This document shows, piece after piece, positions 1 through 64,000 of a stretch of DNA of 64,000 nt. Source of the stretch: Gautieria morchelliformis (taxonomy: Eukaryota > Basidiomycota > Agaricomycetes > Gomphales > Gomphaceae); NCBI GenBank assembly GCA_015179125.1, contig WHVA01000037.1:1-64000 (forward strand). The letters are read 5' to 3'. Made by a program: the position numbers and the translations under genes. The notes under the pieces were generated by a model that was not told the origin of the DNA, searched no databases, and saw nothing but the letters and a program-made list of their open reading frames with translations. How positions within the stretch are numbered: the stretch's first letter is position 1; each line of letters begins with the position of its first letter.

Positions 1-320
1 CGAGCCTGGTCGTTCGGAAAGAGGTCTCCGACAATTGCGAAGTAGATGGTGCATGTGTTGAAGAATGCGCATCCCTTCTCCTGATCTCCGTCAAAGTCCA
101 CCGGAGTTGCGGGTTTGACCCTTGCTAACTTCGCGGACATCCTCTCTTCCGCTGCTTCCGCTTTTCCGAAATCCGGATCATCCAGCATTTCATTTCCACC
201 ACTTTGTGGAATATCTAACTTAGCCAAAATCGCTTGTAAGGCTGTTTCAATCGCGTCGGTCTTCATCCGGTTCCGCGTCAATTCCTCCTCCATATTCCGA
301 AGACGATCATCCGGATCCAT
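1..320 (-). CDS. Gypsy gag, N-terminal part
   Basis: The minus-strand frame from the ATG at 320 begins MDPDDRLRNMEEEL. It continues through a short helical, Glu-rich stretch and a conserved block VKPATPVDFDGD, and reaches the left edge as IVGDLFPNDQA. The order of a short coiled N-terminus followed by a KPATPxxFDG block is typical of gag proteins of agaricomycete gypsy elements, where it precedes the retrotransposon-gag domain. The frame is also open upstream of this ATG toward the LTR, so the true start may be a little further upstream. Only the N-terminus lies in the window, and it is treated as part of an element copy. Confidence 0.75.
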   Translation of the reverse strand, partial: MDPDDRLRNMEEELTRNRMKTDAIETALQAILAKLDIPQSGGNEMLDDPDFGKAEAAEERMSAKLARVKPATPVDFDGDQEKGCAFFNTCTIYFAIVGDLFPNDQA

Positions 321-504
321 GTCGGAAGGAGAAATATGGGACAGGATTTCCGGGGTTGGGAGCTCGACATAAGAAGGGCTGTCGTACGCTGTGTGTGCGG
401 AAGAGGTCGCGATCTCCGAGTCGCTGTCTCCGATTCTGAACGCACCTATGGCGAATGCAACGCGCAGTACGACCGCCAGCCCCCTAGGGGAGAGACTTTT
501 CTGC

Positions 505-931
505 TGTAAGGGCAACCCTGGCTGGTTGTGGAGATCACACTACCACACAACTGACAAGGGGAAATCCAAAGAGAAAAGTCTAAGGACCCCCAATGTCAGC
601 GAGCCCGTATTATACTACGCTGCGCAGCCAGGGACAACACTTGGCACCTGCCATCAACCCTGCATCCTCCTGACCTCCCTGACCCTTGATCGACCCTTGA
701 TGCCACCTATTACGCAAGTCGCTTGATTTCCGACACTGTTCCGAGAGTGGAAGTCGGAAATTGGAGTGGAACTGGCAAGGTGAACAGAACTGGTGGAAGT
801 TCTCCCAGCAACGGAATCATTTCCAAAAGCGGAGGCGGAGATGGAATCGGAATTGGAAGCGGTGTCGGAAATGGTGTCCGAACTGGGTGTGGTGTCGGAA
901 CTGGAAATTGGAAACAGGGTGTCCTCTGACA
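505..931 (-). repeat. Gypsy 5' LTR, 427 bp
   Basis: The terminal dinucleotides are TG...CA, beginning TGTCAGAGGACACC and ending CCCTTACA on the minus strand. Most of its length matches a solo copy at 47471-47943. That copy holds about 45-60 extra bases between two copies of a short GACAAGGGG-containing repeat, so this copy probably lost that piece by recombination between the direct repeats. The LTR is rich in GTCGGAA-like words, as is the other solo LTR at 48120-48789. Confidence 0.8.
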
Positions 932-1268
932 ACGGCCCTCTTGCGTCGAAGATCATAAGCAGGGCTAGCCACACCTCGCATGCCGTCGTGGCACCATATG
1001 TATAGACTAGGTAGTCATCACTGATACACAAGCTGATTGCTGCAAAAGCCTGTTGATCCCTTTTCATCCAATCTGCGATCGCCTGTTTCTCCAGGGCCGT
1101 TACGTTTTTGTCGTCGGCCGGCACTGGTTTCGTCGCCTGACCCGATGCATGTTCCCATAGATCTTGCTCAAGCAAGATCCATCGCATCTTCTCCTTCCAT
1201 GCGGGATAGTTGTCTCTGGTGAGGGGCTCGATCTGGTATAGGGAGCTCAGCTGTGTGAGGGCAGACAT
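932..1268 (-). CDS. Copia gag N-terminal fragment
   Basis: About 112 residues of copia gag are present: start MSALTQLSSLYQIE, the YPAWKEKMRWI block, then a DWMKRDQQAFAAISL stretch and a region ending VWLALLMIFDARG. These correspond to the N-terminal gag domain that precedes the zinc knuckle in copia polyproteins. The similar gag at 41601 shares the pattern of a short lead-in, YxxWKxKMxWIL and an aspartate-tryptophan block. The reading frame runs into the LTR of the nested gypsy element. Confidence 0.75.
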
Positions 1269-1719
1269 AATGGCGATTGTTGCAGGAAATTTTCTACTTT
1301 ACTTTGGATTATGGTTTAGAGCGCGGGGCCCATAACCTGAAGAGAGTAGATGATAGTTGGGGATAAAGAAGATGATATTCGACCAGCAAGTCTCAGAAAA
1401 ATATATAGTGGCTGTAGCTACTGTAACTAAGGGATTCGGTAGGAGATGGAAAATGGGAACCATGAGTGACCATAGAATGACTAATGGTTGAGCGATTGTA
1501 TTCAACATGAAATACATGTACTGACACGTATGTGGGTGCATGTGGTGCTGTGTGACATCGTTACATCCAACACATCCCTCGCCATCCGACTCCATCATGG
1601 GGCCGCAGGGCCACCCACACTCAGGATGCCATGGGATCGCAATCCCACCGGCATCCTGGGTGTGGATTGCACTCCAAGGGCCGCCTGGTCCGCATAATGG
1701 CTCCATAATGCCAGACACA
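932..1719 (-). mobile_element. Ty1/copia element 1: 5' LTR, primer site and gag start
   Basis: On the minus strand an inferred LTR of about 382 bp (1719 to 1338) is followed directly by GGTTATGGGCCCCG (1337-1324). The same primer site follows the LTRs of the two other copia elements in this window. A gag frame opens at 1268 and reads MSALTQLSSLYQIEPLTRDN, then a YPAWKEKMRWILLEQDLWEH block typical of the DUF4219/UBN2-type copia gag. It ends at 932, where the gypsy element is inserted. The LTR outer edge is inferred from a TGTG start, as no 3' LTR is in the window. The element is old and interrupted. Confidence 0.7.
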
Positions 1720-2063
1720 GTCAAGAGGTGCTACTAGTAGGTCACTTGATGATAACCTACTAGTACTGTTATTGACTCAGAGCTCACCTTCATGGTAGAT
1801 TAAGGCAGGTGCCTCCCTTAACGCGGGGCCTCGTCCCCTCAGCACATGACCCGATCATGCTGGCGGCGCAGCCGCCACCCTCCGCCGCCATTCCTGCTGG
1901 TACCAGCTGCCTCGGCAACGGCGTGGGCCAGTGGCACCATGAAACACATGCCCGTGGTTGGCAGCACCTGGTGCAGTTGTCCAGGCCACTTGGCATTCCC
2001 TGTACGTAGTACTAGTAGTATCTGCCGTGAACTCAGGTATCTCAAAGCTGACGACGAATCCCA
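1720..2063. other. Intergenic stretch with an 11-bp perfect hairpin
   Basis: No gene is visible. Positions 1732-1742 (TACTAGTAGGT) and 1755-1765 (ACCTACTAGTA) form a perfect 11-bp inverted repeat with a 12-base loop, immediately outside the copia LTR. The remainder is GC-rich and unremarkable, and may include the promoter or left end of the DNA transposon whose transposase starts at 2064. No terminal inverted repeat partner was found. Confidence 0.5.
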
Positions 2064-5000
2064 ATGCCTCTAGAATGTCTGTGTGGGCAACAGTTCAAGC
2101 GGGACAACACGCTCAGCAAACACATGCACCGGTGTCCAGCACACATAGAGGCTAACAACCGTGCACAGGTGGCAGCCGAACAAGTCTGCCCTCTGGCTCG
2201 AAAACGGAAGCGGGTCCACCGTCAGCCTGGCAGCGAGCGGACCGTCACAGGTACTGAGGTGGCCGGGGCCCCCGGTCCTTCAAGTTCCAGCCGTAGTACA
2301 AGGCAAGTTGGCGCGGGATCAGGGGCGCCACTGCAGCCAGTGCTGCCACACGAGGATGTGGCAGCACTGGCCCATTTAGGGGCACCATGGGATGATGGGG
2401 GACCTAGCGACGTGAGTACTACATGTTTCTTGTTCCCATTCAGGTTAGTCACATGTTGACTGTTAGCAACTTGGGGTTATGGCAGGGAAGGTTCGGTAGA
2501 GTTCTTAGAAAGCTAGAATCAAATATACTCTCTCGGTGAATTTATTGTCACTGATGTATTAATACAATACCTAGAATCAAATATACTACATGATTTTCAG
2601 TCAACATGCTATGTAAATATGAAAGATACTACTCGCCTCTCTCAGTGAATTTATTGTCACTGGGAGAGGAGTATTATTCTGTCTCAGAATGCATATACGT
2701 GCACCCGGCCCTTTAGCGCCCAAGGGCTCGCGCGTCGAAGTCATTTCAAACTCCGCTGGGTGCAGCCGCCTGTGAAAATAGAAATAACAGAATGAAATGG
2801 AGAGGTAGAGAGTGACTGGAAAATTTCGAAAATAAGCAGAGAAGTGGATGCATGGTACAAGAACAATGTGAGAAACAATTGGAAAAACCACACAATAAAT
2901 TGAACATATTATGCTTGATTTTGGTGCAGGAGCATAAATGCACCCAACATTGACATCCCGTACCATACATCCAGGATCATGCGCCTCCAATGGGTGACAG
3001 CATCCTGGATGTACGTCCTGATCCCATGGTGGTTCCCGCACCTCTGAGTCTGGGAGGCAAGACCGTGAGCCCAGAACACCTGGGCCATGGTCATCGGACA
3101 CGGCGGCCCACTCGCAAAATCATCGACATGTTACCTGAGGGACCCGTGCCCTTGCCAGGCCCTCAGCCAGAGCCTGAGCCCCCTGTGGAGGCTGACTCGG
3201 TTTCTGTCACCCGAACCTTTATTCAGCTGGCTCAAGGGGTGCGTTTGAGACTGACGCGGACAGTCCGCACCACAGCCAATGCCTTTGGCTTGTCGCACGT
3301 ATACTATGGACATCCAGCCAGGATTCCAGACAAACACGTAGGGGCAGAACGGGAAATGTCTAAGTCATCCCAAAGGCAGCTGTCGCTGGGGGAGTCCCTA
3401 TGGCCGTATCCGAACATCAGTGCATGGCGGCTTGGGGACTGGTTCTGGGGTGTGGGAAATACAAAGTCTAGAGCAAGTCTGAAGCAGTTTGTGGATAATG
3501 TCATCTTGGCGGATGATTTTAGGCCGCAAGACTTGGCTGGTGTCTCATGGGACACTGTTGATGAAAAACTAGCAGGTACGACATCGAAGAATCCTCCGGA
3601 CCCCATGCAGCCGTTCCATGGCTGGAAGGAGTGCACGGTGCCAATCATGGTACCCACTGGTATAAAGAAGTCACGGAGGCGCAAAAGGAAACAGGCAAGG
3701 CGGGAGAGGCGGGCAGGGGATGTGGCATCAGGAGACACAGCCCCAGAGGACTCAGTCCCCATGGGTGCAGGTCAGACCTTTAATGTTCAGGGAGTGTGGC
3801 GACACCCCCTCATCCCTCTCATTCGGGAGGTTTTCAGCAACGACGTTGCGGCAAACAATCTGCATTTCGAACCATTCCGGCACATGTGGAAGCAACCAGG
3901 CTCATCTCGAGATGAGGAGCGAGTCTATGGGGAGCTCTTCTCTGGTGATGCATTCATCGCAGAACATGACAGGCTGCAGAATGCGCCTTGGGAGCCTGGG
4001 TGTGATTTGCCCCGTGTGATGGCGGCTGTCATGTTCTGGTCGGATGCGACTCATTTGGCTCAGTTCAGGTCAGCACAGCTGTGGCCTATATACGCGGCAT
4101 TTGGGAATCAATCAAAATATAAAAGGGGCAGGCCATCATTTGACGCATTGCATCATGTAGCTTACATGTCCAAGGTATGTCTCAGATGGCATTGCGGGTT
4201 CATGATTGAGCTCAGATAGATGCATGTAGCTACCCGATCACATACAGGAGTTTATCAGGGAAATCCAAGGTGGCAAGGCAGGTTCGCAGGCACTGCTGAC
4301 ACATTGCCGGCGGGAACTCTTTCAGGAGATGTTTGAAACTAGTTCTAGACGATGAGTTTGTGGAGGCCTGGAAACATGGTATCGTCATAGACTGTTGCGA
4401 TGGGATTACTCGGCGCATATACCCCCGTATCTTTACATGGTCAGCTGACTATCTGGAAAAGTGGGTCTGGTAGTCCACTCTCTGGTGGTGACTCACATGG
4501 AAACTTATAGGGTGTTACTTGGTGCCATCCGCAATGGGAGTGAATGCTTATGTGTGGGGTGCCCATGTAAAAGGTCGAAAGTGCCCTATTTAGGCATGGT
4601 GAGTGACAGAAGATTGCACGAGAAGCATCCCCGTGTGCCCTCAGACACGCTCAGGCGGCACATTATGCTGGCACGAAAGAGCATTTACGAAGATGGATAT
4701 AACCCAACCTGAGGCATCGTGATGGCATTAATTAATAGAGTGCTTTTACCAAGTTGGACAATGGTCAGTTCAACTATTTCCGAATGCTCATGCCGGATTT
4801 AATGCATGAGCTCGAGCTCGGGGTCTGGAAGGCACTGCTGACTCATTTGATTCAAATTTTGGCATCGATCGGACCTCACATCCTGGTGGAATTCAATCGT
4901 CGGTGCACCCTTTTTTTTTTTGGGAGCATAGGGTGGGCCTGAATTTCTTCTCAAGATTCTGGGACATTCCCGGCTTTGGACGTAGCACAATACGGCAGTT

Positions 5001-6960
5001 TGGCAACAATGTGTCTGATATGAAGAAATTGGCCACTCATGATTATGAGGATATTCTACAGGTGAGCTCTCAGCCATGTCACTGAGATGCATTAGAGGAA
5101 TCTGAATCACACATAGTGTGTGATACCTGTCATCGAGGGCCTCATGCCTGAGCCCTTCGGTGGGATCATCCTGGATATCCTTTGGGAGGTCTGTCAATGG
5201 CATGGGCTTGCGAAGCTCAGGTTACACACCGAGACCACCTTAACCCGGCTAGATGGTGCAACCACCACTATAGGCAAGCAATTCCGTGGCTTTGTTGGTG
5301 AGGTTTGTGACCGCATGGAGACATTTGAGACCCCCAGTGAGGTGCAGGCGCACCAATGACGCCAGGCCCGTGCCCTGGGGCTGCAGCTGCAGGGTGCGCC
5401 AAAGGGACGGGCAACTGACATGAACAATGGTGGGCCAGCGCAGCGCAAGCAGAAAACCCTGAATTTACAGACATACAAGTTCCACATGCTCCGGCACTAC
5501 GTCCAGAACATCCGTTTGTTCAGGACAACGGACTCATATACCACACAGATTGTAAGTCAGGCATGCCACCTTGCATTCCCCTTTGATTGCATCATTTCAA
5601 GGGTGAGCTGGCACACTGGCATGCAAAGTCTCACTACCAGCTGCGCACCAACAAACGAGGCTTTCTAGGTCAGCTAGCCAAGCATGATTCACGTGCTCAC
5701 CAGATTCAGGCGATACGGGAGTGTGTGTCACAGCGTGGGATCAAGACCGCTGAACATCATGTGCCTTTGGCAAGCGAACCTCTCCCATACATGTCACCTG
5801 CCGAGCATTATCACATTAGTCGGGCTACTCGCCACCCTCTGTATGTAGGCCCCTGGGTCGGGCAGCATGATGGCGATCTGGCCCTTGTGGTGAGTTATGA
5901 CAGTCTCACTTCTGTGCATGAGACTAAGCCTTACAAATAGAGCTTTGTCGAGAAACTCAAGGACCACTTGCTCAGTCGCGTGCAAGGGGCCGTGCGTGCT
6001 GGGGAAGAGGCCATCTTTTCCTCTGATGAGTGCAATCGCCTTTTCTTTCAACATGATCGTATCTATCGCCATGCCATGTTACGTGTCAATTACACCACCT
6101 ATGATGTGCATCGTGAGCAGGATTTTATTAACCCACAGACTGCCAAAAGGGATGTCATGCTTGCCTCCAATGAAGAGCCCGCACCGGGGGGAACGCCTTA
6201 CCCATACTGGTATGCCCGGGTCCTCGGGATATTTCATGCCCAGGTACAAAGGCTCTGTGCCTGTGGACTCTCACCCCCCATGTCCTTTGATTTCTTGTGG
6301 GTCCGCTGGTTTGGCCATGACCCTGAGTATCGGAGTGGGTGGTCTGCACGCAGACTTGACCGAGTAGGATTTGTGCCAGAATATGATGAGGACGCCTTTG
6401 GCTTCCTTGACCCTGACTGTGTGATCCGCGCTGTCCATCTCATCCCAGCCTATGCACACGGGCACACCACCACACTTTGTTCACAATCAGTGGCCCGGGA
6501 CCATGCAGGTGACTGGGAATATTTATATATAAACAGGTGTGTTCTTCCCATCAATCAGCCATGTGAATTGGCAAGCCCTTACTGAGACCAGGTTCGCCGA
6601 CCATGACATGCTTATGCAATACTTGGGGGTGGTGTAGGCCATTTCACCCAGCCAGTCCCCTCCTCATTGGACACTCCCATCAATGAAGACCCTGAGCCAG
6701 AGGATATGAGGACTGTGGATGATGGCCCAGATGGGGACTCACCCCCCCCTTCATTACTCCCATCCATTGATCACAACTCCGAGTCGGATGGCAGCGCAAT
6801 GGACACCACTGGAGACACATCAGCCCAGATAAGTCTTTCTGGTGATGTCACACCACTGACCACATCGGACGAGGACTTGGACAGCTCCGCGGCATCTGAA
6901 CGATCAAGCAGCAATGGAGGAGGTGAATCTGAGTCACCCAGCAATGATGGATATGAATGA
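2064..6960 (+). pseudogene. Plavaka-type (CACTA-related) transposase, multi-exon, decayed
   Basis: The N-terminus carries a C2H2 finger (CLCGQQFKRDNTLSKHMHRC). Later blocks match Plavaka transposases of Agaricomycetes in order: VYGELFSGDAFIAEH, MFWSDATHLAQF, SAQLWPIYAAFGNQSKY, YFRMLMPDLMHELELGVWKA, NNVSDMKKLATHDYEDIL, LQTYKFHMLRHYV, IYRHAMLRVNYTTYDVHREQ, YPYWYARVLGIFHA and FLWVRWFGHDP. Exons that splice well are 2064-2411, 2975-4174, 4248-4460, 4511 to about 4712, about 4732-4902, 4956-5061, 5117-5551, 5602-6536 and 6592-6960. Introns are about 50-73 bp except the first (563 bp). Damage: in-frame stops at 4710, 5357 (CGA-like context) and 5938, and frameshifts near 4335 and 6625. The C-terminus is Ser/Asp-rich. 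A source of transposase in the past, not now. Confidence 0.85.
2412..2974 (+). repeat. Long first intron with duplicated hairpin-forming segment
   Basis: This intron is about ten times the length of the others in the gene. It holds two related segments, each reading roughly CTCTCxGTGAATTTATTG. The second forms a hairpin: 2636-2648 (CCTCTCTCAGTGA) pairs with 2657-2669 (TCACTGGGAGAGG). The phrase CTAGAATCAAATATACT also occurs twice. A small hairpin-type insertion into the intron is the simplest explanation. Confidence 0.45.
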
Positions 6961-8541
6961 CACTGTACCATTACATAGTTCACAATCTATAAATTGTGGG
7001 TATTTAGCCTATAATCTGCCCAGCTCCACGTATGGTATTGGGATTTGTATTGATAATAAACTCTGGTCACATATGTTCGAGGGAAAATTGGGCATTGTTC
7101 GCGCATCGATTATGATGTCTTTCATGATGGTTGGTTTATTGGGAGAGGTAATACTTGGAAATGCCAAAGAAGATCATGATGCTGCTCAAGGAGACTCGGC
7201 TTTATACAAAGCCGACACATTGATTATATCTAAATACTGGATGTATGTAAATGAAACTTAAATATACATGTTCGACTCTTAAATTCATTCCGGTCCTCTC
7301 ACAAGTCGTTCAATCACTACGCGGTCCTCGCCCAATGTGGTCACCGGCATGCCAGCCTTTAGTGACTATGGATGCGGTATGGAACAGTCACCGTCACACA
7401 TTTGTTGACAGTTCACATCACGTGACCCAGGCCCTTAATACTTAACCCTCGGCGAATGCATGCGCAGGTTGCCCGCCGTCCACTATCATGCCCTCGCATT
7501 CCCGTGAACTTTCCAGCTGTTCCTCGACCTCGAGCTTGTATGGGAGCTCGCGCAGCTCCCATACAAGCTCAGGGCATTCCAAGCGAGGCCATGCCTCCAG
7601 CCAGAGGGCCCACCGCAAAAGACCTCAAAGCTGACGTGTCGGCAAACCCAGTCATGTGGTGCGCCCCATCCCTGTCAACCCCCTACCACCCCTCAATCTC
7701 CCTCTAACCTCCCAGCACTCTTCGTCGCCCGGGCCCAGGATGCTCAGCCTTGACCTGAGTTCACCTTCGCACTCCCCCTCTCCCCCATGGTCACCTAGCC
7801 CACACACACCCGGATCCCATGGAACATCACCAGGTCAAACCGATGAAGACCACCGGGCCCTACCAGGCACAAAGTGCAATCGGCGTGAAGAACAAGGTGC
7901 CATGCGCAAGTGGCCATGAGTGCCAAGTTGATCCTCACACACTCTACTCACGACGACCATCCAGGGAGGGTGATCATATCTTTCTAGGACGTGTATGTAT
8001 TTTCATTCTACTTTTAACTCATAATATGAAGAAAAGCTCATAATTGGGATATGAGTAGAAAGTATATTTTACATTTTATAAAACAGAAATAAATAATTCT
8101 TCTTTTGTCCCTCCCCGGGCGGCGGCTCCGCCAACGAGAACACCTCTTTTGATTTTTACGCCTCTTCTTATTTTTCTACCCACTTTTAATATACACTATA
8201 TCATTATAACTATTCATATATATTACAAATATCTACACAACTACTATTACTCCATATGGTAGTCTAATACTCTCTCATTATAACTAGTCATACTAATACT
8301 CCTCCTCATATCTATTAGAAGTATCTATCCAACTATCTGTTATTCTATCTTGTAGTCAGATACTCTCTCATATGTATATATATCTTTGAGATGTTTAAAT
8401 ATACACAGAATATTCTAATAACATCTATTATTCTCATTATAAATATTACTATATTCCTATATGTTGTTATTAATACTCTTATAATGTATATTATATACTC
8501 ATATATACTGTATTACATAACCATTATGATTATACTCCCAG
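6961..8541 (+). other. Spacer between transposase and DUF6698 gene, with possible upstream exons
   Basis: No clear domain is encoded. A Ser/Arg-rich frame opens at the ATG at 7489 (MPSHSRELSSCSSTSS...) and is followed near 7640-7915 by a Ser/Pro-rich stretch (SPSHSPSPPWSPSPHTPG). Disordered leaders of this sort commonly precede DUF6698 domains, so these may be first exons of the next gene. From about 7985 to 8540 the sequence turns strongly AT-rich (runs of ATAT, CTATTACTC-like words). It looks like an insertion or an expanded intron; a GC-rich island with a GGCGG/CCGCC mini-hairpin sits at about 8115-8140. Confidence 0.4.
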
Positions 8542-9798
8542 GAAGAAAGCTGACCCGTTGTCCACAGCTGGACGGCACTTTGGACGCGTCCATGACATGT
8601 GGACGTGTTTCTCACATGTCTTGCAGGAAGGACTCAAGTATGACACTAACGAGGCTCCTTTGGAGCACTATATCAAAGAGTGAGTTTGCTCATCCTGTAT
8701 GCCATCAGCACACTGACTGCGTCGTTAGTGCCCAGGTATACATTCAGCTTTTCATTGTGCTCCAGGAGCACGCGCCTGGCATTATCGGAGCTGTTCGCGA
8801 GCAGGGTGTGGACAAAGTGGCCGATTTTGTGTGTCACTCCAAGATGTATCTGACCTGATTTTAATTTCTATGCAGTTGGGCAACAAATGCAATGATGCCC
8901 AGGGCAAAGACGTCAAACGTGTCAAGGACAACGCCCAGTACCTTCGCCCACTGTCCAGAGCCTTCGCTCCTCCTTTGGGTCTCACTGACAAGATCACACG
9001 AGGCTTCCGCCATCCCCAACTCGCCCGCCTCATTTGTCCCTTGGGCTGGCTGGAAGAGTTTGACACCAGTGAGAGGTAAGCCCTAGCAGCACCCACTCCT
9101 GCACCCCTGCGTGATTCGCTGCCCCACAGTTTCCGCCAGCAACTTGCCGATGGCAAGAGAATGCCACATGCGCACGACTGGCCTTTGTTTCTCTTCAATG
9201 AAGAGACATTTGACATGGATGACCTTTTCAAGAGTTTCTTGCGCAACGATATCCTCATACACATATGTGTCCTTCCTTGTTCGAGACACCAGCTGACACC
9301 ATGGCAGGCATGGCGGTTAATTTTTCTTGGCCCTAGTGCACTCGACAGCCACCCGTCCCATAAGGCGACCAGACGAGGCAATGCTCACATCAACCACATG
9401 ACGAGGGTGACCATTCCTGCCCTGGCTTATATTTCAACTCTGGTAGGTCATGCTTCATGCTCCATGGGTGCCAGGTTGATCCATTGCGGCAGGTATACTT
9501 TGCACTAGGGTCTCAGGAAACTTTCAGGCCTTGGGGCGACACTCACATGTTCAATTCCTTTGGGTTTTACCGCGGGCTGATTACATGCGTCAATGAGGAT
9601 TTGCCACCCACTGACCGCGAGGCTATGCTGCTATGGTGGAATAGGTGTGTATTCTGCTCTCTCACGGCCACTTCAAGTTACTGAGCCATTGACAGGCAGG
9701 TATTCCCAAACCATGCCGATACTGATGAGGAGGGGGGACGGCCTCCAGCCAAGACAGGGCGCAGTCTCATGCAGGCCCAGGCGCGGTCTCGGCAGTGA
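8542..9798 (+). pseudogene. DUF6698-family gene, partner of the Plavaka transposase
   Basis: The spliced reading gives GRHFGRVHDMWTCFSHVLQEG, EHAPGIIGAVREQG, DVKRVKDNAQYLRPL, GFRHPQLARLICPLGW, DWPLFLFNEETFDMDDLFKS, SHKATRRGNAHINHMTRV, and a C-terminal REAMLLWWNRQVFPNHADTD, ending at the stop at 9796-9798. The RNGxxxHxMxxVTxxxxAY and LWWNRQVFP blocks are hallmarks of DUF6698, an agaricomycete-specific domain often met beside transposase genes. Introns are near 8680-8735, 8829-8875, 9076-9129, 9267-9306, 9440-9490 and 9647-9700. The first of these joins exons in mismatched phase, which suggests decay. The function of DUF6698 is unknown. Orientation and spacing imply one two-gene element with the transposase. 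Confidence 0.75.
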
Positions 9799-10263
9799 CT
9801 GCAGGATAAGAAGGCTTGCATACCCAGCCGTGCCCTTGTTTGTAATAGGGATGGCAACCAGTTATTGATAATTTATTTCACAAGTTACTGTAAAAAGTGA
9901 TTTATTGGGAATTTGAGTAATATCTGCCTAATATATGGCTCTATGCAACCATCTCATGGCCCTGGATGAGAACCTAGTCCACTATTGGACCTGACGGACA
10001 ACCCTCGGTCATGTGTCACCAGAGATCTGAGAGGGTACCATATAGAGCACAGTGGGGACACGTGGGGAGAGATGGACCCCAAGGGGATGCCGAGGGCCAA
10101 CCGATGGCCATGCCCAAGACAACACCACCAGTTGAGGGTCACAGATGGTGTAGATGGTAGGAGTGGTAGGTCTGGCCATGGCATGGCATGACAGGGGTCA
10201 TCAATGGCCAATGTGTAGCGGATTTAGTGATGACTAGTCACACGTTATGTGTGACTGACCCCG
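9799..10263. other. Intergenic stretch, possible right end of the DNA transposon
   Basis: No gene is seen. A perfect 8-bp hairpin, AGTCACAC (10236-10243) and GTGTGACT (10249-10256) around a 5-base loop, lies near the right side. I could not pair it with a matching end left of 2064, so the element boundaries remain undefined. Confidence 0.4.
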
Positions 10264-11262
10264 GTGGCCTTGCTTGGGGCGCGGCTTAGCCAGAGCCGAG
10301 CCAAGCTGGCGGCAACACTACTCGGACTTTATGTGTTCCGAGACATACATCCTTCTTATACTTCTGGATCATCTTTCATCATTTGTTGCATAGTACCTGG
10401 GGTTATGATGTCATTCCCACTGGTGAGTCTAATGCATTGCATGTCCAGAGTTGAACCTGAATTGACCTATACATATTTGCAGCATATCTTTATCCGTGTT
10501 TTGGTACCATGTGACCTGTTTCTTGATCGTTTCATGGCTTCCGATGGCTGTTGGTGTTATATTGTTTCACAACGTCGATATCTTAGCAGTCTTTTCGTAT
10601 CGTTTCTCACCTTCATAAAACTGGTGTCTCCATTGTTTCCTTTTCCTGTTTTGTCCTGTGATGTCTACAGATTCTGTCGTCTATCATGGGGGCTTCTTAC
10701 ACATCCTTTCTTTGTGTTTTTCCGATTTGTCACGTACATTGACCCATGCGTTCCTCTCATGGGATCCACTGACCCATCTGACAGTTACGTTCCTCTCCCA
10801 TATTTTCCGGTCATCATGATCTGTTAACGCATGACCCTCATGTCTGATCGCGCTGCCATGTCCTTTGCTGTTTCTCGCCTCCTACCCTCACAGTGTCAGT
10901 GTATGTGTATAGTCTTCCCTTGACATCGGCAATTGTCAGACAAGTCATCAATGCCTCTGTTATGTTCACCCATTTCGAGTCACCTCCAGACCCTGTCGTT
11001 TTCACAGGAGGGATTCTTCCTGCATTCATGGCTGGGTTTCTTACTCATCCTTTCTTCAACTATTTCCAATACATCGCGTACATTGTTCTGCACATTCCTC
11101 TCATGGGATACACTGTTGGTCTACTCGCAGATGAATCGGAGTGCTTTGAGCGTGAAGACTGATGCTTTCATTCCCCATTTATGTTGGTGCGTATTGTCAG
11201 GTGTATGTTCCACCCTGACATCAGTGATCATCGGACAAGTCATCAAGGCCTCTTTTCCAAAA
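10264..11262 (+). repeat. Diverged tandem repeat, roughly 300-330 bp period
   Basis: A block near 10670-10790 (TCATGG..GGxTTCTTACxCATCCTTTCTT, then CTCATGGGATxCACTG) recurs at about 11025-11120. A neighbouring block with ACAAGTCATCAAxGCCTCT occurs near 10935-10955 and again near 11235-11255. The open frames here are hydrophobic and Cys-poor but look like by-products of the repeats; no known domain is seen. The stretch lies upstream of a Helitron 3' end and may be part of that element's body. Confidence 0.5.
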
Positions 11263-12309
11263 GACTCGCCGAAGCAAAGCACAGGCGAGGCTTGTGGGCA
11301 TTTCAAACAGCAGCACGAGTGCTGTCGGCGAACACTCTGCGAGAGAGGTGAAGGAGAGGGAGCAGGGTCACCGTCCTCAACCGTCATTATTTGAGCCCAC
11401 GCCGGGGCAGCACTTTAGACTGCTTATGATCAAGGTGTCGTGAGTGAGGAGCCGGGGGGGAATGGCTGGGCGAAGCGACAGCCCAAGGATGAGGTGAGGA
11501 GTGAGAGGGAAAGGGAAAGGGACAGGGAGCGTGAGAGGGATCGGGAGAGAACAGCACCTCGCCAGAGCATTTTACCCCTTCATTCCCATCCACATACACA
11601 TCACACCATTCAACATCAACATCCCTCTCACACACATGGACTCCATTCCTTTTCGCATCTGCACCCGCACCCGCACCAGCATCCCACCCACCTCCATCCA
11701 CACCCTCACCACAATCATGTACGTGTGCATCACCACCACCACACGGGTCCAGGCTCGGGTGCAGGTCCCAGCGCTTCACCGCCATCCGCTGGACAACCTT
11801 CCCAGCGGGCACCCGAGCATGCCTTCCCTCCAAACGTGCATCCAAATGCCGCCCTCACACCTGAGAAGCCGGTGTTTTCCCACCTGTCTGATGAGAAGCT
11901 GGGTCAGGGAGGGTTTTGGCGACAAGACGACGGAGATGGGATGGGTCATGAATGCGAACGCGAACATGACAGGGACAGGGAACGTGACAGAGATAGGGAG
12001 CTGCAGCTGGAGCGGGAGCGAGAGAAGCGTGCAAGCATGGACATAATGCATGGCCCTGCCACAACGCTGCATGGCCACACTTCGTCCGGTGCTGTGGGCT
12101 ATGAATGTATAATGCCGTCGCCTTTCCCTCCTGCCTCACCTCGACATCAGTCCCAACGCCACGAACCATGGGATGATACCCAACCACCCCGGCCATCTAT
12201 GGGAAGCCCCAGTCGACTTCCTCCGCCTCACTCACTGTCTCATCCTTCACACCAGAGCTCACTTGGCTCTCTGTCTGTTCGACACGCAGCACCATCAAGC
12301 CCTCCACAA
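11263..12309 (+). pseudogene. Fragment of a host gene: Arg/Glu- and His-rich regulatory-type protein
   Basis: An exon-like frame at 11263-11439 ends QPSLFEPTPGQHFRLLMIKV at a GTGAGT donor. A long frame to 12327 then encodes runs of RERERDRER, a His/Pro-rich segment (HPHTHHTIQHQHPSHTHG, HLHPHPHQHPTHLHPHPH), a PNVHPNAALTPEKP block, SHLSDEKLGQGGFWR, a second RD/RE run and a Ser/Pro-rich tail. Composition of this kind is seen in large basidiomycete nuclear regulators, but I do not recognise the protein. There is no plausible start or end, the splice phases do not join cleanly, and a tRNA-like repeat begins at 12310. This looks like a captured gene piece within or beside a Helitron. Confidence 0.5.
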
Positions 12310-12390
12310 GGGGCCGCGGTAGCTTAGTGGTAAGCCCGCCCTGGGGGTTGAGCGTGTAAGCTAAGGCTGAGCGTTCAATCCTGGCCCCTC
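12310..12390 (+). repeat. tRNA-derived SINE head (A and B boxes)
   Basis: An A box TAGCTTAGTGG (12320-12330) fits TRGYNNARNNG, and a B box GTTCAATCC (12373-12381) fits GWTCRANNC. Their spacing is normal for an internal RNA polymerase III promoter. The flanks GGGGCC and GGCCCC recall an acceptor stem, but the T-arm stem does not pair, so it is not a working tRNA. A tRNA-derived SINE head is the best reading. Its 3' end and target duplication were not resolved. Confidence 0.5.
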
Positions 12391-12700
12391 TGGAGATAAC
12401 ACCCTAGACACTCCAAGAAATTTCAGCCACACTGATTGCCAATAACATCCGATTGCCTGCCCCAAATATGAATGGTCGTATACTCAACTATCCCTTCCAA
12501 TTCAGAACCGACCCTTTAGGAACATGATAACACCTACATTGGAACAGAGTCAAGGTCTTGCTTGAGGAGGGTGTGCAAACCACAAATATTGTATATAAAG
12601 ATGTATTACTTAGAGCTCCTTGAATTGTGACATTCACTTCCCTGATACAATTTACTTAGTATACTATTTCCTGATGCAAGTTTTTATTGTCCCAATGCCC
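12391..12700. other. No gene seen between SINE head and Helitron end
   Basis: Low-information sequence with no open frame of note. It may hold the body of the SINE and the subterminal part of the Helitron. Confidence 0.4.
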
Positions 12701-12776
12701 GTGAATTTACTGATGCATTTAACCTTACCGATGCGTTTGACCTACACCCTCGCGCGAAGCGCGGGTACCCACCTAG
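12701..12776 (+). mobile_element. Helitron 3' terminus (element 1)
   Basis: A GC-rich hairpin CCTCGCGCGAAGCGCGGG is followed 7 bases later by CTAG at 12773-12776 and then T. This is the diagnostic 3' end of Helitrons (hairpin, CTRR, then the T of the A^T target). The same layout, including a shared upstream TAACCTTAC word and a GCGAAGC loop, ends the fully bounded Helitron at 49374. The 5' end, which should read TC after an A, could not be identified. Confidence 0.65.
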
Positions 12777-14192
12777 TATATAAGTATCACAGTTATTAAC
12801 CTTACTAATCTATCCCACCAACAGGCCACGGCCCAAGCCAAGGCCAAGCCCGAGCCGAGCCAGGCCAAGTGCTAACGGCCTGGCTCAGGATTTAGCAAGC
12901 CAAAGCCAGCGCGAGCCAGGCCAAAGCCCCGGCTTTCAGGCCAAGCCAGGCCGTGCCCATCACTACCCTGAGGCTGCCCAAGAGTTAGACAGGCCGGTCG
13001 CGGATTCTTGGAAAGGGTACATCTGAAGCTATCTCGTTGATTTGAAACTACAGTAAGTACTAGTAGCTAGTTGGACATCCAGTAGTCAAGGAGTCATGGG
13101 CACCTGTCCGGGCTCTTGAAGTTCAGTAGGCCGGCTTCCGCGGCGATCAGGGAAAAGTGGTGTCGGACGAAGTACACCTTTTCCCTGGTCGGCGGCGGCG
13201 ACGGCAGTGACCGTCACCGTCACTACAGCGTGCGGCAGGCATGTAAATCTTCAACCTGGTCGCCAGGCAGTCTATAATAATATCGCCTCCTCATACTTGG
13301 AGATTGGTCGACTATTAATGACCGACAGGGCATGGATAAGCTGGGGCGTTGGAGAACGCTTCTGGTCATCTGTTATCCGACCGTGTCTCATAGAAGGTAC
13401 CAGTACGTAGAACAACGTCGGACCATCCCCACTGGGGGCAGATTTCTAAAAATATAATCGTGGATAAATCAGTCCCTCGACCTTCGCTACTACTCTATTG
13501 ACAAATTAACCTAGAACTGGACCTGCGACTGGGGAGAGAGGAACGTGGGCACGTGTTGTGTCTCCCATTCTCACATACGTAGCTACAAAAATCCAACGCC
13601 GCAGAGGAGAGCAAACGTCAGCCTCTTAGTTGTGAGTAGGGATTTCTTGGAGCACGGTAGACTATTATTGTTTAGGGAACCAAGCAATACGTGCTAATTT
13701 CCAAGCTGGCCTTACCAAGAATGTATGTTCTAAGCATCATGTAAGTGTTACATGCCCATCCGGTGGTTTTCCCAACCACATTTCCAACAAAACTCGAGTA
13801 CTTATGATCTCCCCGCTTCATCTTCCTTTAATGCACAGAATACAAAAAATATATCTGCCATCAATGCACTAAAATTAGAGACGGAATACCGTCGGGATCC
13901 CGCTTTCGCCAATCCAAACCTTATTATCTTAACCTCCCACTCATACTGTCGTTTGCCCGTCGGAGTTCTGTGACCCGCATACATAGGCGAAAGGCTCAGT
14001 CCAAAAATTTTCGTCACCCATCCGCAACCTCCACCTTAACGCGCCCAAACCACCTCTACTCTTGATCGTCCTCCGTGGAGACTACCTCGAAGTACGTCAT
14101 GCGATCAGACAGACAATCTGATCCTTCGACAATCCATATAATTGACTTACGTCGTTCTTTCCCAGACCTAGACTTTGCTGGTCTCAAGAGTC
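12777..14192. other. Gene-poor stretch with low-complexity block and hairpins
   Basis: At 12825-12965 the words CCAAGCC and GAGCCAGGCC recur in a degenerate pattern, a look often found at the ends of fungal DNA transposons. Near 13147-13190 a segment GATCAGGGAAAAG faces CTTTTCCCTGGTC, a near-perfect stem. Short frames here carry no recognisable domain. Confidence 0.4.
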
Positions 14193-15053
14193 ATGCCTGA
14201 CCAGGATCGAAACAAGACAAGAACTTCCCAGGCAAGGTACACCCCGTACTTCCGGCCGTAAGTTTGCTACCCAATGCCGAATGAAGGCCTGCTAACGCTT
14301 GAGGATGCGCTTGCGTAGGACGTCGGCGTACGGTTCACGAGGGCTAGCTGGTCGTGGTACCGCTACCGCGTCACCACAACAGCGAGGGCCGTCATAGGTA
14401 TGCAATCCTTGTCGCAGTGGAATTCCAATGATGACACAGGATGAAGTCTTGAGGGCCGCCCATACCCTGTTGCGCGGCGTCCGCCACTGTACCGCCCCAC
14501 AGACGCAGCCACCCCCAGAACGTCCGGTCAGGGGTTTCAAAGGCATAGGTATTCGCATCACAGTCACGATGAAAGCCACATGATGCCACATGTCAGGCCC
14601 TCGGGCTATGTACCCAACAAACCATCCAACTTAAACCGCGGAGAGAGAGAAGCTGGGAGGTCCGCAGCGGCTCCACTCCCCGAGACTGCTGCAGGCTCGT
14701 CGAGTAGGATGCCGCTTGGCACCACCATCTGCGGCCGAGAGAATACCAGGTTCTCTGCCCAGTATATGCTCGACGTGCAGATCCGGTCCGAGCTGCGGAT
14801 AATAAGAGGCAGGGAGGAACTGCCGCTTGAAATCATCAGCACAGAATCCAGGCTGAGACGGGCTCTGGATTATATGTGGCAGTGCCCAGCCTGTGATTAC
14901 CGCAGCAGTGCGTCGAGTACCGGCAAGGAGAGGGTAACCCGCCACACTCGTTTTATACATCCAGAGATCACCAATCCCAACGCAGCTTGGCAAAAGGGCC
15001 AGGATTTGGAGACACATCCAGAGCATCTTGTGACAGACATTCTCCAAGCGTAA
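14193..15053 (+). CDS. Hypothetical protein with a C2H2-like zinc-binding motif, 173 aa
   Basis: Exon 1 (14193-14257) reads MPDQDRNKTRTSQARYTPYF and ends at a GTAAGT donor. Exon 2 (14597-15053) starts after ATGTCAG. Together they make 522 nt, an exact number of codons, ending ...VTDILQA. The C-terminal third holds WQCPACDYRS...HTRFIH, a C-x2-C-x16-H-x4-H arrangement with a longer spacer than a classical finger. The first half is polar and likely disordered. The 339-bp intron is long for this genome and might hide another exon. I do not recognise the family; a DNA-binding role is only a guess from the motif. Confidence 0.45.
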
Positions 15054-15468
15054 AGTGGGAGGAATCGATAAACATCGATCCAAGTCACCTGCGGCCCTGC
15101 GGCCCTGAATAGTACCATGCAAACAACACCCATCAAAGACCAAATTTCCAACTACCATCGGCCAGGCTAGGCGCAAAATGTTGTATTTTCAGACGATACC
15201 AAATTTTTGTCCTCTGTGTAATTCAGTTCAATCAAGTGTTATACTTACTTTACTAGAGTGTCATTCCGGGGGATCCCCTCGCGCTTGAAAATATTGCTTG
15301 ATTCATATCGCTGAATCTGCTTGTACCTGTATCTAGACATGGGATTAGCATGACGCCTGGCAAGGGACTGTTTGATCCGGTATTATTCAGGTGTCAGGCC
15401 CTGTTTCCCTCAGAGTTTTCTTTAGCACATCTCTAGTACCTATTGCTACAGTAAAGACCAAATAAGGG
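15054..15468. other. Intergenic, nothing recognised
   Basis: No coding or structural signal stands out. It may hold a promoter or an upstream exon of the frame at 15469-16071. Confidence 0.4.
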
Positions 15469-16071
15469 GTGGCCAGTAGGAGAGTTCAGGAGCAACGAGA
15501 ATATCAGTACATCAGTGCTGGGAACAGCTTACCTCCTCCTGTACGTCTGTCGATAACGGCTACTAATGAATCACAGCCGGATCTGCCTGTTGTCAGAAGT
15601 TCTGACAAGGCACTGATCTCAAGCACGTCAACAGTCACTGCGTTTAAGCCCTTTATTACCGTAGTTCGGCGACGTCCGTCAAGCTCTGAATATACCATGT
15701 CAGCCCATCTCGCCGCAGACGTTGTTAAGGCCATGTTAACATACCGTCCACCTATATCTATGGACATCCATCAACCTCGCCTGTCTGCAGGCTCTGAATA
15801 TATAACCTTAACACAACTGAGAATGTCTCTAACCAGATCTGGCTACTTATCTTACCAGAGCTCCAATGTTATTGACTCATCGCGCTCTGAATATCTAACC
15901 TTGACACAGCTGAGAAGATCTCTGACCAGGTCTGGTTACGTACCTTATCAGAGGTCCGAGGATATTGACACATCGCAGCCCTGTTTAGGTCCGTTCAGGC
16001 GGTGTCTCCGGTCTACGTATAGCTCTATCTTCCTCAGAAAGCACTTCACGATTTTTTTTGAACAGCCCTAA
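15469..16071 (+). CDS. Hypothetical frame with two 31-residue repeats
   Basis: An open frame of 200 codons without an early ATG (first ATG at about 15697), so it is probably an internal or last exon. Its striking part is a tandem pair: SEYITLTQLRMSLTRSGYLS and, 31 residues later, SEYLTLTQLRRSLTRSGYVP. A less complete SEYTMSAHL copy lies further upstream. The period corresponds to 93 bp of DNA. Many of the differences between the repeats are conservative, which suggests the protein is or was translated. No known domain is recognised, and no upstream exon could be assigned. Confidence 0.35.
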   Translation: MASRRVQEQREYQYISAGNSLPPPVRLSITATNESQPDLPVVRSSDKALISSTSTVTAFKPFITVVRRRPSSSEYTMSAHLAADVVKAMLTYRPPISMDIHQPRLSAGSEYITLTQLRMSLTRSGYLSYQSSNVIDSSRSEYLTLTQLRRSLTRSGYVPYQRSEDIDTSQPCLGPFRRCLRSTYSSIFLRKHFTIFFEQP

Positions 16072-16507
16072 TAACTCGGCGCCCTAGCCCAGTCTCAATG
16101 ACGCATCGATGACATCCTCACCATATGGGGTTTTCATCTCGCCAAGCTTTCTCCACAACCACCACGTACCTGTAACCTTGATCATCAGAGCCAATGCCAC
16201 GTACCAATATCACCAAGGCCAAGCCCAGTTCGCGGGTCAGACCTTACAGAAGGTACGTGTTGTCTTCTAACAGCGAGCGCACATATGCTAACTACTTGCT
16301 CAGAAACAATCAAACTAACTACTCGCTCAAACACAATCGACTCGGAACTTTCGTTCCACTCAAGAAGCCGTGAGCAATATATAATGAACAACGGATTAAC
16401 ATAACCTAGCTCTGCCTCAGCGAATATTCTGATGAAGATCCATTTGTGTCGTCCGATGATGACGTGGCTCCAGCCGCACCAGCTCAGTCGATGAAGACAT
16501 CAATGCT
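16072..16507. other. Intergenic, nothing recognised
   Basis: No convincing coding sequence or repeat. The phrase CTAACTACTxGCTCA occurs twice near 16290-16330. Confidence 0.4.
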
Positions 16508-18384
16508 TCAACGTGCATCGTAAGGTGCAGTGGGCGGCGGCACACTGCTGTAACGGGACGTGTACACGCGAATCCGACAGATGGCTGCCTTATCCTTTGT
16601 TGTCAGTGCTGCATCCCTGATATCTGACAGTTTATGGAGTATTGTCGTTGCCTGCACGGCATGAGCACAGAACCCGGCATGCGAGCAGGTAAGCACTTAC
16701 CCAATGTGAGCGCCATGTGGGATGGATGACCTCAAAGAAATTAAACTTATCCACACTTCCCTCAAGTCCGTCGATCTCCATCAAGTTCCGCTTCCACAAC
16801 GCCATCATGTCTGTCGCATTTTCTTCGGTTATTAGGTCATCTTCTGGCCCCGAAGCCTCGTCCGATTGATAATCTTGATGGAGCAATGGGCTGGGATCAA
16901 AGCCATACATATCTTGGAACGTAACGATGGCAGATCACCTCCAATTTGCCTTCTGAACGTAACATGTGAATAAGTCGTGAAAAGTTCGGGAACTTACCGT
17001 GTTGCACCTACTCATCCACCTCGCGGTGCGTTGGTTCTTCTGTCCCATCTTCTTCTTCCGTGGGTCCGTTTGCTTCAGGTACCGGTCCTTGAGCCCGCGC
17101 CAAGTGGTTTTGGCCAGCTCATACAGGCATTTGCTATCAGGCCTGTAACCTGCATCCTTCATCTCTGAAGGACACGTATCGGACTGACACCTAACAGGTG
17201 AGCATGTTACCATAATCGGGGGTTGTACTTACATCCTCGATCTCGTCACATGCCGCATCACGTGCCCTCTGCAACAAACGCACATTTACAGCCGCGGTGA
17301 TATCCTTTGTGAAATCCACGTCCATGTATGGTTCTCCCGATTCGGGATCACAACGTGGAGGCTCTCCATGGGCATGGGGATCAGGTAAGTGTGATTTTCT
17401 GCTTTCCATTCCAATCGATGTTATCATGCATCGATGGAGTACGTGCTGATAGGGACATCAACCACTGGCATTCAGGCATGCTGAAGCTCACCAGGATTTC
17501 CTTCTTGAAAGTTTTATATTGCCCGGTGAGCCCTCTCTCTTTCATATCTTCCCAATCTCCTGGCTGACACTCAGTATCCCACATGTCGTCATCTGCATTT
17601 CGTGCTGGTCCTCTTGCCACTCGCTTGCCTCAGTGACCCCGACTACGGAACCCCCTCGAAGAATCAGCAGACTCGCTTCGGTCGCTTGCGCTTACAGCGG
17701 TAAGCTTCGAATTTGCCTGTCGCAAAACTGCTAGCTCATCCCTTATCCCCTGTAGCTCCGCGGGCATTGTCCCTGATATTGCTTGCGTGACCTGAGTACT
17801 TATCCGTTCAACCATTCTCAGCTGCTGATCTTCTTGATCTTCTTTTAACAGCGCCGGATCCAGATTACTTTGATCGGGCACAACTCTCGAATGCACGCGG
17901 GGCTCAACGCGCCTACTAATACACAGGTAATATGAGGGTGTGCACATCAATAGAATGCTTACGCTTGATTCATCAGGTCGTCCAAGGTATCTGGAAGCCT
18001 ATAATAGCAGGTCAGCGTCAGGGATGCTTCATAAGGCGAAGGTACGTACTCGTCTGCATCTGGGTGCCCCATATTTTGCTCATGCGCGTGGCCGCCACCT
18101 CTCGGCTCTCCCATGTTCCCCATGGTCCCTCCGGCCTTCGCACTCACATCGACGACCTTCCTGCGCTTGTTCTTGGATGTGGACGCGGACGCGGTCTCGT
18201 TGAGTCTGCGTCTGGTGCGTGCTTGACGTTGAACCGGGGGAGATTTGGCTGACGGCTGCGCAGGTGGAGCGGGATTGGCCTCGAGCCATTCCGTCCTCTC
18301 AGCAGACGTCAGACGGTCCCAGACCTTTACCGTCCAGGGGTCGGCCCAGGCAGGGGCAAACGGATCGCCGGCTGGCACGGGCAT
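16508..18384 (-). pseudogene. Agaric-specific multi-exon hypothetical gene with two premature stops
   Basis: Minus-strand exons join in phase from the ATG at 18384 (MPVPAGDPFAPAWADPWTVK) to a TGA at 16508-16510. Recognisable blocks are a basic NLS-like KNKRRK, ELPDTLDDLMNQARRVEPRV, WEDMKERGLTGQYKTFKKE, WRGLKDRYLKQTDPRKKK, a GPEDD acidic stretch, FNFFEVIHPTWRSHW, and a C-terminal SSVPPPTAPYDAR. The family occurs in many agaricomycetes, but I know of no function; the basic WxxLKxxY block could bind DNA. Six or more introns of about 45-60 bp are present. In-frame TGAs lie near 17632 (after FRSRGH) and 16942 (after KANWR). Both sit where CGA (Arg) would fit, the change expected from C-to-T mutation at CpG. 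Confidence 0.55.
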
Positions 18385-18573
18385 CGAAGCCCGGTAGGAC
18401 GAGGGTATGGGGTTTTCTTGGGTATATATAGGTATTATAGGTGCCCCGCAACCGCCGCGAGGATTTGCGCATGCCTTTTTACATATATGTATGCGTAAAA
18501 GCACAGATATAGACATATATGACCTATTCTGAGCTATGCAGATGTACCTAATATCTGTAAATTCCATCTATAG

Positions 18574-18743
18574 TGAAGTTGCTAGCATGCGATGAGAGAA
18601 GGTTAACTGAGGTTGCTAGCATGCGATGAGATAAGGTTAACTGAGGTTGCTAGCATGCGATGAGATGAGGTTAACTGAGGTTGCTAGCATGCGATGAGAT
18701 GAGGTTAACTGAGGTTGCTAGCATGCGATGAGATGATGTTAAC
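18574..18743. repeat. Minisatellite, 34 bp x 5 copies
   Basis: The 170 bases are exactly five head-to-tail copies of a 34-bp unit containing GCTAGC, GCATGC and GTTAAC palindromes. Copies differ at only a few positions (for example GAGAGAAG, GAGATAAG, GAGATGAG, GAGATGATG). It lies upstream of the minus-strand gene starting at 18384. Confidence 0.95.
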
Positions 18744-19948
18744 AGCCCTCGCTGGAGTGGGGAAAGGTCGTATGGCCACATCTTCACGAATTGTGAAGAG
18801 GCAATCTTACCGGTCTCTGGAATGTTACAATATTCGTGCGCAGCCGTAGTCATACGGACCTTAACAGACGTGCGATAAGGTGACCTCTCATCACTCCGAA
18901 GACATTATATTTTCCTATCTAGACTCAGCTATTCGTGGCCCGGAAATATTGGGCTTAAACGCAGTGAGTTGGCGTTTTCTTCGGTCACACCGCACGTGTC
19001 TAGTACTACTTCCAAGTTACTGTACTGTAATAATGAAGGACTATCGCGAGGACGAAAAAATCGTATATCTGTTCACGCCAACGTATGCGAAGCCGGGCCT
19101 GGTGATATCCATGCTTGCAAATAATGTTCGATCTTTAGGCTTGTGTGGCCACGTCACCATCGATTCGCAATATCACATGAGTGGGAAGATATAAGTTGCC
19201 TGATGGTCGTCAGCCTCAAGCTTTCGAAACCCATACCATATACTCAATGTCTCCATGCTCGTCATCCCCCACTGGATGTCACGGATGATACACCCCCGTC
19301 CTTGTCATGCCAGTCGTTGACGTCGTGGTACCCCCATATGTTTTCTTGATCGACTCTTGGATGCTTTTTGAGGACGTTGTCTGTGACGACATGCCTGCAC
19401 ATGCACGTGAAACAATTATCAGCCGGACATCGCTAGACGTGACTCGGCGCGTGTTGTCGTCAGGCCGACCTGGGCATCGCGTGTCCTCAACTTCCCCCCT
19501 CGACTTTCGAATGTAGTCAAAAGATAAACGGACGATTGCGAAACGCAGCGGCGACCATTTTGAGACAATACGGAGACATCTGGCGATTGGGTGGAGAAAG
19601 AAGATGAACCGACAGGGGGTGAACCGGTGAAGGGCAGATAGCACAGCACTAGTGCAAGGGTAAATCAGTACCGTGTGGTATAGACGAAGGCAGCACTCAG
19701 TCGCAGTTATTCAATGCTCGTCAGCGCCAACCCCTTCAAAGGTGCCAGCCCATATGAAAATGGGACTTGCGCTGTAGATGCGATAGCTCGGTAGACCACC
19801 CCACAAATTGCGTAGTCTACTTTTAAATTCATCTCGAAGTCGGAACAACGTATGAAACAATCGTACAAGGTCTATCTGCCCTTATGAGTATATAATCCCA
19901 AAGATAGTTCTCCCATGCATTGTGTGTCGTTAGCGAGGAACCAACACA
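18744..19948. other. Gene-poor stretch with short unassigned frames
   Basis: A plus-strand frame at 18880-19194 and a minus-strand frame at 19279-19644 (ending KSIQESIKKTYGG...) show no domain I recognise and no clear exon structure. They could be exons of small genes or chance frames. Confidence 0.3.
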
Positions 19949-21137
19949 TTAAGCATTGGTACTTCCTTCAATCACTGCAACGATGCCATAGGCTGCGCCT
20001 GCCGCACAGCCGCCTACCAAAAGCATGCTAAGCGCACCCCACATGTATCCGCGCGTACCAATCCCGGCACCGGTGACGTGGGCCTTGACTGCGCCGAAAA
20101 TGAGGAGGACAATACCCGTGACAATGCACGAGTACACAAGCCCCTCTTTTGCGTATGGCGTAAAGAAGTAAGGAAGTAGCGGGATAATGCCGCCTAGAAG
20201 ATATCCCATGCCTATTGTAAAGGCGGATATGTAGAGACGGCGTGTGGGAACTTCCTCTGCAGCTCATGCTTAGTGCATCAAGCAGGGGAACGTATGACGG
20301 CACCACGACGCACCAAGACCTTCTCCAAACTTCAGAAGAAATGCCGTCATGCCTACATCCTTGCTCCAGCGTAAACCGCCCTCTTCCTCGCTAGGTTGGC
20401 CTGTGGGTGCTCCCACCCCGTTGGAGTCCACCTCGACCTTGCGCAGACACTGTGCCACCTGTCTGCTCAACCTTTCATCTACACCGACGGGACCCAACAC
20501 AGCGTGTACTTCACGCTCCATTTCTCCCGCACAGGACCTAAGCACGCGTGCCGAGGTGTGTCTTTGCAGGAACCGGTAATGGTCTCGCTCAGCTTGTGAA
20601 GCGACTGCAAAGAGGCATCGCGTCAGTAGTATATAGGCTGACTTCAAGGAGACGCACGGAAGCCTCCGATGCCCATGGAGATGGCGCCCGCGATAAGTTC
20701 GGCAACTCCACCTACGACCACGAGTCGAGATTCTCCGAGACTTGATAGACCAGCCGTCAGGGCGAAGGGGACAGTGAGCCCATCTGAGAGACCAATCACA
20801 CTGGTAATACGTGGCCCTCAGTAAAAAAGACGGAAAACAGCAAGAGAAAAAAAGTTGCCCCGTACACGTCTCGGACAATGTCCGGATCAATGAGCTGCCT
20901 GTCATCGTCATCCTTGAGGTCTTTACAGCATATTCCGCCTGGTCTCCCATGTCGGTCACATTTAATGGGCAACGGTATGGACGGCGTTGCGTCTGCGGCT
21001 GAAGAAATCGACCATACTGGTGGTCTATCCCCTTGAATGTGGGTTTCGGCTTCAGAGCGACGTGGTAAAGGGACTGAGTGCGGCACCACTGTAGCTGTTG
21101 AGTCGGCAGATGGAGATGAGGGCTCTCCAGTAGACAT
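19949..21137 (-). CDS. CCC1: CCC1/VIT1-family vacuolar iron (Fe/Mn) transporter, 337 aa
   Basis: Four exons (21137-20866, 20800-20658, 20604-20314, 20256-19949) splice at canonical GT-AG sites and give 338 codons including the stop. The N-terminus is cytosolic and Ser/Pro-rich, then CCKDLKDDDDRQLIDPDIVRD leads into TM1 (VIGLSDGLTVPFALTAGLS). TM2 contains AELIAGAISMGIGGFLASQ, and the Glu-rich metal-binding helix AERDHYRFLQRH follows. DVGMTAFLLKFGEGLEEVP precedes TM3 (GMGYLLGGIIPLLPYFF), TM4 and the final LVGGCAAGAAYGI. In yeast and other fungi Ccc1 moves Fe2+ and Mn2+ from cytosol into the vacuole. All family hallmarks are present, so this copy looks functional. A CACGTG lies in the upstream region near 21274, but no iron-regulatory motif is claimed. 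Confidence 0.93.
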
Positions 21138-21676
21138 GCTGGTGGTGTGGAGTGCGGTTTCTGACGAAGGGCAGGTTTAAATGGCTGACGTTAGATTGCC
21201 AGTTTGTTTTCGCCACTTTGTTTTTGCCACCCCCGGTCACGCATTCGGCTGCTGTGACGCTCGGCACTGTTCCACGTGTTGGCGCTTGCGTGTGCATGGC
21301 ACGGAGAATGGCCGGGTTATTCTCCTTGAATATATGGTGATCTTGGAACAGGATCCGGTTGGTTGACTCCCCGTTCTCATCACCTCGTGGCATTGACTAA
21401 TTGACTTGGACAGCCTAAAGAAGTTTCTTGAAGTGCTTCGTGATGCTTATGGCACTCCTCTGGAAGGAAACAGCCTGGTTTTGAGCGCGCAAGATACGAG
21501 AATCGCCGAGAGGGATATTTGTGTATAGAGTTTGGCTGGAGCAACGGCTGAGGATCCAGACAAAGCTATAAGTATCCCGAATTCAATTACACCTTCTTCT
21601 AGTCACACTCCAGAACAGAATGCAAGATTTGCCATCTTCGCTGGATCACATCTGCCGAGCTCCACGCCACTATACA
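21138..21676. other. Intergenic region between CCC1 start and HIT gene end
   Basis: This holds the CCC1 promoter (to its right on the plus strand) and the 3' end of the HIT gene. A CACGTG E-box-like site is at about 21273-21278. No further gene is seen; open frames here are chance. Confidence 0.5.
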
Positions 21677-22417
21677 TCATAGCCTGCCTTTCATTATCTC
21701 CACCGTTTTATTCAGCTCTTCCTTGTCAACCTTCATCGTGGGCCAATTCTCAGCGATCTTCAGCACCAAACCATCTTCCTCTGTGGTCTTTGGTATCACA
21801 TGGAAGTGAACATGGTCGACATGCTGCGAGCGTACATCAATGTGATGTTATATGTTGCCATCCTTAAGAGCCAGTCTCACCTGGAACGCTAGTTTACCGT
21901 TATTCTGGTCCGAGAACTCAGCACCATGTAATTCCAAAGACGATCTAAGTATAAGGCACTAGCCTGTAATATGTTATACTGTTCAGCACCAGTTGCGATT
22001 GCTATCTTCTTCAACAGAGGCCCGATATCGCTCAGATACTCGTCCGGAAGATCACCGATCGTCCTCGCATGATCTGAGTAACAAGATCAAGGACAGTGCA
22101 TACATCGAACATGCCAGAAAAAATCCCTACATTTTGGAATGACTTGAGTGGGCATGTCAAGCCTTAAATATCTGGTGTTCCGCTGTTCGACGTGCCAGCG
22201 GCACTGACCAATGATCCGTCTCATACACTTTGAAGCACGGAATCGTGCCTATTTGGCTTATGCACCAATGACATTAAACATTATTTTGAAGATAGAACGC
22301 TGACCTTTGACAATCAAGCAGAATATGCATCTGGAAAAAGTAAAATGATGATACTATCAAACAGCTTGCGCATGGGCAATTATTAAGGACTGACTTGTCA
22401 TCTGCATTCGCAGCCAT
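21677..22417 (-). CDS. HIT (histidine triad) nucleotide-binding protein, HNT1-like
   Basis: The minus strand starts MAANADDK (22417), then splices to CIFCLIVKG, whose Cys-x2-Cys is the usual zinc pair of this family. IPCFKVYETDH, VIPKYHARTIGDLPDEYLSD, KKIAIATGAEQYNILQ, NNGKLAFQ and finally HVDHVHFHVIPK follow. That last block carries the His-x-His-x-His triad that forms the catalytic pocket of HIT hydrolases (nucleoside phosphoramidates or related substrates). The stop is at 21677-21679. About six short introns are implied. Two points are odd: one splice junction after ETDH reads as a stop in my model, and the segment before VIPK is about four residues shorter than usual. The gene may be slightly damaged, or my exon borders may be wrong. 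Confidence 0.7.
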
Positions 22418-23246
22418 TTCGAGTTGAATATGTGAAGTTGGGATGCACAGATGGCGAGTCTAGTAAATTGTACGGCGCTGACAACCAGCGGCTGATCCGA
22501 GTTCGGAGCGCACCTAACATTTAGGCGCCTTAGGTAATGCTTCCGCAACGGCCCTGTCACTGTCACAGCTGTGTGGTCTTTCCTCAATTCTCTGGTTCGC
22601 TAATTCACTTGTTATTTAGCTCTACGGGTCCTGTTGAGATTACGAGGCGTTCATGAGCATGTCTCTATGAGGTAGTTTTCGGATTTGGTGGCACACGTAT
22701 TCGTAGGAAGACATACATCCGAGTCGCGGCCACCGTCATAATCTCATGTGGTCAGAGCATCACGCGCGGCTGATGGGCGAAGTTACCTTCACCCTCTGCA
22801 ATATTTCTCCCGTGCTAAGGTAGATCACTCCATCATATTATAATTACTTCTTCCATGGGAAGTCTGACACTCACGTACCTTCCAAAGGATTGTGTATGGA
22901 CACCGTGGTTGATTCGCTTCCTATAGCATTTGGGTGCTGCCGACTCAGACCCCGTAGTAGGGAACTGCTAAAATCCCGGTCCGGCATCGCGCGAACGAAG
23001 GCTGAACAGTAACAATACGGCTAGTGTCGAGAAAGCTATACTTATTCCACAGTAAACCAATCAGAGGCCATAATCCAATTCGCTCACACGCCCCAACATC
23101 TTGCTATATTAGTATGTGTACGCGTATGCAAGTATACGCGTAAGTAGGTGTACACGTAAGTTCCCCAAGTTTTTCAATATAAATGTGCACGTATTCTCCA
23201 AAGTTCTCCAACTCGCCTTTCATTACTGTAAGCGTCTTCACGAGAA
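22418..23246. other. Divergent promoter region of HIT and aminopeptidase genes
   Basis: No gene is seen. The two flanking genes are transcribed away from each other, so their promoters must share this 830-bp gap. Short pyrimidine-rich stretches precede the aminopeptidase ATG at 23247. No operator-like repeat was found. Confidence 0.5.
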
Positions 23247-25809
23247 ATGTCTACCGCCAGCACACCCGACGCATACCTCCTCTTCCCCACCTCCAAGCAT
23301 CCCAGCATCTCTCCAGACAAACTCTGGGCAACATCCCGTCCCAAGAACAAGACTGGGGAAACCAAGCTCTTCTACAACCAGGTCCATGGCATGCCAGACG
23401 TGTTGACCGCGCTCGTATCTCTGGGTGACGGATTCGAGAGCAAGCCGGAGAACGCAAAACGCGAAGCTGTCAGGCGGGCGATCGGGAATGGCGTACAGCA
23501 GCTTAGAGATGCGGGTGCTGCTGCTGTCGCTGTAGATGATTCTGTGGATCCTCATGCTACCGGTGTGTATTTCTTCGGCATTCGACATCGCTTTCAGGCC
23601 TGTAAAATTGTACGTTTGCAGCTGTCTCGGCGAAGCTTGGGCTATACAAATTCACCACCATGCGTACAAAGGAGGACGACAAGAATCCTGACGTGTCCGT
23701 GCATCCACTAAGCAATGGTTCTTCTCAGGCTGAGCTGGGATGGGATGCCGGCCTTGTGTACGCTGCAAGCCAGAACTTGGCCCGCGAGGTGAATCATACT
23801 GTCAGTCTAAACAGGTCGGATATTCAGAATGTTATGCGATAGCTTATGGAACTCCCCGCGAATATTCTTACGCCAACGGTGTGCCGTCTTCTTCTCTGTC
23901 ATGGAACTGACGCGGGAGCTTGTCAGGCGTTCTGCGAACGTGTCCGAGAAGCGTTCACAGGCATCTCGAACGTCGATATCTTCGTCCACGACGAAGGTCA
24001 GCTGATTTCAACCGTGATACTCTCCACTAATCGCGTACTACGTTTCCACTCTTTCCAGCGTGGGCCCATGAAAAAGGAATGGTAGTAACACGCTCATTTT
24101 ATTATCTGACATTTCATAACGTTGAATGCCGCACAGCGCACATTTCTATCGGTCACACAGGGAACTGCAGAGCCCGCGAAGCTCCTGGAGATGTACGTCC
24201 CTTTCTTCCTGCGCCCGTTCTGCGGTGATTCATTCTGGCAAAGCCATTACAAGGGAGCACCCTTCAAAGACGCACGGCCCCTCGGCTTTGTAGGAAAGGG
24301 CATCACATTCGACTCCGGAGGCATATCTCTCAAGGCTGGGAAGGTTATTTACCCTCTTTCCCCCTTCTCCACAAAGGAGCTTCCTTTCCCGCATCCACTC
24401 ATAATCCCTTTTTCCCCTTAGGACATGAAACTGATGCGCGGTGACATGGGTGAGTCGCATCGCTGACACCCATCCTGCGTGCTTATCGTGTTGTTTACAC
24501 AGGCGGAGCAGCCACCGTAGTAAGCGCCACGCTTGCCATTGCTAAGCTCAGATTACCGTGGGACCCCTCCGTGTTCGCGATTCTACCCATTTCTTAAGAA
24601 TTGTTTGCATCAGTATAAATGTAGTGACCGTGACTCCGCTCACGGAGAACATGCCCGGGCCCAGCGCTACGAAACCGGGAGACATGTGCGTAGTCCCGTT
24701 ATGGCCTATACTCACAAGACCGATCTGATGAAGTGGTCCGTGTGTTTGTTTGGCAGCATTTATGCCATGAACGGCAAGACTGTCGAGGTGGACAATACCG
24801 ACGCGGAGGGACGGCTCGTTCTCTCAGGTTCTTAATCTATCCATCAAATAATGGCTTATGTCTGACGACGGCATCCGCTGTGCGTACCGTAAAAGATGCA
24901 CTCTACTACGCCTCCTCGACGTACAAACCGCACACCCTCATCGACGTTGCGACACTCACAGGGTGTGTTACTGTTATGCCCATATTCTATCTATTCTTTG
25001 TTTATCCATATCATGGACCTGTACGTTAGGTCCATAATGGTTGCGCTCGCCGATGTTTACTCTGGCGTATTATCTGTATGTCTATTCCGCCTACCGTGAT
25101 CTCCCGCGGACGAACCATTCCCAACCTCTCTCCAATAGACATCAGACACGCTGTGGGCCGAGTTGCACGCCGCAGGGGAGGCAGAGTTCGACCGCTTCTG
25201 GCGCATGCCGCTCGACGAGGAGTATGGGCCCAAGATATCGTCGAGCAACGCCGACGTGTGCAACGTGAGCTTTTCGGCTATTGTTGATATATACCCGTCC
25301 CGCAGGCATTACGTGTTCGCTGACCGTTTCGAATTCGGTACGTTCAGAACGGAGGGTTGCCAGGCGACTGTGTCGCAGCAGCGCTGTTCCTTAAGGCATG
25401 TCGTGTGCCACGTATATACCGTGTAACCATCGTTAACGTGGTTCGTTAGGAATTCGTCGACGGACTCGAGGCGAAGGATGGGAACGAAGCAGCCGTTCGC
25501 TGGGCGCATATTGATATTGCCGTGCGTACTTCTGCTTTTTGTTTTATTTGGTATCCGTCAGCCTGATGCTTAAACTTGTATGGTCAGGGTTCAATGGAAG
25601 TAGGTGTAGTGTTTGGGGTAGTGATTCATTTGGCTGACAGGTGTGTTTAGGCCACTCGTGCAGGTCCCTACACTCCGACGGGCATGACGGGGCGTCCTAC
25701 ACGGTGAGCCCGCCGTTTGCACGTTCCTTCGAGTCCTTACAGGACATATAGTGCGCTCATTGAGTTCGCTAGGCGATTGGCGATTGGCGTTGAGCAGGAC
25801 GGGAGGTAA
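23247..25809 (+). CDS. M17-family cytosolic leucyl aminopeptidase, multi-exon
   Basis: The gene starts [14 protein letters not shown] and ends [18 protein letters not shown] at a TAA (25807-25809). In order it contains a divergent N-terminal M17 domain, [19 protein letters not shown] with [32 protein letters not shown] followed by [13 protein letters not shown], a [16 protein letters not shown] block, [10 protein letters not shown], the signature [11 protein letters not shown] that supplies metal ligands, [10 protein letters not shown] and [20 protein letters not shown]. These match the two-metal aminopeptidases that release N-terminal residues from peptides. I can splice about sixteen introns in phase, so the copy looks intact. 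One intron, after ...ALFLK near 25400, uses a GC donor (GCATGT). Part of the gene (about 23993-24215) is duplicated at 26560-26790. Confidence 0.93.
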
Positions 25810-26559
25810 AAGCTTAGTATTCTGAAACGTTTATGTCTTTGGCAGGTTGTACAACGCATATAGCAATCGAGGTTGGTAGTGCCGTTTGGATTTCTGTGAG
25901 CATATCTGTGAGAGAAGAGAGGTACACGATGTGCATTATGGGGCAGAAGTCAGCAAGTAAGCCAATGCTTTGCATACATGACATGCTTCTCGACAGTCAT
26001 AATCACCACATCCTACATTCAATCGAGCCTAGTAGTCTTGTGTCCCTTGCCTTTCCCTACTCCCGGATATCGCTGTCATCGGTGTCTGCACATGTCATCC
26101 TGTGCCCTTCCTTTCTCTCTTACTCTCCCTTGGTCGATCCCGCATTCCCAAACAGTTCAAGCAGCGCGCAGCCTAGTGCGTCATGGCGTGATGCTTAAAT
26201 TGTGGCGTGTTTCGTGATTCTCATCTGTTTTTGACTTCACTTTGTTTTTATTATTAGCCGATGGCTGGGATATTTCGACGACGGCGTATACACGACACCA
26301 CATCTGGCTTACTCATTTTTGCAGGCTGCTGGGGTCATCTTCCGATGTGCTGCCGTGATGTTTAGCACTGACTGTTTTTCCTGCCTCCGCGCTCTTGACA
26401 TCATGACAGCTTTAGAAAGTGGGTCGCATAAAACAACAGCCAGCTCAAACCGACATACCTATTTACGTAGTATATCCGCTGTTCTCCCTGGGCATGGACA
26501 GGTGAGTCATATGGGTAATAGGCCTGGGACCAAGGTGTGCAAGGCGATTCTGGGGGTGT
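25810..26559. other. Intergenic, nothing recognised
   Basis: Pyrimidine-rich in the middle (26040-26160) with short open frames of no recognisable family. Confidence 0.4.
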
Positions 26560-26790
26560 AGAAGGTCAGCTGATTTCAAACGTGATACTCTCCACTAACC
26601 GCGTACTACGTTTCCACTCTTTCCAGCGTGGGCCCATGAAAAAGGAATGGTAGTAGCACACTCCTTTTATTATCTGACATTTCATAACGTTGAATGCTTC
26701 GCAGCGCACATTTCTATCGGTCACACAGGGAACTGCAGAGCCCGCGAAGCTCCTGGAGATGTACGTCCAGTTCTTCTTCTTACCGGTCAG
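26560..26790 (+). pseudogene. Duplicated fragment of the M17 aminopeptidase gene
   Basis: About 220 bases nearly identical to 23993-24215 of the upstream aminopeptidase. The copy covers an intron end, the exon encoding AWAHEKGM, the next intron and the exon [19 protein letters not shown] up to its donor. Only a few substitutions separate the copies. Introns are retained, so this is a DNA-level duplication and not a retrocopy. It ends abruptly on both sides and has no coding capacity of its own. Confidence 0.9.
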
Positions 26791-27279
26791 GTACTAGCTT
26801 TCTCGTCTACATTTGTATCACGAAAAGAAGTGACAATACAGTGAACCATTCGGTTTTTAACATGCATGTCCCTAGAAGATAAAGGACGCCGCAGATGAGA
26901 ACACACAGAGGATAAGAACGGTCGCGAAGATGAAAGAAGACGTGTGCTAAGGGCATCATAAGGGGGACAACACCAATGGGGAATGTGGGAAGAGGGAAGC
27001 AGGGCTGGAAAGGTGGATGGCGCGGACATCAGGAAGCAGGCAGTGAGAGAAGGTCAGGTAAAATACGGCACGGCACGACACGGATGGATACAACACTGGA
27101 TAAAAGAACGATGAAAAAGGAAATCACGTTGCTGAAAACACACGTACGATAGCGAGATTTACACTGGAAAACCAACCGCCGCGAGACAGAGGGGGGCCAG
27201 AGATAGAAATATCACAATGAGCCTGGGTGTACACAAACCGAACGCATAGCGGAACACATACCTCAGCTTAGATTTATAC
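26791..27279. other. Junction region before the tandem array
   Basis: Purine-rich, no gene seen. It separates the single-copy genes from the first, truncated repeat unit, whose similarity begins at about 27280. Confidence 0.5.
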
Positions 27280-27349
27280 TAACAATTTCTTCAGGGGTAA
27301 GATCTAGAGGTCTGAAATTGCCTGATTGGTCTCTGAATACCTTTGACAG

Positions 27350-28197
27350 TGGCCACCATCAATGGTGTTACTGTAACCCTTTTTGACACTGGAGTTGTGA
27401 TAGTAACCATTCTGAGCTCAATTCAAACCCTGAGGCTTTGGCAGAAAGGTGATATTTGGGATAAGAATTCTCTCATTAGTCTAGTGATTTACCAAGGTGA
27501 GCATACAACATAGTGCATATATATATGGACATGTCACTAATCTCAGATAAGGCTTTGTCAGATATGGGTATGGAATATTATTCCTGTTATATTTCATATG
27601 TCTGATTTATATTCAGATTTGTGCTTACCATTACTTTAGCTAATACTATTATATCTAAGGTCTTGTTACCTATAAATGTGTTAAGCTTTGAGAGCTTACT
27701 CTGTCTTCTTTTACATTTCAGGTATTGAGAGTAGGTAAGACATTGATCTTGATAATAAAAATGGCTAATGTCAGCTCCTTTGTTGTATAAAGCCAAGCCT
27801 TGGTGGCATCTTAAGCCCCCTTCAGAACAGGTATATTTTCAATGAGACAGACATGTGATCATACTAACCATGCACATACAGCTTGTCCACAATTATCATC
27901 TGCCGCTTTCACCTAGCTCTCCAAGAGAGACACACACAACTTATCAGCCCCTCATTACCCACTCTTTCATTCTCCACCTTCCAAGCAGCCAGACAAAGTG
28001 TTCACAATGCCATAGTGGCTGAATTTGGGAACCCACAGGTTTTTGGTGCTGAGACCTTGCAAAACAATGTGGCTGATCAGGAGTTCCATCTGTCTGAAGA
28101 AGCTAGGTCAGCTGGGATAGAGTTAGAGGAGTTCCCTTGGGCAACTGGATATTCTGGACATGTAGAACTGGTGGGCCCTGTTGTGTCCAGTGAGTGA
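27350..28197 (+). pseudogene. DUF6533 gene, copy A (3' half only)
   Basis: Only the C-terminal half survives at the left border of the array. A membrane-segment exon reads VATINGVTVTLFDTGVVIVT then ILSSIQTLRLWQKGDIWDK. Further exons encode LTITLANTIISKVLLPINV-like sequence and a last exon with CRFHLALQERHTQ, ending VGPVVSSE at 28197. The FDxxVVxxT/LW and CRFxLxLxE blocks match the last membrane segment and C-tail of DUF6533 proteins, multi-pass membrane proteins of unknown function found in mushroom-forming fungi. There is no N-terminus, so it is a truncated copy. Confidence 0.75.
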
Positions 28198-31100
28198 TTT
28201 GGGTCTCCATCAGGCACTCATTAATAGCTTGGTAGAATCTGGAAGAGCAGCAGAGGCTTAAGGATAGCATGCAAACTAATGCATCATAGACACAATTCAA
28301 ATACAAACCCCACAGCAATCAAGATGCAGCAACTTACCTTAACCATCCCATTCTCACCTTTCCAATCTATTGCAGCACTTTCCAATTGGTCGCCTTAGAC
28401 GTTGTGGTGATCTGCTCACTCTGGCCACTCCATACTGTCAAAATAGTAGATACATATGCATATATGTATATGCTGCGAAGCTTCAAATTTGCCTTTGTTC
28501 GTAATTTGTTATTACTTTGCTTGATGTATGTACCGCTTGTCCACTAAGCTCATGACTGCGCCGAACGCCCTGCCACACGAGAGTATGCAAAACCCCATTG
28601 TAATACGCACGAATATCAGCAGCGCTTGGCCCAGGTGAAGTCTGGCATCACATTACAATGAGTTTAAACTGTGGGATACCACGACGTACCCGATCCATAT
28701 GATGGACGCTGATATTGCAGTGGCACGAGCAGGAGTATATTTAAACTCCACGCAAGCACCGTACGGTGTTGATGCGCATAAGTATACACAGATATGCCAA
28801 AAGCGATAGGCTCGCTGCGTGTCCGTGTGTCTGTCTTCAAGTCTCAAGGCGTGATACATGAAACCATCGTCACCTTGATTGCGCGATGCAATTTTCTGCC
28901 TGCCGCTGTACCTCCGGCACTCGACTCATGAGTGATCCCGTGGCCCTGATCCACCACCAGCCAAGCAGGCGGTTCACAAAGTGACTTACGACTGTCACTT
29001 TTGCTTGCGCCGCTGTGCGGCAGGGGTTACGCGTTGGGCGGGAGAACGTGCACGGTTTCGTTTCCTCGGGGGAGGGCCGGGAGGAATGGTGGTGATGGGT
29101 GATGGGTGGTGGGTTCACGAAGCCTCGTTGCATCATGCGTGTATTTTCCCACGCGGCGGCGGGGGGGTTAAGAGGGTGCGGCGGTGCGGGACGGGCGATG
29201 TGGCGAGTGCAGCGGCGGGGAAGCTTGTAAGGGCAGCGTTGGGTGCAGGCGTGACGGAGTGAGGGTGAGGTGCGGGCCGCATGTGAGGCCCTGGGGGCGC
29301 TGAAGCTGATATGGGTACGGTTGTTGCTTTCGTCGTCGGCAGTGGCGTGTGTGCTGGGATGGGTGGATGTGCGCCGTGGCAGCATGCCAGGATCGGGCGA
29401 ATGTGGTGTGCTGTTACCCACCGCCATGCCCAGCCGCGGCGAGCCGGATGGCCCGGTGTGGGCGACGCCCCCACAATGGCTCACCTCGACGCGTCACCCG
29501 CGGGGGCAGCGCTCTCCAGACCGCTTCCCGCCTCCCGAGGATCGTCCACCGCCGCGTCAATGCACGTGTCTGTTCCCAGCCGACATAAAACTCGCGGTCG
29601 CCCGCGCCGCTAAACTCCCTTTCCAGGCCATCTTGAAGTACTAACGTCGTCTGGGGTATCCTCGCGCCAGCCTTTCAGCGTGCCCCGTCCCCGCCCCAAA
29701 CCGCTCCCTGTTCAGTCCTTGCACGCGCCCCCTGCCCTCAGAAACACACGCGCCCGCACACGGAACCACGCGGACATCCCGTGCCACGCGCTCCAGTTGC
29801 ACATTCCTCTCCAGCTCTCTCGCGGCGTCGCGCACATGCCTCGCACGGTCACGGTGCGTCCTCCAAGGCGAACCGCGTGCCGCTTCCTGAGGCATCGTGG
29901 TCGTGCGGATCGTGCTGGAAGGGGCCGCTGCTTGGGGGACCGGTAGGAAACATCTTCATGAGCTCGTCCTCGTGGGCGGGGGGTGGGGCATGGGGAGGGA
30001 GATGGGGGACGTGAGGGGCGTGAGGGCTGAGTCTAAGGAGAAGAGGGTCGTTGGGTAAAAGGGAGGAGGCACTGGTGGATGGGACGTACCATGATGTGGG
30101 GCGCGGTAGAATGCAACTGACTACATAAAAATACAATTATGTGAGGCCCGGGTGAGCCGCTGCAGAACAAGTTAGAAGTAGCATTTGATCAGGATGTGCG
30201 CGTGGACAAGGCCAGCATTGGCAACAATGATCGAATCGAGGAAGACCGGGAACCTGCGACTCGATAACTTTCCGTCAAAATCCCAATTCCTAAGCACATT
30301 AAAGCTAAAAGCTCCGCCCGGTCCCCGTCCATCACCTTTCTAGCCATAATCAAAGTTTATAACTGACAGGCCTGACAGCTGGCATCACATCCTGCCCAAT
30401 CTGGACATCAACACCCTCTACAACTGCTGACCCAGGAAGGCGAGATCGCGCTCCAGCCCCGGCCCCAGGTCCCAGCGCCGCTTCGCGGGGGCTCGTCCCC
30501 GGTGCGTCGCCAATCGCGGCGCGCTCCCTGCTGACATGAAAGTCGGGCTCGGCCGCGCCGCTGAACTCCCGTGCCTGAGCCGTCTTGAAGAACTCCCGCC
30601 GTCTGGAGGCGTCGGTGTCGTCGCGGGCGCGTCCGCCTTTGAGCATGCGCCCGGCCCCATCTCCGCCCCCGCCGCCCCGAAAAACGCGCGCTCCTGCGTG
30701 CCAAACCACGCGGACGTCCCGCGCCACGCGCCGCAGCCGCACTCCAGCTGCCTATTCTGCTGGAGCTCGTCCCGGGCATCATACGTCTCCCACAGGCAGC
30801 GTGCGTCCTGCGCGGGGAAGCCCCTCGCGTCGCGGTGGGCGTGGGTCGTGGGGGAAGGAGCAGCCGCTCGGGGACTGGTTGGGAAGAGCTTCATGAGCTC
30901 GTGGCCGATGGCCGGTGCTGGGAAGGGCCGGGCGCGGGGCGGGAGAGTAGGGTGTTAGGGAGCAGCGAGTGGCGTTCGGTACGAGACACGCGGGACTGGG
31001 CGACGGGACGTACCATTGCCTAAAGTGGGGTTGTGTCTCCAGAGGCTGTGCTTGTGTCTGCGTCTGGGTCATGCTGGCGGATGGATGGATGGCGACATGG

Positions 31101-31476
31101 TGGAGAAGGCAGCAAACGCGTCATGCAGGATGGACGGGCTCTTTATATGCAAAGGGAAATACCGTATATTGCGCTCGTTCCCCTTGCTGACCACCCGGCA
31201 CATACACACCCACCCACCGTCCCCTCCACTGGAAGGCATACCGGAAACATCACTATAAGTTCATGGCCGTGGGCGGGAGAGGCCGGTGGGAGATATGAAG
31301 CCTGGGAGGGAAGGCTGGTAGCGTTGTGTAAGTGGACGGGTAAAGTACGTGGTAATGCCATGAAAGAAGAGTTTGTCTGTGTCCGTATCCGTGTCGGTGT
31401 CTGTGTCACGCCGCACGTTGTAACTGCAGCCGAGTCGGGCGTCGGTGTGCATGTTTGTCTTTGTTTTGGGCATGGG
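28198..31476 (-). other. GC-rich part of unit A: two diverged minus-strand copies of an unrecognised gene
   Basis: After an AT-rich spacer (to about 28650) the unit becomes GC-rich. On the minus strand two related copies can be traced, at about 29500-30136 and 30350-31410. Both carry a Pro-rich leader (TSWYVPSxSxxxLxPN, then HxxELMKxFPT), a block QLE..AWRGTSAWFGTQERAFFGAAG (clearest at 30418-30894), and a region EFFKTxxAREFS. The FxxQExxFFxxAG pattern resembles a motif I have seen in agaric proteins of unknown function. Frames shift along each copy, so neither reads through. A (CAGACA)n-like start MTQTQTQAQ is at 31072. Confidence 0.4.
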
Positions 31477-31481
31477 CGGCC

Positions 31482-31656
31482 TGTCGTTATCTGTCGATTA
31501 GTCAGCTCCCAGTAGCTACATAGCGGCTGAGTTCGAAGTTGGAATCTTACTCGTTGATTCCACCTTCGAACTCAGGTACGTGCACGTTGTCATCCTATAT
31601 AGAAGATAATAAGGACACTTACTCGTTGATTCCACCTTCGAACTCAGGTTCTGACA
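31482..31656 (+). repeat. Copia element 2, 5' LTR
   Basis: 175 bp, TG...CA, flanked on the left by TSD CGGCC and on the right by the primer site. Confidence 0.95.
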
Positions 31657-31724
31657 GGTTATGGGCCCCGTGCCTTAATCGAAGGAAAAAGAATCCATCC
31701 GAGCCTTAACCACCATCTCCTATT

Positions 31725-34700
31725 ATGTCGGACTCAGAAACCGAAAACCGCGCGAGAGGCACCAAACTCACGAGCCCCAACTACAACACGTGGATGGTTG
31801 AGATGCAAGGAAAGTTGATGACCATCAACGCGTGGCGAATAGTCACGGAAGACTCGAAGAAGCCAATCGAAGCAGCGCTAATAGAAAAGTGGTTAATGAA
31901 AAGAGAAGAAGCCGCCGGTATCCTCCTGAAGTCGTTGTCCCACACACAGTACGTCCACATCGAGGGCGTGATGGATGATCCAGTTGAGATGTGGAAGAAA
32001 CTGAAAATGGCTCACTGATCCCAAGTGGCGAACAGCCGATTCTACGCAATACAGAAACTGCTGAACATACGAAAGGAGGACCCTGAGTCCCTTACAGACT
32101 ACATCACCCGTGTAAACGCCGCAATGAACGATCTCATAGCTCTAGCACCCAGCGCTCTCACCGTCCAGAGCATCGTCGACGAAATCGGGATCCATGCAGC
32201 CATCGCAGGACTCGACCAAACCGAGTACGGCGCGTTCACCTCATCCCTACTCCTGATCAGCACACTCGATCGTACCACCGTCTCCACTGCCTTCAGGAAC
32301 GAGGACATGAAGCGCCAAGCAAGCCTAGCATTGTTGGGAGCAGCACTCACCATAGCCAGAGAAAAGAAGACCGTCGTTCCAACGTGCTCAGCATGCAGGA
32401 AGCGAGGCCACTCTGCAGACCAATGCTGGATCACGCATCCAGAGCTTTGACCTGCACGACAGAGACAGGACGGCCGGAATGCAAACCAAGCAAAAGAGAG
32501 CGTGCCAAACCCAGTGGTGCAAGAACTTGCCGGGAACGCGAGTCTACGATCCCTCCACTCGTCACCTATCAGCAGCAACGCTGATCTACATTGGAATACT
32601 GATACAGGCGCCACTAGCCATATGACGCCACACCGTCATTGGCTTCGAGACTACGAGCCATACCGCGTACCCATTCGACTGGCGACAAACGAGATAGTGT
32701 ATTCAGCCGGGAAGGGACGGGTCCTATTTGCGCCGATGATAGATGGAAGAACAGGGTGAAACATTATTTTCTTGAAAGTCCTACACGTACCAGCCCTCCA
32801 AAACAACCTGCTCGCTGTCCTACATCTCACTACACATCATGAGTTCCAAGTCAGTATCGTGAGAGACCGCATCTCGTTCTTCCAAGATGGGAACCTGCGC
32901 TTCTATGCCGCAGTACAGAATGGTACGGGTTTCCTGATTGGGAACACTATACCCGACCCAGAACATACCTTTACTGCCTCATCGTCGCCTCTAGAAGATC
33001 GCTCCTTATGGCACCAACGCCTTGCACACATCGGATCGGCACGTCTGGATAAGCTGTTAGAGAACAACATGGCCCATGGGATTCAAATAAAATCAAAGAA
33101 AACTCTGCCAGCTATCTGTGAGCCGTGCATCGCTGCAAAACAACACCGCAATCCTTTCCCAAAAAGGACCGATAACCGCGCCTCGAAGCCACTCGACCAT
33201 GTTGTATCAGATGTACACGGACCACTGCCAGTTCGCTCAGCGACCGGCCATCGATACTGGATAACGTTCACGGATGACCACACGAGATACAGATGTGTGT
33301 ATCTCCTGAGAACGAAAGACGAAGCTTTCGATGCATACTGCGCGTACGAAGCCTTTGCTGAAAACCAAACGGGCGAGAGGGTGAGAAGGTTCAGAGACGA
33401 CAAAGGTGGGGAGTACATAGGCAAGAAATGGGACGAGCACTTCAAACGTCGAGGTATCATCCATGAGCATACCACAAAAGGTACACCACAACAAAACGGG
33501 ATCTCGGAGTGCACAAACCGTACTCTCATTGAAGGTACAATTGCGCTACTACAACAAGCTCACCTGCCAGCGATGATGTGGGGGGACGCCCTAAAACTGC
33601 TAGTACGCATCGTTAACGCCACCCCAACCTCAGCACTCCCAAACATGACGCCGTACGAAGCTTGGCATGGCCAAAAACCGGATCTAGGAATGCTTCGAAC
33701 CTTTGGATGCACGGCCTATGTCCACGTGCAGAAGGAAGACCGGACCGGACTGCAACCAAGAACCCGAAAGTGTATCTACCTCGGTTTCGAAACTGGGTAC
33801 AAGGGCTGGCGCTGCCTTGACCCTGTCACGAAACGCACCATCATCTCTCGGGATGTCATATTCAATGAATCCGAATTCCCAGGACTATCCACCTCGAGCT
33901 CCACTGACCAAGAATCACTCCTACCTGCATTTCCACTCCCGAGAGAAGTCACTGCTCCTCCAGACGTCGCACAAGAACCACAGGATCCAAACCCTGACCC
34001 TGAACCCCTCAACGACGACCACGAAAACCTCCCCATCCCTCAAATCCCTGAACCACCACACTTGCCCATTGATGAGCCCCGCCGTTCAAGCAGGAACACA
34101 GCCCGAGTTGACTACCGCCAGCTTCATGACCCATTTTTCAGGCCACGCCCACCACCAGACCTCGATTCGGACCCTGACGGGGGCGCAGCAATAATTGCAT
34201 CCATCATCGAGGCCCTGGGATTCGTCCACGATGGACCAATCGCTGTCAGCAGCAACATGCCACCATCAGGTACCATTGAGATAGCTCTGAATGCGACAAT
34301 CAAGGATGACAGAGTCCCAAGAACCTTCGCAGAAGCAATGCGACGATCTGATAGCCAACTATGGAAAGAATCAACAGACACTGAAATCCAAGCGCTTCTA
34401 AACAATGGAACATGGGAACTGGTAAAACTACCACCGGGAGAAAAAACCATCGGATCAAGATGGGTGTTCCGAATTAAGCTCCACTCGAACGGATCCCTGG
34501 ACAAGTACAAGAGCCGTCTAGTGGCAAAAGGGTATACCCAACGGCCAGGTATTGACTACGATGAGGTTTTTGCTCCCACAGCGAGATGGGCCGCCTTGCG
34601 TACTATACTGGCGCAAGGAGCACTTCAAGGAGCGCACATCGAGTCAGTAGACATCTCGAACGCCTATCTTAATGGAGTACTAGGTGACGATGCAAATATA

Positions 34701-35822
34701 TACATGGATCAGCCGGAGGGATACCACCAAGGAGGTGAAGACTGTGGTACGAGGCTTGGGGCCGCACTGGAAAGCATAAGCTTCAAACGTCTCCAATCTG
34801 ACCCGAGCGTTTACATTTGGGCGAGCGGCACCACAAAGATTGTCATCCCTGTTTTCGTTGACGATCTAACCCTAGTATCGAACTCCAAACAGGATCTCAA
34901 CCGAGTAAAGAACGAACTCGCCAAGATATTCAAGTTGAAGGACCTAGGAGAAATGACATCGCTATTGGGAGTGGAAGTAAACTACAACCGCTTGAAAAGG
35001 ACGCTGAAACTATCGCAAAAACAATACATACAAGACATCCTAAACCGTTTTCACATGATGGAGTGTTGCCCAGTTTCGACACCCATGACTCCCGGCCTGA
35101 ACTTGAGCTCAGCAATGGGTCCATCAACCCCAGAAGAAGTCGAAGAAATGCGGAATACACCGTACCTAAACGCAGTCGGCGCGCTGAATTATCTCGCTAT
35201 AGCGACTCGCCCCGACATCGCATACGCCGTCGGATGTCTTGCCTGTTTCAACTCGAACCCCGGTCCCGCCCATTGGGCGGCCGTGAAGCACCTGCTGCGT
35301 TACTTGAAAGGAACCATGGATCTAGCACTCACCTTCGCCCCCAACGACTCGACTGAGACGTTCCAAACGTGGACGGATGCTGATCACAGCGGGAACTTAG
35401 ATAACGGCAGGTCGACCTCTGGATTCCTCACAAAGATCGGGACAGGAGCTATCAGTTGGGCTAGCAAACTGCAAAACATCGTCACCCTCTGCACAACGGA
35501 AGCAGAGTTCGTAGCGGCAACCCTAGCCGGAACTGAAATCATGTGGTTACGGAACCTGTTCGATGAACTCGACTTGAAGATCGAGAAGCCGTCCTACCTC
35601 TACATAGACAACCAGTCCGCCTTATCCGTAGCGAAAAACCCCGAGCACCATGGCCGTATGAAACACCTTGACCTTAGATTCTTCTGGTTACGGGAGAAAG
35701 TCGCACAGAAAATAATTCAAGTGAAGTACGTACCCACGAAGGATATGCCGGCGGACCTCTTAACAAAAGCATTGCCCCGTGAGGCGATGGAGCGGCATAG
35801 GCATGCCATGGGACTTTTCTAA
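31725..35822 (+). pseudogene. Copia element 2 gag-pol (fossil)
   Basis: The gag begins MSDSETENRARGTKLTSPNY with an N-terminal domain, then a CxxC-type zinc knuckle (CSACRKRGHSADQCW). Pol shows a GAG-pre-integrase block (LWHQRLAHIGSARLDKLL), an integrase core (HVVSDVHGPLPVRSATGHRY and FRDDKGGEYIGKKW), the reverse transcriptase lead-in (WVFRIKLHSNGSLDKYKSRL), the YxDD-type box in FVDDLTLVSNS, and RNase H (DADHSGNLDNGRSTSG, TTEAEFVAATLAG). The last long part, 32772-35822, is open. The order protease, integrase, RT, RNase H is that of copia and not gypsy. It is not expected to yield an active polyprotein. Confidence 0.9.
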
Positions 35823-35850
35823 CTGGGAGATTGCCTGCGTCAGGGGGGTG

Positions 35851-36025
35851 TGTCGTTATCTGTCGATTAGTCAGCTCCCAGTAGCTACATAGCGGCTGAG
35901 TTCGAAGTTGGAATCTTACTCGTTGATTCCACATTTGAACTCAGGTACGTGCACGTTGTCATCCTATATAGAAGATAATAAGGACACTTACTCGTTGATT
36001 CCACCTTCGAACTCAGGTTCTGACA
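35851..36025 (+). repeat. Copia element 2, 3' LTR
   Basis: 175 bp, nearly identical to the 5' LTR. It is preceded by a purine tract (CAGGGGGG) and followed by TSD CGGCC. Confidence 0.95.
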
Positions 36026-36098
36026 CGGCCCGCACACGATGAAAGCTCTCTTCGCTCAGAATTATCAGTATCGTAGCGGCGGCGGCTTCCGCCTCAGT

Positions 36099-36776
36099 CC
36101 CCGACTCTCTCCCTTTGGAGACTGAAAACAGTTTACTAACGTGCGTACTAACTGTCGATGACGAGAATTAGCGCCGATCCACTGGATCGGTGCAATATGT
36201 ACGCGTGGCGGAATTGGCGCGCCATTCCCAGATAGTTGCCAACCGGAGTCAAATTCCCAGCCCTAAGGTAGTCCAGGTCAAAGCCCTACTGTCATCCATG
36301 AGCAGCCCCTTCGAAAAACACGGGAATGATCATCCATTTTTCACAATGTGGATGATCCCATGTTGATAAACGAATGCAGGGCGGAAAACCAAAAAAGGTT
36401 GAAGGGGATCCCCCCAGCAGGCCGGAAAACGCAGCGAATCAAGACGCTTCCGAAGGCCGTGCCAAAAAGCCAGGGATGGAATACCCACTCTGCCAAGGGA
36501 GGATGGGTGGGGAGGGGATGACGAATTCCTTGGGCGGCACAAAGGGCTTAGAGCAGGGTGGTAAAGGGAGGTCGGCGCCAGCGAGGCTGCCGCGCGGGAT
36601 GACAAAAGAAACGCGCGACACCCCGTGAGACACGGAGAAACCACCCCCCCCCCTAAACAGGAAAAAACCGGTAGGAAGGCCCATCCAATTAAATCAATAC
36701 GAATTCATCCGCATAACCGTGATCACAGTTATTCGGGCTCGTGCAAACCCTCCCTCTCCTTCGGAGAGAGTCGGGG
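36099..36776. mobile_element. 678-bp TIR element in unit B (MITE-like)
   Basis: The ends are a perfect 14-bp inverted repeat, CCCCGACTCTCTCC at 36099-36112 and its complement at 36763-36776. Comparison with units C and D shows that the sequence between AGTATC (about 36073) and CGGTCTATAAG (about 36778) is absent from them, so this is an insertion. Some 25 bases to the left of the repeat also belong to the inserted segment, so the true end may lie a little outside. No transposase is encoded; frames inside are short. The family and TSD length were not determined. Confidence 0.7.
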
Positions 36777-37734
36777 ATCCGGTCTATAAGTGAAATTCGA
36801 TGGGAATGCCGTTTATATCTAGATAATGTCTGTATGTTTTACTCTGGATCCAACCAGGTTAGCTTGTTACTGGTGTTCCAAGGGTGCCGACATCATTCAC
36901 GACAGGGGCAAATTTTTCCAATCTGAATTATTGAATGACTCCGAAAACATGCCAGGCTTCCAATACCTTTTATTCTCGCTAGGTCTCACGTTCCCCGTTA
37001 TAATAATATCATACTCAACAACACTTCAAACACATCGCAGATCACCTCAATAGCTTCCTGAGCTCTACATCACCGATACACCGAATGCACAATGTCACGA
37101 TGTCATTGTGCTCCCAGTTTAAATTCGATGGTCTCTTCATACGACCTCTTCTCACGTCGTACAGGACATGCCACCAAAATGAGAAACGTCTCGTGTCCCA
37201 ATATCCAGCAACATTGACACGAGCTGGTGTTTCTGCTGAGATTATCCAGCATCGCTATAGAATTACAACTACGTGCCAGCTCTTGGCGTTGAACTCGACA
37301 GCCTAGATCTCATATCATGTCGCTTCCTTGTGTTCTCATCTTCATGAGTAACACATTGAAGATGCGACATCTTGATACACATCAGTGAGCTGTGTCGCAG
37401 TTGGTTTTTGTAGTGTTCCACTGACATTGCACTGTGAGTCGTCAATGAGTGCCCAGTGTGCCTACATGACAAGTTTATGTGGACCTTGGGGGCCTTTCCG
37501 CACAGGCAAATCGGATGTAATGACCAATTCCGGGCAAGAACCCAAGCGTCAATTGCTTGCCCGTCCCCGGCTAACTCTATCTGATGCCATCATGCGTAGA
37601 TGTTGTATTGCCAACGGAAATTCTTTTACATAGAATGTTCGTTCATCAGACTACCCACAGTTGTGCGATGCTTGGGCACTGATTTAGGATGCTGTGAATA
37701 TCTGTTGACCTGGCAGCATCGATGGCCAGAATCT

Positions 37735-37740
37735 TATATA
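37735..37740 (+). promoter_or_regulatory. TATA box of DUF6533 copy B
   Basis: TATATA lies 94 bases before the ATG at 37829. Equivalent boxes are at 53946-53953 (copy C, 93 bases) and 63324-63329 (copy D, 88 bases), all within a conserved upstream stretch. Confidence 0.5.
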
Positions 37741-37828
37741 TAGACCTTCGCAATCTGGTACTCCATTTCCCACATCGCTACGCAGAACTGGGTTCCTCGT
37801 CTGCATCCCAATTTTGATTTCTTATATT

Positions 37829-39572
37829 ATGTCTCAGGCGGACGCCTCGGCTGTTATCCAGGGCCTATCAGACAAGTCCGTACTTGCTACATTGAGTGCG
37901 ATGCAAAACAACTTACCTGAACTAGCTTTGCGTTCAACTATACTGCCTTCGCGGGGCTTGGTATGCATACATGTCCCCTCTAATTCCACAAGTTCCATGC
38001 CTTGTTCCACAGCACTATTCTGCTTCGACACGCCTCTCACACTGCCATCTGAGATCAGCCACATTTGGTGCAAGACCGTCAGGCTCGGCACCATTCTCTA
38101 TTTACTTGCTCGTTACATGCCCTTGGTTTTGCTTCTTGCTGAGATATATGTTATCTTATCTAACATTTCCGCTGAGGTGCATTATGTCTGTGGATCTCAT
38201 GTGTGACACCCCTACTGATTTGAATGAGTATCTAGTATGACTTTCATTCCTCATGCAAAAGCAACCCAGAGACTGATATATTTGGAGGAATGTAATGCTA
38301 TCATTCACCTCAGTGGTGCTTTTGGTGTTCTTTCTCTCATTGGAGTACAGGGTGAGTGATTATACCCATATATTTCTGAAGTAGAAAGATCCAACACAAT
38401 TTACATGTCTAGGCCTACTGCTAGCTCGCACCTATGCTATTTCCCTTCAGAATCAAAGGGTTTTGGGTGTTCTTGGGCTGCTTATTCTTGGTGCTATTAT
38501 CACTCAAGTGGTATGTGCCTGTGTAGACTTTGTATAAATAGCATAAATTCATTTCACTGGATATAGTATCAGTCTGTTTGGGACAACTGCAATATGACTA
38601 GTTCACAATTTGATATATTCACTTTGTCAGTACTGACTAGGGCTTTCTGCCTAGATTTATACTAACAAATTCTTCAGGGGTAAGATCTAGGGGTCTGTAT
38701 TTGCCTGATTTATCTCCGAATACCTTAGACAGTGGACACCATCAGTGGTGTTACTGTAATCATTTTTGACACTGGAGTTGTGATAGTAACCTTTCTAAGC
38801 TCAATTCAAACCCTGAGACTTTGGCGGAAAGGTGAGATTTGGGATAAGAAATCACTCATTAGTCTAGTGATTTACCAAGGTGAGCATATAACATATTGCT
38901 ATATATGGCCAGATCACTAATCTCAGGTAAGGTCTTGTCAGATATGGGTATAGAGTATTATTCCTATGATATTTTATTTGTCTGATTCATATTCAGATTT
39001 GTGCTTACCATTACTGTAGCTAGTACTATCACATCTAAGGTCTTGTTACTTATAAACCTATTAAGGTTTGAGAGCTTACTCTGTCTTCTTTTACATTTCA
39101 GGTATTGAGGGTATGTAAGACATTGATCTTGATAATAAAAATGGCTAATGTCAGCTCCTTTGCTGTATAAAGCCAAGCCTTGATAGTGTCTTATCCTCTT
39201 CAGAACAGGTATCTTTTCAGTGAGAAAGACATGTGATTGTACTAATGCACATACAGCTTGTCAGCAATTATCATCTGCCGCTTTCACCTAGCTCTCAAAG
39301 AGAGACATGCTCAACTTATCAACCCCTCATTACCCACTCTTTCATTCTCCACCTTCCAAGCAGCCAGACAAAGTGTCCACAATGCCAGAGTGGCTGAATT
39401 TGGGAACCCACAGACTTTCCATGCCCAGACCTTGCAAAACAATGTGGCTGATCAGGAGTTCCATCTGTCTGAAGAAGCTAGGTCAGCTGGGATAGAGTTA
39501 GAGGAGTTCCCTTGGGCAACTGGATATTCTGGACATGTAGAACTGGTGGGCCCTGTTGTGTCCAGTGAGTGA
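37829..39572 (+). pseudogene. DUF6533 gene, copy B
   Basis: Full-length copy aligned with copy C. Exon 1 is MSQADASAVIQGLSD; exons 2-3 give FAFNYTAFAGLALFCFDTPL followed by TLPSEISHIWCKTVRLGT. DUF6533 is the domain around FDxxLTLPxEIxxIW in fungal multi-pass membrane proteins. Compared with C and D, the exon around YIWR carries an in-frame stop and a one-base deletion, so this copy is likely dead. Downstream exons are preserved: the ARTYAI segment, the IFDTGVVIVT segment and the C-tail CRFHLALKERHAQ, ending VGPVVSSE at 39572. Start chosen by the conserved MSQxDA context in all three copies. Confidence 0.7.
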
Positions 39573-41280
39573 TTTGGGTCTCCATCAGGCACTCATTAAT
39601 AGCTTGGTAGGATCTGGAAGAACAGCAGAGGCTTAAGGATAGCATGCAAACTAATGCACCATAGACACAATTCAAATACAAACCCCACAGCTATCAAGAT
39701 GCAGCAACTTACCTTAACCATCCCATTCTCACCTTTCCAATCTATTGCAGCACTTTCCAATTGGTTGCCTTAGAAGTTGTGGTGATCTGCTCACTCTGGC
39801 CACTCCATACTGTCAAAAATAGTAGAGACACATGCATATATATATATGCTGCAAAGCTTCAAATTTGCCTTTGTTCGTAATTTGTTATTAGTTTGCTTGA
39901 TGTATGTACCACTTGTCCACTAAGCCAATGACAGCGCCGAACGCCCTGCCACATAAGAGTATGCAAAACCCCATTGTAATGCGCACGAATATCAGCAGCG
40001 CTTGGCCCAGGTGAAGCTGGCATCACATTACAATGAGTTTAAACTGTGGGAGACCACGACGTACCCGATCCATATGATTGACGCTGATATTGCAGTGGCA
40101 TGAGCAGGAGTGTATTTAAACTCCACGCGAGCACCGTACGGTGTTGATGCGCATAAGTATACACAGATATGCCAAAAGCGATAGGCTCGCTGTGTGTCCG
40201 CGTGTCTGTTTTCAAGTCTCAAGACGTGATACTTGAAGCCATCGTCACCTTGACTGCGCGATGCAATTTGGTGCCTGCCGCTGTACCTCCGGCACTCGAC
40301 TCATGAGTGATCCCATGGCCCTGGTCGTCCACCAGACGAGGAGGCGGTTCACAAAGTGACTTACGAGTGTCACTTTTGCTTGCGCCGCTGTGCGGCAGGG
40401 GTTACGCGTTGGGCGGGAGAATGTGCGCAGGTTCATTTCCTCGGGGGAGGGCCGGGAGGAATGCTGGTGGTGGGTGGTAGATGGTGGGTTCACGAAGCCA
40501 CGTTGTCATGCGTGTATTTTCCCACGCGGCGGCGGGAGGGTTAAGGGGGTGTGGCGGTGCGGGACGGGCGATGTGGCGAGTGCAGCGGCGGGGAAGCTTG
40601 TAGGGGTAGCGTTGGGTGCAGGCGCGGCGGAGTCAGGGGGAGGTGCGGGCGGCATGTGAGGCCCTGGGGGCGCTGAAGCTGATGTGGGTGCATGTGTTGC
40701 TTTAATTGTCGGGAGTGGCGTGTGTGCTGGGATGGGTGGATGTGTGCCGTGGCAGCATCCAAGGATTGGGAGAGTGTGGTGTGCTGTTACCCACCGCCAT
40801 GCCCAGCCGCGGCGAGCCGGATGGCCCCGGTGGGGGCGACGCCCGCACAATGGCTCACCTCCACGTGTCACCTGCGGGGGCAGCACTCTCCAGACCCCTT
40901 CCCACCTCCCCGAGGATCGTCCACCGCCACGTCAATCGCAGGTATCTCTTCCCAGCCGCCATAAAACTCGCAGTCGCCCGCGCCACTAAACTCCCTTTCC
41001 AGGCCATCTTGAAGTACTAGCGTCATCTGGGGTATCCTCGCGCCAGCCTTTCAGCATGCCCCGTCCCCACCCCAAAGCGCTCCCTGTTCAGTCCTTGCAC
41101 GCGCCCCCTGCCCTCAGAAACACACGCTCCCGCACACGGAACCCCACGGACATCCCGTGCCACGCGCTTCAGCTGCACAATACTCCTCTCCAGCTCTCTT
41201 GCGCACATGCCTCGCACAGGCATGCCGCATCCTTCGTGTGCGAATCGTCTGGAAAGGAGCCGCTGCTGGGTGGGCAGGTA
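39573..41280 (-). other. GC-rich part of unit B, left portion
   Basis: Counterpart of 28198-30000 in unit A: an AT-rich spacer, the ACTCGACTCATGAGT palindrome region near 40295, then GC-rich DNA with minus-strand remnants of the same unrecognised gene. It is cut at 41285 by copia element 3 and resumes at 49448. Confidence 0.6.
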
Positions 41281-41285
41281 GGACA

Positions 41286-41510
41286 TGTTAGTAATCGGGA
41301 CGATGATACGGCCGAGGCAGAGCCGGCACGCACTTAGCCGGAGGTTCGAGATCGCTCTCGACCCCGGGATGCTGGTGCACCGGCACGGCATCGGCACAGC
41401 ATCAGCTCAAAGGATTGGTAATATAGGAACATCATAATTAGTATATAAGGGCAGATGATCTTGTATAGATTGTAGAATAACAAGTCTATTATTTACTCCT
41501 TCATTCCACA
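41286..41510 (+). repeat. Copia element 3, 5' LTR
   Basis: 225 bp, bounded by TSD GGACA on the left and the primer site on the right. It is the uninterrupted reference for the Helitron target: CATAA^TTAG at 41437/41438. Confidence 0.95.
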
Positions 41511-41600
41511 GGTTATGGGCCCCGGCCATAACTAAACTACTACAGACCTAGCTTACTCCAACTACGCTCTATACTCCAAACGACTCAATACCGATCGACA

Positions 41601-44600
41601 ATGTCGAGTAGCAACAACACGTACAAGATTGACCCCTTGAAAGGGGATAATTACGCGGCGTGGCGCTGGCGGCTCGAGTGGATACTCGATGATTCAGATC
41701 TGTGGGACGTGGCTATCAGCAGGGAGATGGAACCGAGACCGGCAGATGCCGACAACGTCACTGCGACCGAGCAGCAGGAGATCAATGACTGGAGAAGGAA
41801 GGACAAGAAAGCTAGAAAAGAAATTTTCCTTAGAGTCGCCGATGAACAACTAGTTTACATCAATCAGACGATGTCTGCATTTGCTGTATGGACTAGTTTA
41901 CAAGCTATATTCGAATATAAGGGAGCAGTGGGAATTGTAAATCTCCGAAGAGATTTCTTCCAGATGCTTGCCGAGGACGGCGCAAACATGGAGGAGCACG
42001 TACGCAAGCTCCGCGGCATTCAACAGGAACTGAATGCGCGGGGACATTACATCAGTGACACCGAGTTCTCGAACACGTTGCTGACATCATTACCAGATTC
42101 TTGGTCGGCGTTTATTATGGCAGTAAACGCCAGTGGAGCCGGGACGACAGCTGATATATTAATAGCTCGAGTCCTCGATGAGGATCGAGCACAGAAAGCT
42201 GGATCGGCACGGCAGACGGCGCTTAAGGCGCAACAACGTCACAGGCCCAAGAAAGATGACTCAGGAGCAACAAAGGGACAATGCCGAAATTGCGGCAAGA
42301 AGGGTCATTACGTGAAGGACTGTTGGGCAAAAGGTGGCGGCAAGGAAGGCCAAGCACCAAAGTGGTTCAAATCAGGGAACAAAGAAACGGTTAAACAAGC
42401 GGAAGAAAAGGACTTCGCGTTTGTATCTAAGGAGGTAGCATACAGTGCTATATCTGCATCTGACTGGCTAGCCGATTCAGCGGCAACAACACATATAGCT
42501 CGAAGCCGAAACGATTTCGCTAGCTATGCCGAGGAACCATCAGAAATTGAAGGAATTTCACCCGGTGCGGTACTACATACACAAGGCCGAGACACTATAT
42601 ACATGGAATTCAAGATCGGCGCCAAGACGAACACGATCAAACTACGTGACGTCAAGCATGCACCGGATGCGCCGAACAACCTTATCAGTGTAGGGCGTCT
42701 AACTGATAAAGGCAACACGGCCACATTTTCAGGCACCGGCATCGAATTTAAATCACGTGCCGGGGTTACCTTCGCACAGGGACAGAAGCGCGGGCGGCTG
42801 TTCTGTATGAAGGCACGAGTCACTCGATCAATCGAGGCACGGGACTTTGCTGTAGCGGCAAAGGGACGGTCATGGGACAAATGGCACAGGATACTAGGGC
42901 ACGTCAATATAAACTCCATAAAGTTGTTGAAATCTAACGACCTAGTTACTGGACTTGAGATCGACAAGTCAACCGAGCCGAGCCAATGCAAAGCATGCAT
43001 ACAAGGCAAACAGCATGTGGAGCTGTTCCCCAAAGAGCCGAGGACACTGTAGAACAAGTCGGTGACCTAACAGTATCCGATGTATGGGGGCCTGCCCAGA
43101 CCAAGGGACCATCATGTGAAAAGTACTTCTATTCTTTCATGGACATCAAATCGAGGTACACTGCAATCTATTTTGGGAGCACCAAAGATGAAGCGCTCAA
43201 ACACTTCGAGACGTACAAGGCATTCCTCGAGACCCAAACAGGTCAGAAACTGAAGAGGTTTCGCTCAGATAATGGAGGAGAATATGTCAATAAAAATTTC
43301 AAGGAATTTTGTGCAAAATATGGCATTATCATGGAGACCACAGCTCCATACTCCCCAGCCCAGAATGGAATCGCCAAACGACTCAACCGGACCTTACTTG
43401 AGCATGCACGGGCAATGATATTTGCCAAGAACTTGCCAAAAATACTCTGGCCCGAGGCCGTGGCTTACGCGTGCTATATCAAAAACTGATCACCCACGCG
43501 AGCACTTGGAGATGACGCAACGCCGTTCCAGGCACTATTTGGCAAGAAGCCGAACATAGCACGTCTAGAGGAATTCGGGACAAATTTCTGGGTTATGGTG
43601 CCGGATCAACGTCGAGCCAAACTTGATCCAAAGGCAGAAGAACACATCTTCGTCGGAGTAGCAGAACATGCAAAAGCCTGGAGGTATTACAATAAAGCCT
43701 CAAAACATGTTCAAATTTCGAGAAATATTACATTCGACGAAAACGACAACAGACTCTACCCTATCCCAGATAATGACGATGACGACACGGCACCGCTCGA
43801 GGGGGAGCACTCACCACGCGAGCATGTGCCGGACCCGATCACATCTACCCCACAGACGTCATCACCCCAGACAACGCCCGTTCCTGATCCACCTGAACAA
43901 GCGCCAGCTCCACAGATTCGACGGAGCGCGCGTATCACTCAAAGACCAGATTATCGGAAACTGAATAATTCAGGACACACCGAGCAGGTTTACATAACAA
44001 GAGAAATCGTCACTGAACCTGAGAATTACAGAGCGGCGGTATCACGTGATGATGCGCCGATCTGGGAGAAAGCGATGGAAATTGAGATGGACCAACACAA
44101 AACGTTAGGAACATGGAAATTAACAGAACTACCACCTGGACGAGTAGCTATCGGTTGCCGATGGGTATACGCCGTCAAAACGCAACCGGATGGGCAATTC
44201 AATAAGGCTAAAGCAAGGGTTGTGGCTCAAGGATTCACACAGAGGCCAGGGATGGATTACTACGAAATAACTTCACCCGTGGTCAAATTTGATTCACTAC
44301 GTGTTCTATTAGCCATCGCAAACACACTCGATTGGGAAATCGAAATGATGGATGTCAAAGGCGCCTATCTCAATTCAACCATAGATGAGGAGATCTACAT
44401 GCGTCAGCCCGATGGTTTTGATGATGGATATGGACGCGTTCTAAGAATATACAGAGCGCTCTACGGACTCAAGCAATCAGGATGAGCTTGGCATCAGCGC
44501 TTACGCAAATTACTACTCGATCTCGGCTTCCATCAAAGCACAGCCGATGAATGCGTCTACATCAGACAAGATAAAGACTCAATCAAAGTCATATCAGTAT

Positions 44601-45622
44601 ATGTGGACGACTTTGGACTATTTGCTGACTCCAAATGAGGGATGATTAAGCTCAAGGGGGAGCTTCATGGAAAATTCCCTTTAACAGATTTAGGAGAAAT
44701 GAAGAAAATCTTGGGAATTAGAGTTGAGAGGAATAGGGATGAGGGAACACTGATCATGTCTCAAGGACATTACATCAACATCATACTCGATCGATTCAAC
44801 ATGGCTACGGCACATTCTGTATCTACACCCCTGCAAAAAATGATCAAACTCACGACACCTATGGACTCAACAGGTCCAACTGCCGAAGTACCCTATGCTA
44901 AGGCGATCGGATCACTAATGTATGCAGCACTCAGCACGCGACCTGATTTGGCCTTTACCGTACAACATCTGAGCCAATTCACTACTACTTATGGTGCCGA
45001 GCACTGGACGGCGATCAAGCACGCGCTCAGGTACCTCAAAGGGTCACGTGACGACGGCATAACCTTCCCACGAGACACTGGTCTCGACCTCGAAATATTT
45101 GTTGACTCAGATTATGCTAATAGAAACGACACACTGTCTATTAGCGGCTACGTAGCTATACTAGGAGGGGGAACCATTGCATGGAGCTTGAAGAAGCAGC
45201 GAACGATCGCGCTATCTACCACGGAGGCCGAATACATGGCACTCACCGAGGGCGCCAAGCAATTGATCTGGCTGAGGCGCTTCATCGAGGAGCTAGGAAT
45301 AGATCAAGCCCAGCCCACGTCACTTCGATCTGAAAATCTAGGCGCCATTACACTATCGCATGACGCAACATATCATGCGCGTACCAAACACATCAATGTC
45401 GCATATCACTTCATCCGTGAGAAAGTGGCCTCTCACGAGGCATCACTTACATACGTACCGACGAAGGAGAACGTAGCGGACATATTTACAAAGGGACTAG
45501 ACATGCATCAACATAGGTATCTATTAGGGAAATTAGGATTTTACCAAAGGGACTTCTCGCTGAGGGGGAGTGTTAGTAATCGGGACGATGATACGGCCGA
45601 GGCAGAGCCGGCACGCACTTAG
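41601..45622 (+). pseudogene. Copia element 3 gag-pol (fossil)
   Basis: Gag starts MSSSNNTYKIDPLKGDNY with the AAWRWRLEWILDDSDLWD block and the UBN2-type core. A zinc knuckle QCRNCGKKGHYVKDCW and an aspartic protease DSAATTHIARSRNDF follow. Next come the GAG-pre-integrase block KWHRILGHVNINSIKLL, the integrase block (FRSDNGGEYVNKNF), the RT block (VKGAYLNSTIDEEIYMRQPD, YGLKQSG, YVDDFGLFAD) and RNase H (DSDYANRNDTLSISGY, STTEAEYMALTEGAKQLIWL). The order is that of Ty1/copia. It is a fossil with several breaks and is not expected to function. Confidence 0.92.
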
Positions 45623-45939
45623 CCGGAGGTTCGAAATCGCTCTCGACCCCGGGATGCTGGTGCACCGGCACGGCATCGGCACAGCATCAGCTCGAAGGAT
45701 TGGTAATATAGGAACATCATAATCTATAGTATAAAGTTCTAGGGGGGGCGGTTGTGGGCTCACTATATGAAAACAGCACGCTCTGCTGACATAATCCTGA
45801 CATAAGCCTGACATAATCCTGACTAAGACGCAAACAAACCACGCACTATGGCGGAGTTTGAATGCGAGCGGCGCAGCCGCGAGCGACCAACAGCGCTCCT
45901 GGTCACGTGACCGGTTCGCGTCCAACGTTGCTGCGCGCG

Positions 45940-46210
45940 CGCACCCACCTTCCCTCGACCCTCCTGCTGCCATTTCCTCTGGCTCAACTGCTGGCAACCT
46001 CTGGCTCCCCTGCCCACTGTCTCTGTGCCTGCTGGATCTGTCTGTCTGCTGCTGGCTCTCTGTCTATGCTGCTGGATCTCTGTCTGTTGCTGGCTGTCTC
46101 TCTGTCTGGCTCTCTGTCTGGCTCTCTCTATGTCTGCTACTGGATTTCTCTGTGTGTGGCTCTTTCTGTGTCTCTTACTGGGACTCTCTGTCTCTCTACA
46201 GTCCCATCAG
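45940..46210. repeat. Low-complexity CTGTCTGGCTCT tract
   Basis: Imperfect repeats of CTGTCTG, GCTGCTGG and CTCTCTG. All plus-strand frames give Leu/Cys/Ser-rich peptides of no family, which is what a pyrimidine-biased simple repeat produces. Confidence 0.7.
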
Positions 46211-47000
46211 GTAAATTTTGTTAATATTTTCGCTTTTTTATCTCTTTTGACTTCTTTTCACCCTAGGCTGCTCCTCTCATTGCCTCCCACCTTTCTTGAT
46301 GGTCATTACTGGCTCTGGTGTGTTTTTTTCCTGTAATATCTATCATTTCTTCCAATAATTTCGCTTTTTTATCCTCTTTTTGTCTTCTTTTCAGCCACCT
46401 CTCTCAATGCCTCTCACCTTGCCTGTCTGATATTGGTGCATCTGGTGTGTGTCTTGCTATCATGTTTTGATATTTATTAGAATCAGCTTCTCTCCATGGT
46501 AAATATTGCTATTTCTTGGTATAATTTTCGCTTTTTTAATCTCTGTTTGACTTCTTTTCAGCTTAGGTTGCTCCTCTCATTGCCTCCACCTTTCTTGGTC
46601 ATCACTACTGCCTCCTGTGTGCTCTTTCCTTATCATATCTGTCATTTCTTCCCCTAATTTTCGCTTTTTTATCCTCTTTTTGCCATCTTTTCAGCCCAGG
46701 TTCCTCCTCTCAGTGTTTCCCACCTTTCCTGTCTGCCATTGCTGCATCTGGTGTGTGTCATGCTATCATATTTGTGTTGTTTTGACATTTAGTAGGATCA
46801 GCTTCTCTCCATGGTATTTCTTCTAACATTTTCGCTTTTTTAACCACTTTTTGACTGCTTTTCAGCCTGGCCTGCTCCTCTTATTGCCTCCCACCTTTCT
46901 TGATCATCATCATAGCCTGTGGTGTGTTTTTTCTGACATTTCTTGCAATAAGATTTCGCTTTTTTACCCTCTTTTTTTTTTCTTTTTTTTTTTCTAGCAC
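46205..47000 (+). repeat. Alternating tandem repeat with conserved donor- and acceptor-like signals
   Basis: About six copies of a 120-175 bp module. Each has ATTTTCGCTTTTTTA, then CTxTTTxTGxCTTCTTTTCAG, then a GCTCCTCTCATTGCCTCCCACC block and GGTGTGT. Odd and even copies differ in their second halves, giving a higher-order period of about 290-315 bp. Even copies end TCTCTCCATG and the next module opens GTAAATATTG or GTATTTC. Each junction therefore looks like an exon end plus donor, with TTTTCAG as acceptor. No continuous protein emerges, so the modules may be amplified intron-exon pieces of a captured gene. Confidence 0.7.
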
Positions 47001-47339
47001 AGGTTCAGAGCTCCCACCATTCCTGTGTGTCATGGCTGCAGGTGGTATGTTTCTTGCTCTCATATCTGCTTCTTTTTGATATTTATTAGGAACAGTTTCT
47101 GTTTTCTTTTTTAATTGTTATGTATTTGTTTTATTTTATTTTTTCATGTATATATATACTGTATATTTGTCAAAATAGATACCAAAAAATTGCCTTGACT
47201 TTGCTAAAAATTAATGACAACAGCCTCTGCTTGCAAAATGTAAGTCTATTATCCATCGTAAACCCTCTGACATTTATTTATTTTCTCTGCACCTACAATA
47301 AGTTCACTTTTAGGCTCTTAGAGTTATGCTACATATGGG

Positions 47340-48114
47340 GACATACTACAAACAAGGGACATGCTATGCACACTATACTTGGGTGACATGCTACACTCAG
47401 GGGACATGCTACACATGGGGGACACAGTACAAACAAGAGACATGCTACACATGATATACTTGGGGTACATTGTAAGGGCAACCCTGGCTGGTTGTGGAGA
47501 TCACACTACCACACAACTGACAAGGGGGAAATCCAAAGTATGTATAAATGAACAGAGTATACAAGAGAGGGGATTCTCACCTGACAAGGGGAAATCCAAA
47601 GAGAAAAGTCTAAGGACCCCCAATGTCAGCGAGCCCGTATTATACTACGCTGCGCAGCCAGGGACAACACTTGGAACCCGCCATAAACCCTGCATTCCCC
47701 TGACATCCCTGACCCTTGATTGACCCTTGATGCCACCTATTACGTGAGTCGCTTGATTTCCGACACTGTTCCGAGAGCGGACATCAGAAATTGGAGTGGA
47801 ACTGGCAAAGCAAACAGAACTGGTGGAAGGTCTCCCAGGAGCGGAATCATTTCCGAAAGCAGAGGCGGAGATGGAATCGGAACCATAAGCGGAGTTGGAA
47901 ATGGAGTCGGAACTGGAAATGGAAAACAGGGTGTCCCCTGACAGACATGCTATGCATGGGGGATACGCTACACATGGGGACATGCTACACACAAGGGACA
48001 TAATATATATGATATACTTGGGAGACACACTACACATGGGGAACACACTACACATGGGAAACATGCTACACATGGGGAATATGCTACACTTGGGGGACAT
48101 GCTATGCATGGTGA
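47340..48114. repeat. Short-period repeat GGGACATGCTACACATGG, split by a solo LTR
   Basis: Degenerate copies of an about 18-20 bp unit (GACATGCTACACATGGGG and variants with ATACTTGGGG) occupy 47340-47470 and 47944-48119, with a few more at 48790-48880. Both solo LTRs of the Helitron lie within this tract. Confidence 0.8.
47471..47943 (-). repeat. Solo gypsy LTR, same family as 505-931
   Basis: It runs TGTAAGG...CCTGACA on the plus strand, the same orientation as the copy at 505-931. Flanking 5-mers TACAT and GACAT match at four of five positions, consistent with an ageing target duplication. No internal element sequence remains, so LTR-LTR recombination is likely. Confidence 0.85.
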
Positions 48115-48119
48115 CATGC

Positions 48120-48789
48120 TGTTACGTATCAAGATTTTGGCAAGTCGGAACTAGAAAGGACAATGGCTTCAACTTATATGTTGCACCCCCAATGAACTAT
48201 CGTCCTAAGTATTTCGGATCACGAGTCGGAAGTTGGAACATATCGAACTAAACAGAAGTCAGAGCTTGCGTTGGAAACTGAGTCGGAAGGTGGAAGGCAG
48301 GAGGTGGAGAGACAGAGGTCTTGCAAAACTCGCTATGCTAAGAACAGGAGATAGAGCAAAGGAAATCACATATCGAAGGTGATTATCTGATTGCAGAATA
48401 ACGAGCATACATGAGGGGCTTTTATACAAAGAGCTGAGACAACATGTAATGGTGTAGTACTAAGCAAATTCTGGAGGGAGCGGAAGTCGGATAGACATGC
48501 GGGATAATTAACTAATTGGGAACAAGGGGACTACAAGGGGGGTGCAGGGTAGGGTATAACGATGGCAAAAGAACAAGGGGTCGGAAAGTATATCTGACAT
48601 AAAGAAACAACGAGACTCCAAAGGGGCTGGACAGGTGGTCTTGCTGTGCTGTGAGGCGAGTCTGGTGGGTCCGAGTAATAGAGTCAAAAGAACAAAGGAA
48701 TAAAACAATGGGTGGAATGTTGGAATTATCGGAGGGTCAGAATGTGAGTGGAACTGAGTGTCGGAAGTCGGAAATGCATGGTCCTAACA
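48120..48789. repeat. Solo LTR, 670 bp, TSD CATGC
   Basis: The ends are TGTTACG...CCTAACA, with a perfect 5-bp target duplication CATGC (48115-48119 and 48790-48794). The interior is rich in GTCGGAA words like the other gypsy LTR, so a Ty3/gypsy origin is likely. No internal region is left. Confidence 0.85.
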
Positions 48790-49447
48790 CATGCTACGCA
48801 CACTATACTTGCAGGACACACTACACTCCGGGAACACATGCCATACATAGGGACATGCTACCCATGAGGGGCACACAGACATGGGAGAAATGGGTGGAGA
48901 CATTACCTACCCTGATGCATTACTTAGAGCTACTTTCAATTGTGATAAGATGTGTTTTACTTATCCGAATAATTTTACTTATCCCAAGTTTTATTTACCC
49001 AATGTGTTTGACCTAACCATGGGTATCCACCCTAGCAGTGGTCCCAGTGCATTCACATCCAATGGGTCCCCGGCAGTCCCTACCCAGTGCTGTGCCACAT
49101 CCTGGTGTGCAGCACAGGGCCACGGTAGGAATTGACTTGCAATATGCAGCATTTTCACATGGACAGTTTTATGTTGCACTAATTGTAACAGAGTCCATGT
49201 TCTTTAGGGAAGGGAACACAACATGTAATATTGTATACAAACAGGTGCTGCTAAAGCCTGATTAATTATGTAGTTTCATTTCACCGAATATAATTCTGTA
49301 ATACTATTGACTACCCCTGTGCGATGTTAACCTTACTTAACTAACCCGGTGCGAAGCACGGGTCTATTGGCTAGTTAGTATATAAGGGCAGACGATCTTG
49401 TATAGATCGTAGAATAACAAGTCTATTATTTACTCCTTCGTTCCACA

Positions 49448-50656
49448 GGACACATCCGCATGAGCTCATGCTCGTGGGCGGGGGCATGATGGGCGTGAAG
49501 GTTGAGTCTAAGGAGAAGGAGGGCGTCGGGTATAAGGGAGGAGGCTCTGGTGAATGCGACGTACCATGAAGTGGGGTGCGGCAATACAACTAGCTGCTTA
49601 CAATAAAAGTACATAGAATTTTAGTTCGGCATTGCATCTCAAACGATGTGCCCACTCGCCCACTCACAAGCCGCGACAAAACCTGGGCCAAGCCCGAGCC
49701 GGCTCTCAGGGCTTGCCCCCTGAATTATGTGAGGCCGGGGTGAGCCGAGCGGGGCTCTGCACAACAAGTTAGAAGTAGCATGGGATCATGAGGATGTGCG
49801 CGTGTGGGATGGACAAGGCCAGCATTGGCAACAATGATCGAATGGAGTAGGACCGGGAACCTGCGACTCGATGACTTTCCGTTGCATAATATATAATCGT
49901 AGTGGCGCAAAGGCGCCAGTCCCCCAAATTGGACATCAACACCCTCTACAACTGCTGGCTGGCCCAGGAAGGCAAGAGTGCTCTCCAGCCCCCTGCGCCG
50001 CTTTGCAGGGCTCATCCCCGGGCCCACGTCACCAAACGGAGCCGCCGCCCGGGGGACAACTCGTGGCCGGTGGGCGGGGGTGGGAATGGCAGGCCGCGGG
50101 GCAGCAGGGCGGCAGGGCGGTGCGAGACGTAAGGGGAGGCAGGGTGGAGTCTAGGGAGCAGCGAGTGGCGTTCGGGTACGAGACACGTGGGACTGGGCAC
50201 CAGGATGTACCATCGGCTGGGTGGGGTTGGGCTTCCAGGGTCTGTGCTTGTGTCTGTGTCTGGGTCATGCTGGAGGATGGATGGATGGCGAGACATGGTG
50301 GAGAAGGCAGAAAACCCGTCATGCAGGATGGACGGGCTGTGTATATGCAAACGGAGATACCGGATACTCCGCTCGTTCCCCTTGTTGGCCACCCCCCACT
50401 CCACAGTCCCCTCCACTGGAAGGCATACCGGAAACATCATTCAAATTCATGGCCATGGGCGTGAGAGGGCGGTGGGAGATTTGTAGCCTGGGAGGGAAGG
50501 CTGGTGGCATTGTGTAAGGGGAGAACGGGTAAAATGCGTGGTAATGCCATGAAAGATGAGGTTGTCTGTGTCCGTGTCTGTGTCACGCTGCTCGTTGTAA
50601 CTGCCGGGTCGCGCGTTGGTGTGCATGTTTGGTTGGTGGCTGGGAGGGCCGCACAT
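49448..50656 (-). other. GC-rich part of unit B, right portion
   Basis: Resumes the unit after copia element 3. It matches 29950-31476 of unit A, with the HELMRM leader (about 49426-49614, minus) and the second, shorter gene copy (about 49870-50440, minus). Frames are more broken than in unit A; no domain can be assigned. Confidence 0.5.
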
Positions 50657-50997
50657 GATGAAAGCTCTCTTCGTTCAGAATTATCAGTATCTGGTCGATA
50701 AGTGTTTGAACTTCGATGGGAATGCGTCGTGTATCTACGTAATTTCGTTTATTTTTTACTCTGGATCCAAGCAGGTTAGCTTGTTACCGGTATTCCAAGG
50801 GAGCTGACAACGCCGACAACTACAACTTTTCCCAACCAGAATTATCGAATGACTGCAAAAACAGGCCAGCCGTCCAGTACCGTTTATTCTCGCTAGGTCC
50901 CATGTTCCCTATCCTAATAATATCACACTAAACAAAACGTCGCAGGTCATCTCAGTAGCTTCCCGAGCTTTCCTTAGGCACCAGGCACAGCACTATA

Positions 50998-53381
50998 CAC
51001 TGCAGGAAGCGCGGGACCTGAACTTCAGTACCTGGCGAACTGAAATATCAGTTCTGGACGCACTGAAGTTCAGTTCCGCAGAGCTGAACTTCAGTACGCA
51101 GAGATATGGACGGCTCGTTTGACCTGTACTGGATTTACAGAGCGCCGATGTCACTTCACGCGCTTTTTTGCACTTAAGTTCAGTTCTGGAGGCACTGTAA
51201 TTTAGGTATTTTAGAACTGGAAAAAAGCGCATTTTATTTCAATAATTCAGTAGCAACTGGATAGAAAGCCGGATATCATCATAATCAAAGTCCTTCAAGT
51301 GCCATACACGCCCAACACCGATGCATGCGGGTGCAAGTCTAGTCGACGAGACGTGTGAGTCGAGGCCACGCGGAGAGCCGAGAGTGTGCAAGAAAGAGCG
51401 TGTGATGTGAAAGCCAGTGCGAGTGGAAGAGAGCCGAGAGAGTGCAAGAAAGAGTGAGTCGACGAGAGCAGATGCAAATAGTTATAATACATGGGATCAA
51501 GTGCGACCGGTCAGGTCGTCTTGGTGCGCACCTATATCGCCGAGATTGCATGAGAATGAGTGCAGATGGGAGTCGAGAGCATAATTGTGAGAGCGAGAAG
51601 CCAGCATGCGAGTTGGTACCTAGATACATTTATTGCGGATGCAGGAGCGGGGTGAACGAATGCGGGGAAAGGTCGGAGGGCCATGGCCAGAGATAAATAG
51701 CGGTCATTTCTTCTTGGATTTGGAGCCAGCTAGAGGGTGCATCGTTCATATCATGTGTGCGATAATAAGGAGCAAGATCAATGCTTGATAGAGACTCAGG
51801 CTCAAGTGAACATGGGCAAACACACCTCAAGGACCTTTTTGGAAGGTTTGGAGATTCTTTGCTCTGCAGTGCAATATCAATGTGTGTATAGAGTAGTAGT
51901 AAAGATTTACTTGCCTGTTTCCTAGGCGGCTCTGGATCGGTGCGCTCCTAATGAAGGAACCAAACGATGAGCTAATAACAATGAGAACAAGGCTGAACTA
52001 ACCAGAGCGGTCTGAGTGCATTCAGTCTATACCATGTTCGGGCGGCCAACTGGTGAGTACGCGTGAAAAATAATGTCAGATACACCTCACCATCGCGTCG
52101 TCCTCAACCAGCACCACTGTCACTGCCAGATTCCTCGCCGCTGTCACTGCCGGATCCATCGTCGTCGTCCTTTGGTGTCCATGGTCATTTAGCTGTAACA
52201 AGATTATTGATTTGAGAGGAGGGCAGCTAGTTATGTGTAGTGAAAATCAGTATATGCGTTCAAATAAAATAAGAGTATCACTTTACCAAAGGAATTGGGA
52301 TGGAGCAGGCTCCTTGGGTCGATACCCTGAGTGGAGAGAGAGTGGAAAAGATCTGGGGTGGGTTGCGGACAAGTTCAGCAATGCGGCTATAATGCAACCA
52401 AAAACAAAAACACTTACACATCCATTCTTTAGGAAACTGCTTGGACTTGGACTTTTTGCCCATTTGGTCAGTATGTACGGCAAAGAAAATCAAAGGTACA
52501 GGTCAGTGGTGGTTGCGGTGGTGGTGGTATAAGGAAGAGAGCACTGAGCACGTGATAAGCTGAGATTGAACTGACTTTAGCGATTCAGGAGTCCCATTTC
52601 CACTCAGAGTAAGCGCCGCTCTCGCACATCTGGGCCACTCTCCACATCTTGCTATGGCTGATAAACAGCCTTGTTGTTGCATCCCCACCTGCCTCAAGGT
52701 CCTAGGTCCCAGACACCGTAGTGGAATGTGTGGTGGGGCGAGTCCGACATGGAAATGAGTGGGTATAATTGACTGCAGTGGTGACTTTGCTCGGATTGTG
52801 TTTGTGGATGCGGAGGATGACCATGACCAGGGCCGTAGGAATATACTTTAAGGTGTGCATGTCTTGTCTGTGGGAATTATAATAGTATTGATGATTATCC
52901 TTGAAGGGTAAGCACCTGTACGGCTTGCCACGGTACCATATATATACGTGTGCAGCTGTATGTTGTACGGCTACATTACGGTCTCAACCGTAACGTATCT
53001 TGACCGCATGTCGGCTAGCAGCTGGAACACTCGGTGATACGGGTACGGTGGTCGTACAGAACACACGGGGTATGGAGTGCAGGTGTATTCCAGAATAGAC
53101 TATACTATGTTCGGCACTTACACATCGAGTCCTTCCACTCTCCCCCGTGCCTGCACTTGTATATAGACCATTGAGACAAAAAAGTGCGCTTTTGCACTTT
53201 AAAAAAGTTTGCAGTGACAGTTTCAAAAAATAATTTTTGGAACTTTTCTTCAGTCCAAATATGTACTGGATAAGTTCTGTATTTTGGGAAAATCTGGAAC
53301 GATATAACAGTACGAATTGGAACTGATATTCAGGGCAAGTGCACTGGGCGCGTATTTTAAGTTCTGATCTTTCCTACAGTG
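50998..53381. mobile_element. CACTG-ended TIR transposon in unit C, TSD TATA
   Basis: The ends are CACTGCAGGAAG and, on the complement, CACTGTAGGAAA. The flanks are TATA on both sides (50994-50997 and 53382-53385). Unit D has an uninterrupted AGCACTACATCG here, so the insertion is certain. Subterminal regions are packed with AACTTCAG and GAACTGAA words in both orientations, a feature of CACTA-type elements, where such repeats bind the transposase. No transposase is recognised inside; the frames at 51339-51629 and 52212-52532 match nothing I know. It is probably non-autonomous. Plavaka transposases belong to the CACTA group, so mobilisation by such an enzyme is plausible but unproven. Confidence 0.75.
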
Positions 53382-53945
53382 TATATTGCCGTCACCGCCG
53401 ATACACCGAATGCACAATATCTCGGTTACCATGTTATTTCCCATGTCAATATTTTATGGTCTCTTTCTACGACCTCTTCCCACGTCGCACAGGACATGCC
53501 GCCAAATGAGAAATTTCTCGTGTCGCTATATCCATCAACATTGACACGAGCTGGTATGTCTGCAGAGACCATTCAACATCGCTATTGAATTACAGATACA
53601 TGAAAGCTCTGGCGATTGAGCTAGATCTCTCATATCACCTCGCTTCATCATGTTCCCCTCTTTATAAGGAACACACCGGATACGCCACATCTTGATACAC
53701 ATCAGTGAGCTGTCTCGCAATTGCTTTTCATGTGGTGTTACACTGACACTGCACTGTGTGCCTACATGACAGGTTTATATGGACACAGGCAAATCGGATG
53801 CGATGACCAATTTCTAGCAAGAGTGCAAGCATCAACTACTCGCGCCTGCAGGGCTACCCCTGTCTGACGCGTTGAAGTTGTACTGCTAACTGATATAGGA
53901 TGCTGTGAATATCTGTTGACCTGGCAGCACCCATGGCCAGAATCT

Positions 53946-53953
53946 TATATATA
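53946..53953 (+). promoter_or_regulatory. TATA box of DUF6533 copy C
   Basis: TATATATA 93 bases before the ATG at 54039, conserved in copies B and D. Confidence 0.5.
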
Positions 53954-54038
53954 CACCTTCGCGATCCGCGACTCCAACCCCCCATCGCTACTCAAAGCTT
54001 AGTCCATCGTCTGCATCCCAGTTTCTCTTTCTTATATC

Positions 54039-55782
54039 ATGTCTCAGGCGGACGCCTTGGCTGTTATCCAGGCACTATCAGACAGGTCCGCACTTACTAC
54101 ATTGAGTGCGATGCAAAACAGCTTACCTGAACTAGCTTTGCGATCAACTCTGCCACCTTCGCAGCGCTTGGTATGTGTACATTTCCCGCATAATTCCACG
54201 TGTTCCATACCTTGTTACACAGCACTACTCTTCTTCGACACACTTCTCACACTGCCATCTGAGATCAGCCACATTTGGTGCAAGGCCGTGAGGCTCGGCA
54301 CCATTCTCTATTTACTTGCTCATTACATGCCCTTCGTTTATATCTTGCTGGGATATATGTCAACTTATCTAACATTTCCACTGAGGTGCATTACATCTAT
54401 TGTTCTCATGAGTAACCCCCCTACTGATTTGAATGAGCATCTAGTAAGACTTTCCTTCCTCATGCAAAAGCAACCTAGAGACTCATATATTTGGAGGAAA
54501 TGTAAAGCTATCAATCACCTCAGTGATACTTGCACTGTTCTTTCTCTCATTGGAATACAGGGTGAGGGATTATACCCCTATATTTTTCAGGTAGAAAGAT
54601 CAACACAATTTACTTGTCTAGGCTTACTGCTAGCTCGCACCTATGCTATTTCCCTTCATAATCAGAGAATTTTAGGTTTTCTTGGGCTGCTTATTGCTGC
54701 TGCTATTATCACTGAAGTGGTACACCCCTGTGTAGACTGTATAAAGAGGATAAATTCATTTCACTGAATATAGTACCGCTCTGTTTTGGACAATTGCAAT
54801 ATCACAATTTTAGAAGTCAATAGATGGACTTTGTCAGTACTGACTAGGACTTTCTGCTCATATTTATACTAACAAATTCTTCAGGAGTAATATTTAGGGG
54901 TCTGTGGTTGCCTGATTTGTCTCTGAATACCTCTGACAGTGGCCACCATCAATGGTGTTACTGTAATCCTTTTTGACACTGGAGTTGTGATAGTAACCAT
55001 TCTGAGCTCAATTCAAACCCTGAGGCTTTGGCAGAAAGGTGATATTTGGGATAAGAATTCTCTCATTCGTCTAGTGATTTACCAAGGTGAGCATGCAACA
55101 TATTGCATGTATATATGGTCATATCACTAATCTCAGATAAGGCTTTGTCAGATATGGGTATGGAATATTATTCCTATGATATTTCATATGTCTGATTTAT
55201 ATTCAGATTTGTGCTTACCATTACTGTAGCTAATACTATTATATCTAAGGCCTTGTTACCTATAAATGTGTTAAGCTTTGAGAGCTTACTCTGTCTTCTG
55301 TTACATTTCAGGCATTGAGGGTATGTAAGACATTGATCTTGATAATAAATCTGGTTAATTTCAGTTCCTTTGTTGTATAAATCCAAGGCTTTGTGACATC
55401 TTAACCCCTCTTCAGAACAGGTATATTTTCATTGAGAAAGACCTGTGATTGTACTAACAGTGCACATACAGCTTGTCAGCAATTATCATCTGCCATTTTC
55501 ACCTAGCTCTCAGAGAGAGACACTCTCAACTTAACACCCCCTTATCATCCACTCTTCTATTCTCTGGTCAGACAAAGTGTTCACAATGCCATAGTGGCTG
55601 AATTTGGGAACCCACAGGCTTTTAGTGCGGAGACTATGCAAAATAATGTGGCTGACCAGGACAGCCAGCAGTCAGAAGAGGCTGCTATGATATCTGGGAT
55701 AGAGTTAGAGGAGTTCATTTAAGCAACTGGATATTCTGAAGATGTAGAACTGGCAGGGCCTGTTGTGTCCAGTGAGTGATTT
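54039..55782 (+). CDS. DUF6533 gene, copy C (best preserved N-terminal half)
   Basis: Exons 54039-54085, 54136-54170, 54223-54335, 54386-54411, 54479-54561 and 54622-54719 splice in phase to 134 codons. The product reads MSQADALAVIQALSD, FAINSATFAALALLFFDTLL, TLPSEISHIWCKAVRLGTIL, YLLAHYMPF, then WRKCKAINHLSDTCTVLSLI and LLLARTYAISLHNQRILGFL, then a membrane segment. These match DUF6533 around FDxLLTLPxEIxxIW and the ARTYAI helix. Later exons give VATINGVTVILFDTGVVIVT and ANTIISKALLPINVLSFESL. The last exon has lost about 16 bases relative to A and B, so the C-tail differs. Intron 1 and 2 have no stop in the ATG frame, so unspliced reading gives a false N-terminus. Function unknown. Confidence 0.7.
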
Positions 55783-56084
55783 GAGTCTCCATCAGGCACT
55801 TATTAATAGCTTGGTAGGATCTGGAAGAATGGCAAAGGCTTCAGGATAGCATGCGAGCTAATGCATCATAGCCGCAATTCCAATACAAACCCCACAGCAA
55901 TCAAGATGCAACTTACATTACCCATCCTGTTCTCACCTTTCCAATCTATTGCAGCACTTTACACTCGGTCACCACAGAAGTTGTGAAAATAGTAGATATA
56001 TACATATATATGTATGCTGTGACTTCAAAGTTCCTTTGCTTGTAATTTATCATTAGTTTGCTTCATTAATGTACCACTCATCTA

Positions 56085-59000
56085 TTGATGCTGGGAGTCA
56101 GTCCACTGTGTGCCAGTTGGAGAATTGCACCCTGAGGAATATGGAGGGATGGGCTCAGCTGAGCGCTCAGAAAGGGACTGCGGGGGGTGCCTGTGCCTGT
56201 GCCTGTGCCTGCCTGGGATCCTGACCTCATCTGAAGGATATGTTCAGTTATGTTATTTGTAAACGCTATGAGGCATACCATACCGTAATCACATTCTTAT
56301 GTGCCAGGCCATCTTACATCAGGGGCTCAGGATGCATCTGTGCCAACACTCCAACATGCACGTTCACAAATATTCACTGTCTCCTTACCCAAACCTCCCT
56401 CCGAGATTTGGCACCCTTTGCCTTTGTGGGTGGCTGTGGCCTGTGCCTGACATTTGGACCCCTTATCCCTTTTCCACCACCCATTTTACCTGGCCCTCCC
56501 CTGAACCGTTGTCCGATCGTCCCTCCCACCCCTACTGCCACTTTCTCCATCCCTTTTCCACCAACCATTTTACCCAGCCATCCCCTGAACCGTTGTCCGA
56601 TCATCCCTCCCACCCTACTGCCACTTTCTCCTCCACCTCCATCTTCCTTTCGATATCCAGGTAATCATTTCCCCCCTGCCGTCTGCTACTTGGAGCAGCG
56701 AGCATCGGGTGGATCTGTGAGCATCGGCAGGAGGTGCCAGCATGTTGTGTCTTCTCAATCAAACTCTCCGGACTTCCATCTCCATTCCTCTCCTCCAATG
56801 TTTTCTTACGACTTTCCCTGCATGTCCTCTGGATTTCCCTCACCTTCACAGACTATGGTGGTTACGCAAGTAAGCACACTGTTCTCATCCCTGCCTCACG
56901 CCCCTTATCCCTTTTCAGGTTGTCTGCACCTTTACCGGGCCCTTTGCTCTCCCGTTATCAGACACGGACCTCCCTCCCCTTTCCCCTTTCCGGCTAAGCG
57001 ACCCCTCTGTGCTGTCTCCATGGCCCGTGCCTTCGCTCGCTGGTTGGTGCTGGATGTGCCCTATCGACACTTGGTCTTTGCGTTGACGTACATTCATGAC
57101 TCCTCATTTGGTATGATCTCCTTAATCTCCTGGTAACCCATATAGCGAATAGGTGTCTGGCACACGACCTTATGAGCCTCAAGTTTCACCTCACTCACAG
57201 TGTGCGCCAGATGTGGGCCTCAAGTCTCACCTCATGCTGGCTGGACAGTGTGCCACCATTCACACCGAAGGTGATACGGCCCCGGACTTTCTAATGACTA
57301 ACTTATGAGTGATGCCCATGGGTTCAGGTGAGATCTCTATACTTTTATAACATACCCCCCAGTAATGCCAATGCCTTCAGGTGGGATCTCTGTACTTTTA
57401 ATGTACCCGTGTCCCGTCCTTTCTGCCCCCACCATCCAGCCTCTGACGCTTCATGGCCACATTACCTGAAAACATCTGCCAGATACGCCTCTGCCCCCCT
57501 TTGGCCTTTGAGCTGTCTCTTCACATGCTGCATCCTCCATGTCTTTGCCTGTGGCCCATGTCTCTGATTGACTTTGTCCTCTGCACGGTGCTTCATACCG
57601 GGAGCAGACAACTGACCATTGACCAATCTGGTTCTGTTGACGATTCTGAGAAGGATGCAAGAATTGCCCACAGAAGGTCAAGGTCCACTGTTTCTCTCGG
57701 AAGAGCCCATGTGACCTCCCGACATTACATAAATTGGGTGAAGGCAATTCTTTCTATTTTGTGCTGATCTTCCACCGCCCCTCAACATCTATCATGCAGC
57801 TAAGGGAGCTCACTACTGAGAATGCAACCATCATGTCTACACTGCATGCGTACCCTTAGATCTTTCTGTGCTTCCGGTGTCAAATTTGCTGACACCGATA
57901 TGCCAGCGTCCATGGCTTTCAGCGATCGCAGAAACTACCTTCCCGTGAGCTTGGTCATGGAACCCTCACACTTGAGGAGCTGAGCCCCAACAGTAAGGGC
58001 CTGAAGAAAGAAGATAAACGCAAGCCAAACTAGTTCCAATGCAGGACGACTGTCGTGATACTAAATCCGAGTCCAAGACTCATAAGAGGCCAAACAACTC
58101 CAGAGGGAAGCGGAAGGCAGGTTAATACTAGAATATAGCTATCATACCTGCCAATGAGTGCTACACATCAGTTGTAGAAGGTTAGTGCTAATGTTGACCA
58201 TCTCATGTTGAACACTTGCCTATTATCTTAGTCGTGATGCAATGCAGCTTTGTCATCCTCTGTCTACTGTGACTATGAAGAACCTGTTAAGGGTACTTAA
58301 GGTGAAGTTATTGCTTCATGATGAAAGTATTATTGTCTTGCTCACAGTGCATCAGTGGAAGAAAGAATCGCCCTATGGCAACACAGAATGGATTGATGAA
58401 GAAATCAGTGCCTTTGAAAGCACTATCCTTGATTTTGGCCCCGAGCTAAGGACCAAGGCACCATGAGGACTTTACCTGAGGTTGTCTGCCACATTCGAAG
58501 CCCTCAAGGCGGCCTTCAGGACCGCTGCGCTGGCCGAAACATATCACCCATATGACAGCCAGTTCTGGGATCACCAAGGATGCAAAGGAGGTGGGAAGAA
58601 TGAAAGTTGTCACCATCAGTGGTCAATATGCAGCTTTTGGGAGGACACAGCCTTGATAGTAAGCCAGACTGTCTTTGTTTATGGACCAATTCCTAACACG
58701 TGGGCTCATGCCCAAAACCACTGTGCTAAAATCATAATGATAATACTGGGAAATGGTTTTCCCTGCAATAAAGACTCACTGTTTGCTTTACATTTTGTCC
58801 CCAGGGAAAAGCTGGGTAATACCATGTATTTATTTATAAATATTATCATTTTGCTAAGATCTTGCAGGTCAGCAAAATCCATTTTGAACCTGATGTTTTT
58901 ACCCAGTCTTGCCATGACAAACAACCTACTCATAAGACTACATTTTCTCAAGCTTTTATTTAGAGTTTTACCTGTCTGAATCTGATGATTTGGCTTGGAT

Positions 59001-59470
59001 TTTCATGCGAGGCCAAGTTATTGGAGAATTCACAGGTTTGTTATGGTTTTCCCTGCCCAAAATATTATAATATAATCCAACCACTTTTTCCAGTTTTATT
59101 AAGGGTTTTTCCTGTGGGAGAACCTTCCTATGCCCCCAGTGTGGAACAAGAATAAGCTGGCGCGAAGGGCCGGCACCTCTTGTAGCATCAAGAATAATGG
59201 TCACCATTGATCACAGGCTGTCCTATGGTCCAGGATACAGGTGTCGGTGTCTGAGATGCAATTTGGCAGAAGTATACTCCCAATGCCAGTTCCTGATCCA
59301 ATATGAAAGCGTCTGGCCCATGCCGCACCGGCATTGAGAAATGCACTTCGTTCCTGTGGTGGAGTGCTGTCACAGCGCAGGAAGAGAAGTATGACAATGA
59401 AGGCTCTCCCGCCCACACCTGGGCTGTGGTCTGACTCAGCCTATGCATATCCCCCATAGTGGTAAGGTCA
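56085..59470. mobile_element. 3.4-kb insertion in unit C with TIR-like ends
   Basis: Units A and B run straight from the GTACC..TTGTCCACTAAG spacer into CATGACxGCGCCGAACG. Unit C has about 3.4 kb between these points. Near the left end is GCTGGGAGTCAGTCCAC and near the right end its approximate complement GTGGTCTGACTCAGCC, suggesting terminal inverted repeats set in some bases from the borders. Inside lie a Pro-rich tandem duplication (56460-56640), frames at 56240-57136 and 58242-58466 without recognised domains, and TTTTCCCTG words repeated near 58750, 59045 and 59110. Family and TSD are not determined. Confidence 0.5.
56460..56640 (+). repeat. Tandem duplication, about 75 bp x 2
   Basis: The phrase CCCCTGAACCGTTGTCCGAT, with its flanks CCCTTTTCCACCA and CCCTCCCACCC, occurs twice in a row with small differences. 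Confidence 0.85.
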
Positions 59471-62366
59471 TAAGCCCATGACTGCCTTGAACACCCTGCC
59501 AGACGGGAGTAGGAAAGACCCTATTGTGATGTGCACGCATGGAGTCTGGCATCACATTAAAATGAGTTTAAACTGAGGGAGACCACGACGTATCCGATCC
59601 ACATGATTGACACTGAGATTCCAGTCGCACGAGCAGAGTGTATTTGAACTCCATGCGAGCACCATACAGTGTGGATGGGCATAAGTATACACGGATATGC
59701 CAAAAGCGATAGGCTTGCTGCGTCTCTGCGTGTCTGCCTTCAAGCCTGAACTGATACTTGAAGCCATTGTGACGACTGCGGGACGCGATTTGCTGCCTGC
59801 TGTGCCTCCAGCACTCGACTCATGAGTCATCCCGTGGTCCTGGTCCAACGCCAGCCAAGCAGGCGGTTCACAAAATGACTTATGGGCGCCACTTTTTGCT
59901 CGCACCGCCATGCGGCAGGGTTGCGCATTGGGCGGGAGAACATGCGCGGTTTCGTTTCCACGGGGAGGAAAGGTGGTGGTGGGTGGTGGGTTCACGAAGA
60001 TGCGTTGCATGTAATTTCCTGCGCGGCGGCGTGGGGTTAAGGCGGTGCGGCAGTTCGGGATGGACAATGTGGCGAGTGTGGTAGGTGCAACGTTGGGTGT
60101 GGGCGGGGTGGAGCGAGGGGTAGGTGCGGGCGTGTGTGAGGCGCTCGTGGCGATGGAGCTGATGTGGGAGCAGTTGTTGCTTTCGTCGTCGGCGGTGGCG
60201 TGTTTGTGCTGGGGTGGGTGGATGTGCGACGTGGCAGCGTGCCAGGGCCAGGTGGGGGTGGTGTACTGTTGCCCACAGCCGTGCCAAGCCCCCGTGATCC
60301 GGACCGCCCCAGCAGGGGTGATGCCCGCACATGGCTCACCTCCACGCGCCCGCGACACATCGACGTCACCTGCGGGGGCAGCGTTCTCCCAACCCCTGCG
60401 CCACTTCACGGAGGATCGTCCACCGCCAAGTCAATCGCCCAGCCGAGATAAAACTCGTGATCGCCTGGCCTGCTAAACCCGCTTGCCAGGCTGTCTTGAA
60501 GTACTGACGTCGTCTGGGGTGTCTTCGCGCCCACCTTTCAGTGTGCCCCATCCGCGCATCCAACCTGCATCCTGTTCAGGTCCCGCACGCGCTCCCTACC
60601 CTCAGAAATGCGCGCTCCTGGACGCGGAACCATGCGGATGTGCCGCGCCACGCGCCCCAGCTGCACATTCCTCTCCAGCTCTCTCATGCACATGCCTCGC
60701 ATTGGCACGGCGTGCCCTGCGCGGTGAACCGCGTGCGGATCATGCAGGAAGGAGCCACTTCTTGGTAGAAAACGTCATCATGAGCTCGTGCTCGTGGGCG
60801 GGGGCGGGGAGGCACGGGGAGTGCGATAGGGGACGTGAGGGGCGTGAAGGCTGGGGCCAAGTCTAAGGAGACCAGGGGCGTTGGCCAAAAGGGAGGAGAC
60901 ACTGTCGAATGGGACGTGCTATGAAGGAAGTTGGGTGCGGTAGAATACAACTAGCTACATGAAAGTATGTATAGTTTTCAGTTCAGCGTTGCATCTCAAA
61001 TGATGTGCGCACTTACGAGCCCTGACAAAAGTCGGCCACAGTCCGTCTCCGACTTTGCCAAACACTAGTTAGAAGTAGCATGGATCAGGATGTGGGCGTG
61101 TGGGTTGGACAAGGCCAACATTGGCAATGGAGGAAGACCGGGAACCTGCGACTCGATGACTGTCTGTCAAAATCCCAATTCCTTTCCTCGGAACAGCGAG
61201 CCGGTGACAGGGAAGCACATTATGTAAAGCACCGCCCAATCCTCGTCCATCGCCTTTCTAGCCATAATCAACATCTATAACTGACAGGTCTGACAGCTGG
61301 CATCACATCTGCCCAATTTGGACATCAACACCCTCTACAGGAAGGCGAGAGCGCGCTCCAGCCCCAGCCCCAGCCCCACGTGCCGCTTCGCAGGGCTCGT
61401 CCCCCAGCCCCGCGTCGCCAATCGCGCGCATGCGCTGCCCGCCGACATGCAAGTCGGCTCGACCGTGACGCTGAACTCCCGTGCCAGCTCCGTCTTGAAG
61501 AACTCCCGATGTCTGGAGGCGTCGCCGTCATTGTGGGCACGCCCACCTTGAGCATGCGCCCGGCCCTGTCTCCGCCCCCACCCCCGAACAACGCGCACTC
61601 CTGCACGCCGAACCACGCGGACGTCCCGCGCCATGCACCGTGGCCACACTCCAGCTGCCTATTCTTCTGGAGCTCTCCGGGCATACAGCTAGCACGGGTA
61701 GCGCCCCCAACGTTGCGGTAGGCGTGGGTCGTGGGGGAAGGGGCCGCCCCTGGAGTGACAGGTTGGGAAGAGAGCTTCATGAGCTCGTGACCGGTGGACG
61801 GGGGCGGGAAGGGCCAGCCGCGGGGCAGGAGGGCAGTGGGGGATGTGAGTGGTGGGAGGGTGGAGTCTAGCAAGTGGTGTTCTATACGAGATACACGGGA
61901 CTGGGCAACAGGACGTACCACCGGCTGGGTGGGGGTATATCTCCAGTGTCTGTGCGCGTGTCTGGGTCTGGGTCATTCTGGCGGATGGATGGATGGCGAG
62001 ACGAGGTGGAGAGGGCAGCAAACGCGTCATGCAGGTTGGACGAGCTGTTTATAGGCGAAGGGAGATACCGGAGACACCGTTCGTTCCCCTTGCTGGTCAC
62101 CCGGCACACACACACCCACTCCACCGTCCCCTCCACTGGAAGGCATACCGGAAACATCATACAAGTTCATGGCCGTGGGCGGGAGAGGGCGGTGGGAGAT
62201 ATGAAGCCTGGGAGGGAAGGCTGGTAGCAGTGTAGATGGGTAAAATGCGTGGTAATGCCATCAAAGATGAGGTCCGTGTCCATGTCCGTGTCTGTGTCAC
62301 GCTACCCTGAGTCAGGCATCTGTGTGCATGTTTGTCTTTGTTTGGTGGGTGGGAGTGCCCACACGA
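59470..62366 (-). other. GC-rich part of unit C: two minus-strand copies of the unrecognised gene
   Basis: Same arrangement as 28560-31476 in unit A. On the minus strand copy one (about 60366-60950) has the HxDDVFYQE-type leader. Copy two (about 61318-62160) reads STGHELMKLSSQ, QLECGHGAWRGTSAWFGVQE and SRHREFFKTELAREFSVTVE in successive frames. The conserved spacing and residues across three units suggest a once-coding gene; the frame changes suggest all copies here are now broken or heavily intron-bearing. Confidence 0.45.
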
Positions 62367-63411
62367 GACGAAAGCTCTCTTGGCTCAGAATTATCAGTAT
62401 GTGGTCGATAAGCGTTTATGAAATTTGATGGGAATGCGTCGTGTATCTAGGTGATGTCGTTTGTGTTTTACTCTGGATCCCACCAGTTACCGGTGTCCCA
62501 AGAGAGCTCACATGATTCACGACAGCTACAATTTTTTCCAATCTGAATAATCGAATAAATGCAAAAACATGCCAGGTACCGTTTATGCTGGCTAGGTTGC
62601 ATGGTCCCCATTCTAATAATATCACACTAGACAAAACTGCAAACATATCGCAGATCACCTCAGTGGCTTCCTGAGCTTTCCTGAGCCACTAGGCACAGCA
62701 CTACATCGCTGTCACAGCCGATACACCGAATGCACAATATCTCGGTTACCATGTTATTTCCCATGTCGATATTTGATGGTCTCTTTCTACGACCTCTTCC
62801 CATGTCGCACAGGACATGCCACCAACTGAGAAAATTCTCGTGTCACTATATCCACCCCATTGACACGAGGCTGATCTGATATGTCTGCAGAGACCATTCA
62901 ACGTCGCTACAGAATTACAGATACATGAACTCTGGCGATTGAGCTAGATCTCTCATACCGTCTCACTTCCTCGTGTTCCCATCGTAACCCACTGTAGATG
63001 CGTGATCTTAATGCACAACAGTGAGCTTTGCCGGAGTTGGTTTTCATGTGTTGTTATTCTGACACTGCACAACGGGTCCATAATGAGTGCCAAGTGTCCT
63101 TACAGGACAACAAGATTTAAATGCATCAGGCAAATCCAGGGTAGTAACCAACTCCTGACAAGAAGCCAAGTACTCGCTGGATGATGCTTCTTTGTTGTAT
63201 TACTAACTTTAATTCTTTTATATGATGTTCTTCTATAAGCCCCATCCGCGTTGCAAATTGTGGCATGCTTCAGCGATGGTGTGAATATCTGTTGGCCTGG
63301 CAGCACCCATAGACAGAATCTGTTATATAGACACTCCGCGGTTTCCTACTCCAACCCCACATCGCTACGCAAAACTTAGTCCCTCCTCTGCATCCCAGCT
63401 CTTCTTGTATC
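62367..63411 (+). other. Upstream region of DUF6533 copy D
   Basis: The least interrupted version of the unit's upstream segment (1,045 bp), with no insertion. It serves as the empty-site reference for the TIR element at 36099 and the CACTG element at 50998. No gene is seen. A TATATA box is at 63324-63329. Confidence 0.6.
63324..63329 (+). promoter_or_regulatory. TATA box of DUF6533 copy D
   Basis: TATATA 88 bases before the ATG at 63412, in the same conserved context as copies B and C. Confidence 0.5.
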
Positions 63412-64000
63412 ATGTCTCAGGTGGACGCCTCGGCTGTTATCCAGGCGATATCAGACAGGTCCATACTTACTACATTGAGTGTGATGCAAAACAACTTACC
63501 TGAACTAGTTTTGCGATCAACTCTGCCAGCTTCGCAGGGCTTAGTAAGTGTACATGTCCCTTCTAATTCCATGAGTTCCATACCTTGTTACACAGCACTA
63601 CTCTTCTTCGACACGCTTCTCACACTGCCATCTGAGGTCAGCCACATTTGGTACAAGACCGTCAGGCTCGGCGCCATTCTTTATTTACTTGCTCATTACA
63701 TGCCCTTGGTTTCGTTTCTTGTTTGGATATATGTCCACTTGTCTAACATTTCCGCTGAGGTGCATTACATCTATGGTTCTCATATGTAAACCCCCTGCTG
63801 ACTTGAATGAGTATCTAGTATGACTTTCATTTCCCATGCAAAAGCAACCTAGAGACTCACATATTTGGAGGAAATGTAATGCTATCATTCACCTCAGTTA
63901 TGCTTTTGGTGTTCTTTCTCTCATTGGAGTACAGGGTGAGGGATTACACCCACATATTGCTCAGGTAGAAATACCAACACAATTTATTTGTCTAGGCCTT
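63412..64000 (+). CDS. DUF6533 gene, copy D (cut by right edge)
   Basis: The exons equivalent to 1-5 of copy C splice in phase: MSQVDASAVIQAISD, then FAINSASFAGL, then LLFFDTLLTLPSEVSHIWYK, TVRLGAILYLLAHYMPL, and DSHIWRKCNAIIHLSYAFGV followed by LSLIGVQ. The window ends just after the next acceptor (GTCTAG). As far as it can be read this copy carries no damage, and its second intron has the best donor of the family (GTAAGT). The domain is DUF6533, a multi-pass membrane protein of unknown function. Confidence 0.7.

Follow-up and report, generated by a model that had tools for sequence, protein, structure and literature searches.

An apparently old and decaying tandem array of a DUF6533-type gene in a basidiomycete

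The 64,000-nucleotide stretch of basidiomycete DNA analysed here (the window), whose source is most likely an agaricomycete, contains a head-to-tail array that very probably arose by old tandem segmental duplication, with its DUF6533 gene copies now decaying pseudogenes or nearly so. Its copies are old, carry many transposons and evolve as though selection were absent, which gives the array the look of a relic and not that of an amplified working gene. Self-BLAST placed a host unit of ~5.7-6.1 kb in head-to-tail repeats that start at 27,263 and reach the end of the window; the right end of the array lies beyond it. Copy 1 lacks its 5' part, copies 2 and 3 have both gene halves and copy 4 is cut by the window edge. 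An earlier note on this DNA had described four copies of one gene context in the same orientation, and this was confirmed by long matches (75-92% identity over 0.7-3.1 kb) at six same-orientation offsets (11,383, 16,211, 9,376, 27,590, 19,550 and 30,926), some shorter pieces falling to 60-66%. After subtraction of the unit-specific inserts, counting only those with mapped edges, the raw spacings of 11.4, 16.2 and 9.4 kb become 6,115, 5,652 and 5,981 bp (the first step is ~6,123 if the TG edge of the LTR is used), near the corrected 5.75 and 5.93 kb proposed before. The raw value of 11.7 kb given in the same note was recovered as the offset between 50,060 and 61,784, and its 14.6 kb is absent among the matches listed. 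Sharing one orientation and a near-constant host spacing, the contiguous units have the arrangement of a tandem segmental duplication.

Each complete unit can be divided into an upstream region with the 5' part of the gene (segment D), the 3' half of the gene (segment B) and a spacer (segment C), all on the plus strand and mostly delimited by self-BLAST. In unit 1, segment B (27,263-28,537) is 91.9% identical to the sequence from 38,646 onwards and 85.6% to that from 54,853 onwards, and is followed by segment C (28,545-31,473), a GC-rich (61%) spacer that by self-BLAST and substitution pattern has no sign of coding constraint. Unit 2 comprises segment D with the DUF6533 5' exons (36,783-38,645, ATG at 37,829), segment B (38,646-39,913) and segment C in two parts, the left at 39,921-41,285 and the right, with deletions, at 49,450-50,665. 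Segment D of unit 3 is likewise in two parts (50,666-50,997 and 53,382-54,852, the latter with the 5' half of the gene and its ATG at 54,039), and its segment B (54,853-56,078) has an 11-base gap and a stop in the last exon. The segment C between units 3 and 4 (59,471-62,358) is 74.5% identical to that of unit 1 by BLAST and 83.5% over ungapped columns, and unit 4 is represented by segment D with the 5' half of the gene (62,359-64,000, ATG at 63,412). A hidden gene in segment C was considered and rejected, substitutions being near-even by frame and indels not mainly in threes. Four minus-strand ORFs of this segment matched no Pfam family except for one match at 0.19, below cut-off, and two plus-strand ORFs gave either none or one match at 0.065, also below cut-off.

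The Pfam profile DUF6533 (PF20151, curated cut-off 24.1 bits) was found in copies 2, 3 and 4 with 37.4, 32.6 and 39.1 bits (2.7e-9 unspliced and 2e-10 spliced in copy 2, 8.4e-8 in copy 3 and 7.8e-10 in copy 4), in agreement with the DUF6533 genes that had been proposed for the repeated units. Copy 1, by DNA similarity, is the 3' half of the gene alone; it lacks the domain, its sequence beginning downstream of that part, and its last-exon ORF had no Pfam match. Copies 1 and 2 have an open last exon and that of copy 3 is broken; the spliced model of copy 2 is open over the placeable exons, the middle ones not being settled. Rfam at gathering thresholds gave no match in the window. Bacterial and archaeal genomes yielded 30 pattern matches, none of them a relative. 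In viral contigs no match was found for the copia protein or for either of two exact patterns, and one stretch passed for the DUF6533 piece without any locus returned. These searches thus gave no relative of the array outside the window.

The left end of the array, at 27,263, falls inside the DUF6533-type gene, and its neighbour is a multi-exon M17 leucyl-aminopeptidase gene on the plus strand (Pfam; 23,247-25,800, the end approximate and set by eye), so that the start inside a gene next to housekeeping sequence, as described earlier, holds. Peptidase_M17_N matched this gene with an E value of 0.0011, under its curated cut-off, and Peptidase_M17 was found in another four ORF pieces, in three cases above cut-off. 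The gene is single in the window except for a 216-bp partial copy beside the array edge (26,561-26,776, plus strand, self-BLAST), 95% identical to 23,993-24,208. Three ORFs of the left flank had no match in PDB at E 0.01.

The units have gained different inserts. Two copia-type LTR elements lie on the plus strand, one at 31,482-36,025 (target duplication CGGCC, 178/183 of an LTR stretch alike, three internal in-frame stops) and the other at 41,286-49,447 (GGACA, LTRs 220/225 alike), in whose 3' LTR a nested insert lies at 45,723-49,374. We take the latter to be Helitron-like by the terminal rules for such elements, from its 5' TC, 3' hairpin (seen by eye) and CTAG, and location between A and T. 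This insert and the following three were assigned no strand. A MITE-like insert (36,072-36,782), near whose ends imperfect inverted repeats were recognised by eye, is absent from units 3 and 4. A DNA transposon-like insert with CACTG...CAGTG ends and a 4-bp TATA target duplication was mapped at 50,998-53,381, and two of its ORFs matched no Pfam family. Finally, a 3.4-kb block (56,079-59,470, CpG observed/expected 0.40), found only between segment B of unit 3 and its segment C, reflects an insertion here or a deletion elsewhere. All these were subtracted in the spacings given above. The LTRs diverge by 2-3%, less than the 7-19% of aligned columns at which the units differ; these mismatches together with the unit-specific inserts indicate that the duplications are old.

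Neither purifying nor positive selection was detected on the copies, within limited power. For the five 5' exons and the introns belonging to them, exon and intron identities were 88.9 and 87.7% for copies 2-3 (Fisher p 0.64), 89.5 and 86.7% for copies 2-4 (p 0.30) and 89.7 and 88.2% for copies 3-4 (p 0.60). NG86 dN/dS in five comparisons was 0.80, 0.94, 1.01, 0.53 and 0.77 (p against neutral 0.16 to 1.0), values obtained with copies 1, 3 and 4 placed on the columns of copy 2. This placement masks length differences of a single base in exons 3 and 4, which might be absorbed by other splice sites. The codon positions change about equally. Weak constraint may still act on the copies, as dN/dS was 0.53 between copies 1 and 2 (147 codons, p 0.16) and exons exceeded introns in identity by 1-3 points in each of the three comparisons. 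The suggestion of a locus under selection is not sustained, given dN/dS values indistinguishable from 1, exon and intron identities that do not differ, the truncated copy 1, the broken last exon of copy 3 and the age of the duplications.

Identity along the units is mosaic. In 150-column blocks, units 1 and 2 are 89-98% identical over ~27,863-29,783 and 70-96%, mostly 80-91%, elsewhere, and units 1 and 3 reach 96-97% at 27,413-27,712; the shuffle test of these blocks treats neighbouring sites as independent and overstates their significance. Since the blocks switch partner, exchange between units is indicated.

It is improbable that the units serve as working membrane receptors or transporters that diversify and stay arrayed for dosage or variability. 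The DUF6533 profile is still matched in three of four copies, a dN/dS near 1 could stem from diversifying selection, and a DUF6533 protein, SNB1, is required for mushroom development (PMC10949477). However, exons and introns do not differ in identity, two copies are disabled, and the same source gives the snb1 family, of which this gene is only a putative member, one to three copies in most Agaricomycetes without major expansions. We consider it very improbable that the 6-kb unit is a mobile or amplifying element in its own right and not a segmental duplication. It is repeated, lies among transposons and has a CpG-poor gene body like methylated repeats, but successive copies join directly in a single phase, neither terminal repeats nor target duplications were seen for the unit, and no match of at least 150 bp to it was found in the first 27 kb of the window. 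An assembly artefact is extremely improbable because the units are 7-19% mismatched and carry differing inserts, three with their own target duplications.

Under the preferred tandem duplication, one DUF6533-type membrane-protein gene with its GC-rich spacer (~6 kb) would have been duplicated head to tail, presumably by unequal crossing over, and a break within the first copy, followed by repair, may have connected the array with the side of the aminopeptidase gene. The units would then have diverged without detectable purifying selection, probably losing function, exchanged sequence through ectopic gene conversion or recombination, and gained their own transposons.

The gene body is almost devoid of CpG in each copy (observed/expected 0.07-0.13), compared with 0.64-0.77 in the 5' part of the gene in units 2 to 4 and 0.71-0.99 in the spacer, the segment limits having been picked after viewing the CpG profile. 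The nearly CpG-free stretch runs from about +300 bp to just beyond the stop codon, with 5 CpG against 69.8 expected in unit 2 (38,151-39,870) and 9 against 67.7 in unit 3 (54,291-56,078), and the spacer right behind it keeps its CpG in units 1 and 2. Transitions are more frequent at CpG. No RIP-like TCG preference was seen, NCG to NTG change being 0.09-0.13 for all four preceding bases (segment C, pairs both ways). The loss seems older than the duplications, and a depleted body with a spared 5' end is the sequence pattern of gene-body methylation, from which the loss perhaps derives. That the gene body is a fossil of long-term CpG methylation present before duplication is a tentative and rather doubtful reading of this pattern. 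Gene-body methylation has been described as mostly lost in fungi, and methylation in mushrooms as restricted mainly to transposon-rich regions; if true, a DUF6533 family marked by body methylation would be an exception among fungi, and the same CpG desert in DUF6533 genes of other mushrooms would point to selective gene-body methylation. The CpG-methylated repeats of basidiomycetes such as Agaricus bisporus (PMC7473861) likewise show CpG loss in repeated DNA and a higher CpG transition rate, but here the gene body bears most of the loss within the unit and the equally repeated spacer is largely spared.

The window contains single TTAGGG (6) and CCCTAA (5) words only, none doubled, and gives no support to the subtelomeric location that the earlier note had considered. 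Taken as an array, this locus is well resolved and of an ordinary kind, combining duplication and decay with exchange and a load of transposons; among the literature titles listed, none named such an array. Tandem gene arrays evolving by birth and death undergo ectopic gene conversion and accumulate pseudogenes, and they resemble this one in their head-to-tail units, mosaic identity and disabled copies; the heavy transposon load and the nearly CpG-free gene body set it apart. With the SNB1-type (Snowball) membrane proteins of basidiomycetes it shares the DUF6533 domain, which in copies 2, 3 and 4 scores higher than the curated cut-off, but published copy numbers in the snb1 family are low (PMC10949477), whereas the array described here is tandem and decaying.

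The tandem array is real and old, its DUF6533 genes are decaying and it is laden with transposons. Self-BLAST of the window gave long direct matches over 27,263-64,000, and no match to the unit of at least 150 bp was found in the first 27 kb. The repeat unit is composed of three segments, D (upstream region and 5' exons), B (3' half of the gene) and C (a GC-rich spacer), which appear in the order B1 C1, D2 B2 C2, D3 B3, C, D4, every one of them on the + strand. Once the inserts are subtracted the unit steps are 6,115, 5,652 and 5,981 bp, confirming the head-to-tail arrangement of DUF6533 units described in the earlier note. Its description of a start inside a gene and next to another gene also holds, as homology to the array begins abruptly at 27,263, within the DUF6533-type gene, and the left neighbour is an M17 aminopeptidase gene. 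A 216-bp copy (95%) of the middle of this aminopeptidase gene (23993-24208) is located at 26,561-26,776, some 490 bp before the array begins; one reading is that this edge would be a break mended with copied filler. Elsewhere in the left part, Plavaka transposase and DUF6698 matches were found at 2954-4216 and 9080-9505, and a 34-bp unit is repeated in five nearly identical tandem copies (97% matches) at 18574-18743. Together with DUF6533, the Plavaka and DUF6698 matches are in keeping with an agaricomycete origin. Segment C (28545-31473, 59471-62358) contains an internal degenerate duplication with an offset of ~950-1000 bp and 61-64% identity.

The inserts, whose edges were mapped, differ from unit to unit. 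A copia-type LTR element (31,482-36,025; 5-bp duplication CGGCC, LTR stretch alike at 178 of 183 positions) matches Pfam RVT_2, SH3_retrovirus, rve and gag_pre-integrs and has three internal in-frame stops. Next comes a MITE-like piece (36,072-36,782). The 3' LTR of a second copia-type element (41,286-49,447; duplication GGACA, LTRs 220/225 alike) is split by a Helitron-like insert (45,723-49,374). The CACTG...CAGTG element at 50,998-53,381 has TATA as its duplication; both assignments follow the Helitron and CACTA terminal rules and not a profile. Directly after the unit 3 gene there is a 3.4-kb block (56,079-59,470). Near the window's left end, a stretch (548-931) adjoining or lying in a copia gag region matches part of the Helitron-like insert (47578-47943) over 384 columns at 87%. 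A copia-like polyprotein (89% of the query, 34% identity) was also detected in NZ_CP115454.1 and NZ_CP115302.1, two small records catalogued as plasmids of Kitasatospora and Streptomyces, possibly through eukaryotic contamination or capture of the elements.

For copies 2, 3 and 4, ORF pieces matched DUF6533 above the cut-off, and the spliced model of copy 2 (first five exons) covered all 46 profile positions with 41.0 bits vs 37.4 unspliced. Copy 2 is the most intact, with a provisional middle-exon model. Copy 1 lacks the 5' half of the gene, copy 3 has a last exon with an 11-base gap whose projected reading contains a stop, and copy 4 is truncated by the window end. Exons 3 and 4 show single-base length differences among copies that might be accommodated by other splice sites. 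When the five 5' exons were compared with their introns, exon identity was 1-3 points higher in all three comparisons (copies 2 and 3, 378/425 vs 271/309, Fisher p 0.64; copies 2 and 4, 297/332 vs 221/255, p 0.30; copies 3 and 4, 297/331 vs 225/255, p 0.60). Immediately 5' of the ATG the copies are 81-84% identical. The five dN/dS values (0.80, 0.94, 1.01, 0.53 and 0.77) were all indistinguishable from neutral, and together with the exon and intron comparison they lend no support to the locus under selection that had been suggested.

The units seem to have exchanged sequence. When three of them were aligned over B and C, two agreed against the third at 653 sites (units 1 and 2, 345; 1 and 3, 186; 2 and 3, 122). 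The first class was clustered at 27,944-29,792 (0.71 of sites inside vs 0.35 outside), where the other two were depleted, and at 27,413-27,712 units 1 and 3 are 96-97% alike. The range statistic of the 1+2 and 1+3 classes exceeded all 5,000 shuffles and the 2+3 class gave p 0.0006, a significance overstated by treating neighbouring sites as independent. We take the partner switching in the alignment to reflect ectopic gene conversion between units, or else unequal exchange; local rate differences alone would not produce it.

With segment limits picked after the CpG profile had been viewed, the gene bodies proved nearly devoid of CpG: 4 vs 50.9 expected in unit 1 (observed/expected, o/e, 0.08), 5 vs 69.8 in unit 2 (0.07; the minimum over 2,000 shuffles was 48), 9 vs 67.7 in unit 3 (0.13) and 1 vs 10.3 in the visible part of unit 4. 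For the 5' part the o/e was 0.71 in unit 2, 0.77 in unit 3 and 0.64 in unit 4; it was 0.71-0.99 in the four spacer pieces and 1.08 in the aminopeptidase gene. Not one of the 13 CpG-bearing columns of segment B shows CpG in each of the three copies, which makes the loss seem older than the duplications; the corresponding figure for segment C is 77 of 248. At CpG the transition rate was 2.6 to 3.0 times that of other sites in segment C and 2.2 to 3.5 times in D; in B it was 5.6 to 8 times, from just 5 to 8 events per pair. These ratios are inflated by counting sites that are CpG in either copy. Outside the array, the first 13 kb are CpG-poor (o/e 0.62 vs 0.94 at 13-27 kb).

According to a 2026 review (PMC13297926), gene-body methylation has mostly disappeared from fungi, though exceptions exist, and in most Basidiomycota CpG methylation is confined to transposon-rich regions. 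The pattern, with CpG present at the 5' end, nearly gone from the body and mostly retained in the spacer, resembles gene-body methylation more closely than blanket repeat methylation, but the stretch may instead have been a methylated repeat in the past. Against a special gene-body status, the 3.4-kb block after the unit 3 gene is CpG-poor too (o/e 0.40), which leaves a sharp 3' desert edge only in units 1 and 2, and a section of the Helitron-like insert (46,001-47,500; 0.12) is as poor as the gene body. It is this desert that deserves follow-up.

In the literature searched, DUF6533 is mentioned in 2 papers and its Pfam accession, PF20151, in 1. PMC10949477 describes DUF6533 as a basidiomycete-specific region found in integral membrane proteins; in C. 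cinerea the DUF6533 protein SNB1, predicted to have seven helices, is required for fruiting-body differentiation. The word "tandem" is absent from that paper, and one passage of PMC8955403 does not mention arrays. As a kind, the tandem array is already known, and the present locus is a further instance of it.
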